A DNA stretch of 64,000 nucleotides from Nocardioides marmoribigeumensis (GTDB lineage Bacteria > Actinomycetota > Actinomycetes > Propionibacteriales > Nocardioidaceae). The first letter of the stretch is position 1; each line of letters opens with the position of its first letter. The notes beneath the pieces were generated by a model. That model saw only the letters and a list, made by a program, of their open reading frames with translations, was not told the origin of the DNA and searched no databases. Below are positions 1-64,000 of the stretch, one piece after another. The DNA lies in NCBI RefSeq assembly GCF_031458325.1, contig NZ_JAVDYG010000001.1, positions 372,001 to 436,000 of the forward strand. Direction: 5' to 3'. A program made the translations under genes and the position numbers.

Positions 1-242
1 TCCGCGACGGCGCGAGCGTGCTGTCGGTCGGCGCACCGCGGGTCGAGGTGGTCGACACGACCGGGGCGGGCGACACGTTCGTCGGCGCGCTCGCGGCCGC
101 TCTCGCGCGGGATGTCCCGTACGCCGACGCCGTGCGTTGGGCGGTGGGCGCCGCGTCCCTGTCCACCCAGGCGCTGGGCGCGACGAGCGGCATGCCGTCC
201 GCCGCCGAGGTCGACCGCCTGATGTCGACGTCGGGGTCCTAG
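1..242 (+). CDS. PfkB-family carbohydrate kinase, C-terminal fragment
   Basis: Only the last ~80 residues are in the window; the reading frame is open from the left edge. The segment VDTTGAGDTFVGALAAALA is the PfkB/ribokinase signature 2: GAGD forms the anion hole and its Asp is the catalytic base that activates the sugar hydroxyl. The family phosphorylates ribose, fructose, adenosine or related substrates with ATP in the cytoplasm. The substrate cannot be read from this fragment. The stop lies 60 bp before the next gene on the same strand. Confidence 0.85.
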   Translation, partial: RDGASVLSVGAPRVEVVDTTGAGDTFVGALAAALARDVPYADAVRWAVGAASLSTQALGATSGMPSAAEVDRLMSTSGS

Positions 243-302
243 GCGCCTGGCTCGACCGCGGACTCGGTGCCAGGCTGGGTGCAGCATCCTCAGGGAGTCG
301 CC

Positions 303-989
303 ATGGACCTCATCCTCATCCCTGGTGCCGGCGGGCGCGGCTGGTACTGGCACCTCGTGACCGCGGCGCTGCGGGAGCGCGGACACCGAGCGGTGGCGGT
401 GGAGCTGCCCGCCGACGACGACACCCAGGGCCTGACCGACTACGCCCGGGCCGTGCTCGACGCCGCCGCAGGACTCGGTACGCCGACCACGAGCGGCCCG
501 CGACGCGTGGTGGTCGTCGCCGCGTCGCTGGGGGCGTTCACCGCCCCCTTGGTCCTCAGCCAGCTGCAGCCCGACGCGGTCGTGCTGGTCAACCCGATGA
601 CCCCGCTCCCCGACGAGACCCCCGGCGCCTGGTGGGGCAGCACGGGCGCCGTCGAGGCACGCACCGCCCGCGCGGCCCGGGAGGGCTACCCGGTCGAGTT
701 CGACCCCGGCACCTATCTCTTCCACGACGTGCCGGCGTCGGTGCTGGCGACCGTCCCGGGCAAGGGCGAGCAGTCGACCCGCCCCTTCGCCGACCCGTGC
801 CGCTTCGAGTCCTGGCCGGCTGCCACCACCGTGGTCGCAGGGCGCGACGACCGCTTCTTCCCGCTCGAGTTCCAGCAACGGCTGGCACGGGAGCGCCTGG
901 GCGTCGAGCCCGTGGTCGTCCCGGGCGGGCACCTGGTCGCCCTTTCCCGTCCGAGGGAGCTGACCGACGCCATCCTGAGCCTGTCGTAG
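303..989 (+). CDS. alpha/beta hydrolase
   Basis: A 228-residue cytoplasmic alpha/beta-hydrolase. The oxyanion-loop segment LIPGAGGRGWYW is at residues 5-16. The nucleophile elbow is VAASLGA with Ser75, so the usual first glycine of GxSxG is replaced by alanine. An acid candidate is in GRDDRFF (residues 180-186) and the catalytic His is in GGHLV (His210). No signal peptide is seen. The ATG at 303 follows AGGGAGT-like purine-rich sequence. The family covers esterases, lactonases and salicylate-esterase-like enzymes; the substrate is unknown. Confidence 0.85.
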   Translation: MDLILIPGAGGRGWYWHLVTAALRERGHRAVAVELPADDDTQGLTDYARAVLDAAAGLGTPTTSGPRRVVVVAASLGAFTAPLVLSQLQPDAVVLVNPMTPLPDETPGAWWGSTGAVEARTARAAREGYPVEFDPGTYLFHDVPASVLATVPGKGEQSTRPFADPCRFESWPAATTVVAGRDDRFFPLEFQQRLARERLGVEPVVVPGGHLVALSRPRELTDAILSLS

Positions 990-1016
990 GGCCGACGCAG
1001 CGTGGACTCCCTCCGC

Positions 1017-1346
1017 TCACGCAGACAGGACCAGGAGCGCCGCGACGCACCCGGAGACCAGCACGATCACGACCACCTGGGCGAGGCCGGCAGTTCTGCC
1101 GGTGGCGAGGTCGGACATCACCTCCGGGTCCGCCGCGAGCCGGTGCATCAGGACCAGCAGCGGCAGCAGGAGCACCGCGTTGAGGACCTGGGTGAGCAGC
1201 AGGACCGGGACGAGCGGCAGTCCCGGCACGAGGACGACCGTGGCGGCGACGCCCATGACGACCAGGTAGGTCGCGTAGAAGTACGGCACACCGCGGAACC
1301 CGTCGTCCAGCGCGCCCTCCTTGCCCAGGTAGTGGCCGACCTGCAC
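1017..1346 (-). pseudogene. Nramp-type metal transporter remnant (C-terminal end only)
   Basis: An open frame of about 110 residues with three hydrophobic segments. It resembles the last helices of Nramp (MntH) Mn2+/Fe2+ transporters: the stretch KEGALDDGFRGVPYFY followed by two membrane spans separated by PGLPLVPVLLLTQVLNAVLL. Intact Nramp proteins have about 400 residues and 11 helices. Here homology stops near 1376, just before a tRNA gene, and the metal-binding first helices are missing. It is best read as a truncated remnant. A small unrelated membrane protein is possible but less likely. Confidence 0.55.
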
Positions 1347-1409
1347 GCCGAGGTCACGGACCCGGCAGGGCCGAACAGCACCTTCGGTCAGCGGGACGCA
1401 CCGAGGTCG

Positions 1410-1483
1410 TAGGGCGGGTGGGGCTCGAACCCACGACCCAAGGATTATGAGTCCTCTGCTCTGACCGGCTGAGCTACCGCCCC
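1410..1483 (-). tRNA. tRNA with CAT anticodon, probably elongator tRNA-Met
   Basis: A cloverleaf can be drawn on the minus strand. The acceptor GGGGCGG pairs with CCGCCCT (first pair G-U). The D stem is GCTC/GAGC, and the anticodon stem GAGGA/TCCTT holds loop CTCATAA, giving anticodon CAT. The T stem is GTGGG/CCCAC with TTCGAGC in the loop. The 3' CCA is not encoded. An elongator tRNA-Met is most likely; a lysidine-modified tRNA-Ile2 has the same anticodon in DNA and cannot be excluded. It sits between two broken genes, which fits a former integration site. Confidence 0.9.
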
Positions 1484-1521
1484 TCGCCGGAGCACCCTAT
1501 CCAGGTCGGTCTGAGCCGCCC

Positions 1522-2184
1522 TTGGCAGTGATCTTCGCGGTCAGCACGATCAAGGACACGACCGGACGCATCCGGCTCTTCGTCGAGCGCAACCTCGCGG
1601 CCGGGGTGGACCACGTGCTCGTCTTCCTGACGTCGAGCACCCCGGGGCCGAGGCGTGGCTCGCGGAGCAGCCGTGCGCCACGCCCGTCGCGGCGTACGGC
1701 GACTACTGGTGCGGTCACCGGCCGGGCAACGTCAACATCCGCCAGACCCTCAACGCCAACCTCGCCCGGGTGCTGCTGGCGCCCTTCGACTGGGGCGAGT
1801 GGCTCTTCCACCTCGACGGCGACGAGTTCCTGGACGTCGACCTCGACCACCTCAGGTCCCTCGACCCCCAGGTGGCGGCGGTGCAGCTGCAGGTGCTGGA
1901 GGCAGGCGCTGTTCACCGGGCACGTCATCGGCAAGGCCGGGGTCCGGCCCTCGCTCGACCTCAAGCTCCACGTCCACCGCGTCAAGGACCTCGACGGCGA
2001 GCCGGTCGCCGCCCACCAGGACCCCTCGCGACGACGTCGCCACCTTGAGGAGCTCGGCTACCTCGTGCGGCCGGCGGCCGAGCGACACAGCCGCGTCCCC
2101 ACTCCCCTGACCGACGAGCAGCGCCGCCACCTCGACGTGCTGCTCGCGCGGCTGGTCGCCTCGCTCGCCGTGCTCAGGCGCTGA
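1522..2184 (+). pseudogene. glycosyltransferase (GT2/GT92-like), frameshifted
   Basis: Pieces of one glycosyltransferase lie in successive frames. First comes VSTIKDTTGRIRLFVERNL (frame of 1522). Then, after a shift near 1640, a stretch ending FDWGEWLFHLDGDEFLDVD with the DGDEF metal/nucleotide-sugar motif. After a second shift near 1900 the original frame returns with FTGHVIGKAGVRPSLDLKLH. At least two frameshifts therefore break it. The family transfers sugars from nucleotide sugars. Assembly error is possible, but the neighbours on both sides are also damaged, which favours real decay. Confidence 0.7.
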
Positions 2185-2893
2185 TCACGGCGTCGCCGCC
2201 ATCACCCGCGAGAGCCGGACGAACGTGTAGCCGCGAGCCCGCACCTCCCGGATGACCTGCGGCAGCGCGTCGGCGTCGAGCGTGCTGTGGTCGGTCGGGT
2301 GCGAGCCGACGTGCATGAGCACGATCTCGCCGGGCCGCAGCCCCGCCAGCACCCGGCGTACGACGGCCGCGGACGTCATGCCGCCCGAGGTCCCCTTCCA
2401 GCCCAGGGTGTCGACGGTCCAGCGGAACGGGACGTAGCAGAGCTCGTTGACCAGCCGGATCGTGCGCGCGTCACGCGCGCCGAACGGGAACCGGAAGAAG
2501 CGCCGCGGGTCCTGCTTGGACGCGGTCGTGATCATGGTCTGGGCGGTCCGGATCTGGCTGCGCACCGCGGCGTCGGCGAGCTTCGTCAGGTCGGGGTGGC
2601 TGACGGTGTGGTTGCCGACGAGGTGCTCGGCCCCCAGCCGCGCCGCCCGCACCGGGTTAGCGCTGCACCCACTGGCCGGTCAGGAAGAACGTCGCGGGCA
2701 CCCCGGTCGCGTTGAGCGTGCGCCGGATGGGCGCGACCCCGCGGAACCGGTCGGGCACGGCGCACGCGGCTGCCGAACCGGTCGACACCGCGGGTGCCGC
2801 GACCGGGGTCGCCCCCGAGCACGCGGCGAGACCTGCGACCAGGCCGAGGAGGAGGGTTCCCAGGAGGTGCGGGGAGCGGATCATCGTCATCAC
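2185..2893 (-). pseudogene. polysaccharide deacetylase (NodB type) lipoprotein, broken
   Basis: The N-terminal frame (2893 to 2657) has a lipoprotein signal with lipobox LAAC, then VPATFFLTGQWV, and ends in a stop. The C-terminal frame (2652 to 2185) continues with HLVGNHTVSHPDLTKL, which holds the metal-binding HxxxH motif, and later RFFRFPFGARD and EIVLMHVGSH. A frameshift near 2655 separates them. The TFDDGP motif that supplies the catalytic Asp is also absent, so an internal deletion lies before VPATFF. An intact enzyme would deacetylate cell-wall or exported polysaccharide. Confidence 0.75.
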
Positions 2894-2938
2894 CAGCTGA
2901 GGGAGGCTCCACCTCCAGTCTACGCCGGGAGACGGGGG

Positions 2939-3610
2939 TCAGACGGTCGTGCTGCGCTCCCCCGCGAGCAGCCGCGAGACCGGTCCGCCGACGTCGCGTC
3001 CGAGCAGCGTCGCGGTCGCCCAGTCGGCTGCGGCGCCCTCGAAGACCCTTGCCCGGTTGAGCATCGCGTGCTTGCCACCCTGCACCGTCAGCCACGCGAC
3101 GTCGGTCGTGCGCGCCAGCGTGCGGGCGACGGTCTGCGCCCGCGAGGGCACCGCGATCCGGTCGGCGTCGCCGTGCGCGATGAGCACCCGGCGACCCGTC
3201 AGGTCCGCGCGGTCGGTCGGGTAGACCCACGGGTTGAGCGCCACCACGCTCGCCACGTTGTCGTGGTCACCGGCGAGCAGCGCGGCCCGGCCGCCGAGCG
3301 AGTGGCCGACCAGGCAGACCGGCACGTCGCCGTACCTCTCCGTCACCTGCCGCATCGCCCACCGCGCGTCGTCGACCGGGGTGTGGTGGGTGTCCCAGCC
3401 GCGGTAGCTGTTGAGCAGTCGGTAGGTCGCCAGCCGGCCGCGCCCCGCCCTGGCGATCCGGCGGGCGATCGGCACCATGCGCAGCACCGACAGCTGGGTC
3501 GGGCTCACCATCATCTGCTCGCCCCGCGACGCGCCGCCGTGCAGCACGACCACCACCCCCTCGGGGCGGTCCGGCTCGCTCGTCGGGACCAGGCGCGGCT
3601 GCAGGTGCAT
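2939..3610 (-). CDS. alpha/beta hydrolase (dienelactone-hydrolase/acylpeptidase-like)
   Basis: A 223-residue hydrolase. It has the HGG oxyanion motif in VVVVLHGGASRGEQ, the nucleophile elbow GHSLGGRAAL, an acid in VLIAHGDADRI and the catalytic His in QGGKHAML. The ATG at 3610 begins MHLQPRL; longer versions upstream read into the promoter of the divergent desaturase and lack family sequence. No signal peptide is seen. It is predicted to be a cytoplasmic esterase or lipase-like enzyme of unknown substrate. Confidence 0.82.
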   Translation of the reverse strand: MHLQPRLVPTSEPDRPEGVVVVLHGGASRGEQMMVSPTQLSVLRMVPIARRIARAGRGRLATYRLLNSYRGWDTHHTPVDDARWAMRQVTERYGDVPVCLVGHSLGGRAALLAGDHDNVASVVALNPWVYPTDRADLTGRRVLIAHGDADRIAVPSRAQTVARTLARTTDVAWLTVQGGKHAMLNRARVFEGAAADWATATLLGRDVGGPVSRLLAGERSTTV

Positions 3611-3680
3611 GCGGCCAGGGTGCCCAGCCCGATCAAGCCGCTCCCTGGCCAGATCGCTCCCACGGGTGTACGACGGGGGG

Positions 3681-4616
3681 ATGAGCCCCCTCGACACCAC
3701 CGCCCTGCTGACCGAGCTGGAACCGGTCGTGACCGAGAACCTCGACCGCCACCTGGGCATCGCCGACGAGTGGATGCCCCACGAGTACGTCCCCTGGAGC
3801 CTCGGTCGCGACTTCGCCGACCTCGGCGGCGAGCCGTGGGAGGCCGCGCAGTCGCAGCTGTCCCCGCTGGCGCGCACCGCGCTCGAGGTCAACCTGCTCA
3901 CCGAGGACAACCTGCCGTCGTACCACCGCGAGATCGACCGTGCGTTCGGCCGCGACAGCGCCTGGGGCGCGTGGGTCAACCGGTGGACCGCCGAGGAGGG
4001 GCGGCACGCCTACTGCATCCGCGACTACCTGCTCGTCACCCGCGGCGTCGACCCGGTCGAGCTCGAGCGGGCGCGGATGCAGACGATGGAGACCGGCTTC
4101 GACTCCGGCGACAAGCCGCTGCTCAACGTGTGCGCCTACGTCTCGTTCCAGGAGCTGGCCACGCGCGTCTCGCACCGCAACACCGGCCGCTTCACCGAGG
4201 AGCCGATCGCCGAGAAGCTGCTCGCCCGCGTCGCCAAGGACGAGAACCTGCACATGATCTTCTACCGCAACATCGTCGCGGCGGCGCTCGCGGTCGCGCC
4301 CGGTCAGACGCTGCGCGCGATCACCGACGAGGTGGTCGGCTTCCAGATGCCCGGCGCGATCATCCCGGGCTTCAACCGCAAGGCCGTGCAGATGGCCAAG
4401 GCCGGCATCTACGACCTGCGCATCCACCACGACGACATCGTCAGCCCCCTGCTGAGGCAGTGGGACGTGTGGGCGCTCGAGGGCCTCGACGACGAGGGCG
4501 AGCGGGCGCGCGAGGAGCTCGCCGCGGCCGTGGCGGCGCTGGACGAGGAGGCGACGCGGTTCGTCGAGCGCCGGGCCGAGGCCGAGGCCAAGAGGGCGGC
4601 GCGTCGAGCCGGCTAG
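3681..4616 (+). CDS. acyl-ACP desaturase (ferritin-like diiron)
   Basis: A 311-residue soluble acyl-[ACP] desaturase of the plant stearoyl-ACP/mycobacterial DesA class, introducing a double bond into ACP-bound fatty acids with O2 and ferredoxin. Diiron ligands are visible in the helical repeats: LLTEDNLPSYHREI (about residues 72-85), EEGRH (105-109) and, in the second half, SFQELATRVSHRN and KDENLHMIFYRN. The ATG at 3681 directly follows a GACGGGGGG Shine-Dalgarno-like run. The 3' end overlaps the convergent phosphatase gene by 4 nt. Confidence 0.93.
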   Translation: MSPLDTTALLTELEPVVTENLDRHLGIADEWMPHEYVPWSLGRDFADLGGEPWEAAQSQLSPLARTALEVNLLTEDNLPSYHREIDRAFGRDSAWGAWVNRWTAEEGRHAYCIRDYLLVTRGVDPVELERARMQTMETGFDSGDKPLLNVCAYVSFQELATRVSHRNTGRFTEEPIAEKLLARVAKDENLHMIFYRNIVAAALAVAPGQTLRAITDEVVGFQMPGAIIPGFNRKAVQMAKAGIYDLRIHHDDIVSPLLRQWDVWALEGLDDEGERAREELAAAVAALDEEATRFVERRAEAEAKRAARRAG

Positions 4617-5164
4617 CCGTTCCAGCGCAGGACGACCGGCGTCTCGCGCTCGAATCCCAGCGTGCTCAGCGTGGCGGTGTCCAGCTTGACGTGACGCCCG
4701 AACGGCACCGGCTCGTCCAGCCAGCGCGCGGTGAGCGCCCGGAGCGAGTGGCCGTGCCCGAAGACCAGCGCACGCTCGACGTCTCGGACCCGCTCGATCA
4801 CGCGGTCGCAGCGCGCGCCCACCTGGTCGGCCGTCTCACCCCCGCGCGGCCCGTGGGTCCAGACGGTCCACTCCGGCACGTCCTCGCGGATCTCCTCGGT
4901 CGTGCGGCCCTCGTCGTTGCCGTAGGCCCACTCGACGAGGTCCTCGTCGACCTCGGCGTCGGGGAACCCCGCGAGCTCCGCCGTGCGACGGGCGCGCTGC
5001 CGCGGGCTCGTGAGCACGAGGTCGAAGTGCTCGGGCTCCAGGCGCGGTCGCAGGGCGATCGCGTCCCGCTCCCCGTCCTCGAGCAGCGGGAGGTCGGTGG
5101 TCGAGGTGTGCTTGCCCGCCTCGCTCCACTCGGTCTGTCCGTGCCGCACCAGCCAGAGCTCCAT
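4613..5164 (-). CDS. histidine phosphatase family protein
   Basis: A 183-residue phosphoglycerate-mutase-like phosphatase. The catalytic RHG motif is at residues 7-9 (LVRHGQTEW). TSPRQRARRTAEL supplies the phosphate-binding Arg, and the second His is in FGHGHSLRALTARW. It probably dephosphorylates a small metabolite; in actinobacteria such proteins include acid phosphatases and alpha-ribazole-phosphatase-like enzymes. The specific substrate cannot be decided. It is convergent with the desaturase. Confidence 0.9.
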   Translation of the reverse strand: MELWLVRHGQTEWSEAGKHTSTTDLPLLEDGERDAIALRPRLEPEHFDLVLTSPRQRARRTAELAGFPDAEVDEDLVEWAYGNDEGRTTEEIREDVPEWTVWTHGPRGGETADQVGARCDRVIERVRDVERALVFGHGHSLRALTARWLDEPVPFGRHVKLDTATLSTLGFERETPVVLRWNG

Positions 5165-5187
5165 CGGGCCAGGCTACGGATCGGCGA

Positions 5188-5688
5188 TCAGCCCGGCCGC
5201 TGATAGCGGCCGCGGCGGTGGACCAGCGCCTCCCCGTCGCGTACGACGACGCGCGCGACCTCGGCGTCGAGCTGGAGCGACCAGCCGACCTCCGTGCGGG
5301 CGACGACCGGCCCCGCGGCCCAGCCGGGCCCGTCGGCGAGGACCGGGCCCCACTCGGTCTGCTCCCAGGTGCCGAGGCGGAACATGCCGCCCGGCGCAGG
5401 GGCCAGGCCGGCGAACGCCTCGGCCAGGTCGCGGTGCTCCCAGGTCAGCAACGAGACCGCGAGCGCGCCGGTCTCCTCGACCGCGTCGGCGAGGTCGGAG
5501 TCGGGGTCGACGAGCACGAGCAGGTGGGCGGGGTCCCCGTTGGCCACGACGAACGAGGTGACCGTCAGCCCGGCCCGGTCCGCGCCGGAGCCCGCGCACG
5601 CGACCGCGACGGTCCCGCCGAGCCGCCCGCGGAAGCGGCGGACCGGGTCCTCGGCCTCGGCGAAGGGGTGCTCGGTGTGGATCGTCAT
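5188..5688 (-). CDS. flavin reductase domain protein
   Basis: A 166-residue FMN-binding split-barrel protein of the flavin reductase family. The hallmark GLTVTSFVVANGDPAHLLVLVD segment carries the flavin-binding part, followed by LAVSLLTWEHRDLAEAFAG. It would bind FMN and use NAD(P)H to supply reduced flavin, or act as a small flavoprotein. Its ATG overlaps the stop of the upstream ECF sigma gene by 4 nt, so the two are translationally coupled in an operon with the YCII gene. Confidence 0.88.
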   Translation of the reverse strand: MTIHTEHPFAEAEDPVRRFRGRLGGTVAVACAGSGADRAGLTVTSFVVANGDPAHLLVLVDPDSDLADAVEETGALAVSLLTWEHRDLAEAFAGLAPAPGGMFRLGTWEQTEWGPVLADGPGWAAGPVVARTEVGWSLQLDAEVARVVVRDGEALVHRRGRYQRPG

Positions 5689-6854
5689 GACAGCTCCTGG
5701 TTCTCGGACACGTCGACGGCCCGATGACGCAACCGTGCCGCCTGCTTGGTCAGGTGGGCGCGCTCGGCCGCGTTGGACGCCTGGCGCGCGGCCTCGGCGT
5801 ACAGGTCCGCTGCGCGCGCGAGGTCACCGTCATGCTCGCGCAACCACGCCTCGGCAGCGGTGCGTCGCGGGATCCCGGCCGGCACCTCGGCGAGCGCGGC
5901 GAGGCCGGCCCTGGGGCCGTCCGCCTCGCCCACCGCGACCGCCCGGTTGAGGCGCACGACGGGGCTGCCGGTGAGCGCGAGCAGCTCGTCGTACCACTCC
6001 ACCACCTGCACCCAGTCGGTCTCCTCGGCCGACGGGGCGTCGGCGTGCAGGGCGGCGATCGCGGCCTGCGCCTGGTACTCCCCCAGCCGGTCCTGGGCGA
6101 GCGCGGACTGCAGCACCTCGACGCCCTCGGCGACGACCGCGGTGTCCCAGCGCGACCGGTCCTGCTCGGCGAGCGGGACCAGCCGGCCCTCGTCGGTGCG
6201 GGCCGCGCGGCGCGCGTGGTGCAGGAGCATGAGCGCGAGCAGCCCCCACGCCTCCGGCTCGCGCGACTGCGCTGCCAGGCGCCGGGTCAGCCGGATCGCC
6301 TCCGCGGCCAGGTCGACCTCGCCGGTGTAGCCCTCGTTGAACACCAGGTAGAGCACCCGCAGCACGGTCGCGAGGTCCCCCGGCTCGTCGAGACGTACGC
6401 CGGACACGGTGCGCTTGGCGCGACTGATCCGCTGGGCCATGGTCGCCTCGGGGACGAGGTACGCCGCCGCGATCTGGCGGGTGGTCAGGCCGCCCACCGC
6501 GCGCAGGGTCAGCGCCACCGCGGAGGACGGCGTGAGGGACGGGTGCGCGCAGAGGAAGCAGAGCGCGAGCGAGTCGTCCTCCTCGGCAGCCGGTCCGGGC
6601 GCGGGCTCGAGCGCCTCGCGGTCCTCCCGGGTGCGCCGGGCCGACTCCGAGCGCACGTGGTCGACGTGGCGTCGCCACGCGGCCGTGACCAGCCACGCCT
6701 TCGGGTCGCGCGGCGGGTCGTCGAGCCAGGTCTCCCAGGCTGCGACCAGCGCCTCCTGCACGGCGTCCTCCGCGGAGGCGAAGTCCGCTCCCCGGCGCAC
6801 CAGGACGGAGATCACCCGCGGCGTCAGCTCGCGCAGGAGGCGCTCGTCGAGCAC
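5685..6854 (-). CDS. ECF RNA polymerase sigma factor, ECF42 type, with C-terminal TPR-like extension
   Basis: A 389-residue sigma factor. Region 2 is seen in ASAEDAVQEALVAAWETW (about residues 25-42) and region 4 in GLTTRQIAAAYLVPEATMAQRISRAKRTV. A helical extension of about 200 residues follows (DUF6596-like). This layout and an adjacent DGPF/YCII gene are the known hallmark of the ECF42 group, whose extension is needed for activity and which lacks an anti-sigma gene. The GTG at 6854 was chosen because it starts exactly where homology starts, 8 bp after the YCII stop; longer forms read through that gene. Confidence 0.92.
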   Translation of the reverse strand: MLDERLLRELTPRVISVLVRRGADFASAEDAVQEALVAAWETWLDDPPRDPKAWLVTAAWRRHVDHVRSESARRTREDREALEPAPGPAAEEDDSLALCFLCAHPSLTPSSAVALTLRAVGGLTTRQIAAAYLVPEATMAQRISRAKRTVSGVRLDEPGDLATVLRVLYLVFNEGYTGEVDLAAEAIRLTRRLAAQSREPEAWGLLALMLLHHARRAARTDEGRLVPLAEQDRSRWDTAVVAEGVEVLQSALAQDRLGEYQAQAAIAALHADAPSAEETDWVQVVEWYDELLALTGSPVVRLNRAVAVGEADGPRAGLAALAEVPAGIPRRTAAEAWLREHDGDLARAADLYAEAARQASNAAERAHLTKQAARLRHRAVDVSENQELS

Positions 6855-6861
6855 GGGCGGC

Positions 6862-7269
6862 TCAGACGTCGAAGTTGGCGGGCAGATCGAGGAACGGCCG
6901 CACCTCGAGCCACTCCCCCAGCGGGCGACCACCGGCCGACGGGGCGGCGGACAGCTCGCCCGCGAGCTCGACGGCCCGCTCCTGCGAGTCCACGTCGACG
7001 ACCATCCACCCGGCGATCAGGTCCTTGGTCTCCGCGAAGGGGCCGTCGACGACCGGCGGACGCCCCTCACCGTCGTACCTCACCCAGAAGCCGTCCATCG
7101 CCACCGCCTGGCCGTCGACGAGCTCGCCGCTCGCGGTCAGCTTGTCGGCGAAGTCGGCCATGAACTGCATGTGCGCGTCGACCTCCTCGGGCGTCCAGTG
7201 GTCCATCGGGACGTCGTTCACCGGCGGGCGTCCGCCGCGGTAGTGCTTGAGGATCAGGTACTTCGCCAT
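6862..7269 (-). CDS. YCII/DGPF domain protein
   Basis: A 135-residue YCII-related protein with the DGPFAETKD motif that gives the DGPF family its name. The fold is ferredoxin-like and the biochemical role is unproven. It is the first gene of a three-gene minus-strand operon with the ECF42 sigma factor (8 bp downstream) and flavin reductase. Proteins of this kind are usual targets or partners of ECF42 sigma factors. The ATG at 7269 has a GGAGACGA ribosome-binding site. Confidence 0.92.
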   Translation of the reverse strand: MAKYLILKHYRGGRPPVNDVPMDHWTPEEVDAHMQFMADFADKLTASGELVDGQAVAMDGFWVRYDGEGRPPVVDGPFAETKDLIAGWMVVDVDSQERAVELAGELSAAPSAGGRPLGEWLEVRPFLDLPANFDV

Positions 7270-7437
7270 GGTCGTCTCCTTCGCGGGGTGCGGCCCATTC
7301 TGGCCGCGTTCACCCAGGGGACGGAGCCGGGAGGCGGTTCTCGACGTCGGGAGCGCACCTGCGTGCGGGCCTGCCCGTCGGGGTACCGCGGTCACGGGAC
7401 GGCGCGGCTCACGCGCCGCACGGAGAGAGGCACACAC

Positions 7438-7710
7438 ATGGACGTCATCGGCGTCATCATCGCGGGCATCATCATCGGAGTGCTCGGCAAGCTCGTCGCC
7501 CCCGGCGACAAGGACAACACCCCGATCTGGCTGACCATCCTGTGCGGCATCGGCGGCGTGCTGATCGGCTGGTATGTCTACGCCGCCTTCGGCGGCGGGG
7601 CGACCAGCGGGGTCGACTGGGTGCGCTGGATCGTCGCGATCATCGTCGCGGCGGTGCTGGTGGTGATCGCCTCCACCCTGACCGGCCGCAACAAGGTCAA
7701 GGTGCACTGA
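7438..7710 (+). CDS. GlsB/YeaQ/YmgE family small membrane protein
   Basis: A 90-residue protein with three hydrophobic segments (about residues 2-20, 30-52 and 62-82) and the glycine-rich pattern IIAGIIIGVLGKLVAPG typical of transglycosylase-associated/GlsB stress proteins. It is predicted to sit in the cytoplasmic membrane; its molecular role is unknown, with links to general stress in other bacteria. The ATG at 7438 follows GGAGAGAGG. It is divergent from the ECF operon across a 168-bp gap. Confidence 0.88.
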   Translation: MDVIGVIIAGIIIGVLGKLVAPGDKDNTPIWLTILCGIGGVLIGWYVYAAFGGGATSGVDWVRWIVAIIVAAVLVVIASTLTGRNKVKVH

Positions 7711-7748
7711 CCCGCGACCGTCCACCGGCCGGCCCCTACGCTGGTGGC

Positions 7749-8438
7749 GTGCGCAGGATCGGACTCATCGGCGGGATGAGCTGGGAGAGCACGGCGGAGT
7801 ACTACCGCCTGGCCAACCGGCTGGTGGCCGACCGCCTCGGCGGCTACCACTCCGCCGACCTGGTGCTGAGGTCGGTCGACTTCGCGCCCGTCGAGGACCA
7901 GCAGCAGCGAGGCGCGTGGGACGAGTCCGCGCGCCTCCTGGCCGACGCCGCGCGCGAGCTCGAGGCGGCCGGGGCCGAGTGCGTGGCGTTGTGCACCAAC
8001 ACGATGCACCTGGTGGCCGACGAGATCGCCTCGGCCGTCAACGTGCCGTTCGTCCACCTCATCGACGTGGTGGCCGAGGCCGTCCGTGCCGGCGGCGTCG
8101 AGCAGGTCGGCCTGCTGGGCACCGGCTTCACGATGGACCAGCCGTTCTACCGCGAGCACCTGGAGCGCCACGGCCTGCGGGTTCACCTCCCCTCGGCGCA
8201 GGAGCGGGAGCTGGTCCACCGCGTCATCTACGACGAGCTCGTGCACGGCGTGGTGCGCGAGGAGTCAAGGGCGGCGTACTCCCGGGTCATCGGGGGCATG
8301 GTCGAGGCGGGTGCCGAGGGCGTGGTCCTCGGCTGCACCGAGATCGAGCTGCTGGTCGGGCCAGGCGACTCCCCGGTCCCGGTGTTCCCCACCACGCGCC
8401 TGCACGTCGAGGCGCTCGTGGACTGGGCCCTCCGCTGA
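7749..8438 (+). CDS. aspartate/glutamate racemase family protein
   Basis: A 229-residue amino-acid racemase of the Asp/Glu/hydantoin family, closest in pattern to YgeA-type broad-specificity racemases. The N-terminal GLIGGMSWESTAEYYR is characteristic. The two catalytic cysteines are in ALCTNTMH and VLGCTEIELL. The GTG at 7749 begins VRRIGLIGGMSW. It would interconvert L and D amino acids without a cofactor. It stands alone, 28 bp before gnd on the same strand. Confidence 0.9.
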   Translation: MRRIGLIGGMSWESTAEYYRLANRLVADRLGGYHSADLVLRSVDFAPVEDQQQRGAWDESARLLADAARELEAAGAECVALCTNTMHLVADEIASAVNVPFVHLIDVVAEAVRAGGVEQVGLLGTGFTMDQPFYREHLERHGLRVHLPSAQERELVHRVIYDELVHGVVREESRAAYSRVIGGMVEAGAEGVVLGCTEIELLVGPGDSPVPVFPTTRLHVEALVDWALR

Positions 8439-8466
8439 CTCCACCACCACTCAGACGAGGAGTGAC

Positions 8467-9912
8467 ATGAGCAAGGCCACCATCGGCGTCACCGGCCTGG
8501 CCGTGATGGGGCGCAACCTGGCGCGCAACATCGCCCGGCACGGCCACACCGTCGCGGTGCACAACCGCACCACCGAGCGCATGACCTCGCTGGTCGAGGA
8601 CCACGGCGACGAGGGCACGTTCGTCCCCTGCGAGACGCTCGAGGACCTGGTCGCCGCGATCGAGCGGCCGCGGGCGATCATCGTCATGGTCAAGGCGGGC
8701 GAGGGCACCGACGCGGTGATCGACGAGCTGGTGCCGCTGCTCGACGAGGACGACATCGTCGTCGACTGCGGCAACGCGCACTTCGCCGACACCCGTCGAC
8801 GCGAGGCCGCCCTGCGCGACAAGGGCCTGCACTTCGTCGGCTGCGGCGTGTCCGGCGGCGAGATCGGCGCGCTCGAGGGGCCGAGCATCATGCCCGGCGG
8901 CTCCGACCACGCCTACCAGCGCCTCGGCCCGATCCTCGAGTCGATCGCCGCCGACGTCGACGGCACGCCGTGCTGCACCCACGTCGGGCCCGACGGCGCC
9001 GGCCACTTCGTCAAGATGGTGCACAACGGCATCGAGTACGCCGACATGCAGCTCATCGCCGAGGCCTACGACCTGCTGCGCCACCGCCTCCACCTGAGCC
9101 CCGCCGAGATCGGCGACGTCTTCCGGGAGTGGAACGAGGGCGATCTCGAGTCGTTCCTGATCGAGCTCACCGGAGAGGTGCTCGGCCAGCTCGACCCCCG
9201 CGACGACCAGCAGGCCTTCGTCGACGTCGTCCTCGACCAGGCCGAGCAGAAGGGCACCGGCCGCTGGACCGTGCAGTCCGCGCTCGACCTCGGCGTCCCC
9301 GTCACCGGCATCGCCGAGGCGACCTTCGCCCGCTCGCTCAGCGGCCACGCCGAGCAGCGCGAGGCCGCCCGCCGCGAGTTCGCCGACGACCAGCCCCAGG
9401 TCGACGACCCGCCCGGCGGCCAGGAGCAGTACGTCGAGGACGTGCGCCGGGCGCTCTACGCCTCCAAGGTCGTCGCCTACGCCCAGGGCTTCGACCAGAT
9501 CATGGCCGGCAGCGAGGAGTACGGCTGGGACGTCGACCCCGGCGCGATGGCGACCATCTGGCGCGGCGGCTGCATCATCCGCGCACGCTTCCTCGACCGC
9601 ATCGCCGAGTCCTACTCCGACGACGCCGCGCTGGTCAGCCTGCTGGTCGCGCCCTACTTCGCCGACGCGGTCCGCGACGGGCTCGACTCGTGGCGACGCG
9701 TGGTCGCCGACGCCGCCGCGGCCGGCGTACCGACCCCGGCGTTCTCGTCGTCGCTGGCCTACTTCGACGCCCTGCGCGCCGACCGGCTGCCCGCCGCGCT
9801 GATCCAGGGGCTGCGCGACAACTTCGGCGCCCACACCTACCGCCGGATCGACAGCGGTGACGACGCCTTCCACCTGCAGTGGGGCGGCGACCGGTCCGAG
9901 GGGCCGGCGTGA
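8467..9912 (+). CDS. gnd: 6-phosphogluconate dehydrogenase (decarboxylating)
   Basis: A 481-residue enzyme of the oxidative pentose phosphate pathway: 6-phosphogluconate + NADP+ to ribulose 5-phosphate + CO2 + NADPH. The N-terminal dinucleotide-binding segment is GVTGLAVMGRNLARN. The substrate loop is GCGVSGGEIGALEGPSIMPG. The catalytic Lys lies in GHFVKMVHNGIEY, and the C-terminal half is all-helical. Length equals the long (E. coli-type) form. The ATG at 8467 has GAGGAG upstream. Its stop overlaps the GTG of the next gene. Confidence 0.96.
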   Translation: MSKATIGVTGLAVMGRNLARNIARHGHTVAVHNRTTERMTSLVEDHGDEGTFVPCETLEDLVAAIERPRAIIVMVKAGEGTDAVIDELVPLLDEDDIVVDCGNAHFADTRRREAALRDKGLHFVGCGVSGGEIGALEGPSIMPGGSDHAYQRLGPILESIAADVDGTPCCTHVGPDGAGHFVKMVHNGIEYADMQLIAEAYDLLRHRLHLSPAEIGDVFREWNEGDLESFLIELTGEVLGQLDPRDDQQAFVDVVLDQAEQKGTGRWTVQSALDLGVPVTGIAEATFARSLSGHAEQREAARREFADDQPQVDDPPGGQEQYVEDVRRALYASKVVAYAQGFDQIMAGSEEYGWDVDPGAMATIWRGGCIIRARFLDRIAESYSDDAALVSLLVAPYFADAVRDGLDSWRRVVADAAAAGVPTPAFSSSLAYFDALRADRLPAALIQGLRDNFGAHTYRRIDSGDDAFHLQWGGDRSEGPA

Positions 9913-10235
9913 GACGGCCCCTCGAGGGGCAGGTGGTCACGGTGTTCCGCAACCGGCTGCGCCCGGAGCACGTCGAGGCCTACGCCGACGAGCTCGCCGT
10001 CGTCGCCGAGCTCGCCCGCTCGATGCCGGGCTTCGTGGAGACCAAGACCTTCACCGCCGAGGACGGCGAGCGCTGCACCGTCGTCACGTTCGCCGACCCC
10101 GAGACCCACCGGGTCTGGGCCGAGCACCCCCGCCACCGCGAGGCCAAGCGCCACGGCGCCGAGTCCTACTACTCGGAGTACTCCATCGCGGTCGGGCAGA
10201 CCACCTACGCCAGCTCCTACGAAAGGCCCTCGTGA
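9909..10235 (+). CDS. antibiotic-biosynthesis monooxygenase (ABM) domain protein
   Basis: A 108-residue single-domain ABM-like ferredoxin fold: VVTVFRNRLRPEHVEAYADE, then MPGFVETKTF and VTFADPETHRVWAEHP. Such proteins are small dimeric oxygenases or stress-linked proteins; no substrate can be assigned. The GTG at 9909 overlaps the gnd stop (GTGA), and its own stop overlaps the next GTG by 4 nt, so the three genes form one translation-coupled unit. Confidence 0.82.
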   Translation: MRRPLEGQVVTVFRNRLRPEHVEAYADELAVVAELARSMPGFVETKTFTAEDGERCTVVTFADPETHRVWAEHPRHREAKRHGAESYYSEYSIAVGQTTYASSYERPS

Positions 10236-11257
10236 CCACCACCCTCCAGGTCCGCCTCGCCCGTCGCCCCGTCGGCATGCCCGACGACGACACCTACGAC
10301 TTCGTCGAGGAGGAGCTGCCCGCGCTCGAGGACGGCCGGCTGCTGCTGCGCGTCGTCCACCTCTCGCTCGACCCCTACATGCGCGGTCGCATGAGCGACG
10401 CCCCGTCGTACGCCGCGCCCGTGCCGGTCGGCGGCCTGATGGTCGGCGGCACGGTGTGCCAGGTCGAGGAGTCCCGCCACCCCGACTGGCAGGTCGGCGA
10501 CTGGGCCCTGTCCTACTCCGGCTGGCAGACCCAGGCGATCAGCGACGGCTCGGACCTGCGGCGCCTCGACCCGTCGGTCGCTCCCCCGTCGACGGCGCTG
10601 GGCGTGCTCGGCATGCCCGGCTTCACGGCGTACGCCGGCCTGCTCGAGATCGGCCGGCCGAAGGAGGGCGAGACCGTCGTCGTCGCCGCCGCCACCGGCC
10701 CCGTCGGCTCGGCGGTCGGCCAGATCGCGAGGCTCAAGGGCGCTCGCGCGGTCGGCATCGCCGGTGGACCGGAGAAGTGCGCCGCCCTGCTCGAGGAGTT
10801 CGGGTTCGACGTCGCGGTCGACCACCGCTCCCCCACGTTCGCCGACGACCTCGCCGCCGCCGTCCCGGACGGCATCGACGTCTACTTCGAGAACGTCGGC
10901 GGGCCGGTGCAGCGGCAGGTGTTCCGCCACCTCAACACCTACGCCCGTGTCCCGGTCTGCGGGCTGGTCGCCGACTACAACGCGACCTCCGCGCCCGAGG
11001 GCCCCGACCGCCTGCCCGGCTTCATGGGCCAGGTGCTGCGCAAGTCGCTCACCGTCCGCGGGTTCATCCAGGACGAGTTCACCCGCTCTCACGGTCGTGA
11101 CTTCGTGCGCGACATGGGCGGCTGGGTCGCCGACGGGTCGGTCCGCTATCGCGAGGACGTGGTCGAGGGCCTGCGCAACGCCCCGGAGGCGTTCCGCGGC
11201 CTGCTGTCGGGCAAGAACTTCGGCAAGCTGGTCGTCCGGGTCAGCGACCCGGTCTGA
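10232..11257 (+). CDS. NADP-dependent oxidoreductase, MDR superfamily (curcumin/alkenal reductase-like)
   Basis: A 341-residue zinc-free medium-chain reductase. The N-terminal LSLDPYMRGRMSD and the Rossmann segment VVVAAATGPVGSAVGQIARLKGARAVGIAGG are typical of the CurA/prostaglandin-reductase/2-alkenal-reductase group. FENVGGPVQRQVFRHLN is a conserved later motif. It would reduce an activated C=C bond with NADPH. It is coupled by GTGA overlap to the ABM gene. Its 3' end overlaps the convergent MFS gene by 17 bp. Confidence 0.92.
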   Translation: MTTTLQVRLARRPVGMPDDDTYDFVEEELPALEDGRLLLRVVHLSLDPYMRGRMSDAPSYAAPVPVGGLMVGGTVCQVEESRHPDWQVGDWALSYSGWQTQAISDGSDLRRLDPSVAPPSTALGVLGMPGFTAYAGLLEIGRPKEGETVVVAAATGPVGSAVGQIARLKGARAVGIAGGPEKCAALLEEFGFDVAVDHRSPTFADDLAAAVPDGIDVYFENVGGPVQRQVFRHLNTYARVPVCGLVADYNATSAPEGPDRLPGFMGQVLRKSLTVRGFIQDEFTRSHGRDFVRDMGGWVADGSVRYREDVVEGLRNAPEAFRGLLSGKNFGKLVVRVSDPV

Positions 11258-12431
11258 GCCGCCGCGCGGCCGGGACGCACAGGGCCGCGGGGACCAGCAC
11301 GAGCAGCAGGGTGAGCAGCGCGTCGAGGGTGCCGACCTCGTGGCCGACGAAGCCGATCAGCGGCGGGCCCACGAGGAACGCCAGGTAGCCGATCAGCGAC
11401 ACCACGCTCACCCGTGCCGCGGCGCGGGCCGGGTCGTCCGCGGCGGCGCTCATCCCGACCGGGAAGCCGAGCGACGAGCCCAGCCCCCACACCACGATCC
11501 CGACGAACACCAGCCAGGGAGCGGTCGCCACCACCACGACCACCACGCCCACGACGGCCATGGCGATCGAGGCCCACAGCGAGACCGCCCGGTCGTGCCG
11601 GTCGAGCAGCACCGGCCCGACGATCCGTCCCACGGTCATCGCGGTCACGAAGGTGGCGAAGCCGGCGACCGCCATCCAGCGCTCCGCGTCGTGCCCCCGC
11701 TCCAGTGCGAGGGCCAGCCAGTCGTTGGCCGTGCCCTCGGTCATCGCCAGGCCGAGCACCATCACGCCGATGAGCAGCGTGCGCGGCTCGCGCCAGGCGT
11801 CCCGGGCACGCATCCCGCCGCCCGACTCCGCGCCGACGTCGACGGGGCCGGTGAGGAAGCCGCCCACCGTCCCGAGGCTCACGCCGACGACCAGGGCGAT
11901 CCCGACCAGCAGGTGCGGCAGCACCGGCAGGCCGAGCTTGACCAGCCCTGCCCCGACCAGCGCGCCCCCCACCGTGCCCAGGCTGTACGCCGCGTGGAAG
12001 CGCGGCATGATCGTGCGCCCGAGCCGCCGCTCGACCTCGGCGCCCTCGACGTTCATCGCGACGTCCCAGACGCCGAACCCCGCACCGAAGAAGAACAGGC
12101 CGATCCCGGTCAGCGGGGTGGACCCGAGGACCCCGATCCCGGACGCCATGAGGGCGGCGCCGAAGGCGTTGAGCAGCGTGCCCGCCTGGACGACGCGTCG
12201 GGGGCCGAACAGCTGGATGGTGCGGCCCGAGGTGCTCATCGACAGCAACGCACCGGTCGAGGCGCAGAGCAGGAGCAGGCCGAGCGCGCGGTCGTCGAGG
12301 TCGAGACGGTCCGCGGCGTCGGGCAGTCGCGAGACCCAGGTCGAGAAGGACACGCCGCTGACCAGGAAGGAGGCCAGGACCGCGTTGCGCGCCCGCCTGG
12401 TGCGCAGGGTGTCGGTGGCGGAGGCGGTCAC
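11241..12431 (-). CDS. MFS transporter
   Basis: A 396-residue major facilitator protein with about 12 membrane segments and the motif-A region SMSTSGRTIQLFGPRRVVQAG between helices 2 and 3. The set GVWDVAMNVEGAEVERRLGR is typical of the YbjJ/FucP-like group of sugar or drug transporters. Substrate and direction are unknown. The GTG at 12431 opens VTASATDTLRTRRARNAV. It lies 23 bp from the stop of etfA on the same strand and could be read from that operon. Confidence 0.9.
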   Translation of the reverse strand: MTASATDTLRTRRARNAVLASFLVSGVSFSTWVSRLPDAADRLDLDDRALGLLLLCASTGALLSMSTSGRTIQLFGPRRVVQAGTLLNAFGAALMASGIGVLGSTPLTGIGLFFFGAGFGVWDVAMNVEGAEVERRLGRTIMPRFHAAYSLGTVGGALVGAGLVKLGLPVLPHLLVGIALVVGVSLGTVGGFLTGPVDVGAESGGGMRARDAWREPRTLLIGVMVLGLAMTEGTANDWLALALERGHDAERWMAVAGFATFVTAMTVGRIVGPVLLDRHDRAVSLWASIAMAVVGVVVVVVATAPWLVFVGIVVWGLGSSLGFPVGMSAAADDPARAAARVSVVSLIGYLAFLVGPPLIGFVGHEVGTLDALLTLLLVLVPAALCVPAARRLRPGR

Positions 12432-12454
12432 GTCACCCAGCCTGACACCCCCGG

Positions 12455-13432
12455 TCAGGCGTGGTGACCCCGGCTCTCGAGCTCGGCGACGATGGCCGGG
12501 ACGACCTCGTGCATGTCCCCGACGACCGCGTAGGTGGCCTTGGTCATCATCGGCGCCTCGGCGTCGGTGTTGATCGCCAGGATGACCTTGGACGAGGCGC
12601 AGCCGGCCCAGTGCTGGATGGCGCCGCTGATGCCGCACGGGATGTAGACCTCGGGCGAGATCCGCGACCCGGTCTGGCCGATCTGCTCGTGGTGCGGGCG
12701 CCAGCCCAGGCTGGTCACCACACGTGAGACGCCCAGCTCACCGCCCAGGATCCTCGCCAGGTCGCTCACCGGCCCGAACCCCTGCGGGCCTCCGGCGCCG
12801 CGGCCGGCACCGACCACGACCCGCGCGGACTTCAGCCCGGCGGAGTGGTCGGGGCCCGCCTGCTCGACCGACACCACGCGCGCCACGCGCGCGACCTCGG
12901 GCACGTCGACCTCGTGCTCGGTGAGCGAGGGGTCGGACGGCGAGGCCGCAGGGACGGGGGCGACGGCGTGACCGGCCAGCGAGAGGACCACCGGGATCCC
13001 CTCGACGCGGGTCTCCTCGAGCACCGAGCCACCCATCACCTGCCGGTGGACGACGACGGGGTCGGCGGAGGTCAGGGCCACCACGTTGGCGGCGAAGGGG
13101 ACCTCGCGCTCGGCCGCGAGGTGCGCGAGCACCTCGTTGCCCCGCTCGGTGCCCGCGGCGAGGACGACCTCCGCCGCGGTCGCCTTCTGCACCGCCGACA
13201 CCCCGGCCGCCCAGGCGGCACCGCCGTAGGTCTCCGACGCGGCCCCGGTCACCAGGTGGACGGCGTCCACGCCGTAGGCCGTGAGCTGGTCGACCGCCTC
13301 CTCGGACGGCTCCCCGAGGACGACGACGTGCACCTCACCGGCACCGACGGGGTGCTCGCGGGCGAAGGTGACCGCCTCCCGCGAGACCTCGGTGAGGCCG
13401 GAGGCGTCCAGCTCGACGAGCACGAGGGTCAT
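12455..13432 (-). CDS. etfA: electron transfer flavoprotein alpha subunit
   Basis: A 325-residue ETF alpha (FixB type). The C-terminal FAD-binding domain has GQTGSRISPEVYIPCGISG and AIQHWAGCASSKVILAINTD; the N-terminal domain is the usual alpha/beta fold. It carries electrons from an FAD dehydrogenase to ETF:quinone oxidoreductase. Its ATG overlaps the etfB stop (13429-13432), and etfB overlaps the dimethylglycine dehydrogenase gene. It is therefore a private acceptor for that dehydrogenase, as with betaine-catabolic ETFs in pseudomonads. Confidence 0.94.
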   Translation of the reverse strand: MTLVLVELDASGLTEVSREAVTFAREHPVGAGEVHVVVLGEPSEEAVDQLTAYGVDAVHLVTGAASETYGGAAWAAGVSAVQKATAAEVVLAAGTERGNEVLAHLAAEREVPFAANVVALTSADPVVVHRQVMGGSVLEETRVEGIPVVLSLAGHAVAPVPAASPSDPSLTEHEVDVPEVARVARVVSVEQAGPDHSAGLKSARVVVGAGRGAGGPQGFGPVSDLARILGGELGVSRVVTSLGWRPHHEQIGQTGSRISPEVYIPCGISGAIQHWAGCASSKVILAINTDAEAPMMTKATYAVVGDMHEVVPAIVAELESRGHHA

Positions 13433-14196
13433 CGCGCCACTCCCAGTTTCTCGAGCAGGTCGACCACGGCGCCCGCTGCCTGCTTGCCCTCACCGAGCAC
13501 CACCACGCTGCTCGGCTGCGCGGGCGGCAGGAGCAGACGCACCCTGCCCGGCCCGACCGGGTCGGCCGACGGCACCCGCCGCTCGACCTCGACCTTCTTG
13601 GCCTTCATCCGCCCGGTGATCGTCGGGTAGCGCGGCTCCACGCCGCCCTCGAGGATCGTGGCGACCGCCGGCGTCGGCACGCGGTAGGTCTCGCGGCCCT
13701 CCGGTCCCTCCCCGTGGGCGACGACGGCGTCGCCGTCGGCGCTCACCTCGGTGACGCCGTTGACCACCGGTCGCCCGAGCGCGTGCGCGACCCGGATGCC
13801 GACCTGGTGGTCGCCGGTGTCGGCCGCGTCGTTGCCCAGCAGCACCAGGTCGTACGCCGTCCCGGCCGCCTCGTGGTCACGCACGACCGCCGCGATCTCC
13901 CGGGCGACGTCCGAGGGGCCGAAGGCGGAGGAGTCCGCCTCGACGAGCACGGCCGCGGTGCACCCCACGCCGAGGGCGGCCCGGAGCTGGTCCACCGCGT
14001 CGGCGGACCCGAGCGTCATCACCGTCGCCGTGCCGCCGGTCGCGCCGGCGACCTCGATCGCGATCTCGACCGCGCACTCCTCGTGGGCGCTGGTCGTGTA
14101 GCCGACGTAGCGCGCGTCGACCTCCTGCGCGTCGGCGGTCAGCAGCACCTCCCCGGAGGTCTCCGGGACGCGCTTGACGCACACCAGGACGTTCAC
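13429..14196 (-). CDS. etfB: electron transfer flavoprotein beta subunit
   Basis: A 255-residue ETF beta (FixA type). It begins VNVLVCVKRVPETSGEVLL and contains LVLLGNDAADTGDHQVGIRVAHALGRP and the conserved ITGRMKAKKVEVE. It binds AMP and docks on dehydrogenases through its recognition loop. The GTG at 14196 overlaps the stop of the upstream dimethylglycine dehydrogenase (GTGA). It is the second gene of the three-gene operon controlled by the operator at 16720. Confidence 0.93.
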   Translation of the reverse strand: MNVLVCVKRVPETSGEVLLTADAQEVDARYVGYTTSAHEECAVEIAIEVAGATGGTATVMTLGSADAVDQLRAALGVGCTAAVLVEADSSAFGPSDVAREIAAVVRDHEAAGTAYDLVLLGNDAADTGDHQVGIRVAHALGRPVVNGVTEVSADGDAVVAHGEGPEGRETYRVPTPAVATILEGGVEPRYPTITGRMKAKKVEVERRVPSADPVGPGRVRLLLPPAQPSSVVVLGEGKQAAGAVVDLLEKLGVAR

Positions 14197-16700
14197 GACA
14201 GCACCCGCTCGTTGGCCGGGTCGAGCAGCGGGGTGGCGTCGACCGCGGCCACGACGACCGGGTAGAGCTCCTCCATGTAGGAGACCGCCAGCTCGGTGCC
14301 CACCTGCGCCTGCTCGGGCGGCAGGTAGGCCATCAGCAGGTGCTTGCCGAGGCTCGGGGCGGACCCTGCCGTGGTGACGTAGGGGTGGTGGCCGTGGCCG
14401 TCGGTCAGCGTGCCGCCGTCGCGCGTCAGGATCGGCTCGCCGCCGAGCATGTAGCGCTTCTGGCCGCTCGCCGAGGTGTGGTCCTCGACCGTGAGCGTGC
14501 ACAGCACGGAGACCGGCGAGGACTCCCGCTGGGCGAGGTAGGCGTCCCGACCGACGAAGTCGGCGGCCTTGACCTTGGGCCGCTGCATCCCGGCCTCGAC
14601 GATCGTGCGCTCCGCGTCGAGCTCGTAGCCGTAGGCGCGGTAGCCCTTCTCCAGGCGGCCGGTCGTGCCGTAGACGCCGATGCCGACCGGGACGAGGCCG
14701 TGCTCCTGCCCCGCCGCGGTGAGCGCGTCCCACAGCGCGAGCGCGTCGCCCATCGGGACGTAGAGCTCCCAGCCCAGCTCGCCGACGTAGGAGATCCGCG
14801 AGGCCAGGACCGTGATGCCCTGCACGTCGATCTCGCGGCAGGTGAGGAAGCCGAAGCCCTCGCGGGAGACGTCGTCGGAGGTGACCGCCGCCAGGATGTC
14901 GCGCGCGCGCGGGCCCCACAGCCCGATCGTCGAGACCTCGTCGGTGCGGTCGGTCAGCGTCGTGCCGGCCGGCACGTGCCTGGCGAACCACGCCCGGTCG
15001 GCCATCCCGTGCGCGCCGCCGGTGACCACGCGGAAGTGGTCGTCACCGAGCCGCATCACGGTGAGGTCGGACCGGAAGCCGCCCTTGGCGTCGAGCACGG
15101 GGGTGTAGATCACCTTGCCGACGGCCACGTCGCACTGCGCGACGCAGGTGCGCTGCACCGCGTCGAGCGCACCGGGTCCCTCGATGTCGAACACCGCGAA
15201 GGCGGTCAGGTCGATCATCCCGGCGCGCTCGCGCATCGCGAGGTGCTCGGCGTTGATGATCGGGGACCACCAGCGCGAGTCCCACTCGTGCTCGCGGGGC
15301 ATCACGCGGTCGCCGTACTCCTCGAGCAGCGGGGCGTTGGAGGCGTACCAGAACGGGCGCTCCCAGCCGACGGTCTCGAAGAACTCCGCGCCGAGCTCCT
15401 TCTCCCGCTCGTACATCGGCGAGGTCCGCTGGGGCCGGTCGGAGGAGTACTGCTCGGCGGGGTGGACGATCCCGTAGGTCTTGTTGAACGCCTCCGACGC
15501 GCGGAGCCGGGTGTGCTCGCGACGCTTCTGGTGCGTGTAGAAGCGCGACATGTCGCTGTGGGAGATGTCGATCTCGCTGTGGCCGTGGGTCATCAGCTCG
15601 GCGACCGCGCGCCCGACGCCCGGCCCCTCCTTGATCCAGACCGCGGCCGCGACCCACAGCCCCTCGACCTCGCTCTCCCCGAGGATCGGCCAGCCGTCGC
15701 AGGTCAGCGACAGCAGCCCGTTGATCGCGTAGCGGATCTCCGCTCCCTCGCCGCCGAGCAGCTCCGGCATCAGCTCGAGCGCCTGCTCCAGCTGGGGGTC
15801 GAAGTCCTCCTCGGTGAAGGGCATCTCGGTCGGCGACAGCCTGGCCTGCTCGATGCTCGGGATGTCCTCCGGCTCGTGGAGGATCGGCCGGTGGGCGTAG
15901 GAGCCGACCTCCATGTCGGCGCCGTGCTGACGCTCGTAGCAGAAGGTGTCCATGTCGCGCACGATCGGGAAGGAGATCTCGCCCTCGCGCTCGGCCAGCT
16001 GGGCGCACGGGCCGACCGAGATCATCTGGTGCACGGCGGGCGTCAGCGGGATCGAGACCCCGGCCATGTCGCCGATCTTGGGGCTCCACACGCCGGAGGC
16101 GATGACCACGCAGTCGGCGGTGATGTCGCCCTTGTCGGTGCGCACCCGGCGGATGTGGCCGTCCTCCACGTCGAGCGCGGTGACCTCGACGTTGGGCACC
16201 GTGACGAGCACGCCCTTCTCGACCGCGCCCTCGCGCATGATCGTGCCGGCGCGCAGCGAGTCGACGACGCCGACCGACGGCGTCCAGAAGGCGCCGACGA
16301 TCTGGTCGGTGTCGAGGAAGGGCACCTTGTCGGCGACGAAGTCCTTGTCGACCAGGGCCGACTCGATGCCCCACGCCTTGGCGCTCGACATGCGCCGGCG
16401 CAGCTCCTCCATGCGCTCCTCGGTGCGGGCGACCTCGAAGCCGCCGGACTCGGTGAAGACCCCCATCTCCTTGTACTGCCGCACGGAGTCGAGCGTCAGG
16501 TCCGTGATCTCGCGGGAGTGGTCCACCGGGAAGATGAAGTTCGAGGCGTGACCGGTCGAGCCGCCGGGGTTGGGCAGCGGGCCCTGGTCGATCTGCACGA
16601 TGTCGGTCCAGCCGAGCTGGGCGAGGTGGTGGACGAGGCTGTTGCCGACGATGCCGGCACCGATGACCACGACCTGGGCGGAGGAGGGCAGCTCAGCCAT
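14193..16700 (-). CDS. dimethylglycine dehydrogenase-like FAD/THF enzyme (DAO + GcvT domains)
   Basis: An 835-residue two-part enzyme. Residues 1-390 form an FAD amine oxidase (DAO) domain with VVVIGAGIVGNSLVHHL and a C-terminal GLWVAAAVWIKEGPGVG segment. Residues ~430-830 form an aminomethyltransferase (GcvT)-like THF-binding domain with a linker of the FAO_M type. This is the layout of dimethylglycine/sarcosine dehydrogenases, which demethylate oxidatively and pass the methylene group to THF. Cotranscription with etfBA means electrons go to ETF. Given the betaine genes around it, dimethylglycine is the likely substrate; sarcosine is the alternative. Confidence 0.88.
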   Translation of the reverse strand: MAELPSSAQVVVIGAGIVGNSLVHHLAQLGWTDIVQIDQGPLPNPGGSTGHASNFIFPVDHSREITDLTLDSVRQYKEMGVFTESGGFEVARTEERMEELRRRMSSAKAWGIESALVDKDFVADKVPFLDTDQIVGAFWTPSVGVVDSLRAGTIMREGAVEKGVLVTVPNVEVTALDVEDGHIRRVRTDKGDITADCVVIASGVWSPKIGDMAGVSIPLTPAVHQMISVGPCAQLAEREGEISFPIVRDMDTFCYERQHGADMEVGSYAHRPILHEPEDIPSIEQARLSPTEMPFTEEDFDPQLEQALELMPELLGGEGAEIRYAINGLLSLTCDGWPILGESEVEGLWVAAAVWIKEGPGVGRAVAELMTHGHSEIDISHSDMSRFYTHQKRREHTRLRASEAFNKTYGIVHPAEQYSSDRPQRTSPMYEREKELGAEFFETVGWERPFWYASNAPLLEEYGDRVMPREHEWDSRWWSPIINAEHLAMRERAGMIDLTAFAVFDIEGPGALDAVQRTCVAQCDVAVGKVIYTPVLDAKGGFRSDLTVMRLGDDHFRVVTGGAHGMADRAWFARHVPAGTTLTDRTDEVSTIGLWGPRARDILAAVTSDDVSREGFGFLTCREIDVQGITVLASRISYVGELGWELYVPMGDALALWDALTAAGQEHGLVPVGIGVYGTTGRLEKGYRAYGYELDAERTIVEAGMQRPKVKAADFVGRDAYLAQRESSPVSVLCTLTVEDHTSASGQKRYMLGGEPILTRDGGTLTDGHGHHPYVTTAGSAPSLGKHLLMAYLPPEQAQVGTELAVSYMEELYPVVVAAVDATPLLDPANERVLS

Positions 16701-16719
16701 CTCTGGGCCTTTCCGAACT

Positions 16720-16736
16720 GTTGCGTATGACGCAAC
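16720..16736. promoter_or_regulatory. IclR-type operator, site A (dimethylglycine operon)
   Basis: GTTGCGTATGACGCAAC, 17 bp with 6-bp perfect arms, lies 19 bp before the ATG of the dimethylglycine dehydrogenase. After a 6-bp gap comes GCGTGATGCGAGAC (16743-16756). The same 14-mer recurs at identical spacing at the betB operator. Position next to the start codon suggests repression. Confidence 0.75.
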
Positions 16737-16817
16737 GGATGTGCGTGATGCGAGACGGGATCAGTCTCGGTCCGGCTCCCGCGGGTGTCAAGGACCGGCG
16801 CCGGGCCGCCCCACGCA

Positions 16818-16856
16818 GCACGACGCCGGTCCGGGTGCGCCGGACCGGCGTCGTGC
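16818..16856 (-). terminator. strong hairpin after the betaine-binding protein gene
   Basis: A perfect 17-bp inverted repeat (arms 16818-16834 and 16840-16856, 5-nt loop) lies 35 bp downstream of the stop of the transporter operon. No U tract follows on either strand, as is common for actinobacterial stem-loop terminators. It would insulate the betBA-opu operon from the promoter of the dimethylglycine operon. Confidence 0.6.
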
Positions 16857-16890
16857 GTCGTGAGGAGGTGCCCTCCCGGGCGAGGGGGCC

Positions 16891-17877
16891 TCAGCCCTGG
16901 AGCCAGGAGTCGACCTTGTCGCCGTTGTCCGCGATCCACTTCTGGGCGGCGGCGTCGGGCGTCATCTTGTCGATGGTGATGTACTTCGCGATCAGGTTCT
17001 GCTCGTCGTTGCTGATCTTGAAGTTGTTCACCAGGTCCGGCGCCGTGGAGTCGGAGTCCATGAACTTCGTGGACGCGACCTTCTTGATCGTGGTCTCGGC
17101 GTAGTCGCAGGCGACCTTGGCCTTGTCCTTGTCACAGCCCTCCTTGTACGGCGGGAGCTTGACCCGGTCGAGCTTGACCACCGCGTGGAGGTACTGCGGC
17201 TCGTAGAAGTAGCCGATCAGCCACTGCTTCTTCTGCTGGGCCTTCTCGAACGCGGCGACCGACGCAGTCTCGCCGCCGGAGAACACCACCTTGAAGTTGA
17301 GGCCGAGGTTCTTCACGATCGCCTCGTCGTACTGCGTGTAGTTGGGGTCCGCGCCGAGGAACTGGCCCTTGTCGCCGGACTCGGAGGTCTTGAACTTGTC
17401 GGCGTACTTGTTGAGGTTCTTCCAGTCCAGGATGTCCGGGTGCGCCTTGGCCAGCCAGTCGGGGACGTACCAGCCGATGATCCCGACGACGCCGAGCGGG
17501 TCGATCTCCTTGGCGGTGCCCTTGGCGGTCGCCTGCTCGAGCTCGGCCGCGTGCGACCACTCCTCGAGGATGACGTCACCGTCGCCGGAGGCCAGGGCCT
17601 GGTAGGACGGGCCGCCCTCCTTGAGCTCGACGTAGCTGACGTTGCAGCCGAGCTTGTCCTTGGCCACGTTGCCCAGGACGTAGGCGTCGGCGGTGTAGCC
17701 GACCCAGTTGTTGACGATGATCTTGAGGTCGCCGCACTTGCCGCCGGCGGCGTTCTGCTGGGCTTCGTTCTTCTTGGTCTGCTCGCCCACGGATCCGCTG
17801 CCGCACGCCGTCAGCGCGAGTGCCGCGCTGACGAGCACGGCAGCGAGACCCACATTCTTTTTCTTGAGGTGCCGCAC
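16891..17877 (-). CDS. glycine betaine/choline ABC transporter substrate-binding lipoprotein (OpuAC type)
   Basis: A 328-residue secreted lipoprotein with signal peptide and lipobox LTAC (Cys25). The mature part is an OpuAC-family binding protein. Trp/Tyr motifs IIVNNWVGYTADAYV, ILEEWSHAAEL and GIIGWYVPDWLA can build the aromatic cage that holds a quaternary ammonium group by cation-pi contacts. It is the last gene of the operon, 60 bp after the permease, so its level may be set separately. Whether choline, betaine or both are bound cannot be told. Confidence 0.93.
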   Translation of the reverse strand: MRHLKKKNVGLAAVLVSAALALTACGSGSVGEQTKKNEAQQNAAGGKCGDLKIIVNNWVGYTADAYVLGNVAKDKLGCNVSYVELKEGGPSYQALASGDGDVILEEWSHAAELEQATAKGTAKEIDPLGVVGIIGWYVPDWLAKAHPDILDWKNLNKYADKFKTSESGDKGQFLGADPNYTQYDEAIVKNLGLNFKVVFSGGETASVAAFEKAQQKKQWLIGYFYEPQYLHAVVKLDRVKLPPYKEGCDKDKAKVACDYAETTIKKVASTKFMDSDSTAPDLVNNFKISNDEQNLIAKYITIDKMTPDAAAQKWIADNGDKVDSWLQG

Positions 17878-17937
17878 TGGTGTTCCCTTCGTTGCAGGTC
17901 GGCCGGGGACGGCCTTGATGGTGATGGGTCTGGAGCC

Positions 17938-19904
17938 TCAGCCGGCACGCTCGGCTGCGGCGCGGACCACTCGGTCGATGAAGATGCCGAGCAGCACGAT
18001 GGAGAAGCCGGCCGCGATGCCCTTGCCGGCGTAGTCGATGTGGGCGATGCCGTAGATGACGTCGTACCCGAGGGCGCCGGCCCCGACGAGCCCGCCGATG
18101 ACGACCATCGCCAACACGTAGAGCAGGCCCTGGTTGGTGGCCAGGACCAAGGAGCCGCGAGCCATCGGCAGCTGCACCTTGGTGATCTCCTGCCACGTCG
18201 TCGACCCGGTGGAGCAGCACGCCTCGACGACCGCGGGGCTGACGCCGCGGACGCCGTCGCAGACGAGCTTGATCGCCGCGGGCGCGGCGTAGACCACCGA
18301 GGCGATGATCGCGGTGAACCGGGTGGACCCGAACAGGGCGAGCACCGGGATGAGGTAGACGAACGCCGGGATCGTCTGGCCGGCGTCGAGCAGCGGCCGG
18401 ATGACGAGGTCGGCGCGTCTGTTGCGAGCCATCCAGACCCCGAACACGAACGCCAGGACCATCACCAGCAGCGTGGCGACCAGCGTCATCGTGAGCACGA
18501 TCATCGTGTCGTTCCACAGGTCCAGCGCGAAGATCAGCCCCAGGCACACCACGCTGGGCAGGGCCGCCCGGCGACCGCCGATGATGACCCCCAAGGCGAG
18601 CAGCGCGGCCAGGGCCAGCCACCACGGCGAGTCGGCCAGGACCGACTGCAGGGGGTTGAGCAAGCCGTAGGACACGAGGTTCTTGAAGCTGTTGGCCAGG
18701 GGCTCGACGGCGTTGATGACCGCGTCCGCCACGTCGTTGGCGCCGTTGGCGACCGAACGGGTCAGGCCGTTGGTCGGGAAGTTCGCGGCGTCGAGGGAGT
18801 AGCGGGAGTACCAGACGGCCACGGCGACCGGGACGAGCGTGACGCCGAGCACGATCCGTCGCCGGCGCGGGTCGTCATGCCCACCGCGGGTCGCGCTCTC
18901 CGTGCGCTCGCTGGCCGCCGTCGTGGTGCGGTCGAACATGATGCCCATCAGCACGATGAGCAGTCCGGGCACCAGGCCGGCGCCGAAGTCGTTCTGGGTG
19001 AGCGCCGAGAGGACGGGCTTGCCGAGCCCGGGGCCGTTGACGTAGCCGGCGATGATGGCGATCGACAGCGCCGCCAGGATCGTCTGGTTGAGGCCCAGGA
19101 TGATCGTCTTGCGCGCCATCGGGACCTGCACCTTCCACAGGCGCTGCGCGGTGGTCTGGCCGAGCGAGTTCGTCGCCTCGATCGTGGTGGCCGAGACGTC
19201 GCGGATGCCGAACCCGGCGATGCGCACGATCGGCGGCACCGCGTAGGCGACGGTGCACACCACGGCGTTGGGCGCGCCGATGCCGAAGAGGATGAAGACG
19301 AACATCAGGTAGACGAACGTCGGCATCGTCTGGAGCATGTCCAGGACCGGGGTGATGACGGTGGCCGCACGCCGGCTGAGCCCGATCCACACGGCCAGCG
19401 GGAAGCCGATCACCACCGCGATGAACACCGAGACCAAGGTGACGATCAGCAGGTCCATCGAGTCCTGCCAGAAGCCGAAGACCCCGAAGGCGAGGAACGA
19501 CACCGCGACCAGGACTGCGATCCGCCAGGTGGCGATGGCGTAGCCGACCCACGTGGCGACGGCCACGACCCCGAGCCACCCGACCTGCGGCGCGGGACGC
19601 GGCGGCGCCGGCGTCGAGATCAGGTTCTGGAAGAACTCGATGATCACGTTGATGGCGTCGGCGACCGCCCGGGTGAAGCCGTTGCCGCCCAGGCCGTTGG
19701 CGAAGTCGCCGAGGCGCCGGTGCAGGTCGGTCTGGTCGGTGCCGGAGACCTGGACCGTGTCGTGACCGCGCGTGAACGACCAGACCACCAGCCACGTGAC
19801 GCAGACGAGGGCGACCCACACCCAGCGTGGGACGCGGCGGGTCCGTCGACCCTCGGGCGGAGCGGCCCCCGGCTCGACCGGACGTGCGAGGGTCGCGGCG
19901 GTCG

Positions 19905-19908
<4 letters not shown>
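17938..19908 (-). CDS. betaine/choline ABC transporter permease, two permease domains fused
   Basis: A 656-residue membrane protein holding two complete BPD_transp_1 (ProW-type) permease domains in tandem, where a usual OpuAB/ProW has one of about 280-350 residues. The two copies show parallel motifs: [18 protein letters not shown] in the first half and [18 protein letters not shown] in the second, each followed by a coupling helix ([19 protein letters not shown] and [19 protein letters not shown]). One chain could thus form the whole membrane pore. The ATG overlaps the ATPase gene stop by 4 nt. Confidence 0.93.
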
Positions 19909-20950
<1,042 letters not shown>

Positions 20951-20954
<4 letters not shown>

Positions 20955-22672
20955 GGCCGCACCTCCTGGGGTCGGTCGGTCAGCTGGTTGCGGGCGTCGC
21001 CGGGCGGCCAGAGCGAGGAGCCGTCGCGGTGGCGGTAGTAGGGCACCTGCTCCGCGGCCAGCGGCGTGTTGCCCAGGATGAGGTCGGCGGCCTTCTCGGC
21101 GACCATCATCACCGGGGCGTAGATGTTGCCGTTGGTGACGTAGGGGAAGACGCTGGCGTCGACCACCCGCAGCCCGTCGAGGCCGTGCACGCGCATCGAC
21201 GTGGGGTCGGTGACCGAGAGGTCGTCGACGCCCATCCGTGCGGTGCACGAGGGGTGCAGCGCGGTCTCGGCGTCGGCGCGCACCCAGTCGAGGATCTCGT
21301 CCTCGGTCGACACCGACGGCCCCGGCGAGAGCTCGCCGGCGTTGAACGGCGCGAAGGCCGGCTGGTTGAGGATGTCGCGCGCAGCCTGCACCGCCTCGAC
21401 CCACTCGCGACGATCGTTGGGCGTGGTGAGGTAGTTGAACCGGATCCGCGGGTGCACGCGCGGGTCGGTGCCGGCGATGCGCACCCAGCCGCGGGTGTCG
21501 GCGTACATCGGGCCGACGTGGACCTGGTAGCCGTGGCCCTCGGTGGGCGCCGACCCGTCGTAGCGGATCGCGACGGGCAGGAAGTGGAACATCAGGTTGG
21601 GCCAGTCCACCTCGTCGTTGCTGCGGCAGAAGCCGCCACCCTCGAAGTGGTTGCTCGCCCCCAGGCCGCGGCGGTGGAACAGCCACTGGTAGCCGATGCC
21701 CGGACGGGCCCGCCACCGCAGGCCCGGTGCGATGGAGACCGGCTGCTTGCTGGCGTACTGGATGTAGACCTCGAGGTGGTCCTGGAGGTTCTCCCCCACC
21801 CCCGGCAGCTCGTGGACCATGCGCACGCCGAGGGGCTCGAGGTGCTCCGCGGCGCCGACCCCGGACAGCTGCAGCAGCTGCGGGGTGTTGATCGCGCCGC
21901 CGCACAGGACCACCTCGCCGGCGCTCACCTGGTGGGAGGTGCGGCCACGGGTGTAGTCGACGCCCACGGCGCGCGTGCCGTCGAAGCGGATGCGGGTGAC
22001 CAGCGCGAGGGTGCGCACGTCGAGGTTGTCGCGCTCCTTGAGCACGGGGTGGAGGTAGGCCCGGGCGGCCGAGAGGCGCCGGCCGCGGTGGATGTTGCGG
22101 TCGAAGGGCGCGAAGCCCTCCTGGCGGTAGCCGTTGACGTCGTCGGTCAGCGGGTAGCCCGCCTGCTGCACGGCCTCGAAGAACGCGCCGAACAGCGGGT
22201 TGGTCGCGGGCCCCCGCTCCAGGACCAGCGGACCGCTGCCCCCGCGCCACCGGTCCGCCCCGGCCAGGCAGGTCTCCATGCGCTTGAAGTAGGGCAGGCA
22301 GTGGAGGTAGTCCCAGGTCTCCATCCCGGTGTCGCCGGCCCACCGCTCGTAGTCCATCGGGTTGCCGCGCTGGAAGATCATGCCGTTGATCGAGCTCGAC
22401 CCGCCGAGCACCTTGCCGCGCGCGTGGTAGACCCGGCGGCCGTTCATCCCGGGCTCGGGCTCCGACTCGTACTTCCAGTCGTAGAAGCGGTTGCCGATCG
22501 GGATCGGCAGGGCCGCCGGCATGTGCACGAACGGGTCGATGCGGAAGTCGGAGTGCCCGGCCTCGAGCACGAGGACCCGCGTGCCGGGGTCGGCGCTGAG
22601 CCGGTTGGCCAGGGCGCAGCCCGCCGAGCCACCGCCCACGATCACGTAGTCCCAGTGCCTGCTGCTGCCCAC
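20951..22672 (-). CDS. betA: choline dehydrogenase (GMC oxidoreductase)
   Basis: A 573-residue FAD enzyme of the GMC family. It has the ADP-binding motif [17 protein letters not shown] near the N-terminus, GMC signature 1 in [23 protein letters not shown] signature 2 near [16 protein letters not shown], and a C-terminal catalytic region [11 protein letters not shown] ... [19 protein letters not shown]. It oxidises choline to betaine aldehyde and possibly on to betaine. The GTG at 22672 has GGAGGGG at good spacing. It sits between betB and the transporter genes in one operon. Confidence 0.92.
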
Positions 22673-22704
22673 GTCTCGAGCCCCTCCGCCGTCCGGTCGC
22701 CGGC

Positions 22705-24183
22705 TCAGCCGCCGAACCAGCCCTGCGGGCCGGGTGCGACGTTGTGCCAGACGTGCTTGGTCTCCTGGTACTCCTCCAGCCCGAGACGCCCGAGCTCGCG
22801 CCCGATGCCCGACTGCTTGTAGCCGCCCCACTCCGCCTGCGCGACGTAGGGGTGGAAGTCGTTGATCCACACGGTGCCCATGCGCAGCCGGCGCGCGACC
22901 CGCTCGGCCTTGTCGCCGTCGCGGGTCCACACCGCGCCGGCCAGGCCGTAGATCGAGTCGTTGGCGATGCGCACCGCGTCGTCCTCGTCGGTGAAGGTCT
23001 CCACGGTCAGCACCGGGCCGAACGACTCCTCCTGCACGCAGCGCATCGACGTCTCGCAGCGGTCGAGCACGGTCGGCGGGAAGAAGAACCCGTCGGCCAG
23101 CGCCCCCTCGGTCACCCGCTCGCCCCCGCAGCGCAGCTGCGCCCCCTCGGCGACGGCCGCCTCGACGTACGACGACACCTTGGCCAGGTGGGCCTCGGAG
23201 ATCAGGCAGCCGGTCTCCGCCTTGTCGTCGAAGGGGCCGCCGAGCCGGATCTGCTGCGCGCGCTCGACCAGTGCGTCGACGAACCGGTCGTGCCAGCCCT
23301 CCTGCACGACGAGGCGCGCGCCTGCCGAGCACACCTGGCCGGAGTGCAGGAACACCGCGGTCAGGGCCATGTCGAGGGCCGCGTCGAAGTCGGCGTCGTC
23401 GAAGACGATGTTGGGGTTCTTGCCACCGAGCTCGAGCGCGACCTTGGTGACGTGGGCCGAGGCGTTGGCCATCAGGGTCCTGCCCGTCGCCAGGCCGCCG
23501 GTGAAGCTCACCAGGTCGACGCGGGGGTCGGTCGACAGCGGTCCGCCCGCCGCGGCGCCCGCGCCGAGCACGAGGTTGCCGACGCCGGCGGGCAGCCCGG
23601 CCTCCTCGAGCAGGCGCACCAGGTGGACGGCGGTGTGGGGGCTGAGCTCGCTCGGCTTGAGCACGAAGGTGCAGCCGGCGGCGATCGCCGGAGCCACCTT
23701 CCACGAGGTCTGCAGGAGCGGGTAGTTCCACGGCGTGATCAGCGCGCAGACGCCGACCGGCTCGCGCACCACGCGGCTCACCACGCCCGCCTGGCCGGTG
23801 TCGACCAGGCGCCCCGGGTCGTCGTCCGCGATGCGTCCGTAGTGGCGGAAGACGGAGGTGACGTCGTCGACGTCGTACTCGCTCTCGACCAGGCGCTTGC
23901 CGGTGTCCCGCGACTCCATCCGCGCGACCTCGGCGCGGTCGCGCTGCAGCAGGTCGGCGACGCGGAGCAGCAGGTCGCCGCGGTCTCGGGCGCTGGTCGA
24001 GGTCCAGGCGCCGGGCCCGGTCGCGTCGAAGGCGGCGCGCGCCGCGGCGATCGCGCGCTCGGTGTCCTCGGGCCCGGCCTCGTCGACCTCGGCCACAAGC
24101 GTGCCGTCCGCGGGGCAGCGGATCTCGCGCCGCCCGCCCGCGAGCGCGCCGGACCACGCCCCGTCGACGTACAGCTCAGGCAC
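22705..24183 (-). CDS. betB: betaine aldehyde dehydrogenase
   Basis: A 492-residue aldehyde dehydrogenase. It shows the NAD-binding [18 protein letters not shown], the catalytic Glu in [15 protein letters not shown], the nucleophilic Cys in [14 protein letters not shown] and the C-terminal [17 protein letters not shown], typical of BADH-like enzymes. It oxidises betaine aldehyde to glycine betaine with NAD(P)+. The GTG at 24183 has AAGGAG upstream. It is the first gene of the betBA-transporter operon, preceded by the operator at 24218. Confidence 0.92.
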
Positions 24184-24217
24184 GAGAGGCTCCTTCCCCC
24201 TGGTCCGGCGCGACGGC

Positions 24218-24234
24218 GTTGCGCTGTGCGCAAC
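24218..24234. promoter_or_regulatory. IclR-type operator, site B (betBA-transporter operon)
   Basis: GTTGCGCTGTGCGCAAC is a perfect inverted repeat with 7-bp arms and a 3-bp spacer, 34 bp upstream of the betB start. The 14-mer GCGTGATGCGAGAC follows after 6 bp (24241-24254), exactly as at site A. A TTGACG element at 24278-24283 (minus strand) is a possible -35 box, placing the operator downstream of the promoter. Confidence 0.8.
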
Positions 24235-24337
24235 GTGTCCGCGTGATGCGAGACACACTTGTCGCTCCGACCGGTGTCGTCAAGGATCGCGGCCCAACCG
24301 TGACCCTCACCGGGACGGAAGCGGGACGTCCGGCCCG

Positions 24338-25123
24338 TCAGCGGCGGCCCCACCCCATCCGGTGGGAGACCTCGTCGGCCGCCTGGAGCAGCGCGGGCAG
24401 GACCTCGGCGATGCGCGCCTCGGTGAGCCGGAAGGTCGGGCCGGACAGGCTCATCGACGCGACGACGTCACCGTGGGCGCTGCGGATCGGCGCCGCGACG
24501 GCGGCCAGCCCCATCTCGAGCTCGTCGACCGCGACCGCCCACCCCTGCGTCGCCACCGCGGTGAGCTCCTCGCGGAGCCGCGCGCGCTGGGTGATCGTCG
24601 CCGAGGTGTACGACGGGAGGCGGCCGACCAGCTCCTCGCGCCGCGCCGGGGGCAGACCGGCCAGCAGGACCTTGCCGTTGCTCGTGGCGTGCAGCGGGAT
24701 GTGCTGCCCGACCCAGTTGTGGGTCTGCAGGGCCGAGGTCCCGGCGACCTGGTCGAGGTAGAGCGCGCTGGACCCGGAGAGGACCGCGAGGTTGACCGTC
24801 TCCCCCGTGTCCTGGGCGAGCTGGCGGCAGACCGGCCGGGCCTCCTGCACGAGGTCGAGCCGGGCGGTGGTCGCGCCGGCGAGGCGCAGCAGGCCGACGC
24901 CGAGGCGGTACTTCCCGCGGCCCTGGTGCTGCTCGACCATCCCGTGCGACTCCAGCGTCGCGACGAGGCGGAAGGCGGTCGACTTGTGGACGCCGAGCTC
25001 GGCGGCGATCTCGGTGACCCCGAGCTCGCCGGCGCGCGCGAGGACCTGCAGGATCGTCAACGCGCGGTCGACCGACTGCACGCCTCCCCCGGCCGGGGCG
25101 GTCGCCTCGACACTGTTGCTCAT
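24338..25123 (-). CDS. IclR-family regulator, probable controller of the betaine regulon
   Basis: A 261-residue IclR protein. The winged HTH is at about residues 18-70 (GVTEIAAELGVHKSTAFRLVATLESHGMV). The C-terminal effector domain has the usual HATSNGKVLLAGL and GWAVAVDELEMGLAAVAAPI patterns. The ATG at 25123 lies inside operator site C, so autoregulation is predicted. The gene sits between betB and the betaine methyltransferase gene, and the same operator stands before two betaine operons and metF. The ligand is probably choline, betaine or a breakdown product (inference). Confidence 0.9.
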   Translation of the reverse strand: MSNSVEATAPAGGGVQSVDRALTILQVLARAGELGVTEIAAELGVHKSTAFRLVATLESHGMVEQHQGRGKYRLGVGLLRLAGATTARLDLVQEARPVCRQLAQDTGETVNLAVLSGSSALYLDQVAGTSALQTHNWVGQHIPLHATSNGKVLLAGLPPARREELVGRLPSYTSATITQRARLREELTAVATQGWAVAVDELEMGLAAVAAPIRSAHGDVVASMSLSGPTFRLTEARIAEVLPALLQAADEVSHRMGWGRR

Positions 25124-25131
25124 GGCGCAAC
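25115..25131. promoter_or_regulatory. IclR-type operator, site C (over iclR start codon)
   Basis: GTTGCTCATGGCGCAAC has 5-bp perfect arms and matches the GTTGC-N7-GCAAC pattern of sites A, B and D. It contains the ATG start of the IclR gene (25121-25123), so bound protein would block its own expression. A related GCATGACGC lies 8 bp further upstream. Confidence 0.7.
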
Positions 25132-25178
25132 CGTAGACCGCATGACGCTCCGACCGCACCCCCGAGGGGAGGTGCTCC

Positions 25179-26639
25179 TCAGTCGCCCAGCTCGGCGCGC
25201 CGGCGTACGACGAACTCCTGCAGCTCCTCGAGGATCGCCTCGTCCAGCGGCGGGGCCTCGTAGTCCTGCAGCCGCTGCCGGTAGACCTCGGTCGCCCGCG
25301 CGGCCGTGTCCTTGCCTCCGTTGCGCGTCCAGCGCTCGAAGTTCTCCGAGGAGCTGAGGAACGGCCGGTAGAAGCAGGTCCGGAAGCGCTCCATCGTGTG
25401 CATCGCGCCGAGGAAGTGACCGCCGTGGCCGACCTCCTCGTGCGCGCCGAAGGCCAGCGAGGCCTCGTCGATCTCGAGCGGGGTGAACTCGTGCTGGAGC
25501 ATCTGGACCAGCTCGACGTCCATCACGAACTTCTCGTAGCAGGAGACCAGCCCGCCCTCGAGCCACCCGGCCGAGTGCATCACCCAGTTGGCGCCGGCGA
25601 GGAACGTCGGGAGCATCGTCATCAGCGCCTCGTAGCCGGCCTGGGCGTCGGGCACCTGCGAGGAGGTGAGCGTGCCGCCGGAGCGGAACGGCAGCCCGAA
25701 GTGGCGGGCGACCTGGCCGGTGCAGAGCAGGCCGACGCCCGACTCCGGGGTGCCGAACATCGGGGAGCCGGACTGCATGTCGATGTTGGACAGGAACGAG
25801 CCGAAGATCGCCGGCGACCCGGGCCGGATCAGCTGCGAGAGGGCGATGCCGGACAGCGCCTCGGCGATCTGCTGGACCAGCGCGGCGGGCACCGTCACGG
25901 GCGACATGGCGCCCATGAGGAGGAACGGCGTGAGGACCACGGCCTGGTTGGCCGCGGAGTACTCGAAGAGCGCGTCGAGCATGCGGTCGTCCCACCGCAG
26001 CGGGGAGTTGCAGTTGACCAGGGAGATCGTCGCCGGCGTCTCCTCGATCGAGGCACGGCCGTGCTCGCGGCCCTTGCCCTCGCCGAAGAGGATCGAGGTC
26101 ATCTCGATGACGTCGCGGGCGTTGGGCCCGGAGACGACGTTGCCCATGAAGAGCTTGTCGGTCAGCGTCGCCAGCGCGAGCGTCATGTCGAGGTGGCGGC
26201 TGTCCAGCGGGGCGTCGTTGGGCTCGCAGATCACCCCGCCCGCGGAGTCGAGCACGTCGTAGGACTGGGCCAGCCGCGTGAAGTTGCGGAAGTCGTCCAT
26301 CGTGGCGTCGCGGCGTACGGCGCCCTCGCGCACGAACGGCGGGCCGTAGACGCCGCTGAACGCCATGGCGTCGCCGCCGATGTGGACCGACCGCTCGGGG
26401 TTGCGCGCCTGCACGTCGAACTCGCGCGGGGCCTTGGCCACCTGCTCGAGCAGGAAGTCCGGGTCGAGGAACACGGTGTTGTCCTCGACCCGCTGGCCGG
26501 CGGCGCGGAAGAGGTCGAGCGCCCGGTCGCTCATGAACTCGACGCCGATCTCGGTGACCAGCCGGCGCCACCCGCCGTCGAGGGTCGCCATGGCGTCCTC
26601 GCTGAGGATCTCGTAGCGCGGCATCCGGTTGCGGAACAT
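25179..26639 (-). CDS. MttB-family corrinoid methyltransferase, predicted glycine betaine methyltransferase (MtgB-like)
   Basis: A 486-residue member of the trimethylamine methyltransferase (MttB) superfamily. It is read without any in-frame amber codon, so it belongs to the non-pyrrolysine branch, whose known members demethylate glycine betaine (MtgB), proline betaine (MtpB), carnitine (MtcB) or gamma-butyrobetaine. Recognisable parts are the N-terminal ATLDGGWRRLVTEIGVEFMS and the barrel segments LVNCNSPLRWDD, PSPVTVPAA-like MSPVTVPAALVQQ and GAHEEVGHGGHFLG. Choline-to-betaine genes next door point to betaine. The ATG at 26639 follows GGGAGGGAG. It is divergent from the iclR-corrinoid operon. 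Confidence 0.9.
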   Translation of the reverse strand: MFRNRMPRYEILSEDAMATLDGGWRRLVTEIGVEFMSDRALDLFRAAGQRVEDNTVFLDPDFLLEQVAKAPREFDVQARNPERSVHIGGDAMAFSGVYGPPFVREGAVRRDATMDDFRNFTRLAQSYDVLDSAGGVICEPNDAPLDSRHLDMTLALATLTDKLFMGNVVSGPNARDVIEMTSILFGEGKGREHGRASIEETPATISLVNCNSPLRWDDRMLDALFEYSAANQAVVLTPFLLMGAMSPVTVPAALVQQIAEALSGIALSQLIRPGSPAIFGSFLSNIDMQSGSPMFGTPESGVGLLCTGQVARHFGLPFRSGGTLTSSQVPDAQAGYEALMTMLPTFLAGANWVMHSAGWLEGGLVSCYEKFVMDVELVQMLQHEFTPLEIDEASLAFGAHEEVGHGGHFLGAMHTMERFRTCFYRPFLSSSENFERWTRNGGKDTAARATEVYRQRLQDYEAPPLDEAILEELQEFVVRRRAELGD

Positions 26640-26709
26640 GGGCTGGCTCCCTCCCCGACGCGCCGGTGCTCGTCGGCTGCTTGACGACGCGGGCGATTCG
26701 GCCTCACGA

Positions 26710-26729
26710 TGTGGAACAGTTGTTCCACA
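26710..26729. promoter_or_regulatory. inverted repeat in the methyltransferase/iclR2 divergent region
   Basis: TGTGGAACAGTTGTTCCACA, an inverted repeat with perfect 9-bp arms, lies between the divergent MttB-family gene and the second IclR gene, ending 2 bp before the chosen ATG. The GGAAC/GTTCC core resembles known IclR-family operators. It differs from the GTTGC-N7-GCAAC sites, so it is probably the site of the adjacent regulator. Confidence 0.7.
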
Positions 26730-26731
26730 AC

Positions 26732-27553
26732 ATGGGAGTCGGGTCAAGCATCGTGAACAGGTCCGGGAGCACCGCCCCCGTCGCGGCGGGAGCCGGCGGG
26801 ACGCAGGCGGTCGACCGCGCCGCGGCCCTGCTCACGCTGATCGTCGAGTCCGACGGGCCCGTGACCTTCACCGAGCTGGCCGAGCGCACCGGCCTCGCCC
26901 GGTCCACCACCTCCCGGCTGCTCTCCGCGCTCGAGCGCACCGACCTGCTGGCCCGTCACGACGACGGCTATGCCCCCGGACGGCTGTTCGCCGAGCACGC
27001 CGCCCGGGTCGGTGCGGCGGACCCGCACGGCGACCTGCTGAGCGCCGCGTCGCCCTACCTCGACGAGCTCGCGGCCGAGAGCCGCGAGTCGGCCCACCTC
27101 GCGGTCGTGCGTCACGGCCGCCTGGTGCACATCGCCAACGTCGAGACCAGCCACCACCTCCTCGGTGCCCGCGACTGGGACGCCGTCGACGTCCCCGACC
27201 ACTGCTCCGCCCTCGGCAAGGTGCTGCTCGCCTGGGACGTGCTGCCGCTCCCGTCCGCGCCGCTGGCCACCCCGACACCGCACTCCCTCGACGCCGTCGC
27301 CCTGGCCGAGGAGCTGCGCGTGGTCCGCCGGCGCGGCTGGGCCGAGACCCACGACGAGCTCGAGGTCGGGCTGTGCGGTGCCGCCGCGCCCGTCCGCGAC
27401 GCGCGCGGCCACGTGGTCGCCGCGCTCGGGGTCTCCGGGCCGACCGCCCGCATCGGGAACCGCGCCGACCAGCTCGGTCGGCTGATCAAGAACCGGGCGG
27501 AGGCCCTGAGCCTCCGGCTGGCCGACACACACGCTGAGGAGGGTGTGGCATGA
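26732..27553 (+). CDS. IclR-family regulator of the corrinoid methyltransferase genes
   Basis: A 273-residue IclR protein: HTH with FTELAERTGLARSTTSRLLSALERTDLL, then an effector domain with CSALGKVLLAWDVLP and GWAETHDELEVGLCGAAAPV. It is first in an operon; its stop overlaps the corrinoid-protein ATG by 4 nt. The ATG at 26732 sits just after the 20-bp operator; a GTG at 26753 is the alternative start, and neither has a strong ribosome-binding site. It is clearly distinct from the other IclR gene 1.6 kb away. Confidence 0.9.
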   Translation: MGVGSSIVNRSGSTAPVAAGAGGTQAVDRAAALLTLIVESDGPVTFTELAERTGLARSTTSRLLSALERTDLLARHDDGYAPGRLFAEHAARVGAADPHGDLLSAASPYLDELAAESRESAHLAVVRHGRLVHIANVETSHHLLGARDWDAVDVPDHCSALGKVLLAWDVLPLPSAPLATPTPHSLDAVALAEELRVVRRRGWAETHDELEVGLCGAAAPVRDARGHVVAALGVSGPTARIGNRADQLGRLIKNRAEALSLRLADTHAEEGVA

Positions 27554-28215
27554 CTCCAGAGGAGATCCTGCGCGGCCTGTACGACGAGACCCTGGTGGGC
27601 AACGCCCCACGGGTGCTCGAGCTGACGCACGAGGCGCTCGGTCAGGGCATGGAGCCGCAGTCGCTGCTCTTCGACGCCCTCATCCCGTCGCTGGAGGAGG
27701 TCGGCGCGCGGTTCGAGCGGGGCGACTTCTTCGTGCCGGAGATGCTCGTCGCGGGCCGCGCGATGGCGGGCTCGATGGAGGTGCTCAGGCCGCTGCTGGC
27801 CGACACCGGCGTCGAGACGGTCGGCAAGTTCCTGATGGGCACGGTCAAGGGCGACGTGCACGACATCGGCAAGAACCTGGTCAACATCATGCTCGAGGGC
27901 GCCGGGTTCGAGGTGATCGACCTCGGCGTGCAGGTGGCGCCGGAGAAGTTCGTCGCCGCGATCGAGGAGCACCAGCCCGACATCGTCGGCTTCTCGGCGT
28001 TCCTCACCACGACGATGCCGATGTTCAAGGCCAACCTCAACGCGCTGGAGAAGGCCGGCCTGCGCGACTCGGTGATCGTGATGGTGGGCGGGGCGCCGGT
28101 CACCCAGGAGTACGCCGACGCGGTGGGCGCCGACGGCTACGCCGCCGACGCCTCCGCCACCGTCAAGCGCGCCAAGGCGCTCCTGGGCGAGCGTCGGGCC
28201 AAGGTGCCTGCATGA
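27550..28215 (+). CDS. corrinoid (B12-binding) protein of a methyltransferase system (MtgC/MttC-like)
   Basis: A 221-residue methyl-carrier. Residues 1-85 are the helical B12-binding cap domain (GDFFVPEMLVAGRAM). Residues 90-221 are the Rossmann cobalamin domain with the lower-ligand motif GDVHDIGKNLVNIML (DxHxxG), then IVGFSAFLTTTMP and MVGGAPVTQEYAD. The cobalt takes a methyl group from the MttB-family enzyme and gives it to the THF methyltransferase encoded next. ATGA overlap with iclR2, and its own stop overlaps the next ATG. Confidence 0.95.
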   Translation: MTPEEILRGLYDETLVGNAPRVLELTHEALGQGMEPQSLLFDALIPSLEEVGARFERGDFFVPEMLVAGRAMAGSMEVLRPLLADTGVETVGKFLMGTVKGDVHDIGKNLVNIMLEGAGFEVIDLGVQVAPEKFVAAIEEHQPDIVGFSAFLTTTMPMFKANLNALEKAGLRDSVIVMVGGAPVTQEYADAVGADGYAADASATVKRAKALLGERRAKVPA

Positions 28216-29102
28216 GCGGCGGGGTCCACTACGAGACCCGGCTGCGGTCGGCGACCCAGGAGGTCGTCATCGGCCGCGGGCACCGGTTCTGCCTGATCGG
28301 CGAGCGGATCAACCCGACCGGTCGCCGGATCTTCCAGGACCAGCTGCGCGCGGGCGACCTGTCGGCGATCGAGCGCGACGTGCACGCCCAGGTGGTCGGG
28401 GGCGCCGACGTGCTCGACGTCAACATGGGGGTGCCGCTGACCGACGAGGCCGAGCTGCTCAGCCAGGCGGTGCAGCTGATCCAGAAGCTCACCGACAAGC
28501 CGCTGTGCATCGACTCCTCGGTGGTCGAGGCGCTCGAGGCGGGGCTCTCGGTCTACCAGGGCCGCGCGCTGGTCAACTCGGTCACCGCCGAGGACGAGCG
28601 CCTCGAGCAGATCCTCCCGATCGTCAAGAAGTACGACGCCGCGGTGATCGCGCTGCCCAACGACGTCGACGAGATCCCGATGGAGCCCGAGAAGCGGCTC
28701 GAGCTGGTGCAGAAGATCCTCGACGTGGCCACGGGCGAGTACGGCATCGCCGCCCACGACATCCTCATCGACCCGCTCGCGATGCCGATCGGCGCCGACA
28801 CCGCCACCGGCGAGGCCACGCTGGAGACGATGCGCCGCGTCCGCGACGAGCACGGCCTCAACATGACCTGCGGGGCGTCCAACGTCTCGTTCGGGATGCC
28901 CGGCCGCCACGAGCTCAACGCCGCCTTCCTCACCGCGGCGATGACCTCCGGGCTGACCAGCGCGATCATGGACGTCCGCACCCCCTCGATCGTCAGCGCG
29001 GTCAAGGCCACCGACCTGCTGCTCGGCCACGACGAGTGGGGCATGGAGTGGATCGCCCGGAGCCGCGCGGCGACGGCAGCAGCGGCAGCCGGTCAGGCGT
29101 GA
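28212..29102 (+). CDS. methyl-corrinoid:tetrahydrofolate methyltransferase (pterin-binding, MtgA/MeTr-like)
   Basis: A 296-residue pterin-binding TIM barrel. It begins with FCLIGERINPTGRRIFQDQL, followed by GADVLDVNMGVPLTDE, LCIDSSVVEALEAGL, ILIDPLAMPIG and NMTCGASNVSFGMPGRHELN, which are conserved in MeTr/MtvA/MtgA and MetH pterin domains. It would move the methyl group from the corrinoid protein to THF, giving 5-methyl-THF. It is embedded in the operon by 4-nt overlaps on both sides. Confidence 0.93.
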   Translation: MSGGVHYETRLRSATQEVVIGRGHRFCLIGERINPTGRRIFQDQLRAGDLSAIERDVHAQVVGGADVLDVNMGVPLTDEAELLSQAVQLIQKLTDKPLCIDSSVVEALEAGLSVYQGRALVNSVTAEDERLEQILPIVKKYDAAVIALPNDVDEIPMEPEKRLELVQKILDVATGEYGIAAHDILIDPLAMPIGADTATGEATLETMRRVRDEHGLNMTCGASNVSFGMPGRHELNAAFLTAAMTSGLTSAIMDVRTPSIVSAVKATDLLLGHDEWGMEWIARSRAATAAAAAGQA

Positions 29103-30979
29103 GCGAGGCTCCCGCACCTGCAGCCCGGGTCCGGCTGGACTTCCGGGTGCACGAGGCCGCCTCCGGCCCGGCTGCGGGCGAGGTGCGGGAGCGCGACGTG
29201 CGGGTCCCCCCGGGAGTCGCGGTCTTCGACGCCGCGTCGTGGAACGGCATCGCGATCGACTCCACCTGCGGGGGCCACGGCACCTGCCACAAGTGCAAGG
29301 TGCGGATCACCGACGCGGAGGACGTCGAGGTCACCCGCCACGACGCCAAGACGTTCTCGGCCGAGGAGCTCGCCGACGGGTGGCGGCTGGCCTGCCTGGT
29401 GAGGGCGCAGCGTGACCTGCGGGTCGACGTACCCCCGCTCGTGACGCGGCCCAAGGCCGCGACCGTCGGCGTGGGCCGGCAGGTGATCCTGCGGCCGGCG
29501 GTGCAGAAGCGCTACGTCGAGCTCGACGAGCCGACGCTGTCGGACCAGCGCACCGACCTCGAGCGCCTGCTCGGCGCGCTCGACGACCTCGACGTCACCG
29601 TCGACCTGCCCGTGCTGCGCCGGCTGCCCGGGGAGCTGAGACGCCACGACTTCAAGGTGACCGCGGTCGTCGACGACACCTCGCTGGTCGACGTCGAGGG
29701 CGGCGACACCACGGCGGTGTGCCACGGCATCGCCTTCGACCTCGGCACGACGACCGTGGTCGCCACGCTGCTCGACCTCACCACCGGCACCCCCAAGGCG
29801 GTCGCGTCGCGGCTCAACGCGCAGCAGCCGTTCGGCGCCGACGTGATCACGCGCATCAGCGCGACGATGATGGACCCCGACGCGCTGGACCGGTTGCGCG
29901 CCCTCGCCGCCGAGACGCTCGACGCGCTCGCGCAGGAGGTCTGCAAGGACGCCGGGGTCGACCCCGAGCACGTCTACGAGGTCGCGCTCGCGGGCAACGC
30001 CACGATGACCGCGCTGGCCCTGGGCATCGACCCGGAGCCGCTCGGGGTCGCGCCGTTCGTGATGTCGACCGCCCACCCGCCGGTGGTGCTCGCCTCCGAC
30101 CTCGGCGTGGCCGTCCACCCCCGCGCCCGGGCGGTGCTGTTCCCGGCGCTCGGGGCCTACGTCGGCGGCGACATCGTCGCGGGCATGCTGGCGACGGGCA
30201 TGGACCGCGACAAGCGCACGCGCCTGTTCATCGACGTCGGCACCAACTGCGAGATCGTGCTCAGCGACGGAGACCGCATCGTGGCGACGGCCGCGCCCGC
30301 CGGGCCGGCGTTCGAGGGCGGGGCGATCCGCTCCGGCATGCGCGCCTCCGACGGCGCGATCGAGGTCGTCCGGCTCGCCGTCGACCCCAAGGCCGTCGAG
30401 GCGGTCACCCTCGGGGTCATCGGCGACGTCGCCCCCCGCGGCCTCTGCGGGTCGGGGCTGGTCGACGCGGTCGCCGAGCTGGTGCGGGTCGGGCTGCTCG
30501 ACGCCAGCGGCCGCTTCGTCACCGACGAGGTGGCGGCGCAGCGCGTCCCCCACCTGGCACCCCGACTGACCACGGTCGACCAGGAGCGGATCTTCCGCCT
30601 CGCCGACGACGTGGTCCTCTCCCAGCGCGACGTGCGCGAGCTGCAGTTCGCCAAGGCCGCGATCTCGACCGGGTGGACCCTGCTGCTCGAGGAGCTCGGG
30701 CTCGAGCCCGGCGACGTCCAGCAGGTGCTGCTCGCCGGATCGTTCGGCTCCTACATCTCCGCCGCCTCCGCCGTGCGCATCGGCCTGGTGCCGCCGCTAC
30801 CCGCGCTGCGCATCGTCTCCGCCGGCAACGTCGCCGGGGAGGGCGCCAAGATGGCGCTGCTCTCCGTGCGCGAGCGTGCCGGCGCCGTCGCGCTGCTCGA
30901 GGAGGTGACCTATGTCGAGCTCTCCGACCGCAGCGACTTCAACGACCGCTTCGTCGACCTCCTCGCCTTCCCCGTCTGA
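29099..30979 (+). CDS. RACE protein: ATP-dependent reductive activator of corrinoid enzymes (2Fe-2S + ASKHA)
   Basis: A 626-residue protein. The N-terminal [2Fe-2S] domain (residues ~10-110) has CGGHGTCHKCKV plus a later LACLV cysteine. A linker leads to an ASKHA ATPase part with FDLGTTTVVATLLDL, EVALAGNATMTALALG, RLFIDVGTNCEIVL and LLAGSFGSYISAASA. RACE proteins reduce inactive Co(II) cobalamin to Co(I) using ATP, repairing accidental oxidation. That would matter especially in an organism expected to live with O2. The GTG at 29099 overlaps the upstream stop. Confidence 0.93.
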   Translation: MSEAPAPAARVRLDFRVHEAASGPAAGEVRERDVRVPPGVAVFDAASWNGIAIDSTCGGHGTCHKCKVRITDAEDVEVTRHDAKTFSAEELADGWRLACLVRAQRDLRVDVPPLVTRPKAATVGVGRQVILRPAVQKRYVELDEPTLSDQRTDLERLLGALDDLDVTVDLPVLRRLPGELRRHDFKVTAVVDDTSLVDVEGGDTTAVCHGIAFDLGTTTVVATLLDLTTGTPKAVASRLNAQQPFGADVITRISATMMDPDALDRLRALAAETLDALAQEVCKDAGVDPEHVYEVALAGNATMTALALGIDPEPLGVAPFVMSTAHPPVVLASDLGVAVHPRARAVLFPALGAYVGGDIVAGMLATGMDRDKRTRLFIDVGTNCEIVLSDGDRIVATAAPAGPAFEGGAIRSGMRASDGAIEVVRLAVDPKAVEAVTLGVIGDVAPRGLCGSGLVDAVAELVRVGLLDASGRFVTDEVAAQRVPHLAPRLTTVDQERIFRLADDVVLSQRDVRELQFAKAAISTGWTLLLEELGLEPGDVQQVLLAGSFGSYISAASAVRIGLVPPLPALRIVSAGNVAGEGAKMALLSVRERAGAVALLEEVTYVELSDRSDFNDRFVDLLAFPV

Positions 30980-31592
30980 CCTGCCCGAGGTCGCGGTCAT
31001 CGCGTGCGGGGCGATCGCGCAGCACTGCGCCGAGGCCGCGCAGCGCCACGGCTGGCCCGTGCGCGTCCACCCGCTCCCCCCGCTGCTGCACAACCGCCCC
31101 GAGCGCATCGCCGGCGAGGTGGCCGCCCTCGCGACGAGGCTGCTCGCCGAGGGACGTCGGGTCGCCGTGGGCTTCGCCGACTGCGGCACCTACGGCGCGC
31201 TCGACGAGGTCTGCGACGGTCTCGGGCTCGACCGGCTGCCCGGGCTGCACTGCTACGACCTCTACGCCGGGGCCGAGCGCGTGCGCGCGACGTTCGAGGA
31301 GCAGCCCGGCACCTACGTCCTCACCGACTTCCTGGTCCGGTCCTTCGACCGCACGGTCGTCACCGAGCTCGGGCTCGACCGGCACCCCGAGCTCCGCGAG
31401 GCCTACTTCGCCCACTACACGCGCGTCGTGTGGCTGGCCCAGCACCCGACCCCGGAGCTCGAGCAGCTCGCCGCGCGGGCGGCCGCGACCCTCGGCCTGC
31501 CGCTCACCACCGTCCCGACCGGCCTGGTGCTGCTCGAGGAGGCCCTCGCCGGCCTGCTCGACGCACCCGTCCCGGCCACCCACGTCGTCTAG
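30912..31592 (+). CDS. DUF1638 family protein
   Basis: A 226-residue protein. After a Ser/Thr-rich N-terminus comes the DUF1638 core: EVAVIACGAIAQHCAEAA, PLLHNRPERIAGEVAAL, VGFADCGTYGALDEVC, LHCYDLYAG and TDFLVRSFDRTV. Conserved Cys, His and Asp residues suggest a metal or cofactor site. The function is unknown; homologs are best known beside corrinoid methyltransferase genes of methylotrophic archaea and bacteria. The ATG at 30912 has GGAGGTG upstream but lies 68 nt inside the RACE gene, an unusually long overlap. Confidence 0.85.
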   Translation: MSSSPTAATSTTASSTSSPSPSDLPEVAVIACGAIAQHCAEAAQRHGWPVRVHPLPPLLHNRPERIAGEVAALATRLLAEGRRVAVGFADCGTYGALDEVCDGLGLDRLPGLHCYDLYAGAERVRATFEEQPGTYVLTDFLVRSFDRTVVTELGLDRHPELREAYFAHYTRVVWLAQHPTPELEQLAARAAATLGLPLTTVPTGLVLLEEALAGLLDAPVPATHVV

Positions 31593-31616
31593 CCACACCG
31601 CACACCTGGAGGAACC

Positions 31617-33308
31617 GTGCAGTCAGACCTCGCCATCGCCCGCTCCGCCGCCCTCAAGCCCCTCGACGAGGTGGCGGCCTCGATGGGGATCGGGCCGGAC
31701 CTCCTCGAGCCCTACGGCGAGAACGTCGCCAAGATCAAGCTCAAGGCCGTCGATGAGCTCGCCGACCGGCCGCCGGCGAAGTACGTCGTCGTCACCGCCA
31801 TCACCCCCACGCCGCTCGGCGAGGGCAAGACGACGACCACCGTCGGGCTCGGCCAGGCGTTCAAGCACATCGGCAAGCGGGCGACGATCGCCATCCGGCA
31901 GCCGTCGATGGGCCCGACGTTCGGCATCAAGGGCGGCGCGGCCGGCGGGGGCTGGTCGCAGGTGGTGCCGATGGAGCTGCTCAACCTGCACCTCACCGGC
32001 GACATGCACGCCGTGACCGCGGCCCACAACCTGCTCTCGGCGATGCTCGACAACTCGCTGCACCAGGGCAACCCGCACGACCTCGACCTCGACGCGATCA
32101 CCTGGCGCCGGGTGCTCGACGTCAACGACCGGGCGCTGCGCAACATCGTGGTGGGTCTCGGCGGCAAGGAGGACGGGGTCACCCGGCAGACCGGCTTCGA
32201 CATCACCGCGGCCTCTGAGGTGATGGCCGTCCTCGCTTTGTCCACCTCGTTGCAGGACCTGCGCCGCCGGCTCGGCCGCGTCGTCGTGGGCTACACCCGC
32301 GCCGGTGACCCGGTCACCGCCGAGGACCTGCAGGCGGCGGGCTCGATGGCGGTGATCATGCGCGAGGCGATCAAGCCCAACCTCCTGCAGACGCTGGAGA
32401 ACACGCCGGTCCTCGTGCACGCCGGGCCGTTCGGCAACATCGCGCACGGCAACTCCAGCGTCGTGGCGGACCTGATCGGCATCCGCGGCGGGGACTACCT
32501 GGTGACCGAGGCGGGCTTCGGCGCCGACATCGGCGGGGAGAAGTTCTTCAACATCAAGTGCCGCACCTCCGGGCTGCGGCCCGACGCCGCCGTGGTCGTC
32601 GCGACCGTCCGCGCGCTCAAGGCCCACTCGGGCCGCCACCGCGTGGTCGCCGGGCGGCCCCTGCCCGAGGCGATGCTGCAGGAGAACCCCGACGAGGTGC
32701 TCGAGGGAGCGGCCAACCTGGTCAAGCAGATCGACAACGTCCGGCTGCACGGCGTCTCCCCCGTCGTCGCGATCAACGCGTTCCCGGAGGACTTCGCCTC
32801 CGAGCACGAGGCGATCCGCCAGGTCGCCGAGCAGGCCGGTGCCCGGGTCGCGGTCTGCACCCACTTCAGCGACGGCGGCCGCGGCGCGATCGAGCTCGCC
32901 GAGGCCGTGGCGGAGGCGAGCGCGGAGCCGACGGACTTCCGCTTCCTCTACCCCGCCGCGGCGAGCCTGCGCGAGAAGATCGAGACGATCGCGGAGCGGG
33001 TGTACGGCGCGGACGGCGTCGACTACAGCCCGGCCGCGAGCCGCCAGCTCGACACCTACGAGCGCAACGGGTTCGGCGACCTGCCGGTCTGCATCGCCAA
33101 GACCCACCTCTCGATCTCCAGCGACCCGTCGCTCAAGGGCGCACCGACCGGCTGGCGCCTGCCGGTGCGCGAGGTGCGGGCCAACATCGGCGCGGGTTTC
33201 GTCTACCCGATCTGCGGAGACATGCGGACCATGCCCGGCCTTGGCACGCGTGCGGCGGCGATGTCGATCGACCTCGACGACGACGGCGAGATCGTGGGGC
33301 TGTCCTGA
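31617..33308 (+). CDS. fhs: formate-tetrahydrofolate ligase
   Basis: A 563-residue 10-formyl-THF synthetase. The P-loop is PTPLGEGKTTTTVGLGQA, followed by RQPSMGPTFGIKGGAAGGG, THF-side motifs NLHLTGDMHAV and FGNIAHGNSS, and the C-terminal GDMRTMPGLG. The enzyme is reversible. Placed after a demethylation system it should run towards formate + ATP, so that methyl oxidation yields ATP. The GTG at 31617 has GGAGG at 7 nt. It follows DUF1638 by 24 bp in the same operon. Confidence 0.96.
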   Translation: MQSDLAIARSAALKPLDEVAASMGIGPDLLEPYGENVAKIKLKAVDELADRPPAKYVVVTAITPTPLGEGKTTTTVGLGQAFKHIGKRATIAIRQPSMGPTFGIKGGAAGGGWSQVVPMELLNLHLTGDMHAVTAAHNLLSAMLDNSLHQGNPHDLDLDAITWRRVLDVNDRALRNIVVGLGGKEDGVTRQTGFDITAASEVMAVLALSTSLQDLRRRLGRVVVGYTRAGDPVTAEDLQAAGSMAVIMREAIKPNLLQTLENTPVLVHAGPFGNIAHGNSSVVADLIGIRGGDYLVTEAGFGADIGGEKFFNIKCRTSGLRPDAAVVVATVRALKAHSGRHRVVAGRPLPEAMLQENPDEVLEGAANLVKQIDNVRLHGVSPVVAINAFPEDFASEHEAIRQVAEQAGARVAVCTHFSDGGRGAIELAEAVAEASAEPTDFRFLYPAAASLREKIETIAERVYGADGVDYSPAASRQLDTYERNGFGDLPVCIAKTHLSISSDPSLKGAPTGWRLPVREVRANIGAGFVYPICGDMRTMPGLGTRAAAMSIDLDDDGEIVGLS

Positions 33309-33865
33309 CCGCGCCACTGGGTCCCTCCACCACCGTCGGCGAGCTCCTCGCGGCGGTCAGCGCCCCGACCCCGGCCCCGGGGGCGGGGGCGGTCGTCGCG
33401 GTGACCGCGGCTCTGGCCGCGTCACTGGCGGCGATGTCGGCCGGTTCCTCGTCGCGTGAGCTCCCCGACGCCGACGCCCTGGTGGCGCGGGCCGAGGAGG
33501 CCCGTGACCGGTTGCTGCCGCTGGCGCAGCAGGACGGCGAGGTCTACGCCGACGTGCTCACCGCACGGCGCCGGCCCGCCTCGCCGGACCGGGACGCCCC
33601 GCTGCGCGCAGCGCTGGAGCGCGCCAGCGAGGTGCCCCTGGAGCTGGCCCGCGCGGCTGCCGAGGTGGCGCAGGTCGCCGACCGGGTCGTGGCCGAGGGC
33701 AACCCGCACCTGCGGGGGGACGCCGAGACCGCCGGTCTGCTCGCCCGCACGGCCCTCACGGCCGCGGTCGGGCTGGTCGAGGCCAACCTGTCGAGGACGG
33801 ACCCCGACCACCCCAGCCTCGTCGAGGCCCGGAGTCTGGCCGCCCGGGTCAGCGCGACACGTTGA
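33305..33865 (+). CDS. cyclodeaminase-family protein, predicted methenyl-THF cyclohydrolase (FchA-like)
   Basis: About 186 residues of the FTCD_C/FchA helical family: TVGELLAAVSAPTPAPGAGAVVAV at the start, AALAASLAAMSAGSS, and helices ending VADRVVAEGNPHLRGDAETA (GNxxxxGDAxxA, conserved). FchA opens 5,10-methenyl-THF to 10-formyl-THF, the step before fhs in the oxidative direction. No ATG, GTG or TTG precedes the conserved N-terminus in this frame. The likely start is the CTG at 33305, which overlaps the fhs stop as CTGA, like the GTGA/ATGA overlaps elsewhere. Confidence 0.82.
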   Translation: MTAPLGPSTTVGELLAAVSAPTPAPGAGAVVAVTAALAASLAAMSAGSSSRELPDADALVARAEEARDRLLPLAQQDGEVYADVLTARRRPASPDRDAPLRAALERASEVPLELARAAAEVAQVADRVVAEGNPHLRGDAETAGLLARTALTAAVGLVEANLSRTDPDHPSLVEARSLAARVSATR

Positions 33866-34211
33866 CGGTCGGCACTCCCCCGCCCACACGCGCGATGACG
33901 GCGTACGACGGCTCGTCGGTGGGGTTGCTCTCCCGGTGGACGGTGAACGCCGGCACGTGGACGAAGTCGCCGGCCTCGGCGTCGATCCAGCCGTCGAGGC
34001 CGTCGTACTCCAGGCGCAGGATGCCGGAGACCACGTAGAGCGCGGTCTCGTTGAGGTCGTGGTGGTGCCAGCCGGAGATCGCACCGGGCTCGGTGCGGAC
34101 CTTGCCCGACCACAGCAGCGGCAGCTCGAAGGCGAGCTCGCGGTGCATGCCGGGCGTGGGGTCGGCGGGCAGCAGGTCGGTGGCGCGGATGACGCGGACG
34201 GGTTCGGGCAC
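33849..34211 (-). CDS. cupin domain protein
   Basis: A 120-residue single cupin. Motif 1 is SGWHHHDLNETALYVVSG with the His cluster, and motif 2 follows AGDFVHVPAFTVHRESNP, together giving the usual 2-His/Glu-plus-His metal site. Substrate and activity are unknown; a metabolite-binding or isomerase-like role is possible. The GTG at 34211 begins VPEPVRVIRATDLL. It lies 32 bp after the MetF homolog on the same strand. Its end overlaps the convergent cyclohydrolase gene. Confidence 0.85.
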   Translation of the reverse strand: MPEPVRVIRATDLLPADPTPGMHRELAFELPLLWSGKVRTEPGAISGWHHHDLNETALYVVSGILRLEYDGLDGWIDAEAGDFVHVPAFTVHRESNPTDEPSYAVIARVGGGVPTVNVSR

Positions 34212-34243
34212 GGGGCCAGTCAACTCCTCACCGCACGCGGGGG

Positions 34244-35113
34244 CTAGGCGACGGCCAGGCGTCCCAGCATCTCCTGGCGCCAGGCCTCGGTCTCGGCGAC
34301 CTGGTTGAAGGTGAAGACGTGCAGGCCCGCGACCAGGAGGTCGGGCTCCGAGGCCGTCCCGGCGCACTGCTCCAGGAACCGCTCGCCGGTGAACCCGCCC
34401 GGTGCGGCGAGGCGCGCGAGCGTGCCCTTGTGCTTGGTGAGGAAGCGCGTGGACTCCCCCACGCCGATCCTGGTCGCCATCGTGAGCAGCTTGGCGCGGT
34501 CGATGGGTCCGGGCACCCCGAGCAGCACCGGCATCGTCACGCCGCGCCGGCGCAGCCGGCGCACCCAGCTGTCGATGACCTCGGGGTCGAAGGTCAGGTT
34601 GCTCACGATGTGCGTTGCGTGGCGCCGCTTGTCCCACATCGACTGCACCGTCAAGTCGTCGTGGATCGTGGGGTGCGACTCGGGATAGCCGGTGATCCCG
34701 ACGTGGCCGAAGGGGTTGCCGATCGCGGTGAGGTCCTCGAGCAGGCTCAGGGCGTCGGGGTAGTCGCCCACCGGGTCGGCGTCCCCGCCCGGCACGAAGA
34801 CGTGGGTGATCCCGCCGTCCACCAGGCGCCGGGCGATCTCCGCCAGCTCGGCGCGGTCGTGCACCATCCGCGCGGCCAGGTGGGGCACGGCGACGTACCC
34901 CTCGGCCGCGAGGCGGAGGGAGAGCTCGAAGGTCGCCTCCAGGCCCTTGGACGCCGACGCGGTCACGGTGACGGGCGTGTGGTGGGGGACGTGCGCGCAG
35001 ACCTTGTCGTACGCCGTGCCGGTCGGCAGCACCTCGTAGCGGGCGTTCTCCAGCAGGCGCTTGACCGTCGCGGGCCGAGCGGCGCGACGGGGCCTCGTGT
35101 TGTTGCGCATCAT
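34244..35113 (-). CDS. metF: methylenetetrahydrofolate reductase homolog
   Basis: A 289-residue MTHFR-family flavoprotein: VTVTASASKGLEATFELSLRL, then VPHLAARMVHDRAELAEIARRL, ITHVFVPGGDAD, GITGYPESHP and a C-terminal GLHVFTFNQVAETEAWRQEML. In this setting it would oxidise 5-methyl-THF from the corrinoid system to 5,10-methylene-THF, the reverse of its biosynthetic role. The ATG at 35113 (or 35110) lies inside operator site D, so it is probably coregulated with the betaine genes. It is shorter and more divergent than canonical MetF. Confidence 0.87.
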   Translation of the reverse strand: MMRNNTRPRRAARPATVKRLLENARYEVLPTGTAYDKVCAHVPHHTPVTVTASASKGLEATFELSLRLAAEGYVAVPHLAARMVHDRAELAEIARRLVDGGITHVFVPGGDADPVGDYPDALSLLEDLTAIGNPFGHVGITGYPESHPTIHDDLTVQSMWDKRRHATHIVSNLTFDPEVIDSWVRRLRRRGVTMPVLLGVPGPIDRAKLLTMATRIGVGESTRFLTKHKGTLARLAAPGGFTGERFLEQCAGTASEPDLLVAGLHVFTFNQVAETEAWRQEMLGRLAVA

Positions 35114-35118
35114 GCAAC
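35102..35118. promoter_or_regulatory. IclR-type operator, site D (over metF start codon)
   Basis: GTTGCGCATCATGCAAC fits the GTTGC-N7-GCAAC pattern and contains the metF start codons. A similar second element, CGTCTTGCGCGAAC, starts 6 bp beyond it (35125), at nearly the same place as the conserved 14-mer of sites A and B. It also lies 108 bp from the divergent PIG-L gene and could control both. Confidence 0.7.
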
Positions 35119-35226
35119 CCGTTTCGTCTTGCGCGAACTTGCGTCCTCAGGCTAGTGCCCGCGCCACCCCCGCGCCAGACTGCGGAGCACCCCGTGTCGC
35201 CGCGCGCACCGTCCCGAAGGAGTCCC

Positions 35227-36000
35227 ATGACCTCACAGCCCGAGTCCGACGACCGCCCCGCCTACAAGCCCCTCCCCGAGGACTGGCGCAAGGCGGTCGC
35301 CATCGTCGCCCACCCCGACGACATGGAGTTCGGCGCCGCCGCGGCCGTGGCGCGCTGGACCCGCCAGGGCAAGGAGGTCGTCTACGTCATGGTGACCAGC
35401 GGCGAGGCCGGCATCGACGGCATCGAGCCCGAGGAGTGCCGCACGCTCCGCGAGCGCGAGCAGGTCGAGTCAGCCCGCATCGTCGGGGTCGACACCGTCG
35501 AGTTCCTCGGGTTCCCGGACGGGGTGGTGGAGTACGGCATCCCGCTGCGCAAGGCGATCTCCGAGGTCGTGCGCCGCCACCAGCCGGAGATCGTCATCAC
35601 CGGCAACTTCCGCGACACCTTCGGTCCGGGCGCGCTCAACCAGGCCGACCACATCGCCGTGGGCCGCGCGGTCATCGACGGGGTCCGCGACGCTGCCAAC
35701 CGCTGGATCCACACCGACCAGCTCTCCCAGGGCCTGGAGAAGTGGGGCGGGGTCTCCGCGGTCTGGGCGGCCGGCTCACCCGGGGCCAGGCACGCGGTCG
35801 ACACCACCGACACCTTCCAGCTCGGCGTCCTGTCCCTGCAGGCCCACCGTGCCTACATCGACGGGCTCGGCTGGGACGACTTCGACGAGGAGGAGATGCT
35901 CGAGGGCTTCTGCCGCCCGATCGGGAGCGCGATCGGCACGACGTACGGCACGTCCTTCGAGGTCTACTCGCTCACCTGGGGCGGCGACGAGGACGCCTGA
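35227..36000 (+). CDS. PIG-L family deacetylase
   Basis: A 257-residue LmbE/PIG-L zinc hydrolase. The metal motif is VAIVAHPDDMEFGAAAAV (AHPDDxE), with the second part MVTSGEAGIDGIEPEECRTLREREQ and a later His in QADHIAVGRAVIDGV. The family removes acetyl groups from GlcNAc-type compounds, for example in mycothiol synthesis. The substrate here is unknown. It is divergent from the metF homolog and shares its control region. The ATG at 35227 has GAAGGAG upstream. Confidence 0.92.
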   Translation: MTSQPESDDRPAYKPLPEDWRKAVAIVAHPDDMEFGAAAAVARWTRQGKEVVYVMVTSGEAGIDGIEPEECRTLREREQVESARIVGVDTVEFLGFPDGVVEYGIPLRKAISEVVRRHQPEIVITGNFRDTFGPGALNQADHIAVGRAVIDGVRDAANRWIHTDQLSQGLEKWGGVSAVWAAGSPGARHAVDTTDTFQLGVLSLQAHRAYIDGLGWDDFDEEEMLEGFCRPIGSAIGTTYGTSFEVYSLTWGGDEDA

Positions 36001-36003
36001 CCC

Positions 36004-36480
36004 TCAGCCCCACGGCAGGTGGCCGACGTAGTCGACGCCCCAGGCCAGGAAGCCGAACCGCACGAGCCGGCCGACCAGGCAGATCACGGTGAAGCCGAGG
36101 AACGAGTACGACGTCCGCGCCATCAGCACGGTCAGGAGGAGCAGCGGCGGCAGGCCGATCGAGGCCGAGGCGAGGAGCAGCAACGAGGCCAGCCAGGGTC
36201 CGCGCTCGACGGTCCGGTCCAGGCTCTCCTCGGCCTTGCGCAGCTGCTCCGCGAGGCGCCCACCCCCGCGGGGGAGCCGCAGCTCGTGGCGCACGACCGC
36301 GAACAGCGCGCACTTGCCGGCCGTGTGCCCGACGGCGAACAGCGCCGTCCCGGTCATCAGCGCCCAGGCGGTGTCCGCCCGGACGCTCCAGGCCGAGACG
36401 AGCAGCTCGGCGTTGGCGACCGGCCAGACCGCCGACAGCGCCCCCTGACCGAGCAGGCCCAACGCCTCCCAGAGGCTCAC
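36004..36480 (-). CDS. small integral membrane protein (VTT/YqaA-like)
   Basis: A 158-residue protein with about four hydrophobic segments. It starts VSLWEALGLLGQGALSAVWPVANAELLV, contains ALFAVGHTAGKCALFAVVRH, and ends with LLLASASIGLPPLLLLTVLMARTSYSFLGFTVICLVGRLVRF split over two helices. The pattern recalls SNARE-associated/VTT (DedA-like) YqaA proteins, of uncertain function in membrane homeostasis. The GTG start lies 4 bp after the stop of the upstream CDP-alcohol phosphatidyltransferase, so the two form an operon. Confidence 0.8.
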   Translation of the reverse strand: MSLWEALGLLGQGALSAVWPVANAELLVSAWSVRADTAWALMTGTALFAVGHTAGKCALFAVVRHELRLPRGGGRLAEQLRKAEESLDRTVERGPWLASLLLLASASIGLPPLLLLTVLMARTSYSFLGFTVICLVGRLVRFGFLAWGVDYVGHLPWG

Positions 36481-36484
36481 GAGC

Positions 36485-37090
36485 TCACGCCGGCGTCAGC
36501 ACCTGGCCTGCCCGCAGCCGGGACCACGACCAGGCCTTGATCGCGACGAGGGCGAGGAGGAACGGCGTCGAGACCCACCACGGCCCGAAGATCGCGAGCA
36601 GGCAGACCAGGGCCGAGTTGACCGTCTTGGCCAGCGGGCTCCAGTTGAAGCGGTAGACGGTGCGGTCGACCTCGTAGAAGCGGTTGTTGGTGTCGACCTC
36701 GAAGTCGACGAACCGCAGCGAGAGCCAGAAGTCGAGCACCATGAAGTTGAACAGGTAGAGCAGCACCGGCACGACCGGCGGCTGCAGCACGACGGTCGCG
36801 CCCGCCACCGCCAGGCAGATGCAGAACCGGTCGCACAACGTGTCCAGCAGCGCCCCACCGCGGGTCTCCTGGTCGAGCAGCCGCGCCACCAGGCCGTCGA
36901 GGCTGTCCCCGACCCAGTAGATCGCGAACGCCGCGACCATCCACTCGGTCCGGTCGTCGTGGGGCACGACGTCGGAGAGCACGAGGAACGAGATCACGCA
37001 GCTGACGATCGTGCGGACGAACGTGATCTGGTTGGGGATCGTGAAGGTCGTGTACCTGAAGCCGGGACGCACAAGCACACCCTCTCCCAT
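36485..37090 (-). CDS. CDP-alcohol phosphatidyltransferase family protein
   Basis: A 201-residue membrane enzyme with about six spans. The CDP-alcohol signature is intact: DSLDGLVAR, then eight residues, GALLDTLCD (D-x2-DG-x2-AR-x8-G-x3-D-x3-D). It would transfer a phosphatidyl group from CDP-diacylglycerol to an alcohol such as glycerol phosphate or inositol phosphate; the acceptor is unknown. The ATG at 37090 begins MGEGVLVRPGFRYTTFTIPN. It is divergent from the DUF5995 gene. Confidence 0.92.
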   Translation of the reverse strand: MGEGVLVRPGFRYTTFTIPNQITFVRTIVSCVISFLVLSDVVPHDDRTEWMVAAFAIYWVGDSLDGLVARLLDQETRGGALLDTLCDRFCICLAVAGATVVLQPPVVPVLLYLFNFMVLDFWLSLRFVDFEVDTNNRFYEVDRTVYRFNWSPLAKTVNSALVCLLAIFGPWWVSTPFLLALVAIKAWSWSRLRAGQVLTPA

Positions 37091-37138
37091 GACCTCGGCG
37101 TGCCCCGTACCGACCCACCGACGCGCCATACTCGGCGC

Positions 37139-37834
37139 GTGAGCCTGCCCACCACTGTCGACGAGGTCGTCGCGCGTCTCCGCGAGATCGACGAGGCCCT
37201 CCCCCACACCGACGGCGTGGCGGTCTTCAACCGGATGTACCTCACCGTCACCGAGCAGATCGCCGCCGTGATCGCCGACTCCACCCGTCGTACCGTCCGC
37301 TTCGAGGGCGCGGAGGCGATGAGCGACCTCGACGTCCGGTTCGCCAACCTGTGGCTCTCGGCGTACGACGCGGCGCACGCCGGGCGCGCCGTTCCGGCCG
37401 CGTGGCGGCCGCTGTTCGAGGCGCGCGGGGGCGGGCGGCTCCCGGTGCAGTACGCCGTCGCCGGCATGAACACCCACATCGAGCACGACCTGCCGATCGC
37501 CGTGGTCGGCACGTGCCAGGCCCGAGGGTTGTCGCCGTCGGACGTCCATGCGGACTACGAGGCCGTCAACGAGGTGCTCGCGTCGGTCGAGTCCGGGATC
37601 CGCCGGTCGTTCCTCGACCAGTGCCAGCGTGACGTCGACGACCGGGTCGGGCCCGTGGTCCACCTGGTCAGCACCTGGAACATCGACAAGGCGCGCGACC
37701 TGGCCTGGGTCACCGCCGAGACGATCTGGGAGCTGCGCCGCACCCGCTTCCTCGGCGAGCGCTTCCTCAGCGGGCTGGGCCACACCGTCGGCATGACGAC
37801 CCGCGCGCTCCTCACCCCCGTGCTCGCCGACTGA
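37139..37834 (+). CDS. DUF5995 family protein
   Basis: A 231-residue soluble, mainly helical protein: DGVAVFNRMYLTVTEQIAAVI, DLDVRFANLWLSAYDAA, VQYAVAGMNTHIEHDLPIAVV, FNxxYxxVT and NTHIxxDLP being the conserved DUF5995 features. The paired His/Asp in the NTHIEHDLP segment hints at metal binding, but no function is established. The GTG at 37139 begins VSLPTTVDEVVARL. It is monocistronic. Confidence 0.85.
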   Translation: MSLPTTVDEVVARLREIDEALPHTDGVAVFNRMYLTVTEQIAAVIADSTRRTVRFEGAEAMSDLDVRFANLWLSAYDAAHAGRAVPAAWRPLFEARGGGRLPVQYAVAGMNTHIEHDLPIAVVGTCQARGLSPSDVHADYEAVNEVLASVESGIRRSFLDQCQRDVDDRVGPVVHLVSTWNIDKARDLAWVTAETIWELRRTRFLGERFLSGLGHTVGMTTRALLTPVLAD

Positions 37835-37850
37835 CCGACGACGGCCAGCC

Positions 37851-37893
37851 GGTGGTCGAGCAGCGAGCGAAGCGAGTGGCCAGTCGAGACCAC
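37851..37893. repeat. REP-like intergenic palindromic element
   Basis: A 43-bp element with outer arms GTGGTC (37852-37857) and GACCAC (37888-37893) around CAGCGAGCGAAGCGAGTGGC. The GAGCGAAGCGAG core with GTCGAG flanks is a familiar dispersed repeat of Nocardioides-like genomes, usually between genes. Here it lies 16 bp after the DUF5995 stop. Copy number in the genome cannot be judged from this window. Confidence 0.55.
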
Positions 37894-37991
37894 GCCGCGC
37901 GCCATCGGGGTAGGGAATCTCGTTGCACAGCTGGTGGAAGTCGGCTGTGCACGGAACCAGATTTGTCGGTGGCGGCTGGTGGGATGGATTC

Positions 37992-39515
37992 ATGACAGCG
38001 ACCGCCGGGTTCACCGCACCCGCCCCTGAGGACCTGACCTCCCAGGGCCGTGGGTGGCGCCGTGAGGTGCTGCTGTCCGGGGTCCGTGCCGAGCAGCGCA
38101 CGATCGAGGCCGCCGAGGCCCGCAAGCTGTCCCTGGTCACCGAGTGGGCCGACCTGCACCGCGCCGACACGGTCGTCCTCGACGGCGGCTCTCTCCTACC
38201 GGCGCCGGTCTCGGTGGACCCAGCGAACATGCCGATCCTCATGTCGGGGGTCGCGGTCGAGGAGTACTGCGTGACCGAGCTCGCCACGACCCTGCGCACC
38301 AGCCACGGCGCTGCCCGGTCGTTGACCCAGGACGCCCTGGAGCTGCGCGAACGCCTCCCCCGGCTCTGGACCCGCGTCCACGCCGGGAAGTGTCCAGCGT
38401 GGAAGGCCCGCAAGGTCGCCCAACACACCCTGGCGCTCTCCGACGAGGCGGCGGACTGGGTCGACCGCAACCTCGCCCCGTTCACCACCAGCCTGTCGGT
38501 GACCCGGATCAAGAACGCCATCAACGCCGCGGTCCTGCGCTTCGACCCCGACCGTGCCGCGGCCGAGGCCGAGGCCGCCTCCGACCGGCGGGGGGTGTGG
38601 TTCGACTACGAGCACGGGGCCGACGACCTCGTCCTGCAGGACAGCCGCCCCGACGGCACCATGCGGTTCGAGGGCCTCGCCTCGGTCCCCGACGGCCTGG
38701 CCTTCCGTGACGCGCTCAAGACCACGGCCACCGAGCTGGAGATCCTCGGCGACGACTCCCCCGAGCTGGTCCGCATGTCCAAGGCCATCGGGATCCTGGC
38801 CGACCCGCAGCACGCCATCGACCTGTCCCACTCCGCCGACGCCGTCATCAACGCCGAGACCGGGGAGACCGGGGACGGTGACCCGGTGCCGCGTCGCCGG
38901 CCCCGCCGGGTCCGCAGCCCGCTCGGGGTCGAGCGCCCCATCCACCTGCACCTGCACACCTCCACCGACGTCGCAAGGATCCAGGCGAGCGGCCTGCCCC
39001 ACGCCGCGTCACCGATCAGCCGGGCCGCGGTCGAGCAGTGGCTCGCCGACCTCGCCCCCGGCACACGCGTGCAGGTCACCCCCGTGATCGACCTCAACCA
39101 CCACCACGCCGTCGACGCCTACGAAGCCCCCGACCACCTCCGCGCCCTGGTCGACGAACGCGACCACGGCTGCGTGTTCCCCTACTGCACCAACCGAGGC
39201 CGCTACGACCTCGACCACACCGACCCGTTCCTCGACCCCGACGACGGCGGCCCACCCGGGCAGACGTCCAACCACAACCTCGCCAAGCTCTGCCGACACC
39301 ACCACCGAGCCAAGACCCACGGACACTGGACCTACCGACGCATCACCGACCCCTGGGACCTCGACATCGGCTGGCCCGACCCACACCGCGACGAGCAGCA
39401 CCCACCCGTGACCTCCACCGCCGACCGCGGCGGACCACCCGCCGCCTACCGCTGGGACTCACCCCTCGGCCACGCCTACCTCGTCACCGCCACCGGCACC
39501 TACCCCCTCGACTGA
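37992..39515 (+). CDS. DUF222/HNH endonuclease (13E12 repeat family)
   Basis: A 507-residue protein: the N-terminal two-thirds is DUF222 (13E12), and the C-terminus is an HNH nuclease domain. The HNH is visible in RDHGCVFPYCTNRGRYDLDHTDPF followed by NHNLAKLCRHHHRAKTHG, with paired CxxC-like cysteines, the DH of motif 1 and the final HH. The family occurs in many copies in actinobacterial genomes and is suspected to be mobile; its role is unclear. A TGCACAGC/GCTGTGCA hairpin (37924-37951) precedes the ATG at 37992. The IS110 element begins 3 bp after its stop. Confidence 0.93.
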   Translation: MTATAGFTAPAPEDLTSQGRGWRREVLLSGVRAEQRTIEAAEARKLSLVTEWADLHRADTVVLDGGSLLPAPVSVDPANMPILMSGVAVEEYCVTELATTLRTSHGAARSLTQDALELRERLPRLWTRVHAGKCPAWKARKVAQHTLALSDEAADWVDRNLAPFTTSLSVTRIKNAINAAVLRFDPDRAAAEAEAASDRRGVWFDYEHGADDLVLQDSRPDGTMRFEGLASVPDGLAFRDALKTTATELEILGDDSPELVRMSKAIGILADPQHAIDLSHSADAVINAETGETGDGDPVPRRRPRRVRSPLGVERPIHLHLHTSTDVARIQASGLPHAASPISRAAVEQWLADLAPGTRVQVTPVIDLNHHHAVDAYEAPDHLRALVDERDHGCVFPYCTNRGRYDLDHTDPFLDPDDGGPPGQTSNHNLAKLCRHHHRAKTHGHWTYRRITDPWDLDIGWPDPHRDEQHPPVTSTADRGGPPAAYRWDSPLGHAYLVTATGTYPLD

Positions 39516-39570
39516 CGCTCACTGGTGGACCTTGGTCCACGACAGGAGTAGGCCTTCTGTCTGCACCCCG

Positions 39571-39745
39571 GGTCTGCCGAGTCACTGCCAGGCTGACCGA
39601 GTCGCCCGTCTGGGACGACCTGCCTGAGAGTTGCGGGGCTCGGTGGCCCGGGACGTGCAGATCGGCCATAGGGCTTTGCGCCAAGGCTTGCCGGCCTGGA
39701 GCGCCTCAGTGAGCGACCGACCGTCACGTCCCGGACCGGAGTGCT
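39571..39745 (+). ncRNA. predicted IS110 bridge RNA
   Basis: Two guide loops can be folded. Loop 1 has basal CCGAG/CTCGG (39577-39581, 39639-39643) and apical stem 39601-39619. Its 3' side CTGAGAG (39624-39630) is complementary to CTCTCAG at the right insertion flank, and its 5' side GGCTGAC (39591-39597) resembles the left flank GACTGAC (39510-39516). Loop 2 has a perfect 10-bp stem (39648-39657, 39725-39734). Its 5' side CATAGGGCT (39667-39675) equals the right end of the IS (41004-41012), and its 3' side CAGTGAG (39707-39713) is complementary to the left end CTCACTG. This is the layout of a bridge RNA; the exact RNA ends are not known. Confidence 0.7.
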
Positions 39746-39777
39746 GAATCCGTGGGCTAGACGGAAGGAGAGCACTC
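39739..39777 (+). promoter_or_regulatory. hairpin covering the transposase ribosome-binding site
   Basis: GAGTGCT (39739-39745) pairs perfectly with AGCACTC (39771-39777). The loop contains GGAAGGAG (39763-39770), the Shine-Dalgarno sequence for the ATG at 39780. Folding would bring the start region into a stem and could keep transposase translation low. Confidence 0.45.
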
Positions 39778-39779
39778 AC

Positions 39780-41003
39780 ATGGAGGCTACGCCCGCACGA
39801 ATCACCTTTGCCGGGATCGACTGGTCCTGGCAGCACCACGCGGTCTGCGTGATCGACGCGCAGGGTCACCGGCTCGAGGAAGCCACGCTCCCGCACTCGC
39901 GTTCCGGCCTGGCCAAGATCACCGCGCTGCTGCGCCGCCACGAGATCACGCAGGTCGGAATCGAACGTGGCGACGGACCGGTCGTCGAGCACCTCCTGCG
40001 CGAGGGGTTCGAGGTCGTCGTGATCTCCGCACGCCAGGTCAAGTCCCTGCGGGTCCGCTATGGCTCGGCGGGCAACAAGGACGACCGCTTCGACGCCTTC
40101 GTCCTGGCCGACGCGCTGCGCACCGACGCCGGACGCTGGGCGATCGTGCGTCCCGATACCCCCGAGACGGTGGCGCTTCGGATGCTGGTCCGCGCCCGCC
40201 AAGACCTGGTCGGGCACCGGATCGCGGTCCACAACCAGCTGCTCGCCGTGCTGCAGCACAACTTCCCCGGCGCGATCGGCCGGTTCAGCGGCCTCGACAT
40301 CGCCATCAGCCTGGCGTTCCTGCGCCGCTTCCCCTCCGAGGCCAAAGCCGCCTGGCTCTCGCAGAGCCGGCTGGCGCACTGGCTCAAGGCCAACGCCTAC
40401 TGCGGACGCCAGACACCCGCCGAGCTCGTGGCACATCTCCATGAGGCCACGACCGGACGCGTCGATGGAGCAGCCGCTGAGGCGAGCGAGCTCATCGTCC
40501 TGACCCTGGTCGAGCTGCTCACCACCCTGCGCCGCCAGCAGACCGCGCTCGAGACCCGGATCAAAGAAGCACTGCTCGCCCACCCCGACGGACCGATCTT
40601 CCAGTCCCTGCCCCGCTCCGGCACCGTCCGCGCCGCCACCCTGCTCGCCGAGATCGGCGACTGCCGGGCTCGCTTCCCCGACGCGGGCGCTCTGGCCGCC
40701 GCCGCCGGCGTCGCACCCTCCACCCGGCAGTCCGGGACTTTCCGCAACGTGGGCTACCGACGCGGCTGCAACAAACACCTCCGCGACGCCCTCGTCGACT
40801 GGGCCCAGGACACCCCACGCGCCAACGCATGGGCCCGCGACACCTACGACCGCGCCCGCCAACGCGGCGCACGCCACCCCCACGCAGCACGGATCCTGGC
40901 CCAGGGCTGGACTCGGATCCTCTGGCGCTGCTGGACCGACCACCAGCTCTACAACCCCGACCTACACGGCCGCCTCAACGACCTCCAACACCAGGCCGCT
41001 TGA
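39780..41003 (+). CDS. IS110-family transposase (DEDD recombinase)
   Basis: A 407-residue transposase. The N-terminal RuvC-like DEDD domain has FAGIDWSWQHHAVCV (first Asp), VGIERGDGPVVEHLL (Glu) and GNKDDRFDAFVLADAL (two Asp). The C-terminal transposase_20 domain has SLPRSGTVRAATLLAEIGD and the serine-containing AAAAGVAPSTRQSGTFRNV, which supplies the nucleophilic Ser. It appears full length and intact. It acts with the bridge RNA encoded just upstream. The ATG at 39780 follows GGAAGGAG. Confidence 0.96.
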   Translation: MEATPARITFAGIDWSWQHHAVCVIDAQGHRLEEATLPHSRSGLAKITALLRRHEITQVGIERGDGPVVEHLLREGFEVVVISARQVKSLRVRYGSAGNKDDRFDAFVLADALRTDAGRWAIVRPDTPETVALRMLVRARQDLVGHRIAVHNQLLAVLQHNFPGAIGRFSGLDIAISLAFLRRFPSEAKAAWLSQSRLAHWLKANAYCGRQTPAELVAHLHEATTGRVDGAAAEASELIVLTLVELLTTLRRQQTALETRIKEALLAHPDGPIFQSLPRSGTVRAATLLAEIGDCRARFPDAGALAAAAGVAPSTRQSGTFRNVGYRRGCNKHLRDALVDWAQDTPRANAWARDTYDRARQRGARHPHAARILAQGWTRILWRCWTDHQLYNPDLHGRLNDLQHQAA

Positions 41004-41013
41004 CATAGGGCTC

Positions 41014-41547
41014 TCAGACGGCTCGCAGGTACCGCTCGGTCACCCGACGCTGCACGGCACGAGTCAGGGGACCGCCCAGCCGCGCCCCCACGGTGGCCGG
41101 CCGTGAGAACGCGGTGATGGTCAGCCGCACGGTGCCGTCCGCGGCGAGCTCGGCGACGAAGGACTCCTCGCCGCACTCGGGGTGGCCGCGCAGGGTCCCG
41201 TAGGCGAAGCCCTGTCGCGCCGGCTCGTCGACGACATGGACGACGCGCACCGGCGCGTCCACGCCCAGCGGTCCGACGCCCAGCCGGACGACCGCCACGG
41301 TTCCCTCGGTGACGCGTGCGTCCGAGGCGTGCACGGTCAGGCCGGCACCTCGGTGCATCCTCCATCCGAGCACGGCCTCGGCGACCTCGGTGAAACACTC
41401 CTCGCCCACCCCCACCGGGCGACTGCGCGCCAGGTGGTGGAACCCGTCCGGCGGGGAGTCTCCCCGGGTGGCCCCGACCTCGGTGTAGGTGAACGGTGCC
41501 TCCCTCAGGGCACGAGCCTCGTCGTACGGGAGGAGCGTCACCGTCAT
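41014..41547 (-). CDS. DUF1990 family protein
   Basis: A 177-residue protein matching DUF1990: FTYTEVGATRGDSPPDGFHHL, then VGVGEECFTEVAEAVLGWRMHRGAG, FAYGTLRGHPECGEESFVAE and a C-terminal ITAFSRPATVGARLGGPLTRAVQ. The fold is related to polyketide cyclase/START-like proteins; no activity is known. Its stop codon (41014-41016) lies directly beside the right end of the IS110 element, so the insertion left the gene intact. Confidence 0.9.
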   Translation of the reverse strand: MTVTLLPYDEARALREAPFTYTEVGATRGDSPPDGFHHLARSRPVGVGEECFTEVAEAVLGWRMHRGAGLTVHASDARVTEGTVAVVRLGVGPLGVDAPVRVVHVVDEPARQGFAYGTLRGHPECGEESFVAELAADGTVRLTITAFSRPATVGARLGGPLTRAVQRRVTERYLRAV

Positions 41548-41585
41548 GGGCCGATGCTCGCACCCGGGACCAAGGACGCGAGGCG

Positions 41586-42497
41586 TCAGAACACCGTCCA
41601 GTCGGAGTACGTCGTGAAGGCGTCGAGCGCGGCGAGGCCGGCGGCGGAGCTGCCCGTGGCACCCAGGGTGGGGCTCCAGACGCAGGCCACCCCGCGGTCC
41701 GGGATGACCGCGAGGATGCCGCCCCCGACCCCGCTCTTGGCGGGCAGGCCGACGCGGTAGGCGAACTCGCCGGCCGAGTCGTAGGTGCCGCAGGTGAGCA
41801 TCACGGCGTTGATCCGCTTGGTCTGGCGGGCGCTGAGCAGCTGGGTGCCGTCGGAGAGGACCCCGTCGCGGGCGAGGAAGAGCCCGGTGAGGGCGAGCTC
41901 GCGGCACGTCATCGACAGGGCGCACTGCTCGACGTACTGCCCGATCACCTCGTCGACAGGGTTCTCGAGGTTGTCGTAGCTGGCGAGCAGGTGGGCGAGG
42001 GCGAGCGTGCGGTGCCCGGCCTCGAGCTCGGAGGAGGCCACCTCGGGGTCGCACGAGACGTCTGCCCGCCCGCTCTCGCGGCGCACCAGGTCGCGCAGCG
42101 CACCGCTCGCGTCGCCGGTCAGCGACTGCAGCCGGTCGGTGACGACCAGGGCCCCGGCGTTGATGAACGGGTTGCGGGGCCGTCCGCCCTCCTGGTCGAG
42201 CTGGAGGAAGGAGTTGAACGGGTTGCCGGACGGCTCGCGCCCGACGCGACGCCAGATGTCCTCGCCCTCGGCGGCGACGACCAGCGCGAGGGTGAAGACC
42301 TTGGTGATGCTCTGCACCGAGAACGGCACGTCGGCGTCGCCGATCACGTGCACCTGGCCGTCGCACGACGCGATCGCCATGCCGAACTGGTCGGGGTCGA
42401 CGGCGGCCAGGCTGGGGATGTACTCCGCCAGGCGTCCGCGGCCGACCTCGGGCGCGGCGGCCTCCTGCGCGCGCGCCAGCGCGTCCTCGATCCTCAA
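41586..42497 (-). CDS. glsA: glutaminase
   Basis: A 303-residue serine-dependent beta-lactamase-fold glutaminase, hydrolysing glutamine to glutamate and ammonia. The catalytic SxxK is in VPFSVQSITKVFTLAL. Other conserved parts are PSGNPFNSFLQLD, PRNPFINAGALVV and a C-terminal GLPAKSGVGGGILAVIP. Length is standard for the family. It is monocistronic, reading away from tRNA-Asn. Confidence 0.95.
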   Translation of the reverse strand: MRIEDALARAQEAAAPEVGRGRLAEYIPSLAAVDPDQFGMAIASCDGQVHVIGDADVPFSVQSITKVFTLALVVAAEGEDIWRRVGREPSGNPFNSFLQLDQEGGRPRNPFINAGALVVTDRLQSLTGDASGALRDLVRRESGRADVSCDPEVASSELEAGHRTLALAHLLASYDNLENPVDEVIGQYVEQCALSMTCRELALTGLFLARDGVLSDGTQLLSARQTKRINAVMLTCGTYDSAGEFAYRVGLPAKSGVGGGILAVIPDRGVACVWSPTLGATGSSAAGLAALDAFTTYSDWTVF

Positions 42498-42531
42498 CCG
42501 GCACTCCTTCCCGCGACGGGGCGGAAACAGA

Positions 42532-42568
42532 AGGGCCCCGGCCTGCGAGGTCGCAGGTCAGGGCCTTT
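42532..42568 (-). terminator. terminator after tRNA-Asn
   Basis: AAGGGCCC/GGGCCTTT encloses a second stem CCTGCGA/TCGCAGG. On the minus strand it is followed by CTTCTGTTT, a short U-rich stretch, and it begins 6 bp after the tRNA 3' end. It is the clearest intrinsic terminator in the window. Confidence 0.75.
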
Positions 42569-42573
42569 CGTTG

Positions 42574-42646
42574 CTCCCCCGGTTGGACTCGAACCAACAA
42601 CCCTCCGGTTAACAGCCGAATGCTCTGCCAGTTGAGCTACAGGGGA
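42574..42646 (-). tRNA. tRNA-Asn (GTT anticodon)
   Basis: A 73-nt cloverleaf on the minus strand: acceptor TCCCCTG pairs with CGGGGGA, D stem GCTC/GAGC, and the anticodon loop CTGTTAA gives anticodon GTT. The T arm has TTCGAGT. The discriminator is G and CCA is not encoded. Confidence 0.95.
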
Positions 42647-42677
42647 TGGTGCGGGTGGACCCGCGGCCAAAACCGTA

Positions 42678-43199
42678 TCAGAGCCCGACCGATGCCCGGG
42701 CCTCGGCCAGGGCCTTCGTCGTGGCGTCCCGCACCACCGGGTCGTCGGGGTCGAGGCCGGCGTCGAGCTCGAAGGCCCAGACCACCTCACCGCCCGTCGG
42801 TGGCCGCCGGCCGATCACGCTGAAGCCCACCTTGTGACGCACGAGCGTGCGCTGCTGTACCACCACGGTGGCGGTGACGCGCTCCCTGACCAGGGTCACC
42901 AGGTCGGCCGGCTCGGGGAGGTGCCGCACGCGCCGCACGACGGGAGCGCCGTAGTCCTGGACCGGCTCGACCGCGAGGTCCTGGGTCTCCTTGTCCCAGT
43001 CGGCGCGGTGCACGACCTCCCAGCCCCACGACTCCGCTGACCCGTCGGCGGCGACCAGGTGGAGCCGGTCGCGGGTGCCGACCACCCAGCCGCCCGCGTC
43101 GTCGGCGGCGACGGCGAGCGGGCGCTCGCCGCCGAGGGCCGCGCGCACCGCGTCGGGCAGGCGTACGGCGTCGCGCCGCGGCCAGGCGGGGAACCTCAC
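42678..43199 (-). CDS. conserved hypothetical protein downstream of dnaG
   Basis: A 173-residue protein of beta-rich composition with no recognised motif: VRFPAWPRRDAVRLPDAVRAAL, VAADDAGGWVVGTRDRLHLVAADG, WGWEVVHRADWDKETQDLAVEP. Homologous short proteins are commonly found next to dnaG in actinobacteria. The GTG at 43199 overlaps the dnaG stop by 4 nt, so it is translationally coupled to primase. No membrane segment or signal peptide. Function unknown. Confidence 0.85.
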   Translation of the reverse strand: MRFPAWPRRDAVRLPDAVRAALGGERPLAVAADDAGGWVVGTRDRLHLVAADGSAESWGWEVVHRADWDKETQDLAVEPVQDYGAPVVRRVRHLPEPADLVTLVRERVTATVVVQQRTLVRHKVGFSVIGRRPPTGGEVVWAFELDAGLDPDDPVVRDATTKALAEARASVGL

Positions 43200-46021
43200 G
43201 CGCTGCCGCCGATGGCCCGCTCGCGCAAGGTGCGGCGGTGGCTCTCGAGGGCGACGAGCTCGCCGAACATCCGGTTGTAGTCGGTCGCCTGCTCCACCGG
43301 GTTGGTGCGCTGGAGCTTGGACTTGAGGTCGTTGATGCGCCGCATCGCGGTGACCTCCTGGAGCCGGAAGACGTAGCCCGCCGCGACGGCCTCGTTGGGG
43401 TCGGCGGCCGGGAGCGGCTCGACCACGAGGGCGTTGAGCACCTGGCGCAGCACCGGGTCGCCGGACTCCCCGAGGGCGGTGCGGACCTTGTCCACCCAGA
43501 CCTCCTCCGAGGGGGCGGACGCCGGGCCGCCCAGGCCACTGATGACCTGCCACAGCGCGCGGTAGGCGGGATGGGTGAAGTCGTTGTCGCCCACGTCGCC
43601 GCACAGCGGGCCGACCAGCACCGGCTGCTGGAGGACGAGCTTGAGCGTGTCGCGCTCCAGCGAGATGCGCGGGTCGCGCGGGTCGGGCAGCGGCAGCCCC
43701 GCGGGAGCAGACGCGACGACAGGAGCAGACCCGGCAGCAGGCGCGCGGTCCGGGCGGCTTGCCGCCCGCCGTACCTCGGCCCGGGCCTCGTCGACCTCGA
43801 CCCCGACCATGCCGGCCAGCTCGCGCGCGAAGGCGTCGACCTTGGACCGGTCGCGCACCGACGTGACGAGCCGGGCCGCGGCCCGCATCGCGTCGACCCG
43901 GCCGTCGGCCCGGTCGAGGTCGTAGCGCGAGACGACGTTGCTCAGCACGAAGCGGTAGAGCGGCACCCGCCGGGCGACCAGCTCGCGCACGGCCGCGTCG
44001 CCGGAGCGGATGCGCAGGTCGCAGGGGTCGAGTCCGTCGGGCTCGACGGCGACGTAGGTCTGGGAGACGAACTTCTGGTCACCGTCGAAGACCTTGAGCG
44101 CGGCCTTCTGGCCGGCCTCGTCGCCGTCGAAGGTGAAGATGATCTCGCCGCGGAACTCCTCGTGGTCGTGCAGCAGCCGCCGCAGGACCTTGCCGTGCTC
44201 CTCACCGAACGCCGTGCCGCAGGAGGCGACCGCCGTCGTCACCCCCGCCAGGTGGCACGCCATCACGTCGGTGTAGCCCTCGACCACGACCGCCTGACTG
44301 GTGCGCGCGATCTCGCGCCGCGCCAGGTCGATGCCGTAGAGGACGGTGCTCTTCTTGTAGATCGGCGACTCGGGGGTGTTGAGGTACTTCGCGTCGATGC
44401 GGTCGTCGTCGAAGATGCGCCGGGCGCCGAAGCCGATCGTGTCGCCCGTCGTGTCCCGGATCGGCCAGAGCAGCCGGCCCCGGAAGCGGTCGTAGTGGCC
44501 CGACCGGCCCTGGGCGCAGAGGCCGCCGGTGACCAGCTCGGCGTCGGAGAAGCCCTTCTGCCGCAGGTGCTTGTAGAGCGCGTCGCCGTCGCGCGGGGCG
44601 AACCCCAGCCCGAAGTGCTCGGCCGACTCCTTGTCGAAGCCCCGCTCGCTGAGGAACGTGCGGGACTGCATCGCCTCGGGCGAGCCCAGCGCCTCGGCGT
44701 ACCACTCCTGCGCGCGCCGGTGGGCCTCGATCAGCCGCTGCCGCGGCATCCGGTCACGGGGCGCGCGGGTGTCGCCCTCCTCGGTGTAGCGCAGCTGGAT
44801 GCCGGCGCGGTCGGCGAGGTACTCCACCGCCTGGTTGAAGGGCAGTCCGTCGTGCTTCATCACGAAGTCGATGACGTCGCCGCCCTCGCCGCAGCCGAAG
44901 CAGTTCCCGGTGAGGATGTTGTCCTCGAGGACGAAGGCGTGTCCCTGCTCGACCTCGGCGCAGAACACCTCCTCCACCCGGTCGGTCTCTTCGACCGTCT
45001 GCACGACCCAGCCGCGGCGCGCGTATTTCTTGTGGGCACTGACGAACCTGGCACGGTGTTCCGCGATGAGGAAGAAGTCCTCTGGCAGGTCGTCGTTGAC
45101 CAGGTGGACCCGGTGGAGCTCGCTCGCGTCCCGGCCGGGGAATCCCTCGCGCACCTGAGTGGTGATGCCGTTGCTTCCGATGCCGAGTCGCGTGCACAGG
45201 GCGCGCACGAACTCGAGGTTCGTCCGAGACGCCGAGCTCAGCATGACGGTGCCGTCCGCAGCGACGCACCCGTCAGCCGCGAAGTAGCCGGCCAGCCATC
45301 CGAGCAGGTAGGGCGCTGACTCCTCGAGGGACGGGAGGTCCTTGAAGAAGCCCGGGAGGTCGAGCACCAGGAGGTTCTCGCCACTGGCGGTGGTGGCGCT
45401 GTTGGGGAACCACTTGAGCATCGCCTCGTCCTTCGGCGGACAGAGCAGTGCCCTCGAGCCCCGCTTCTCCCGGGTCCCGTCTCCGAAGGTGAAACCGTGC
45501 GCGACCCCGAACGGCGACAACCTGGTCATCGCGATGCGCGAGCGCGGGTAGACGTAGGCGAGCCGGTCGCCGGGTTTCAGGGCCTTGGTGAGGACCTCGC
45601 GACGCGACGACCGGTCCCTGCCCGACCGCACGAACCATCGGTGCTCGTCGGTGGCGAACAGCTCCTTGACCTGCCGGTTGCGCGTCACCGTGAGCTTCCA
45701 CAGCCGCTGCACGCCGAAAGATCGGAAGGGCGCGTCGTGCCACTGGGCATCCATGCCGAGGATGCGATGCACGCCGCCGGCGAGCTCGCTGATGGGTCGC
45801 ACACCGTCCCAGGTGATGACCCGCGTGTCCCCGGCCAGGCAGTGGTAGCCCTTGCCGGGCCGGACGTTGAACGACGGGGACTTCTCGTCGTGGAAGGGGC
45901 ACAGGCCCTTGAGCGAGCCGCCGCCGGCGGGCTTGAGCGTGACGTAGTTGCCCACGACCTCGGCGAGGTCGGCTCGCTCGCGCACGAGCGCGATGTCCTC
46001 CTCGCGGATCAGGCCTGCCAC
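43196..46021 (-). CDS. dnaG: DNA primase containing an intein
   Basis: A 941-residue reading frame. The N-terminal zinc-binding domain (CPFHDEKSPSF ... CFGCGEGGDVIDF) is interrupted by a 313-residue intein at residues 61-373. The spliced primase would be 628 residues, the normal length. After the zinc domain come the catalytic core with ARREIARTSQAVVVEGYTDV (toprim Glu), IFTFDGDEAGQKAAL (toprim Asp residues) and a C-terminal helicase-interacting region. It makes RNA primers at the replication fork. It lies between dgt and the coupled hypothetical gene in one operon. Confidence 0.97.
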   Translation of the reverse strand: MAGLIREEDIALVRERADLAEVVGNYVTLKPAGGGSLKGLCPFHDEKSPSFNVRPGKGYHCLAGDTRVITWDGVRPISELAGGVHRILGMDAQWHDAPFRSFGVQRLWKLTVTRNRQVKELFATDEHRWFVRSGRDRSSRREVLTKALKPGDRLAYVYPRSRIAMTRLSPFGVAHGFTFGDGTREKRGSRALLCPPKDEAMLKWFPNSATTASGENLLVLDLPGFFKDLPSLEESAPYLLGWLAGYFAADGCVAADGTVMLSSASRTNLEFVRALCTRLGIGSNGITTQVREGFPGRDASELHRVHLVNDDLPEDFFLIAEHRARFVSAHKKYARRGWVVQTVEETDRVEEVFCAEVEQGHAFVLEDNILTGNCFGCGEGGDVIDFVMKHDGLPFNQAVEYLADRAGIQLRYTEEGDTRAPRDRMPRQRLIEAHRRAQEWYAEALGSPEAMQSRTFLSERGFDKESAEHFGLGFAPRDGDALYKHLRQKGFSDAELVTGGLCAQGRSGHYDRFRGRLLWPIRDTTGDTIGFGARRIFDDDRIDAKYLNTPESPIYKKSTVLYGIDLARREIARTSQAVVVEGYTDVMACHLAGVTTAVASCGTAFGEEHGKVLRRLLHDHEEFRGEIIFTFDGDEAGQKAALKVFDGDQKFVSQTYVAVEPDGLDPCDLRIRSGDAAVRELVARRVPLYRFVLSNVVSRYDLDRADGRVDAMRAAARLVTSVRDRSKVDAFARELAGMVGVEVDEARAEVRRAASRPDRAPAAGSAPVVASAPAGLPLPDPRDPRISLERDTLKLVLQQPVLVGPLCGDVGDNDFTHPAYRALWQVISGLGGPASAPSEEVWVDKVRTALGESGDPVLRQVLNALVVEPLPAADPNEAVAAGYVFRLQEVTAMRRINDLKSKLQRTNPVEQATDYNRMFGELVALESHRRTLRERAIGGSA
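44903..45841 (-). other. dnaG intein with LAGLIDADG endonuclease
   Basis: Residues 61-373 of the dnaG product. Block A starts with the nucleophile Cys in CLAGDTRVITWDG. Block B has ATDEHRWF with the conserved T and H. Two LAGLIDADG-like helices, VAHGFTFGDGT and LLGWLAGYFAADG, indicate a homing endonuclease. The end is HAFVLEDNILTGN followed by extein Cys374. The penultimate residue is Gly instead of the usual His. The insertion separates the CPFH zinc ligands from the CFGC ligands. Confidence 0.95.
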
Positions 46022-46056
46022 GGGCGCAGTCTACGGGCGCCCGGGGACAGGTCCGG

Positions 46057-47310
46057 TCAGCACAGGCGCCGGTGCCACGACACGGCCGAGGCGTCGGTGA
46101 GGGAGGCGACCTGGTCGATCACCACGCGCAGCCGGGCGTCGTCGTCGGCGGCGTCGGCGAGGTCCGCCCGGAACATCGGCTCCATCACCGAGGGGCCGGC
46201 TCGATCGACCGCCGAGACCAGCTCGGCGAGCAGCTCCCGCTGCGCGGACAGGACGCCACGACGCCCGGCCGCCTCCATCACCAGGTGGGCGGCGATGCTC
46301 TTGAGCACCCCGATCTCGAGCAGCGTCTCGTCGGGCACGACCAGGTCGGCGTCGTAGCGCAGCAGCGGCCCGGGGCCGTACGACGCCAGCGTCGCGTCGG
46401 TGGTCGCGGCGCAGAAGCGCCCGATCAGCACGGAGGTGAGGTTCTTCAGGGCACCCAGCGCGCGCCGGCTGCCGTCGTACGACGAGTCGGGCCACCCGGG
46501 CACGGCGGTGAGCCGCGACCAGGCCGCCTCGAACGCGTCGTCGGGCCGGCCGGGGTGGTACCACTCCCGCGCGGTGTCCCAGACCGTCCGCCGCAGGCCC
46601 GGGTCGGCCAGGTCGACCAGCTCGACACTGCCCGCGACGATGCCGTCCTCGACGTCGTGGACGGAGTAGGCGATGTCGTCGGAGAGGTCCATCACCTGGG
46701 CCTCGAGGCACCGGGCCCCCTCGGGCGCGCCCTCGCGCAGCCAGGTGAAGACCGGCAGGTCGTCGGCGTAGACACCGAACTTCGGCTCGCCCGCACGGCG
46801 GGGCCAGGGGTACTTCGTGGCCGCGTCGAGCGTGGCCCGGGTGAGGTTGAGCCCGATGCTGCGCCCGTCGGGGTCGAGGAACTTGGCCTCGAGCCGGGTC
46901 AGGATGCGCAGCGTCTGGGCGTTGCCCTCGAAGCCGCCGATCCCGTCGGCCAGGTCGGCCAGCGCCTTCTCGCCGTTGTGGCCGAACGGCGGGTGGCCCA
47001 GGTCGTGCGCCAGCGCCGCGGTCTCGGCGACGTCGGTGTCGCAGCCGAGCTGCGAGGCCAGGTCGCGCGCCACCTGGGCCACCTCGAGGGTGTGGGTCAG
47101 GCGGTTGCGGACGAAGTCGTCGGTCTGCGGGCCGAGCACCTGGGTCTTGGCCGCCAGCCGGCGCAGGGCAGCGCTGTGGACCACGCGGCCCCGGTCGCGG
47201 GCGAACGCCGTGCGCAGCGAGACCTTGGCCGGCTCCTCGCCCCACCGGGCGCGCGCGGCGGCGGCGTACGCCCCCTCGCGCCTGTCCGGCTCCACGCTGC
47301 TCGACCCCAC
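46057..47310 (-). CDS. dgt: deoxyguanosinetriphosphate triphosphohydrolase (dGTPase-like HD protein)
   Basis: A 417-residue HD-domain dNTP triphosphohydrolase. The metal motif is RNRLTHTLEVAQVARDLA (H), then ALAHDLGHPPFGHNGE (HD) and MDLSDDIAYSVHDVEDG (second D). It cleaves dGTP or other dNTPs to nucleoside and triphosphate and helps balance dNTP pools. The GTG at 47310 gives VGSSSVEPDRREG; a second GTG at 47295 is possible. It is upstream of dnaG with a 35-bp gap, the usual mycobacterial-type order. Confidence 0.93.
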   Translation of the reverse strand: MGSSSVEPDRREGAYAAAARARWGEEPAKVSLRTAFARDRGRVVHSAALRRLAAKTQVLGPQTDDFVRNRLTHTLEVAQVARDLASQLGCDTDVAETAALAHDLGHPPFGHNGEKALADLADGIGGFEGNAQTLRILTRLEAKFLDPDGRSIGLNLTRATLDAATKYPWPRRAGEPKFGVYADDLPVFTWLREGAPEGARCLEAQVMDLSDDIAYSVHDVEDGIVAGSVELVDLADPGLRRTVWDTAREWYHPGRPDDAFEAAWSRLTAVPGWPDSSYDGSRRALGALKNLTSVLIGRFCAATTDATLASYGPGPLLRYDADLVVPDETLLEIGVLKSIAAHLVMEAAGRRGVLSAQRELLAELVSAVDRAGPSVMEPMFRADLADAADDDARLRVVIDQVASLTDASAVSWHRRLC

Positions 47311-47386
47311 GCGCGTCAACCTAGCCGGGACCACCGACGCGCGTGGCCGCGCGAGCCGCTCGGCAGCCGTCGTCGACGGGCTCGGG

Positions 47387-48331
47387 TCAGTAGACCGAGA
47401 TGTGCACGTGGTCGAAGTGGTTGGCCGTGGCGGAGCCGCGGTCGGACATGGAGCGCCAGCCCTCGGCGGAGCGCTCGGGCGTCCAGATCCGCTGCGACCA
47501 GATGATCGTGCGGATGTGGAGGGCACCGGCGTTGGCGCGGGCCCACTCGGCGACCGCGCTGCCCAGGCCGGAGTCGGAGACCATGAAGTCGACCGCGCGG
47601 CCGTCGGCGTGCTCGCCGTGGGCGTCGTAGCCGCCGTACGTCGTGAGCGCGGGGAAGGCGTCGCACACCGCGCGGAACATCACGACCGCGTTGGAGGTGA
47701 TGCCGCTCTCGGTGCCGGACCCGTCCGGGCACGGGGCGCCGGAGATGCCGCCGGCCGGAGCCGCACCCGAGGCAGTGGCAGGGGCCGGGGCGGGCTTCTT
47801 GTCGGCGAGGTAGTCGGCGTTGACCCAGCGGGCCCGCCCGCCGACGAGCGCCTCGGCCCAGTGACCAACGGTCTGGCCGGTGACGGCGACCCTGCCGCCC
47901 TCCTTGAGGAGGCCCAGGCGCTTGCCCTTCTCGCCGGGCTGCGCCCACACGTTGAGGGGGGCGGTGGCCCACTGCTGGTCGACGGCCCGGGGCTTCATGG
48001 TCACGGGCACGAGCTCGCGGGCGGTCATGCTCCGCGAGGCGCGCTGCTCGCGCTGGGCCAGGGCGACGGGGTCGACCTGGCCGGCCCCCTGGTGGACTCC
48101 GGAGGCGGCGCTCAGGGCTGCGGCGGCGCGGTCGACGTGGGGGGACGCCGCGGAGGTGAGGAAGAAGGGGCCGGCGACGACCGGGAGGGTCGTGGCGGTC
48201 AGGAGGGCCGCACGCGCACCGAGGGTGCGGAGGGTGGTCCGGAGGCCGGGCTCCGCCGGGACCAGAGCGGTCGGCGAAGGAGCGGCGTCAGCCTCGGGGC
48301 GCGGGGCGTGGGTCTCGCGCTGGGGGGGCAT
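47387..48331 (-). CDS. secreted/membrane-anchored SH3-domain protein with ARB_07466-like C-terminal domain
   Basis: A 314-residue protein with an N-terminal membrane segment or uncleaved signal (ALLTATTLPVVAGPFFL, ~residues 42-58). An SH3b-like cell-wall-binding domain follows (PLNVWAQPGEKGKRLGLLKEGGRVAVTG, ~120-180), then a Pro/Ala linker and a C-terminal domain with YDAHGEHADGRAVDFMVSD and NHFDHVHISVY. The HxxxRAVDF and HVHISVY histidines resemble VanY/peptidase-like zinc sites. It is probably involved in peptidoglycan handling outside the membrane; catalytic activity is unproven. Confidence 0.82.
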   Translation of the reverse strand: MPPQRETHAPRPEADAAPSPTALVPAEPGLRTTLRTLGARAALLTATTLPVVAGPFFLTSAASPHVDRAAAALSAASGVHQGAGQVDPVALAQREQRASRSMTARELVPVTMKPRAVDQQWATAPLNVWAQPGEKGKRLGLLKEGGRVAVTGQTVGHWAEALVGGRARWVNADYLADKKPAPAPATASGAAPAGGISGAPCPDGSGTESGITSNAVVMFRAVCDAFPALTTYGGYDAHGEHADGRAVDFMVSDSGLGSAVAEWARANAGALHIRTIIWSQRIWTPERSAEGWRSMSDRGSATANHFDHVHISVY

Positions 48332-48501
48332 GGCGTATCACCGTCAGAGTTCGGGGGCGGGGCGGAGTTCGTTCAGCAGCCGTTCACCCTGCCACAGGTG
48401 CCTGCCCCCTCAAACCCCGGCCGGCGGATTGTGCGCGGCTTCACAAGCGCCGGCCACCACCCCCACAGGGGTGTGACCAAGGTCCTGAAGCGGTCGGTCT
48501 C

Positions 48502-49116
48502 TCACAGCCAGCCGTTGTCCTGCGCGATGCGGGCCGCCTGGGCCCGGGTCGCCGCCCCGGTCTTGCCGATCGCCCCGGACAGGTGGTTGCGCACCGTGCC
48601 CTCGCTCAGGGTCAGCTGCCGCGCGATCGTGGCCACCGTCGCCCCACCCAGCGCGCAGCGCAGCACCTCGGTCTCGCGCGGCGTCAGCGGCGACTCCCCC
48701 ACCGCCAGCGAGTCGGCCGCGAGCAGCGGGTCCACGACGCGCAGGCCCCGGTGCACCCGGCGTACGGCGTCGGCGAGCTGGCGCGCCGGGGTGTCCTTGA
48801 CCAGGAAGCCGTCCACGCCGGCCGCCAGCGCCCGGCGCAGGAACCCGGGGCGCCCGAAGGTGGTGACGATGAGGACGCGCACCTGCGGCAGCTGGGCCTT
48901 GACCTCGGCCGCGGCCCGGATCCCGTCGAGGCCGGGCATCTCGACGTCGAGCACCGCGACGTCGACGTCGTGGGCCCGGCACGCCGCCAGCACGTGGTCG
49001 CCGCGGTCCACCTCCGCGACGACCTGCAGGTCGCTCTCGAGGTCGAGCAGAGCGGCCAGGGCGCCCCGCACGAGCGCCTGGTCGTCGGCGACCAGCAGCC
49101 GCACGACCCCGCTCAC
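48502..49116 (-). CDS. NarL/LuxR-type response regulator
   Basis: A 204-residue two-component regulator. The receiver domain has acidic pocket residues in LLVADDQALVRGAL and phosphoacceptor Asp in VDVAVLDVEMPGLDGI, with Lys in GFLVKDTP. The C-terminal HTH is LTPRETEVLRCALGGATVATIARQLTLSEGTVRNHL. The GTG at 49116 overlaps the kinase stop by 4 nt, so the pair is coupled and this is the cognate regulator. Related DesR-type pairs sense membrane state, but the signal here is unknown. Confidence 0.94.
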   Translation of the reverse strand: MSGVVRLLVADDQALVRGALAALLDLESDLQVVAEVDRGDHVLAACRAHDVDVAVLDVEMPGLDGIRAAAEVKAQLPQVRVLIVTTFGRPGFLRRALAAGVDGFLVKDTPARQLADAVRRVHRGLRVVDPLLAADSLAVGESPLTPRETEVLRCALGGATVATIARQLTLSEGTVRNHLSGAIGKTGAATRAQAARIAQDNGWL

Positions 49117-50261
49117 GGCCCCACCTCGAGGATGAACTCGCCCCCGGAGCGGACCGCCCTCAGCCGGGCCCCCACGGCGTCCGCGCGCTCGCGCAGCCCC
49201 CGCAGTCCGTGGCCCTCGTCGGCGTGGCGGTGCGTGGTCGCCACGCCGTCGTTGCGGATGACCACCCGGTCGGCGGTGAGCTCGATCTCGCACCTCCGCG
49301 CGGCGCTGTGCCGCACGACGTTGGTGACGCCCTCGCGGATCGTCCAGGCGAACAGCTCGCGCAGGTCGCCCACGACGTCGTCGACCGAGGTCGGCACGAG
49401 CGCCTCGATGCCGGCGGCGGCCAGCGTCCCGCGGGCGCGGGCGATCTCGCCGGGCAGGGTGATCTCGCGGTAGCCGTGCACCGCTCGGCGTACGTCGGCC
49501 AGCGCGTCGCGGCTGAGCCGCTCGAGGTCCGCGACCTCGGCAGCGGCCCGCGGGTCCCCGCTCTCCAGCAGCCGGCCCGCGAGCTCGGACTTGACCGCGA
49601 TGACGGTCAGGCTGTGCCCGAGGATGTCGTGCAGGTCGCGGGCGAAGCGGTTGCGCTCCTGGTCGAGCAGCAGCGCCTCGTTCTCCTGCCTCATGCGCAC
49701 GAGGTCGATGTTGCGCGCCAGGATCTGCTTGACCGCCCAGAGCAGGAACGCCCCGACGAGGGCGAAGACCGGGAAGTCGAGGTCGGCGTCCCACCCGGGC
49801 ACCGTCACGACGGCGACCACGCCGGCGCCCGAGATCAGCAGGACCAGGGGCACCGCCACACGCGAGGGGAGCACCATCGCGGCGGTCGCGGTGACGAAGA
49901 TGATCCCGCCGAGCGCGGCCTCCCCCAGCCCGGGGTACTCCAGCAGGTTGAGCACCACGAGCACGCCGACGACGACCAGGCCCTGCCGCAGCGGCAGCTC
50001 GGCCTGCAGCAGCTCGTCACGCAGCAGCTTCAGCTGCCAGAAGGCGTAGAGGTAGACCAGCGCGAACAGCGCCACCGCCACCAGCGCCACCACCTCGGCG
50101 CTGGTCGAGGGCGGCAGGTGGTCGACGACCGGCTCGAGCAGGAAGACCAGCCAGATCCCGGCGATCCAGATGCCGAACCGTCCGGCGAACCCCTCGGCCG
50201 AGCCGTCGAGCGAGCGCAACGGGACACCCTCCGGGCCGCGGTCCGGGTCGGCGCTCACCAT
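49113..50261 (-). CDS. sensor histidine kinase (HisKA_3 type)
   Basis: A 382-residue kinase with about five to six N-terminal membrane spans (residues ~25-190) and no extracellular sensor domain. The H box is RNRFARDLHDILGHSLTVIAVKSEL with the phosphorylated His in RDLHD. The ATPase has REGVTNVVRHS (N box) and HADEGHGLRGLRERADAVGA (G box). The ATG at 50261 was chosen because GGGGAG stands 5 bp upstream; an ATG at 50273 is possible. It is paired with the overlapping response regulator gene. Confidence 0.93.
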   Translation of the reverse strand: MVSADPDRGPEGVPLRSLDGSAEGFAGRFGIWIAGIWLVFLLEPVVDHLPPSTSAEVVALVAVALFALVYLYAFWQLKLLRDELLQAELPLRQGLVVVGVLVVLNLLEYPGLGEAALGGIIFVTATAAMVLPSRVAVPLVLLISGAGVVAVVTVPGWDADLDFPVFALVGAFLLWAVKQILARNIDLVRMRQENEALLLDQERNRFARDLHDILGHSLTVIAVKSELAGRLLESGDPRAAAEVADLERLSRDALADVRRAVHGYREITLPGEIARARGTLAAAGIEALVPTSVDDVVGDLRELFAWTIREGVTNVVRHSAARRCEIELTADRVVIRNDGVATTHRHADEGHGLRGLRERADAVGARLRAVRSGGEFILEVGP

Positions 50262-50414
50262 GGGGCTCCCCATGGGCCGAGGGTAGTCGGACGGGGCCTC
50301 CCCCACTCCCCCTCCGAGCGGGGGTCAGCACCCGGTCCGCCCCGCAGGCCCAGTGTCGGGTGGAGCGGGGGCCACGACCCACGACAGGTGTCACGGGTGG
50401 CGGCCGGGAGCGGG

Positions 50415-51569
50415 CTAACCTCCCGAGCCGGACTGCACGTCCTCGCGCAGGTCGGCCGCCGGGTCGAGGTCGTAGGAGCGGTCGGCGAGCCAGCCCTCGG
50501 GCAGGACCACGCGGCGCGGGCTGCCCTGACGGCCGCGCGGCGTGCCCAGCTCACGCACCGGGAACTCCTCGGCCGGGTCGAGGTCGGCGAGCAGCTCGTC
50601 GAGCGCGGCGAGCGAGGAGACCAGGGCGAGGCGGTGGCGCAGGTCGCCGCCGGCGGCGAAGCCCTTGAGGTACCACGCCACGTGCTTGCGGAACTCGGTG
50701 CAGCCCTTCTCCTCGCCCATCAGGTCGCTGAGCAGCTCGGCGTGCCGCCGCATCACGTCGACGACCTCGCCCAGCCGCGGCAGGGTCTGGGTCTCGCGGC
50801 CGGCGAAGGCGTCGGCGAGGTCGCGGAACAGCCAGGGACGCCCCAGGCAGCCGCGGCCCACGACCACACCGGCCGCGCCGGTGTGCTCGAGCATCGCCAG
50901 CGCGTCGCGGGCCTCCCACACGTCACCGTTGCCGAGCACGGGGATGTCGACGGCCGCGACCAGCTCGCCGATCGAGTCCCAGTCGGCGCGACCGCTGTAG
51001 GCCTGGGCCACCGTGCGCCCGTGCAGCGCGATCGCGGCCGCCCCGGTCTCCTGCGCCACCCGGCCGGCGTCGAGGAACGTCAGGTGGTCCTCGTCGATGC
51101 CCTTGCGGGTCTTCATCGTGACCGGCACGGCGTACGGCGCCGCGGCGCCGACCGCCGCGGTGAGGATGCGGGCCAGCAGGTCGGTCTTCCACGGCAGCGC
51201 TCCCCCGCCGCCCTTGCGGGTCACCTTGGGCACCGGGCAGCCGAAGTTGAGGTCGACGTGGTGGACGCCGTACTCGTCGCACAGGATGCGGGTCGCCTCG
51301 CCGACGTAGGTCGGGTCGGTGCCGTAGAGCTGCACCGAGCGGACCTCCTCGTCCTCGGGGAAGGCGAGCATCGAGCGGGTGACCGCGTCGCCCTCGACCA
51401 GGCCGCGGCTGGTGATCATCTCGCAGACGTAGAGCCCCGCCCCCTGCTCGCGGCACAGCTGGCGGTAGGCCGCGTTGGTGATGCCGGCCATCGGGGCGAG
51501 CACGACGGGGGTCTCGACGACGAGGTCACCGAGCCGCAGCGGCGGGGCGGCGGTCGCGAGGGTGGTCAT
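50415..51569 (-). CDS. dusB: tRNA-dihydrouridine synthase
   Basis: A 384-residue FMN enzyme reducing uridines in the tRNA D loop. It starts with VVLAPMAGITNAAYRQLCREQGAG and CEMITSRGLV, then VHHVDLNFGCPVPKVTRKGGG with the catalytic Cys in NFGCP. Further are TMKTRKGIDEDH, IALHGRTVAQAYSGRADW and VLGNGDVWEARDAL with MVGRG-like VVGRGCLGRPW. It is DusB/NifR3-like. It is monocistronic or first before the lipoprotein gene region on the same strand. Confidence 0.95.
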   Translation of the reverse strand: MTTLATAAPPLRLGDLVVETPVVLAPMAGITNAAYRQLCREQGAGLYVCEMITSRGLVEGDAVTRSMLAFPEDEEVRSVQLYGTDPTYVGEATRILCDEYGVHHVDLNFGCPVPKVTRKGGGGALPWKTDLLARILTAAVGAAAPYAVPVTMKTRKGIDEDHLTFLDAGRVAQETGAAAIALHGRTVAQAYSGRADWDSIGELVAAVDIPVLGNGDVWEARDALAMLEHTGAAGVVVGRGCLGRPWLFRDLADAFAGRETQTLPRLGEVVDVMRRHAELLSDLMGEEKGCTEFRKHVAWYLKGFAAGGDLRHRLALVSSLAALDELLADLDPAEEFPVRELGTPRGRQGSPRRVVLPEGWLADRSYDLDPAADLREDVQSGSGG

Positions 51570-51593
51570 GCCCCCATTGTCCCCGTTGTCGCC

Positions 51594-52643
51594 TCAGCCG
51601 AGGAGCGAGGGCTGACCGGGGACCACGAGCCGGTAGAGCCCCGGCACCTCGGACCGCTGCTCGCAGGTGCCGGCGGGGAGCCGGCACACCACCACGCGAC
51701 CCTCGGTCGGGTCGGGTCCCACCGGGTCGTAGCTCTCGATGCGCTTCCCGGTGCCGACGACGTAGAAGGAGTCGTCGGGGAGCCAGCCGCCGAAGTACTG
51801 CGCCCGGTCGGGGAAGTCGACGGGGACGCGCTTGCCGGTCGAGGCGTCGAAGACCTCGGTGCGGTCCGGCGCACTGACGTCGACTGCGAACCGCTGGTCC
51901 GGGGAGTAGAGGCCGTACTGCAGGTCGACCGGACCGCTCTCGGGCGAGGCCCCCGCCCGGCGCCCGCGGTAGGCGTCGACGACGACGCTGACCGGCTCCT
52001 CCGGGAACTCGCCCCCCGGGTTGCGCTCCGGTGCGGCCTCGACCTCGCCGGTCGCCAGGTCGGCGCGGTAGCGGGTGCCGCTGCCCTCGGCGACGGTCCA
52101 GTAGGCGTGGGTGCCGTCCTCGTCGAAGCCGAGGAAGGTCGGGTCGAGCTCCTCGTACCTGTCGCCCAGGTCGTCGCCGAACGAGCCGCCCATGTGGGAG
52201 TGGTCGGTCAGGACGGTCTCGCCCGTACGGGCGTCGACGACCACCACCTCGCGGATGCGACCGGCGGGCCGCAACGGCCCGTGCTGGTCGACCCACCCGG
52301 CGTACCTCCCGTCGGGCGAGGCCACGACCTGCGTGCCCCGGGTGTTGCCGGGCAGCGCCGTCCACGTCTCGCCGTCGAAGAACCCCCAGGTGGTGAAGGC
52401 GTCCCTCGTGCCGTCGTCGGCCAGCTCGACGAAGAAGCCGTAGTCGGTGACGGCGAGCCCGCGGACGCGTCGCGGCAGCGTGAGCTGCTCGTCGCCGTAG
52501 TGCAGGGTGCGGCCGTAGGCCCACGCGACCTGCTGGGGGTCGAAGCGAGGCTCCCCCGTGCTCGGCACCGACACGTCGCCGCAGCCGACGAGGAGGCCGG
52601 CGGCCAGTGCGAGACCGAGCGGAGGTGCCCCCCAGCGCCTCAT
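51594..52643 (-). CDS. hypothetical lipoprotein, beta-propeller-like
   Basis: A 349-residue exported lipoprotein with lipobox LLVGC (Cys21). The mature part is rich in short beta-strand repeats of the type found in YncE/WD40-like propellers: VVASPDGRYAGWVDQHG, EVVVVDARTGETVL, LGFDEDGTHAYWTVAEG, LYSPDQRFAVDVSAPDRTEVFD. Such proteins often bind ligands or partners at the cell surface. No specific family is recognised. Its start is only 1 bp from the stop of the preceding lipoprotein gene, so the two are coexpressed. Confidence 0.8.
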   Translation of the reverse strand: MRRWGAPPLGLALAAGLLVGCGDVSVPSTGEPRFDPQQVAWAYGRTLHYGDEQLTLPRRVRGLAVTDYGFFVELADDGTRDAFTTWGFFDGETWTALPGNTRGTQVVASPDGRYAGWVDQHGPLRPAGRIREVVVVDARTGETVLTDHSHMGGSFGDDLGDRYEELDPTFLGFDEDGTHAYWTVAEGSGTRYRADLATGEVEAAPERNPGGEFPEEPVSVVVDAYRGRRAGASPESGPVDLQYGLYSPDQRFAVDVSAPDRTEVFDASTGKRVPVDFPDRAQYFGGWLPDDSFYVVGTGKRIESYDPVGPDPTEGRVVVCRLPAGTCEQRSEVPGLYRLVVPGQPSLLG

Positions 52644-52644
52644 G

Positions 52645-53352
52645 TCAGCCCTTGCCGGCCTTCTTCTTCGGCTTCTTCTTGGGCTTGACCACCGGCTTCT
52701 GCACCTGGCCGTGCCACTCGATCGGGTCGAAGGAGGCCAGCGGGCGGTAGCTCACGCCCTCCAGGGAGCCCTTGTTGGGCGAGAGGAACACCAGACAGGT
52801 GCGGAAGGTGTCGCCCGGGGCGAACTTGTCGGGCAGCGAGTCGGTCGGGCACTTCTTGAACGCCGAGGTGAACTTCACCGGCGGCAGCAGGGTGTTGGTG
52901 CCGCTGATCCCCCACAGCGGGGTGTCGATGCCGCCGGTCGGCTTGTCGCCGGCGTTCTTCACCGTCACGCGGACGTAGAAGTAGCTGGCGTTCTTCTTCA
53001 GCGGGTCGCTCATGTCGAAGCCCACGAAGTCCTTGAGCTGCCCCTGCTTGGCCGCGGTCACCGTGAGGCCCAGGATCGAGCTGCGGTTGCGGATCGTGTA
53101 GTCGACGATGGCGGTGTCACCGAAGGCGAGCTGGCTGCCGGGCTCGGTCAGGTCGACGCCGGAGGGCGACTCGGTGGGCTCCGTCGAGCCGGTCGCGCTC
53201 GGCGACACCGAGGCCGACGGCTCGTCGCCGGCCTTGCCGGAGTCGGAGCAGCCGGCGACGCCCGAGAGGGCGAGCGCGGCGGAGGAGGCGACCCCGATGG
53301 CGAGGTGGGTCCGGCGGGCGCGGGGGTGCGGACGCGTGATCACGTGCGTCAT
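52645..53352 (-). CDS. hypothetical lipoprotein with lysine-rich tail (DUF4352-like)
   Basis: A 235-residue lipoprotein: Arg-rich N-terminus, hydrophobic core, lipobox VAGC (Cys35), a Ser/Thr/Pro linker, then an immunoglobulin-like domain with VDYTIRNRSSILGLTVTAA and YFYVRVTVKNAGDKPTGG, similar to DUF4352/telomeric-repeat-binding-like extracellular domains. The last residues PKKKPKKKAGKG are strongly basic and may contact teichoic or nucleic acid polyanions (inference). It is cotranscribed with the following lipoprotein gene. Confidence 0.8.
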   Translation of the reverse strand: MTHVITRPHPRARRTHLAIGVASSAALALSGVAGCSDSGKAGDEPSASVSPSATGSTEPTESPSGVDLTEPGSQLAFGDTAIVDYTIRNRSSILGLTVTAAKQGQLKDFVGFDMSDPLKKNASYFYVRVTVKNAGDKPTGGIDTPLWGISGTNTLLPPVKFTSAFKKCPTDSLPDKFAPGDTFRTCLVFLSPNKGSLEGVSYRPLASFDPIEWHGQVQKPVVKPKKKPKKKAGKG

Positions 53353-53368
53353 TGTGCCGCCCCGGGCC

Positions 53369-54778
<1,410 letters not shown>

Positions 54779-54838
54779 GCGGGCGCACTCCTGGCTTGGG
54801 TGGCGGGACGGGAAGTGGCCAAGCGTAGACCGCGACGG

Positions 54839-55153
54839 TCAGCCGCGCGGACGGGCCTCGTTGAGCGCCTCGCCGGGCCGGACCACCTCGTAGGCCGTCG
54901 GCTCGTCGAGCGCTCTGCCGAGCGTCTCCCAGGCACGCAGCTTGACGTCGTACGCCGAGAGCGCGCGCCGGTAGGCGCCGGGTCCCTCCCATCGGGTCTG
55001 GAGCACCCACAGGGTCGGGTCGTCGACGTTGCGCCCGACCGTCCCGTCGACGTACCCCCGCTGCTCGGAGAGGACGACCAGCGCCTCCTCGATCGCGGGC
55101 CGGAAGCCGGCCTCCTCGGCGGGGTCGACGGTGAAGCGGGTCAGCACGAGCAT
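54839..55153 (-). CDS. antibiotic-biosynthesis monooxygenase (ABM) domain protein
   Basis: A 104-residue ABM-type ferredoxin-fold protein: MLVLTRFTVDPAEEAGFRPAIE, QRGYVDGTVGRNVDDPTLWVLQTRWEGPG split over strand and helix. It resembles IsdG/ABM proteins, but no haem-degrading triad can be confirmed. It is divergent from the zinc transporter operon across 61 bp containing two Zur boxes, so it may respond to zinc too. Confidence 0.82.
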   Translation of the reverse strand: MLVLTRFTVDPAEEAGFRPAIEEALVVLSEQRGYVDGTVGRNVDDPTLWVLQTRWEGPGAYRRALSAYDVKLRAWETLGRALDEPTAYEVVRPGEALNEARPRG

Positions 55154-55179
55154 CCCCCGAGCCTAGGACCGAGCGGGTT

Positions 55180-55194
55180 TGAAAATCGTTCTCA
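55180..55194. promoter_or_regulatory. Zur box 1
   Basis: TGAAAATCGTTCTCA, a 15-bp near-palindrome of the Zur/Fur type (TGAnAATnnTTnTCA), lies 20 bp before the zinc-binding-protein start and 6 bp before a second, perfect box. Since a Fur-family gene ends the downstream operon, it is the likely binding protein. Confidence 0.85.
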
Positions 55195-55200
55195 TCTGCC

Positions 55201-55215
55201 TGAGAATGATTCTCA
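55201..55215. promoter_or_regulatory. Zur box 2, overlapping the start codon
   Basis: TGAGAATGATTCTCA is a perfect 15-bp palindrome; its last A is the first base of the ATG at 55215. Two tandem boxes suggest cooperative binding by two dimers. There is no Shine-Dalgarno before this ATG, which suggests a leaderless transcript starting within or at the box. Confidence 0.88.
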
Positions 55216-56069
55216 TGCGCTTCCTCGCCCCGGTGCTCGCCGCCGGGCTCCTGCTCCCGACGCTCACGGCGTGCTCGAACGGCGACGGGTCGTCCGGGGA
55301 CCTCGAGGTGGTCGCCTCGTTCTACCCGCTGCAGTACGTCGCCCAGCGCGTCGCCGGCGACCACGCGACGGTGGAGTCGCTGACCGCCCCGGGCAAGGAG
55401 CCGCACGACTCCGAGCTGACCGTGCGACAGACCGCCGACGTGGCCCGGGCGGACGTGGTCGTCACCCTCGGCGGCTTCCAGCCGAGCGTCGACGACGCCG
55501 TGGACCAGGAGGCCGACGGCGCGGTCGTGGACGCGCACGAGGAGGTGCGCGGCGACGACCCCCACTTCTGGCAGGACCCGACCCGGCTGGCCGCCGTGGC
55601 CCAGCGCGTCGGCAGCGCGCTGGCCAAGGCCGACGCCGCGCACGCGGCGGACTACCGGCGCAACGCGCAGGAGCTCGTGGGCGACCTGCGCGCGCTGGAC
55701 CGGGCCTACCGCTCCGGGCTCGCCGACTGCCGGGTCGACACCGTCGTGGTGAGCCACGACGCCTTCGGCTACCTCGACCGCTACGGCCTCGACGTCGTCG
55801 GCATCACCGGCCTCTCGCCCGATGCCGAGCCCTCCCCCGCCAGGCTGCGGGACCTGGCCGACCTCATCCGGCGCACGGGGGTGACGACCGTCTTCAGCGA
55901 GACGCTGGTCAGCCCCGCGGTCGCCCGCACGCTCGCCGAGGAGGTCGGGGTCCGCACCGCGACCCTGGACCCGGTCGAGGGGCTGACCGACGAGACCGCC
56001 GACCTGGACTACCTCTCCCTGATGAGGCGCAACCTCGAGGCGCTGCGCACCGCCGGGAGCTGCACGTGA
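55215..56069 (+). CDS. znuA: zinc ABC transporter substrate-binding lipoprotein (ZnuA type)
   Basis: A 284-residue cluster A-I metal-binding lipoprotein with lipobox LTAC. The mature part has VVASFYPLQYVAQRVAGDHATV, a metal His in KEPHDSELT, a second in GDDPHFWQDPTRL, a third in VVSHDAFGYLDRYGL and an acidic ligand in the last third. The His-rich loop seen in some ZnuA proteins is absent. It captures Zn2+ outside the membrane. It is the first gene of a four-gene zinc operon under two Zur boxes. Confidence 0.94.
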   Translation: MRFLAPVLAAGLLLPTLTACSNGDGSSGDLEVVASFYPLQYVAQRVAGDHATVESLTAPGKEPHDSELTVRQTADVARADVVVTLGGFQPSVDDAVDQEADGAVVDAHEEVRGDDPHFWQDPTRLAAVAQRVGSALAKADAAHAADYRRNAQELVGDLRALDRAYRSGLADCRVDTVVVSHDAFGYLDRYGLDVVGITGLSPDAEPSPARLRDLADLIRRTGVTTVFSETLVSPAVARTLAEEVGVRTATLDPVEGLTDETADLDYLSLMRRNLEALRTAGSCT

Positions 56070-56860
56070 GCGCCGTCGCCGGCACGGTCGTCGACCTCGA
56101 GGACGTCGCCGTCACCCTCGGCGGCCGGCCGGTCCTGCGCGGCGTGGACCTGCACGTGCAGGCGGGCGAGGTGGTCGCGATCCTCGGCGCCAACGGGTCG
56201 GGCAAGTCCACCCTCGTCCGCACGATGCTGGGGCTGCTGCAGGCCCGGCGCGGGTCGGTGACGCTGTTCGGCACGCCGCTGGCCGACCTGGTCGACCGCC
56301 ACCGGGTCGGCTACGTCCCCCAGCGCACCACCGCGACCGCCGGCGTCCCCGCGTCGGTGTGGGAGGTCGTCTGCGCCGGTCGTCTCGCCCGTCGCCGCGC
56401 CTGGCAGCCGATGCGTGCCGCCGACCGCCGCGCCGTGCGCGCCGCCCTGGAGGCCGTCGACCTCGCCGACCGGGCCCGGGACGGCGTTGCCACGCTCTCC
56501 GGCGGCCAGCAGCAGCGCGTGCTCATCGCGCGCGCCCTGGCCGGGGAGCCCGACCTGCTCGTCCTCGACGAGCCGACCGCCGGCGTGGACCTCGCCCACC
56601 AGCAGGTGTTCGCCGACCTGCTCACCACTCTCACCCAGCGCGGACTGACCGTCGTCCTGGTCGCCCACGAGCTCGGCCCCCTGGCTCCCCTGATCACCCG
56701 GTCGGTGGTGATGCGCGACGGCCGGGTGGCCTACGACGGCCCGCCGGTCGAGGCGTTCACCGACGTGCACGCCCACCACCACCCGGTCGCGACGCCGGTC
56801 GACCACCACCCGCAGCTGCGCACGGCGTTCGACGACCGACAGAGGGGGCGGACGAGGTGA
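56066..56860 (+). CDS. znuC: zinc ABC transporter ATP-binding protein (ZnuC type)
   Basis: A 264-residue ATPase: Walker A GANGSGKST, Q loop YVPQRTT, signature TLSGGQQQRVLIARAL, Walker B LLVLDEPTAGVD and switch His VAHEL. The tail carries histidines (HAHHHP and DHHP), which may hold zinc. The GTG at 56066 overlaps the znuA stop, and its own stop overlaps the permease start (GTGA). Confidence 0.94.
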   Translation: MSAVAGTVVDLEDVAVTLGGRPVLRGVDLHVQAGEVVAILGANGSGKSTLVRTMLGLLQARRGSVTLFGTPLADLVDRHRVGYVPQRTTATAGVPASVWEVVCAGRLARRRAWQPMRAADRRAVRAALEAVDLADRARDGVATLSGGQQQRVLIARALAGEPDLLVLDEPTAGVDLAHQQVFADLLTTLTQRGLTVVLVAHELGPLAPLITRSVVMRDGRVAYDGPPVEAFTDVHAHHHPVATPVDHHPQLRTAFDDRQRGRTR

Positions 56861-57861
56861 TCGACCTGCTCACGCTGGACTTCATGCTGCGGGCCCTGCT
56901 CGCCGCCTTCGTCACGGGCCTGGCCGCACCGGCCGTCGGCACCTACCTCGTCCAGCGCCGCCAGGCCCTGATGGGCGACGGCATCGGGCACGTCGCGGTG
57001 ACCGGCGTGGCCGTGGGCCTGCTCACCCACACCTCCCCCGTGCTCGCCGCCGTCGTGGTCGCGGTCCTGGCCGCGCTGCTGATCGAGGCGATGCGCGACC
57101 GCGGCACCAGCGGCGACGTCGCCCTCGCCCTGCTGTTCTACGGCGGCATCGCCGGCGGCGTGCTCATCACCGGCCTGGCCGGCCAGTCCGCCGCGACCCT
57201 CAACCGGTTCCTGTTCGGCTCGATCACCACCGTCGACTCCGGCGACCTCGGTGTCGTCGTCGGGCTCGCGGTCGTGGTCATCGTCGTGGCGCTCGGCCTG
57301 TCGGCACGGCTCTTCGCGGTCGCCCAGGACCCCGACTTCGCGCGCGTCGCGGGGCTGCGGGTCGGCGCGTGGAACGTGCTGGTCTCGGTCCTCGCCGCCG
57401 TCACGGTCACCGTCGCGATGCGCACCGTCGGGCTGCTGCTGGTCAGCGCCCTCATGGTCGTGCCGGTGGCGACGGCCCAGCAGGTCACCCGCACCTTCCG
57501 CGCCACGCTGCTCGGCTCGATGGCCCTGGGGACCGTCGCCTCGGTCGCCGGGCTGGTGTTCTCGGCGTACGTCGACGCGGCGCCGGGCGCGAGCATCGTC
57601 GTCCTCGCGCTGGCGGGCTTCTGCCTGGCCTGGCCGGTCGGGGCCGCACTGCGCAGGCGGCAGCGGATGCTCAGCCCCTTCGGCTCCGAGGAGGAGATGG
57701 TGCTCGCGGTCGAGGAGCCGCACACCGTCGTGCCCGAGGACCACGGCCACGAGCACGGCCCGGACTGCGGGCACCGCGCGGTGCAGCACGGCGACCACGT
57801 CGACTACGTCCACGACGGCCACCGCCACGCCCCGCACGGAGGCCACTATGACGAGCACTGA
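56857..57861 (+). CDS. znuB: zinc ABC transporter permease (ZnuB type) with His-rich tail
   Basis: A 334-residue ABC-3 permease with about eight to nine membrane helices (GTYLVQRRQALMGDGIGHVAVTGVA is the coupling region; MRTVGLLLVSALMVVPVATAQQ a later one). After the last helix comes a cytoplasmic tail of about 60 residues with some 14 histidines in HGHEHGPDCGH and HDGHRHAPHGGHYDEH-type runs. The tail probably binds zinc as a buffer or sensor. The GTG at 56857 overlaps znuC, and the 3' end overlaps the Fur-family gene by 14 nt. Confidence 0.94.
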   Translation: MIDLLTLDFMLRALLAAFVTGLAAPAVGTYLVQRRQALMGDGIGHVAVTGVAVGLLTHTSPVLAAVVVAVLAALLIEAMRDRGTSGDVALALLFYGGIAGGVLITGLAGQSAATLNRFLFGSITTVDSGDLGVVVGLAVVVIVVALGLSARLFAVAQDPDFARVAGLRVGAWNVLVSVLAAVTVTVAMRTVGLLLVSALMVVPVATAQQVTRTFRATLLGSMALGTVASVAGLVFSAYVDAAPGASIVVLALAGFCLAWPVGAALRRRQRMLSPFGSEEEMVLAVEEPHTVVPEDHGHEHGPDCGHRAVQHGDHVDYVHDGHRHAPHGGHYDEH

Positions 57862-58261
57862 GCCGGGGCTCCCGGAGGGGACACGACCGACCCGGCAGCG
57901 TCGCGCGGTCGTCGCCGCGCTGGGCCGGCAGGACGAGTTCCGCTCCGCCCAGGAGATCCACGAGGTGCTGCGCGAGGAGGGCGACCGGGTCGGGCTCGCC
58001 ACCGTCTACCGCACGCTCCAGGCCCTCGCCGCGGGTGAGGACGTCGACGTCCTGCGCGGGGAGGACGGCGAGACCCGCTACCGCCTGTGCTCGGGGTCGC
58101 ACCACCACCACCTGGTGTGCCGCGACTGTGGGCGGGCCGTCGAGGTCGAGGGTCCCGCGGTCGAGCGGTGGGCCGACGCGGTCGCCCGCGAGCACGGCTT
58201 CGACGAGGTCAGCCACACCGTCGAGCTGGTCGGCCGCTGCGGCGACTGCCGCCCCGGCTGA
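57848..58261 (+). CDS. zur: Fur-family zinc regulator
   Basis: A 137-residue Fur-family repressor: winged helix with TRQRRAVVAALGRQDEFRSAQEIH and VGLATVYRTLQALA, then the metal domain with SGSHHHHLVCRDCGRAVEVEG and a final CGDC pair. The two CxxC pairs form the structural zinc site and the HHHH segment the regulatory one. Being inside the zinc transporter operon, and given two Zur boxes before it, it is predicted to repress the operon and itself when zinc is ample. Confidence 0.94.
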   Translation: MTSTEPGLPEGTRPTRQRRAVVAALGRQDEFRSAQEIHEVLREEGDRVGLATVYRTLQALAAGEDVDVLRGEDGETRYRLCSGSHHHHLVCRDCGRAVEVEGPAVERWADAVAREHGFDEVSHTVELVGRCGDCRPG

Positions 58262-58267
58262 CCGGGG

Positions 58268-59446
58268 TCACGACCCCAGCAGGACCTGCCGGCTGAGCTC
58301 GTGCGCGAGCCCGCGCACGCCGGCGTCGTGACCGAGGACGCTGGGCCCGATGCGCAGCGACCTGGTCGCCAGCGGCAGCGACCGGGCGTAGACCCGCTCG
58401 CGGACCCCCGCCACGAGGGCGTCCCCCGCCAGGCCCAGGGAGCCCCCGACCAGCACCTGCTCGGGGTTGACCAGCGACACCGCGGTCGCGATGGCGCTGC
58501 CCAGCACCCGGCCCGCGTCGGCGGTCAGCTGGCGGGCGACGGGGTGGCCGGCCACCAGGTGGGTCAGGAAGCCGCCGAGGTCCTCGGCCTCGAGCCCCCG
58601 GGCCCGCGCGTCGCGCACCAGGGCCCACCCCCCGGCGTACGCCTCGACGCACGCGACCTTGCCGCAGCGGCACGGCGGGCGGTCCTCGCGCAGCCCGGCG
58701 ACGTCGGCCTCGGTGTGCCCGATGTCGCCGGCCGCGCCCGCGGCACCGCGGATCACGTGGCCGCCGCTCACGATGCCCGCGCCGACGCCGGTGCCGACCT
58801 TGACCACGAGGAGGTCGGTCAGGTGACGGCCGCCCTCGGCGGCCGCGGCGACCTCGCCGACAGCCATCGCGTTGACGTCGTTCTCGACCATCGTCGCGGC
58901 CCCCGGGTGCCAGCGCGACAGCGCGGAGCGGGCGTCGAAGCCGTTCCACCCGGTCATGATCGGCGGGTCCACCACGAGGCCGGACGGGTAGGCGATCGGG
59001 CCGGGGAGGCTCAGCGCGGCGCCCCACGGCTCGCCGTCGGGCAGCAGCCGGCGCCAGCCCTCGCGGACGGTCGCGAGCACGGCGTCGGGGCCGTCGGCGA
59101 TCTCGCTGTCCAGCTCGGCCACGTCCTCGACCATGCCGGCGAGGTCGCAGCGCGCGACCCGCATGCCCGAGGCGCCGACGTCGGCCACCAGCAGCGCGCC
59201 CGCGGAGGCGTTGAGCCGGTGGATGGTCGCGGGCCGGCCGCGGCCGTTGACCCGCTCCTCCTGCGCGAGGAGGAGACCCGCATCGAGGAGCCGCTCGAGC
59301 CGGGCGGTGACGGTGACGCGCGCCCAGCCGGTGAGCGCGGCGACGTCGGCGCGGGAGAGCGCGGCGCCCTGCTGGAAGAGCGCCAGGGCGGCCGCGAGAC
59401 CGGGCTCGCCCAGCACGGAGCGGCCCGGCGGCGGGGAGGACGTCAT
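58268..59446 (-). CDS. ROK-family transcriptional regulator
   Basis: A 392-residue ROK regulator. The N-terminal HTH is LSRADVAALTGWARVTVTARLERLLDAGLL. The ROK sugar-kinase-like domain has LLVADVGASGMRVARCDL, VENDVNAMAVGEVAAAAEG, VKVGTGVGAGIVSGGHVIRGAAGAAGDIGHTE and the zinc motif CRCGKVACVEAYAGG. It is divergent from the sugar ABC operon across 84 bp, and so its probable repressor, with a sugar or sugar phosphate as inducer. Confidence 0.93.
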   Translation of the reverse strand: MTSSPPPGRSVLGEPGLAAALALFQQGAALSRADVAALTGWARVTVTARLERLLDAGLLLAQEERVNGRGRPATIHRLNASAGALLVADVGASGMRVARCDLAGMVEDVAELDSEIADGPDAVLATVREGWRRLLPDGEPWGAALSLPGPIAYPSGLVVDPPIMTGWNGFDARSALSRWHPGAATMVENDVNAMAVGEVAAAAEGGRHLTDLLVVKVGTGVGAGIVSGGHVIRGAAGAAGDIGHTEADVAGLREDRPPCRCGKVACVEAYAGGWALVRDARARGLEAEDLGGFLTHLVAGHPVARQLTADAGRVLGSAIATAVSLVNPEQVLVGGSLGLAGDALVAGVRERVYARSLPLATRSLRIGPSVLGHDAGVRGLAHELSRQVLLGS

Positions 59447-59472
59447 GTCCGACAGTCTCGCAGATTTGTCTA

Positions 59473-59501
59473 TTGACGAACACCCCAGGGGGGATTAATG
59501 T
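59473..59501 (+). promoter_or_regulatory. sigma-70-type promoter of the sugar ABC operon
   Basis: TTGACG (59473-59478) and TAATGT (59496-59501) are 17 bp apart, the best -35/-10 pair seen in the window. It stands 29 bp before the ATG of the substrate-binding protein and beside the divergent ROK gene. A C4/G6 dyad in the spacer could be part of a regulator site. Confidence 0.75.
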
Positions 59502-59530
59502 CCACCGAAAGACATATTAGGAGGAAGTCC

Positions 59531-60562
59531 ATGCAGCACTCTCTGCGCCTCGCCGGCGCCCTGGTCCTCACCGGGACCCTCGTCCTCTCCGGCTGCGGGT
59601 CCGACGGCGGCTCCGACGGCGGTTCCGACGGCAGCAACGGCTCGGGTGGCGGTGGCGGTGGCGACAAGATCGCCGCGGTCATCAAGGGCCTCGACAACCC
59701 GTTCTTCCAGGCCATGGAGGACGGGATCAACGCGCAGGCAGAGGAGGACTCGGTCTCGGTGACCGTCCAGGCCGCCCAGAGCATCACCGACACCACCGGC
59801 CAGTCCGACAAGCTCAGCGCCCTCGCCCAGCAGGACTACGGCTGCTTCGTGGTCAACCCGATCTCGGGCACCAACCTGGTCAACGGCCTGGCCCGCATCG
59901 GCGCCAAGGACATCCCGATCGTCAACATCGACTCCCCCGTCGACGCCAAGGCGGCGAAGGCAGCCGGGGTGGACCTGACGACCTACATCGGCACCGACAA
60001 CACCGAGGCCGGCGGCAAGGCCGGCGACGCGATGGTCGAGGCCGTCGGCTCCGGCAAGGTGGCGCTCATCGGCGGCATCTCCGGCGACGTCACCAGCGGC
60101 GCCCGGCTCGACGGGTTCACCAAGGCCGTCGAGGGCAAGCTCGACATCGTCCAGACCACGGCCGCCGACTGGGAGCGCCAGAAGGCGCTGACCGCGGCCA
60201 CCACGATCATGGACAAGAACCCCGACCTCAAGGGCTTCTTCGCCGCCAACGACGACATGGGCCTCGGCATCGTGCAGGCGGTCAAGAACGCCGGCAAGAC
60301 CGGCAAGGTGACGGTGATCAGCGTCGACGGCAACAAGGACGCCCTCCAGGCCGTCCAGGCCGGCGACCTCTACGCCACCGTCGCGCAGTACCCGTACGCC
60401 GTCGGCCAGCTCGGCGTCCAGGCGTGCGAGAAGGCGATGGCCGGCGACGAGGTGCCGGACAACATCGTGTCGCCGACCGCCCTGGTCACCAAGGACAAGG
60501 CCGCCGAGGCGATCGCCAAGTTCCCCGCCCCCTTCGAGGCCTTCGAGAACCCCCTCGACTGA
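59531..60562 (+). CDS. sugar ABC transporter substrate-binding lipoprotein
   Basis: A 343-residue lipoprotein with lipobox LSGC (Cys22) and a Gly/Ser-rich linker. The mature part is a periplasmic-binding-protein type 1 (RbsB-like) domain: IAAVIKGLDNPFFQAMEDGIN, VNIDSPVDAKAA, TYIGTDNTEAGGKAGDAMVE, LIGGISGDVTSGARLDGF and FAANDDMGLGIVQAV. It binds a pentose, hexose or polyol; the exact sugar is unknown. The ATG at 59531 has AGGAGGAAG. It is first in a five-gene operon. Confidence 0.94.
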   Translation: MQHSLRLAGALVLTGTLVLSGCGSDGGSDGGSDGSNGSGGGGGGDKIAAVIKGLDNPFFQAMEDGINAQAEEDSVSVTVQAAQSITDTTGQSDKLSALAQQDYGCFVVNPISGTNLVNGLARIGAKDIPIVNIDSPVDAKAAKAAGVDLTTYIGTDNTEAGGKAGDAMVEAVGSGKVALIGGISGDVTSGARLDGFTKAVEGKLDIVQTTAADWERQKALTAATTIMDKNPDLKGFFAANDDMGLGIVQAVKNAGKTGKVTVISVDGNKDALQAVQAGDLYATVAQYPYAVGQLGVQACEKAMAGDEVPDNIVSPTALVTKDKAAEAIAKFPAPFEAFENPLD

Positions 60563-60651
60563 CGCCCGCGAGACGACGAGTGACGACGACCGTGCAGAAC
60601 CTGCAGAATGCCCCAGCCCGCGCCACCGCGGGAGAGAGTCGAGGTGAGGTC

Positions 60652-61659
60652 ATGAGCACCTCCACGACCGAGCCGGCCCAGCCGGCCCAGCCGGCAGGAC
60701 CGGTGGAGACCCCGCCGCGCTCCTCCCTCAAGGCCCGCCTCGGCGAGGTCTCGTGGCCCGAGCTGGCCGCCCCCGCCGCCCTCGTGGTCCTGGTGGTCGG
60801 CTTCGCGATCGGCGACGGCGGCTTCCTGTCGACCGGCAACGTCGGGGCGATGCTGCAGGCCTCGGCGATCCTGGTGGTCCTCGTCCTCGGGCAGACCTTC
60901 GTGGTGGCCACCGCCGGCATCGACCTGTCGGTGGCCTCCACGATGACCCTCTCCGCGATCGCGCTCGGCGAGGTCTTCTCCCGCACCGGCTCGATCGTGC
61001 TGGCCATGCTCTGCGCGGTCGTCACCGGGCTGGTGGTCGGGCTGGTCAACGGCCTCCTGATCGCCAAGGGAGGGATCACCGACTTCGTGGTCACCCTCGG
61101 CATGCTGTCGGCGGCGTCGGGCCTGGCGCTCATCGCCTCCGACGGCAAGCCGACCCAGGTGATCGACAAGTTCCTGCTCACGCTGTCGGTCGACGGGTTC
61201 GGCATCATCACCTGGGCCGTCCTGCTCGCCGCGGTCCTCGCGGTGCTCGCCCACCTCGTGCTCTTCCGCACCGCGTTCGGCGTGCACCTGCTGGCGATCG
61301 GTGGCTCCACCCGCGCGGCCCGCGCCACCGGCGTCGCGGCCGACCGGGTCAAGGTCGCGGCGTACGCCGTGTCCGGCTCGTGCGCGGGCATCGCCGCGGT
61401 CCTGCTCGTGGGCCGCGTCGGCGCCGCCGAGCCGGCCAGCAACACCAGCTTCCTGCTCAACTCCGTCGCCGCCGTCGTCCTCGGCGGGGTCAGCCTGTTC
61501 GGTGGCCGGGCCACGATCGCCAGCCCGGTCGCGGGAGCGCTGCTCCTCACCGTGCTGGTCAACGGCCTGACCCGCTTCGGGCTCTCGGAGTTCTACCAGC
61601 CGCTCGCGGTCGGCGTGGTCGTCATCGCCGCCGCCTTCCTCGCGAGGTTCGACCGATGA
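60652..61659 (+). CDS. sugar ABC transporter permease (RbsC type)
   Basis: A 335-residue permease with about ten helices. The family signature is seen in VLGQTFVVATAGIDLSVASTM and, near the end, AVVLGGVSLFGGRATIASPVAGALLL. A Pro/Ala/Thr-rich N-terminus precedes the first helix. The ATG at 60652 has GAGGTGAGG upstream. Its stop overlaps the ATPase ATG by 4 nt. Confidence 0.94.
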   Translation: MSTSTTEPAQPAQPAGPVETPPRSSLKARLGEVSWPELAAPAALVVLVVGFAIGDGGFLSTGNVGAMLQASAILVVLVLGQTFVVATAGIDLSVASTMTLSAIALGEVFSRTGSIVLAMLCAVVTGLVVGLVNGLLIAKGGITDFVVTLGMLSAASGLALIASDGKPTQVIDKFLLTLSVDGFGIITWAVLLAAVLAVLAHLVLFRTAFGVHLLAIGGSTRAARATGVAADRVKVAAYAVSGSCAGIAAVLLVGRVGAAEPASNTSFLLNSVAAVVLGGVSLFGGRATIASPVAGALLLTVLVNGLTRFGLSEFYQPLAVGVVVIAAAFLARFDR

Positions 61660-62474
61660 CCACCGTCCCCCAGCAGAAGGACGCCCCCGCCGACCAGGGC
61701 ACCGTGCTCCTCGAGGCCCACGGGCTGTCGAAGTCCTACGGCCAGGTCCAGGCGCTGCGCGACGGGCACCTGCAGGTCCGCGCCGGTCGCGTCACCGCGA
61801 TCATCGGCGACAACGGGGCCGGCAAGTCGACGCTGGTCGGCTGCCTGGCCGGCATGCACCGTCCCGACGGCGGCACGATCGAGGTCCGCGGCGAGCCCCG
61901 GACCTTCTCGGGCCCGCAGGCCGCCCGCGCCGCCGGCATCGAGACGGTCTTCCAGGACCTGGCCCTGGTCGACACGCTGCGCGTCTGGCAGAACCTCTTC
62001 CTCGGACGCGAGCTCGGCGCCGGCGCCGGGCCCCTGCGCTGGCTCAAGCGCGGCACCATGCGCAAGGAGGCGGCCACGATGGTCGGCGCGCTGGCGGTCA
62101 ACGTGCCGTCGGTCGACGCCCGAGTCAACGGCCTGTCCGGCGGTCAGCGCCAAGCCGTGGCCCTCGCCCGGGCGGCCGGCTGGGGCTCCGACCTGGTCAT
62201 CCTCGACGAGCCCACCGCGGCGCTCGGCGTGCAGGAGACCGCCAAGGTCGAGGAGATGATCCTCGGACTCCGTCAGCAGGGCCTCGGCATCGTGCTGATC
62301 AGCCACAACTTCGACCAGGTGCTGCGGGTCGCCGACGACGTGTTCGTCATGCGCTCCGGCCGCACCGTCGCCCGCCGCGAGACCGAGGGCACGACCGGCC
62401 AGGAGCTGGTCGGCCTGGTCACCGGCGCCGTGATCGACCCGCACCCGTTCGGCAACCAGACAGGACAGTCATGA
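61656..62474 (+). CDS. sugar ABC transporter ATP-binding protein, single NBD
   Basis: A 272-residue ATPase: Walker A GDNGAGKST, Q loop VFQDLALVD, signature GLSGGQRQAVALARAA, Walker B LVILDEPTAALG and switch His ISHN. RbsA-type partners usually have two NBDs (~500 residues); this is a single-domain FrcA-like form that must dimerise. ATGA overlaps join it to the permease and to the epimerase gene. Confidence 0.94.
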   Translation: MTTVPQQKDAPADQGTVLLEAHGLSKSYGQVQALRDGHLQVRAGRVTAIIGDNGAGKSTLVGCLAGMHRPDGGTIEVRGEPRTFSGPQAARAAGIETVFQDLALVDTLRVWQNLFLGRELGAGAGPLRWLKRGTMRKEAATMVGALAVNVPSVDARVNGLSGGQRQAVALARAAGWGSDLVILDEPTAALGVQETAKVEEMILGLRQQGLGIVLISHNFDQVLRVADDVFVMRSGRTVARRETEGTTGQELVGLVTGAVIDPHPFGNQTGQS

Positions 62475-63340
62475 CCTCCGCCCGCCAGCCCCTCCAGCTC
62501 GGCCTCCACGCCCTCGTCTGGGTCGGCGACTGGACACCCCGGTCGGCCGAGCACGCGATCTCCTCGACCGCCGCGCTCGGGTTCGACCTGATCGAGGTGC
62601 CGTTGCTCGACCCGTCCACGGTGGACGGCGCCATGACCCGCAGGCTGCTCGACGAGCACGGGCTCGGCGCCGCGTGCTCCCTCGGGCTCGACCCGTCGGC
62701 CGACGTCTCCAGCGAGGACCCGGCCGTCGTCGCCCGGGGCCGCGACCTGCTCGGCCAGGCCGTCGACGCCGCCGCCGAGATGGGCGCGACCGACCTGTGC
62801 GGCGTGCTCTACTCCGTGCTCGCGAAGTACCCCGCTCCCCTGACCGACCGCTCCCGCGCCCACGTCGTGGAGTCGATGGCCTGGCTGGCCGACCGCGCCG
62901 CCGGCAGCGGCCTGCGGGTCAACCTCGAGGTGGTCAACCGCTACGAGACCAACGTGGTCAACACCACCGCCGACATGCTCACCCTCATCGGCGACACCGG
63001 CGCGGACCTCGGCGTGCACCTGGACACCTACCACATGCACATCGAGGAGAACGGGATGACGGAGGCGGTCCACCAGGCCGTCGACGCGGGCCGTCTGCGC
63101 TACGTCCACGTCGGGGAGTCCCACCGCGGCTACCTCGGCACCGGCAACGTCGACTTCGACACCTTCTGCGCGACCCTGCGCGAGGTGGAGTACGCCGGCC
63201 CCGTGGTCTTCGAGAGCTTCAGCTCCGCCGTGGTGCACCCGACGCTGTCCAACCAGCTCGCCGTGTGGCGCAACCTCTGGGACGACTCGGAGGACCTCGC
63301 CAAGCACGCGATGGCCTTCCTCGCCGAGCGGCTGCGATGA
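62471..63340 (+). CDS. sugar phosphate isomerase/epimerase (ketose 3-epimerase-like)
   Basis: A 289-residue AP-endonuclease-2-type TIM barrel, pattern of D-psicose/D-tagatose 3-epimerases: [35 protein letters not shown], a metal Glu in [12 protein letters not shown], Asp and His in [13 protein letters not shown], His in [19 protein letters not shown] and the last Glu in PVVFESFSS. It would epimerise the ketose brought in by the transporter. ATGA overlaps on both sides. Confidence 0.9.
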
Positions 63341-63909
63341 CCTCGGTGCCCCGCCGGATCATCGGCATCACCGGGCCGCCCGGCGTCGGCAAGACGACGT
63401 ACGCCGTGCAGGTGGCCACCGACCTCGGTGGCGTCCACCTGCCGATGGACGGCTTCCACCTGGCCGACGTCTCGCTCGACCGGCTCGGCCTGCGGGAGCG
63501 CAAGGGGGCGCCGGAGACCTTCGACGCCTGGGGGTACGCCGCCCTGCTCGCGCGGCTGCGGGCCCGTCCCGCCGAGGTCGTCTACGCCCCGGCCTTCGAG
63601 CGCGACCTCGAGCAGCCGCTGGCCGGTGCGATCGCGATCGGCCCGTCGGCCGACGTGGTGGTGACCGAGGGCAACTACCTGCTGCTGGACACCCCGGAGT
63701 GGCGTGCGGTGCGCGCCCAGGTCGACGAGGTCTGGTACCTCGACCAGGACGACGACCTGCGCCACGAGCGCCTGGTCGAGCGGCACGTGCGGTTCGGGAA
63801 GAGCCTCGACCAGGCACGCGCCTGGGTGGCGCGCGTCGACGACGTCAACGCCGAGCTGATCGCACGCACGCGTGCGCAGGCCGACCGGGTGGTCGACCTG
63901 CGCGCGTGA
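63337..63909 (+). CDS. nucleoside/sugar kinase, P-loop (uridine kinase/FrcK-like)
   Basis: A 190-residue P-loop kinase of the phosphoribulokinase/uridine kinase group. Walker A is [38 protein letters not shown] is the substrate-binding segment shared with fructose-transport kinases and pantothenate-kinase-like proteins. Also [16 protein letters not shown] and [14 protein letters not shown]. As the last gene of the sugar operon it probably phosphorylates the epimerised sugar. The ATG overlaps the epimerase stop by 4 nt. Confidence 0.88.
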
Positions 63910-63927
63910 CCCCAGCCCGTGGGTCGG

Positions 63928-64000
63928 TCAGCTGTGGCTGTTGAGCTTGTGCCCCTCGACGCCCTCGTCGTCGTCCGGCACGGCCTGGTTCCAGGAGATC
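63928..64000 (-). CDS. C-terminal end of an unidentified gene, cut by the window edge
   Basis: An open minus-strand frame enters from the right edge and ends at the TGA 63928-63930; the last residues read [23 protein letters not shown]. It is convergent with the kinase gene 19 bp away. Nothing in these 23 residues identifies the product, and the call rests only on the open frame and gene-like composition. Confidence 0.35.

What the first reader, a model, noticed from the sequence alone, without database searches (positions are those of the whole stretch)
12455..36000. Complete aerobic-looking choline/betaine to formate route with a corrinoid methyltransferase system
Seen: uptake, betA and betB; an MttB-family enzyme, corrinoid protein, MeTr and RACE; dimethylglycine dehydrogenase with its own ETF; a MetF homolog, cyclohydrolase and fhs, all in 24 kb. 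Known: MtgB-type betaine demethylation is best described in anaerobes and some marine bacteria, and is O2-sensitive at cobalt. Inference: this actinobacterium uses corrinoid demethylation instead of, or beside, an oxygenase for the first step, and recovers ATP through fhs. Methylene-THF dehydrogenase and sarcosine oxidase must be elsewhere.
Basis: partly seen in the sequence, partly recalled or inferred. Interest (0 to 1): 0.88.

Follow-up and report, generated by a model that had tools for sequence, protein, structure and literature searches.

The report
Vitamin-B12 betaine demethylation in actinobacteria
An actinobacterium carries one compact set of genes that most likely takes a methyl group off betaine with a vitamin B12 enzyme instead of an oxygenase and oxidises it to formate, an actinobacterial version of a pathway already shown in marine bacteria.

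Summary
Window 12455-35113 encodes uptake, BetA/BetB, a non-pyrrolysine MttB, corrinoid protein, MeTr, RACo-type reactivator, DUF1638, Fhs, FchA, a divergent MetF, and a dimethylglycine-oxidase-family enzyme with ETF. The genome has one MttB, one FolD, B12-synthesis genes and no GbcA-like oxygenase at E<=1e-60. The module recurs: in 53 of 53 full-flank actinobacterial loci MttB sits with MtgC, MeTr, RACo and DUF1638, and in 52 of 53 with betA/betB and/or the dimethylglycine enzyme. Nocardioides limicola has GbcAB-like genes in the same island. A palindrome between mttB and iclR2 is conserved (75 of 81) and found at one place in this genome. MttB forms its own clade, outside proven MtgB, so betaine specificity rests on gene context; MtpB, MtcB and MtyB could not be compared. 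Aerobic corrinoid betaine demethylation was shown in a marine proteobacterium in 2025 (PMC12478193). New here: the actinobacterial variant, ending in Fhs/FchA where 41 of 53 relatives carry PurU.

The parts
12455..13432 (-). etfA, electron transfer flavoprotein alpha
   Evidence: ETF_alpha and ETF domains
13429..14193 (-). etfB, electron transfer flavoprotein beta
   Evidence: ETF domain; real start inside the longer ORF
14193..16700 (-). dimethylglycine oxidase/dehydrogenase-family enzyme (DAO + FAO_M + GCV_T)
   Evidence: Pfam; best PDB 1pj5 dimethylglycine oxidase 510 bits
16891..17877 (-). OpuAC-type choline/betaine substrate-binding protein
   Evidence: PF04069; TIGR03414 below cut-off
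17938..19902 (-). two-domain ABC permease, choline/betaine type
   Evidence: TIGR03416 331 bits, cut-off 363; two BPD_transp_1 stretches
19905..20948 (-). ABC ATPase
   Evidence: ABC_tran
20951..22657 (-). betA, choline dehydrogenase
   Evidence: TIGR01810 803 bits over cut-off 732
22705..24258 (-). betB, betaine aldehyde dehydrogenase
   Evidence: best family TIGR01804, 602 bits, cut-off 669
24338..25159 (-). IclR-family regulator 1
   Evidence: IclR_C and HTH_IclR; 49 of 53 full-flank loci
25179..26645 (-). mttB-like methyltransferase, no in-frame stop (start probably 26639)
   Evidence: PF06253 620 bits; only copy in the genome; alignment A1
26705..26734 (.). IclR-type palindromic operator candidate
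26666..27553 (+). IclR-family regulator 2 (true start probably downstream of the palindrome)
   Evidence: IclR_C and HTH_IclR; 52 of 53 full-flank loci
27550..28215 (+). MtgC-like corrinoid protein with DVHDIG motif
   Evidence: best family NF047996, 203 bits, cut-off 370; motif
28215..29102 (+). MeTr, methyl-THF:corrinoid methyltransferase
   Evidence: Pterin_bind; best PDB 2yck 139 bits
29105..30979 (+). RACo-type ASKHA reactivator with [2Fe-2S] domain
   Evidence: RACo domains and Fer2; 3zyy 329 bits; CGGHGTCHKC
30972..31592 (+). DUF1638 protein
   Evidence: PF07796; model pLDDT 88
31617..33308 (+). fhs, formate--THF ligase
   Evidence: NF010030 802 bits over cut-off 652
33311..33865 (+). 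fchA-type methenyl-THF cyclohydrolase (FTCD_C)
   Evidence: PF04961 102 bits
33849..34244 (-). cupin; role unknown
   Evidence: Cupin_2; no tblastn hit in the 80 named loci
34244..35113 (-). metF2, divergent short MTHFR homolog
   Evidence: PF02219 37.6 bits; 7xg9 104 bits

Best explanation
The island is a choline/glycine betaine catabolic gene set. Choline or betaine enters through the OpuAC-type ABC transporter, and BetA and BetB make glycine betaine. MttB moves one methyl group to Co(I) of the MtgC-like protein, leaving dimethylglycine. MeTr passes the methyl to tetrahydrofolate. RACo, together with DUF1638, re-reduces oxidised cobalt at the cost of ATP, which is what would let the route run in an aerobe. 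MetF2 oxidises methyl-THF to methylene-THF. The dimethylglycine enzyme, and perhaps the DAO-GCV_T paralog at 2.54 Mb for sarcosine, would load the next two carbons as methylene-THF, the first passing electrons to the adjacent ETF. FolD and FchA make formyl-THF, and Fhs releases formate and makes ATP. One or both IclR regulators act on the palindrome between mttB and iclR2. Shown: the genes, their order, their conservation, the palindrome. Inferred: each reaction, the substrate, the direction of MetF2 and Fhs, and the regulation.
For: Gene content. MttB, MtgC, MeTr, RACo, DUF1638 together in 34 of 34 and 53 of 53 full-flank loci. betA/betB and/or the dimethylglycine enzyme near MttB in 52 of 53; an out-group of another class has the ETF-dimethylglycine pair on the same contig as MttB, IclR2 and MtgC. 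GbcAB-like genes in the N. limicola island. One FolD, cobI/J, cobM and cobaltochelatase genes, no GbcA-like hit. Palindrome conserved in 75 of 81 upstream regions and at one place in the genome. Precedent: MtgC and MtgD needed for betaine growth in aerobic Ruegeria, MetF2 and DUF1638 induced there (PMC12478193).
Against: MttB is in a clade of its own, outside 2qne MtgB and 4yyc, and no member of that clade has a tested substrate known to me. The dimethylglycine enzyme looks more like an oxidase, and no ETF-QO was found, so the ETF's acceptor is unknown. MttB and GbcA are not statistically exclusive. One of 53 loci (L142) has neither bet genes nor the dimethylglycine gene near. MtgC and BetB score below NCBIfam cut-offs. 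No expression, growth or enzyme data.
Confidence: 0.75

Rival explanations
1. MttB demethylates another quaternary amine (carnitine, proline betaine, gamma-butyrobetaine or choline itself) and only shares uptake and regulation with the choline genes; betaine is kept as an osmolyte or degraded otherwise.
For: MttB-superfamily members have several substrates (MtyB paper passages); the clade is separate from MtgB; alphaproteobacterial paralogs L200 and L202 sit by other catabolic genes.
Against: betA/betB and/or the dimethylglycine enzyme near MttB in 52 of 53 loci; GbcAB-like genes in the same island of N. limicola; no carnitine- or proline-betaine-specific gene was seen among the window island's genes.
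Confidence: 0.15
2. The corrinoid module mainly serves methionine synthesis, as the split methionine synthase does in Phaeobacter and Ruegeria.
For: MtgC and MtgD have that dual role in Ruegeria, RamA-like and DUF1638 proteins in Phaeobacter; a second S-methyl_trans protein (372-aa frame) exists at 2.72 Mb and was not typed further.
Against: An S-methyl_trans match in a 1244-residue open frame at 4.18 Mb looks like full-length MetH; no S-methyl_trans gene was found in the window; the module stands with choline/betaine genes in most loci.
Confidence: 0.04
3. The folate genes run the other way: Fhs, FchA/FolD and MetF2 make methyl-THF from formate, and the corrinoid system consumes it to methylate an acceptor.
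For: These folate enzymes can in principle run both ways (general knowledge).
Against: A canonical MetF (298 bits) exists elsewhere; 41 of 53 relatives carry PurU, a formyl-THF hydrolase, near mttB; MetF2 is induced on betaine in Ruegeria and proposed oxidative there.
Confidence: 0.06

Closest known systems
Aerobic MtgBCD glycine betaine pathway of Ruegeria pomeroyi and relatives (Mausz et al. 2025, PMC12478193; parts 1-4 of 6 read)
   Same: MttB-family first enzyme, MtgC-like corrinoid protein, pterin-binding methyltransferase, RamA-like and DUF1638 proteins, a second MetF, THF-linked C1 oxidation, aerobic setting
   Different: Here one MttB instead of several; separate MttB clade; a MetH-like protein also present; genes in two divergent operons with bet, ETF and fhs/fchA genes and an IclR-type palindrome; in Ruegeria the genes are scattered and MtgC/MtgD also make methionine
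Desulfitobacterium hafniense MtgB-MtgC-MtgA (anaerobic)
   Same: Non-pyrrolysine MttB homolog with corrinoid protein and methyl transfer to THF; 2qne 374 bits
   Different: MtgA has no sequence likeness to earlier solved structures (PMC7154762, part 1 of 2 read) whereas this MeTr matches MeTr structures
MttB-centred module on a Paracoccus methylovorus plasmid (L196)
   Same: MttB, B12-binding protein, DUF1638, MeTr, ASKHA protein and MetF together
   Different: Two-part MetF/MetF-C instead of the short MetF2; no bet genes within 8 kb; MttB 46% identical
GbcAB glycine betaine monooxygenase route
   Same: Same presumed step, betaine to dimethylglycine
   Different: Oxygenase making formaldehyde (PMC12478193); not found in this genome at E<=1e-60
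Chloromethane Cmu pathway (recalled)
   Same: Aerobic corrinoid demethylation into THF with a second MetF and release of formate
   Different: CmuA fuses methyltransferase and corrinoid domains and acts on chloromethane (recalled); here the proteins are separate and the first is MttB-type

Membership tests
MttB superfamily (PF06253) | Pfam match over cut-off along the protein | tested here: met
   620 bits, residues 23-521 of 522
Pyrrolysine MttB (trimethylamine) | In-frame amber codon at the pyrrolysine site; TIGR02369 cut-off | tested here: not met
   No stop in the frame; the X of 7xcl aligns with Leu; 264.5 bits against 525
MtgB glycine betaine methyltransferase | Groups with proven MtgB in a tree | tested here: not met
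   Own clade 100/100 without 2qne; M. vulcani and A. woodii MtgB not included
MtgB glycine betaine methyltransferase | Transfers the methyl of betaine to cob(I)alamin | not testable with these tools
   Needs enzyme assay
MtpB, MtcB, MtyB (other quaternary amines) | Groups with a proven member | not tested
   E. limosum sequences could not be fetched
Aerobic MtgBCD pathway (PMC12478193) | MttB-type, MtgC-type, pterin methyltransferase, RamA-like, DUF1638 and second MetF all present | tested here: met
Aerobic MtgBCD pathway (PMC12478193) | Required for aerobic growth on betaine | not testable with these tools
   Needs mutants
MtgA-type THF methyltransferase | Sequence match to MtgA structures 6SJ8/6SK4 | tested here: not met
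   17 PDB matches of MeTr, none of these entries
GbcAB monooxygenase route | GbcA-like protein in the genome | tested here: not met
   No hit at E<=1e-60 in the own genome; 11 of 293 genomes of the order have one
Oxidative MetF2 | Runs methyl-THF to methylene-THF | not testable with these tools
   Inferred from context and from likeness to 7xg9

The most novel reading that the evidence does not exclude
Actinobacteria that are aerobes as far as I recall (Nocardioides, Marmoricola, Phycicoccus, Mumia, Kineosporia) share an IclR-controlled corrinoid betaine demethylase with its own MttB clade. This window's organism has rebuilt its ending: Fhs plus FchA in place of the usual PurU, turning the last step of methyl oxidation from a hydrolysis into an ATP-making reaction, while N. 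limicola keeps an oxygenase route in the same island.
Probability: 0.6. Interest if true: 0.65.

Novelty: new variant of a known kind. Interest (0 to 1): 0.52.

Why it matters
If right, a cobalt(I) methyl-transfer route usually associated with anaerobes is an ordinary way for aerobic actinobacteria to consume one of the commonest osmolytes. It ties betaine turnover in soil to B12 supply and removes the need for oxygen, and for handling formaldehyde, at the first demethylation. The natural set (MttB only, GbcA only, both in one island, PurU versus Fhs/FchA endings) makes the costs and benefits of each choice testable, and the RACo-DUF1638 pairing gives a handle on the unknown role of DUF1638.

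Tried and rejected
Rejected: that the cluster is a chance collection (53 of 53); that MttB is a pyrrolysine enzyme; that a SoxA-type sarcosine oxidase is present (GCV_T search: GcvT, the window enzyme, one DAO-GCV_T fusion and a weak 43-bit match at 1.64 Mb that I did not identify); that MttB and GbcA exclude each other (1 genome with both among 35 with MttB and 11 with GbcA in 293, Fisher p = 1.0).

Led nowhere: the DUF1638 fold search gave no match at E<=0.001 (best 1.1e-3) and TM-scores of at most 0.45 in the 50 rows shown, although the model is confident; DUF1638 has no PDB sequence match. The operator half-site elsewhere in the window: 7 hits against 4.2 expected, 14 of 100 shuffles reach 7. 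GbcB alone as a marker was too unspecific (245 of 293 genomes match at E<=0.001). Literature: of ten searches, those aimed at this module in Nocardioides or other Actinomycetota gave listings in which I saw no description of it; the one statement found is that 5% of ocean mtgC reads are Actinomycetota. Most listed papers were not opened.

Not done for lack of cap or data: E. limosum MtpB, MtcB, MtyB and Ruegeria MtgB1/2 in the tree; PurU, formate dehydrogenase and a monomeric sarcosine oxidase in the own genome; naming the host genus; the second structure prediction.
Full report
Observation. Codon-position GC and family scans give two divergent gene rows. On the minus strand: mttB, iclR1, betB, betA, ABC ATPase, a two-domain permease, OpuAC binding protein, a dimethylglycine oxidase/dehydrogenase-family enzyme, etfB, etfA. 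On the plus strand: iclR2, an MtgC-like corrinoid protein, MeTr (Pterin_bind), a RACo-type activator with a [2Fe-2S] domain, DUF1638, fhs and fchA. A cupin and a divergent metF homolog (MetF2) follow on the minus strand. BetA passes its NCBIfam cut-off (803 against 732 bits); BetB (602 against 669) and MtgC (203 against 370) are best matches below cut-off.

Host. The genome is one contig of 4,440,796 bases and the window is 372001-436000 of it. The genus was not named.

More than chance. In the order, 35 of 293 genomes carry PF06253 (the own genome among them), each with one match, all in the host's family. I fetched about 20 kb around MttB in the 34 others. MttB, MtgC, MeTr, RACo and DUF1638 are together in 34 of 34, IclR2 in 33, MetF2 in 32, and BetA, BetB and IclR1 in 31 each. 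A scan of named species genomes gave 394 relatives, of which the best 80 were kept, in Nocardioides, Marmoricola, Mumia, Phycicoccus, Kineosporia, Agilicoccus and others; some are metagenome bins whose names may be wrong. Of these 80, 53 have at least 9.5 kb on both sides. In the 53: MttB, MtgC, MeTr, RACo and DUF1638 53, IclR2 and MetF2 52, IclR1 49, ABC 46, BetA 44, BetB 44, permease 37, SBP 21, Fhs 18, dimethylglycine gene 10. Over all 80, contig ends included, MtgC is seen in 77, MeTr in 75, RACo in 71, DUF1638 in 66. The two sets share species and are not independent. In an even draw over the phylum, 65 of 396 genomes have PF06253; apart from the own genome all lie outside the host's class, although one search shows that same-class families such as that of Phycicoccus have it too.

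Substrate. betA/betB and/or the dimethylglycine enzyme stand near MttB in 52 of 53 full-flank loci (45 with bet genes, 7 with the dimethylglycine gene alone); the exception is L142. The nearest out-group, G500 of another class, has the ETF-dimethylglycine pair on the same short contig as MttB, IclR2 and MtgC, some 3 kb from MttB. In N. limicola (L150) the island also holds GbcA-like (442 bits), GbcB-like (349 bits), glutathione-independent formaldehyde dehydrogenase and PurU genes; the two Gbc matches are by far the best for those proteins but below the curated cut-offs. It is the only one of the 80 named loci with GbcA or GbcB nearby. The own genome has no GbcA-like hit at E<=1e-60, while its congener G242 has one and lacks MttB. 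Across 293 genomes the two systems are not statistically exclusive. Against a firm assignment: in the tree (59 rows) the actinobacterial MttB clade is fully supported (100/100) on a long stem, with 2qne (MtgB) and 4yyc outside it, and proven MtpB, MtcB and MtyB were not available. By sequence the nearest solved chain is 4yyc (443 bits; from Sinorhizobium meliloti as I recall), then 2qne and 9yce (374 and 371), with pyrrolysine MttB far behind (127).

Carbon route. MeTr matches MeTr structures and none of the MtgA entries (MtgA paper PMC7154762, part 1 of 2 read). RACo matches 3zyy. MetF2 matches 7xg9, a short MTHFR, at 104 bits. I recall 7xg9 as the Sphingobium SYK-6 enzyme, and a review passage says the SYK-6 MTHFR favours methyl-THF oxidation (PMC13001107, passages); that link is not tool-confirmed. 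The genome has a canonical MetF (298 bits) and a third weak match (24 bits), one FolD, GcvT and a second DAO-GCV_T fusion, and cobI/cobJ, cobM and cobaltochelatase-like genes (the last below its cut-off). The dimethylglycine enzyme is nearer to an oxidase, yet ETF genes follow it here and in several relatives. No ETF-QO was found (the control family search rings in 3 of 14 known genomes), so the acceptor after ETF is unknown.

A local twist. PurU lies in 41 of the 53 loci of at least 21.4 kb, beside mttB or separated from it by fhs in most gene-order patterns, and Fhs in 18, with 15 carrying both. The window has no PurU by the same search. It has Fhs and FchA at the end of the corrinoid operon, and FchA is seen in none of the 80 named loci as far as their flanks reach. 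Fhs run towards formate would make ATP where PurU only hydrolyses (general knowledge). A PurU elsewhere in the genome was not searched.

Regulation. Between mttB and iclR2 lies TGTGGAAC-N4-GTTCCACA, once in the window against 0.02 expected. An extended form, with up to 3 mismatches, occurs at one place in the whole genome, read on both strands, with 0 in the reversed control. A version with 13-base arms scores at least 19 of 26 in 75 of 81 upstream regions (own 24) and in 0 of 405 simple shuffles; the strict form TGGAAC-N2-8-GTTCCA with one flanking base is in 23 of 81. The motif was derived from these related sequences, so that contrast is descriptive; its uniqueness in the genome does not depend on it. 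It resembles IclR-family operators as I recall them.

DUF1638. A model from 47 window and relative sequences is confident (pLDDT 88) but has no clear PDB relative. Invariant residues include C12, H40, C71, C81, H93 and C94; of these H40, C71, H93 and C94 persist in a Paracoccus homolog (47% over 143 residues), C81 does not and C12 is outside that alignment. A metal or corrinoid site is a guess. In Phaeobacter, mutants tie DUF1638 to the RamA-like protein and no specific function was proposed (PMC5764234, passages).

Known and new. Mausz et al. 2025 (PMC12478193; parts 1-4 of 6, and passages) showed that MtgC and MtgD are needed for betaine growth of aerobic Ruegeria and noted that 5% of ocean mtgC reads are Actinomycetota. 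The principle is therefore known. New here, as far as my searches reach, are the actinobacterial island, its separate MttB clade, the palindrome, the short MetF2, the PurU versus Fhs/FchA endings, and the GbcAB-like genes in the island of N. limicola.

Verdict. Observation confirmed, interpretation partly supported, new variant of a known kind.

Noticed in passing
window 43196-46021 (-): DnaG primase interrupted in frame by what looks like an intein of about 310 residues with a LAGLIDADG_3 domain, inserted in the zinc finger (YH|CLAGDTRV...ILTGN|CFGCG).
   Followed up: partly
window 39741-41003 (+): IS110-family transposase a few kilobases from the island.
   Followed up: no
L150 (Nocardioides limicola) 898-16891: One island holds both GbcAB-like oxygenase genes with a formaldehyde dehydrogenase and the corrinoid MttB module with PurU, the dimethylglycine enzyme and ETF, and no IclR2 match.
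   Followed up: partly
L154 (Phycicoccus sp. HDW14): Two MtgC and two RACo matches in one locus; whether this is duplication or a frame break was not checked.
   Followed up: no
L201 (Rhodobacter sp. CZR27 plasmid) 291-7437: An MttB homolog near a ring-hydroxylating oxygenase alpha subunit, a hybrid-cluster oxidoreductase and a betaine/proline ABC ATPase.
   Followed up: no
L200 5914-13434 and L202 3537-13271: Alphaproteobacterial MttB paralogs beside DHDPS-family, aldehyde dehydrogenase and FAD-binding oxidoreductase genes, so probably acting on other amines.
   Followed up: no
own genome, 2541557-2544031: Second DAO-GCV_T fusion protein (824 aa), candidate sarcosine enzyme.
   Followed up: partly
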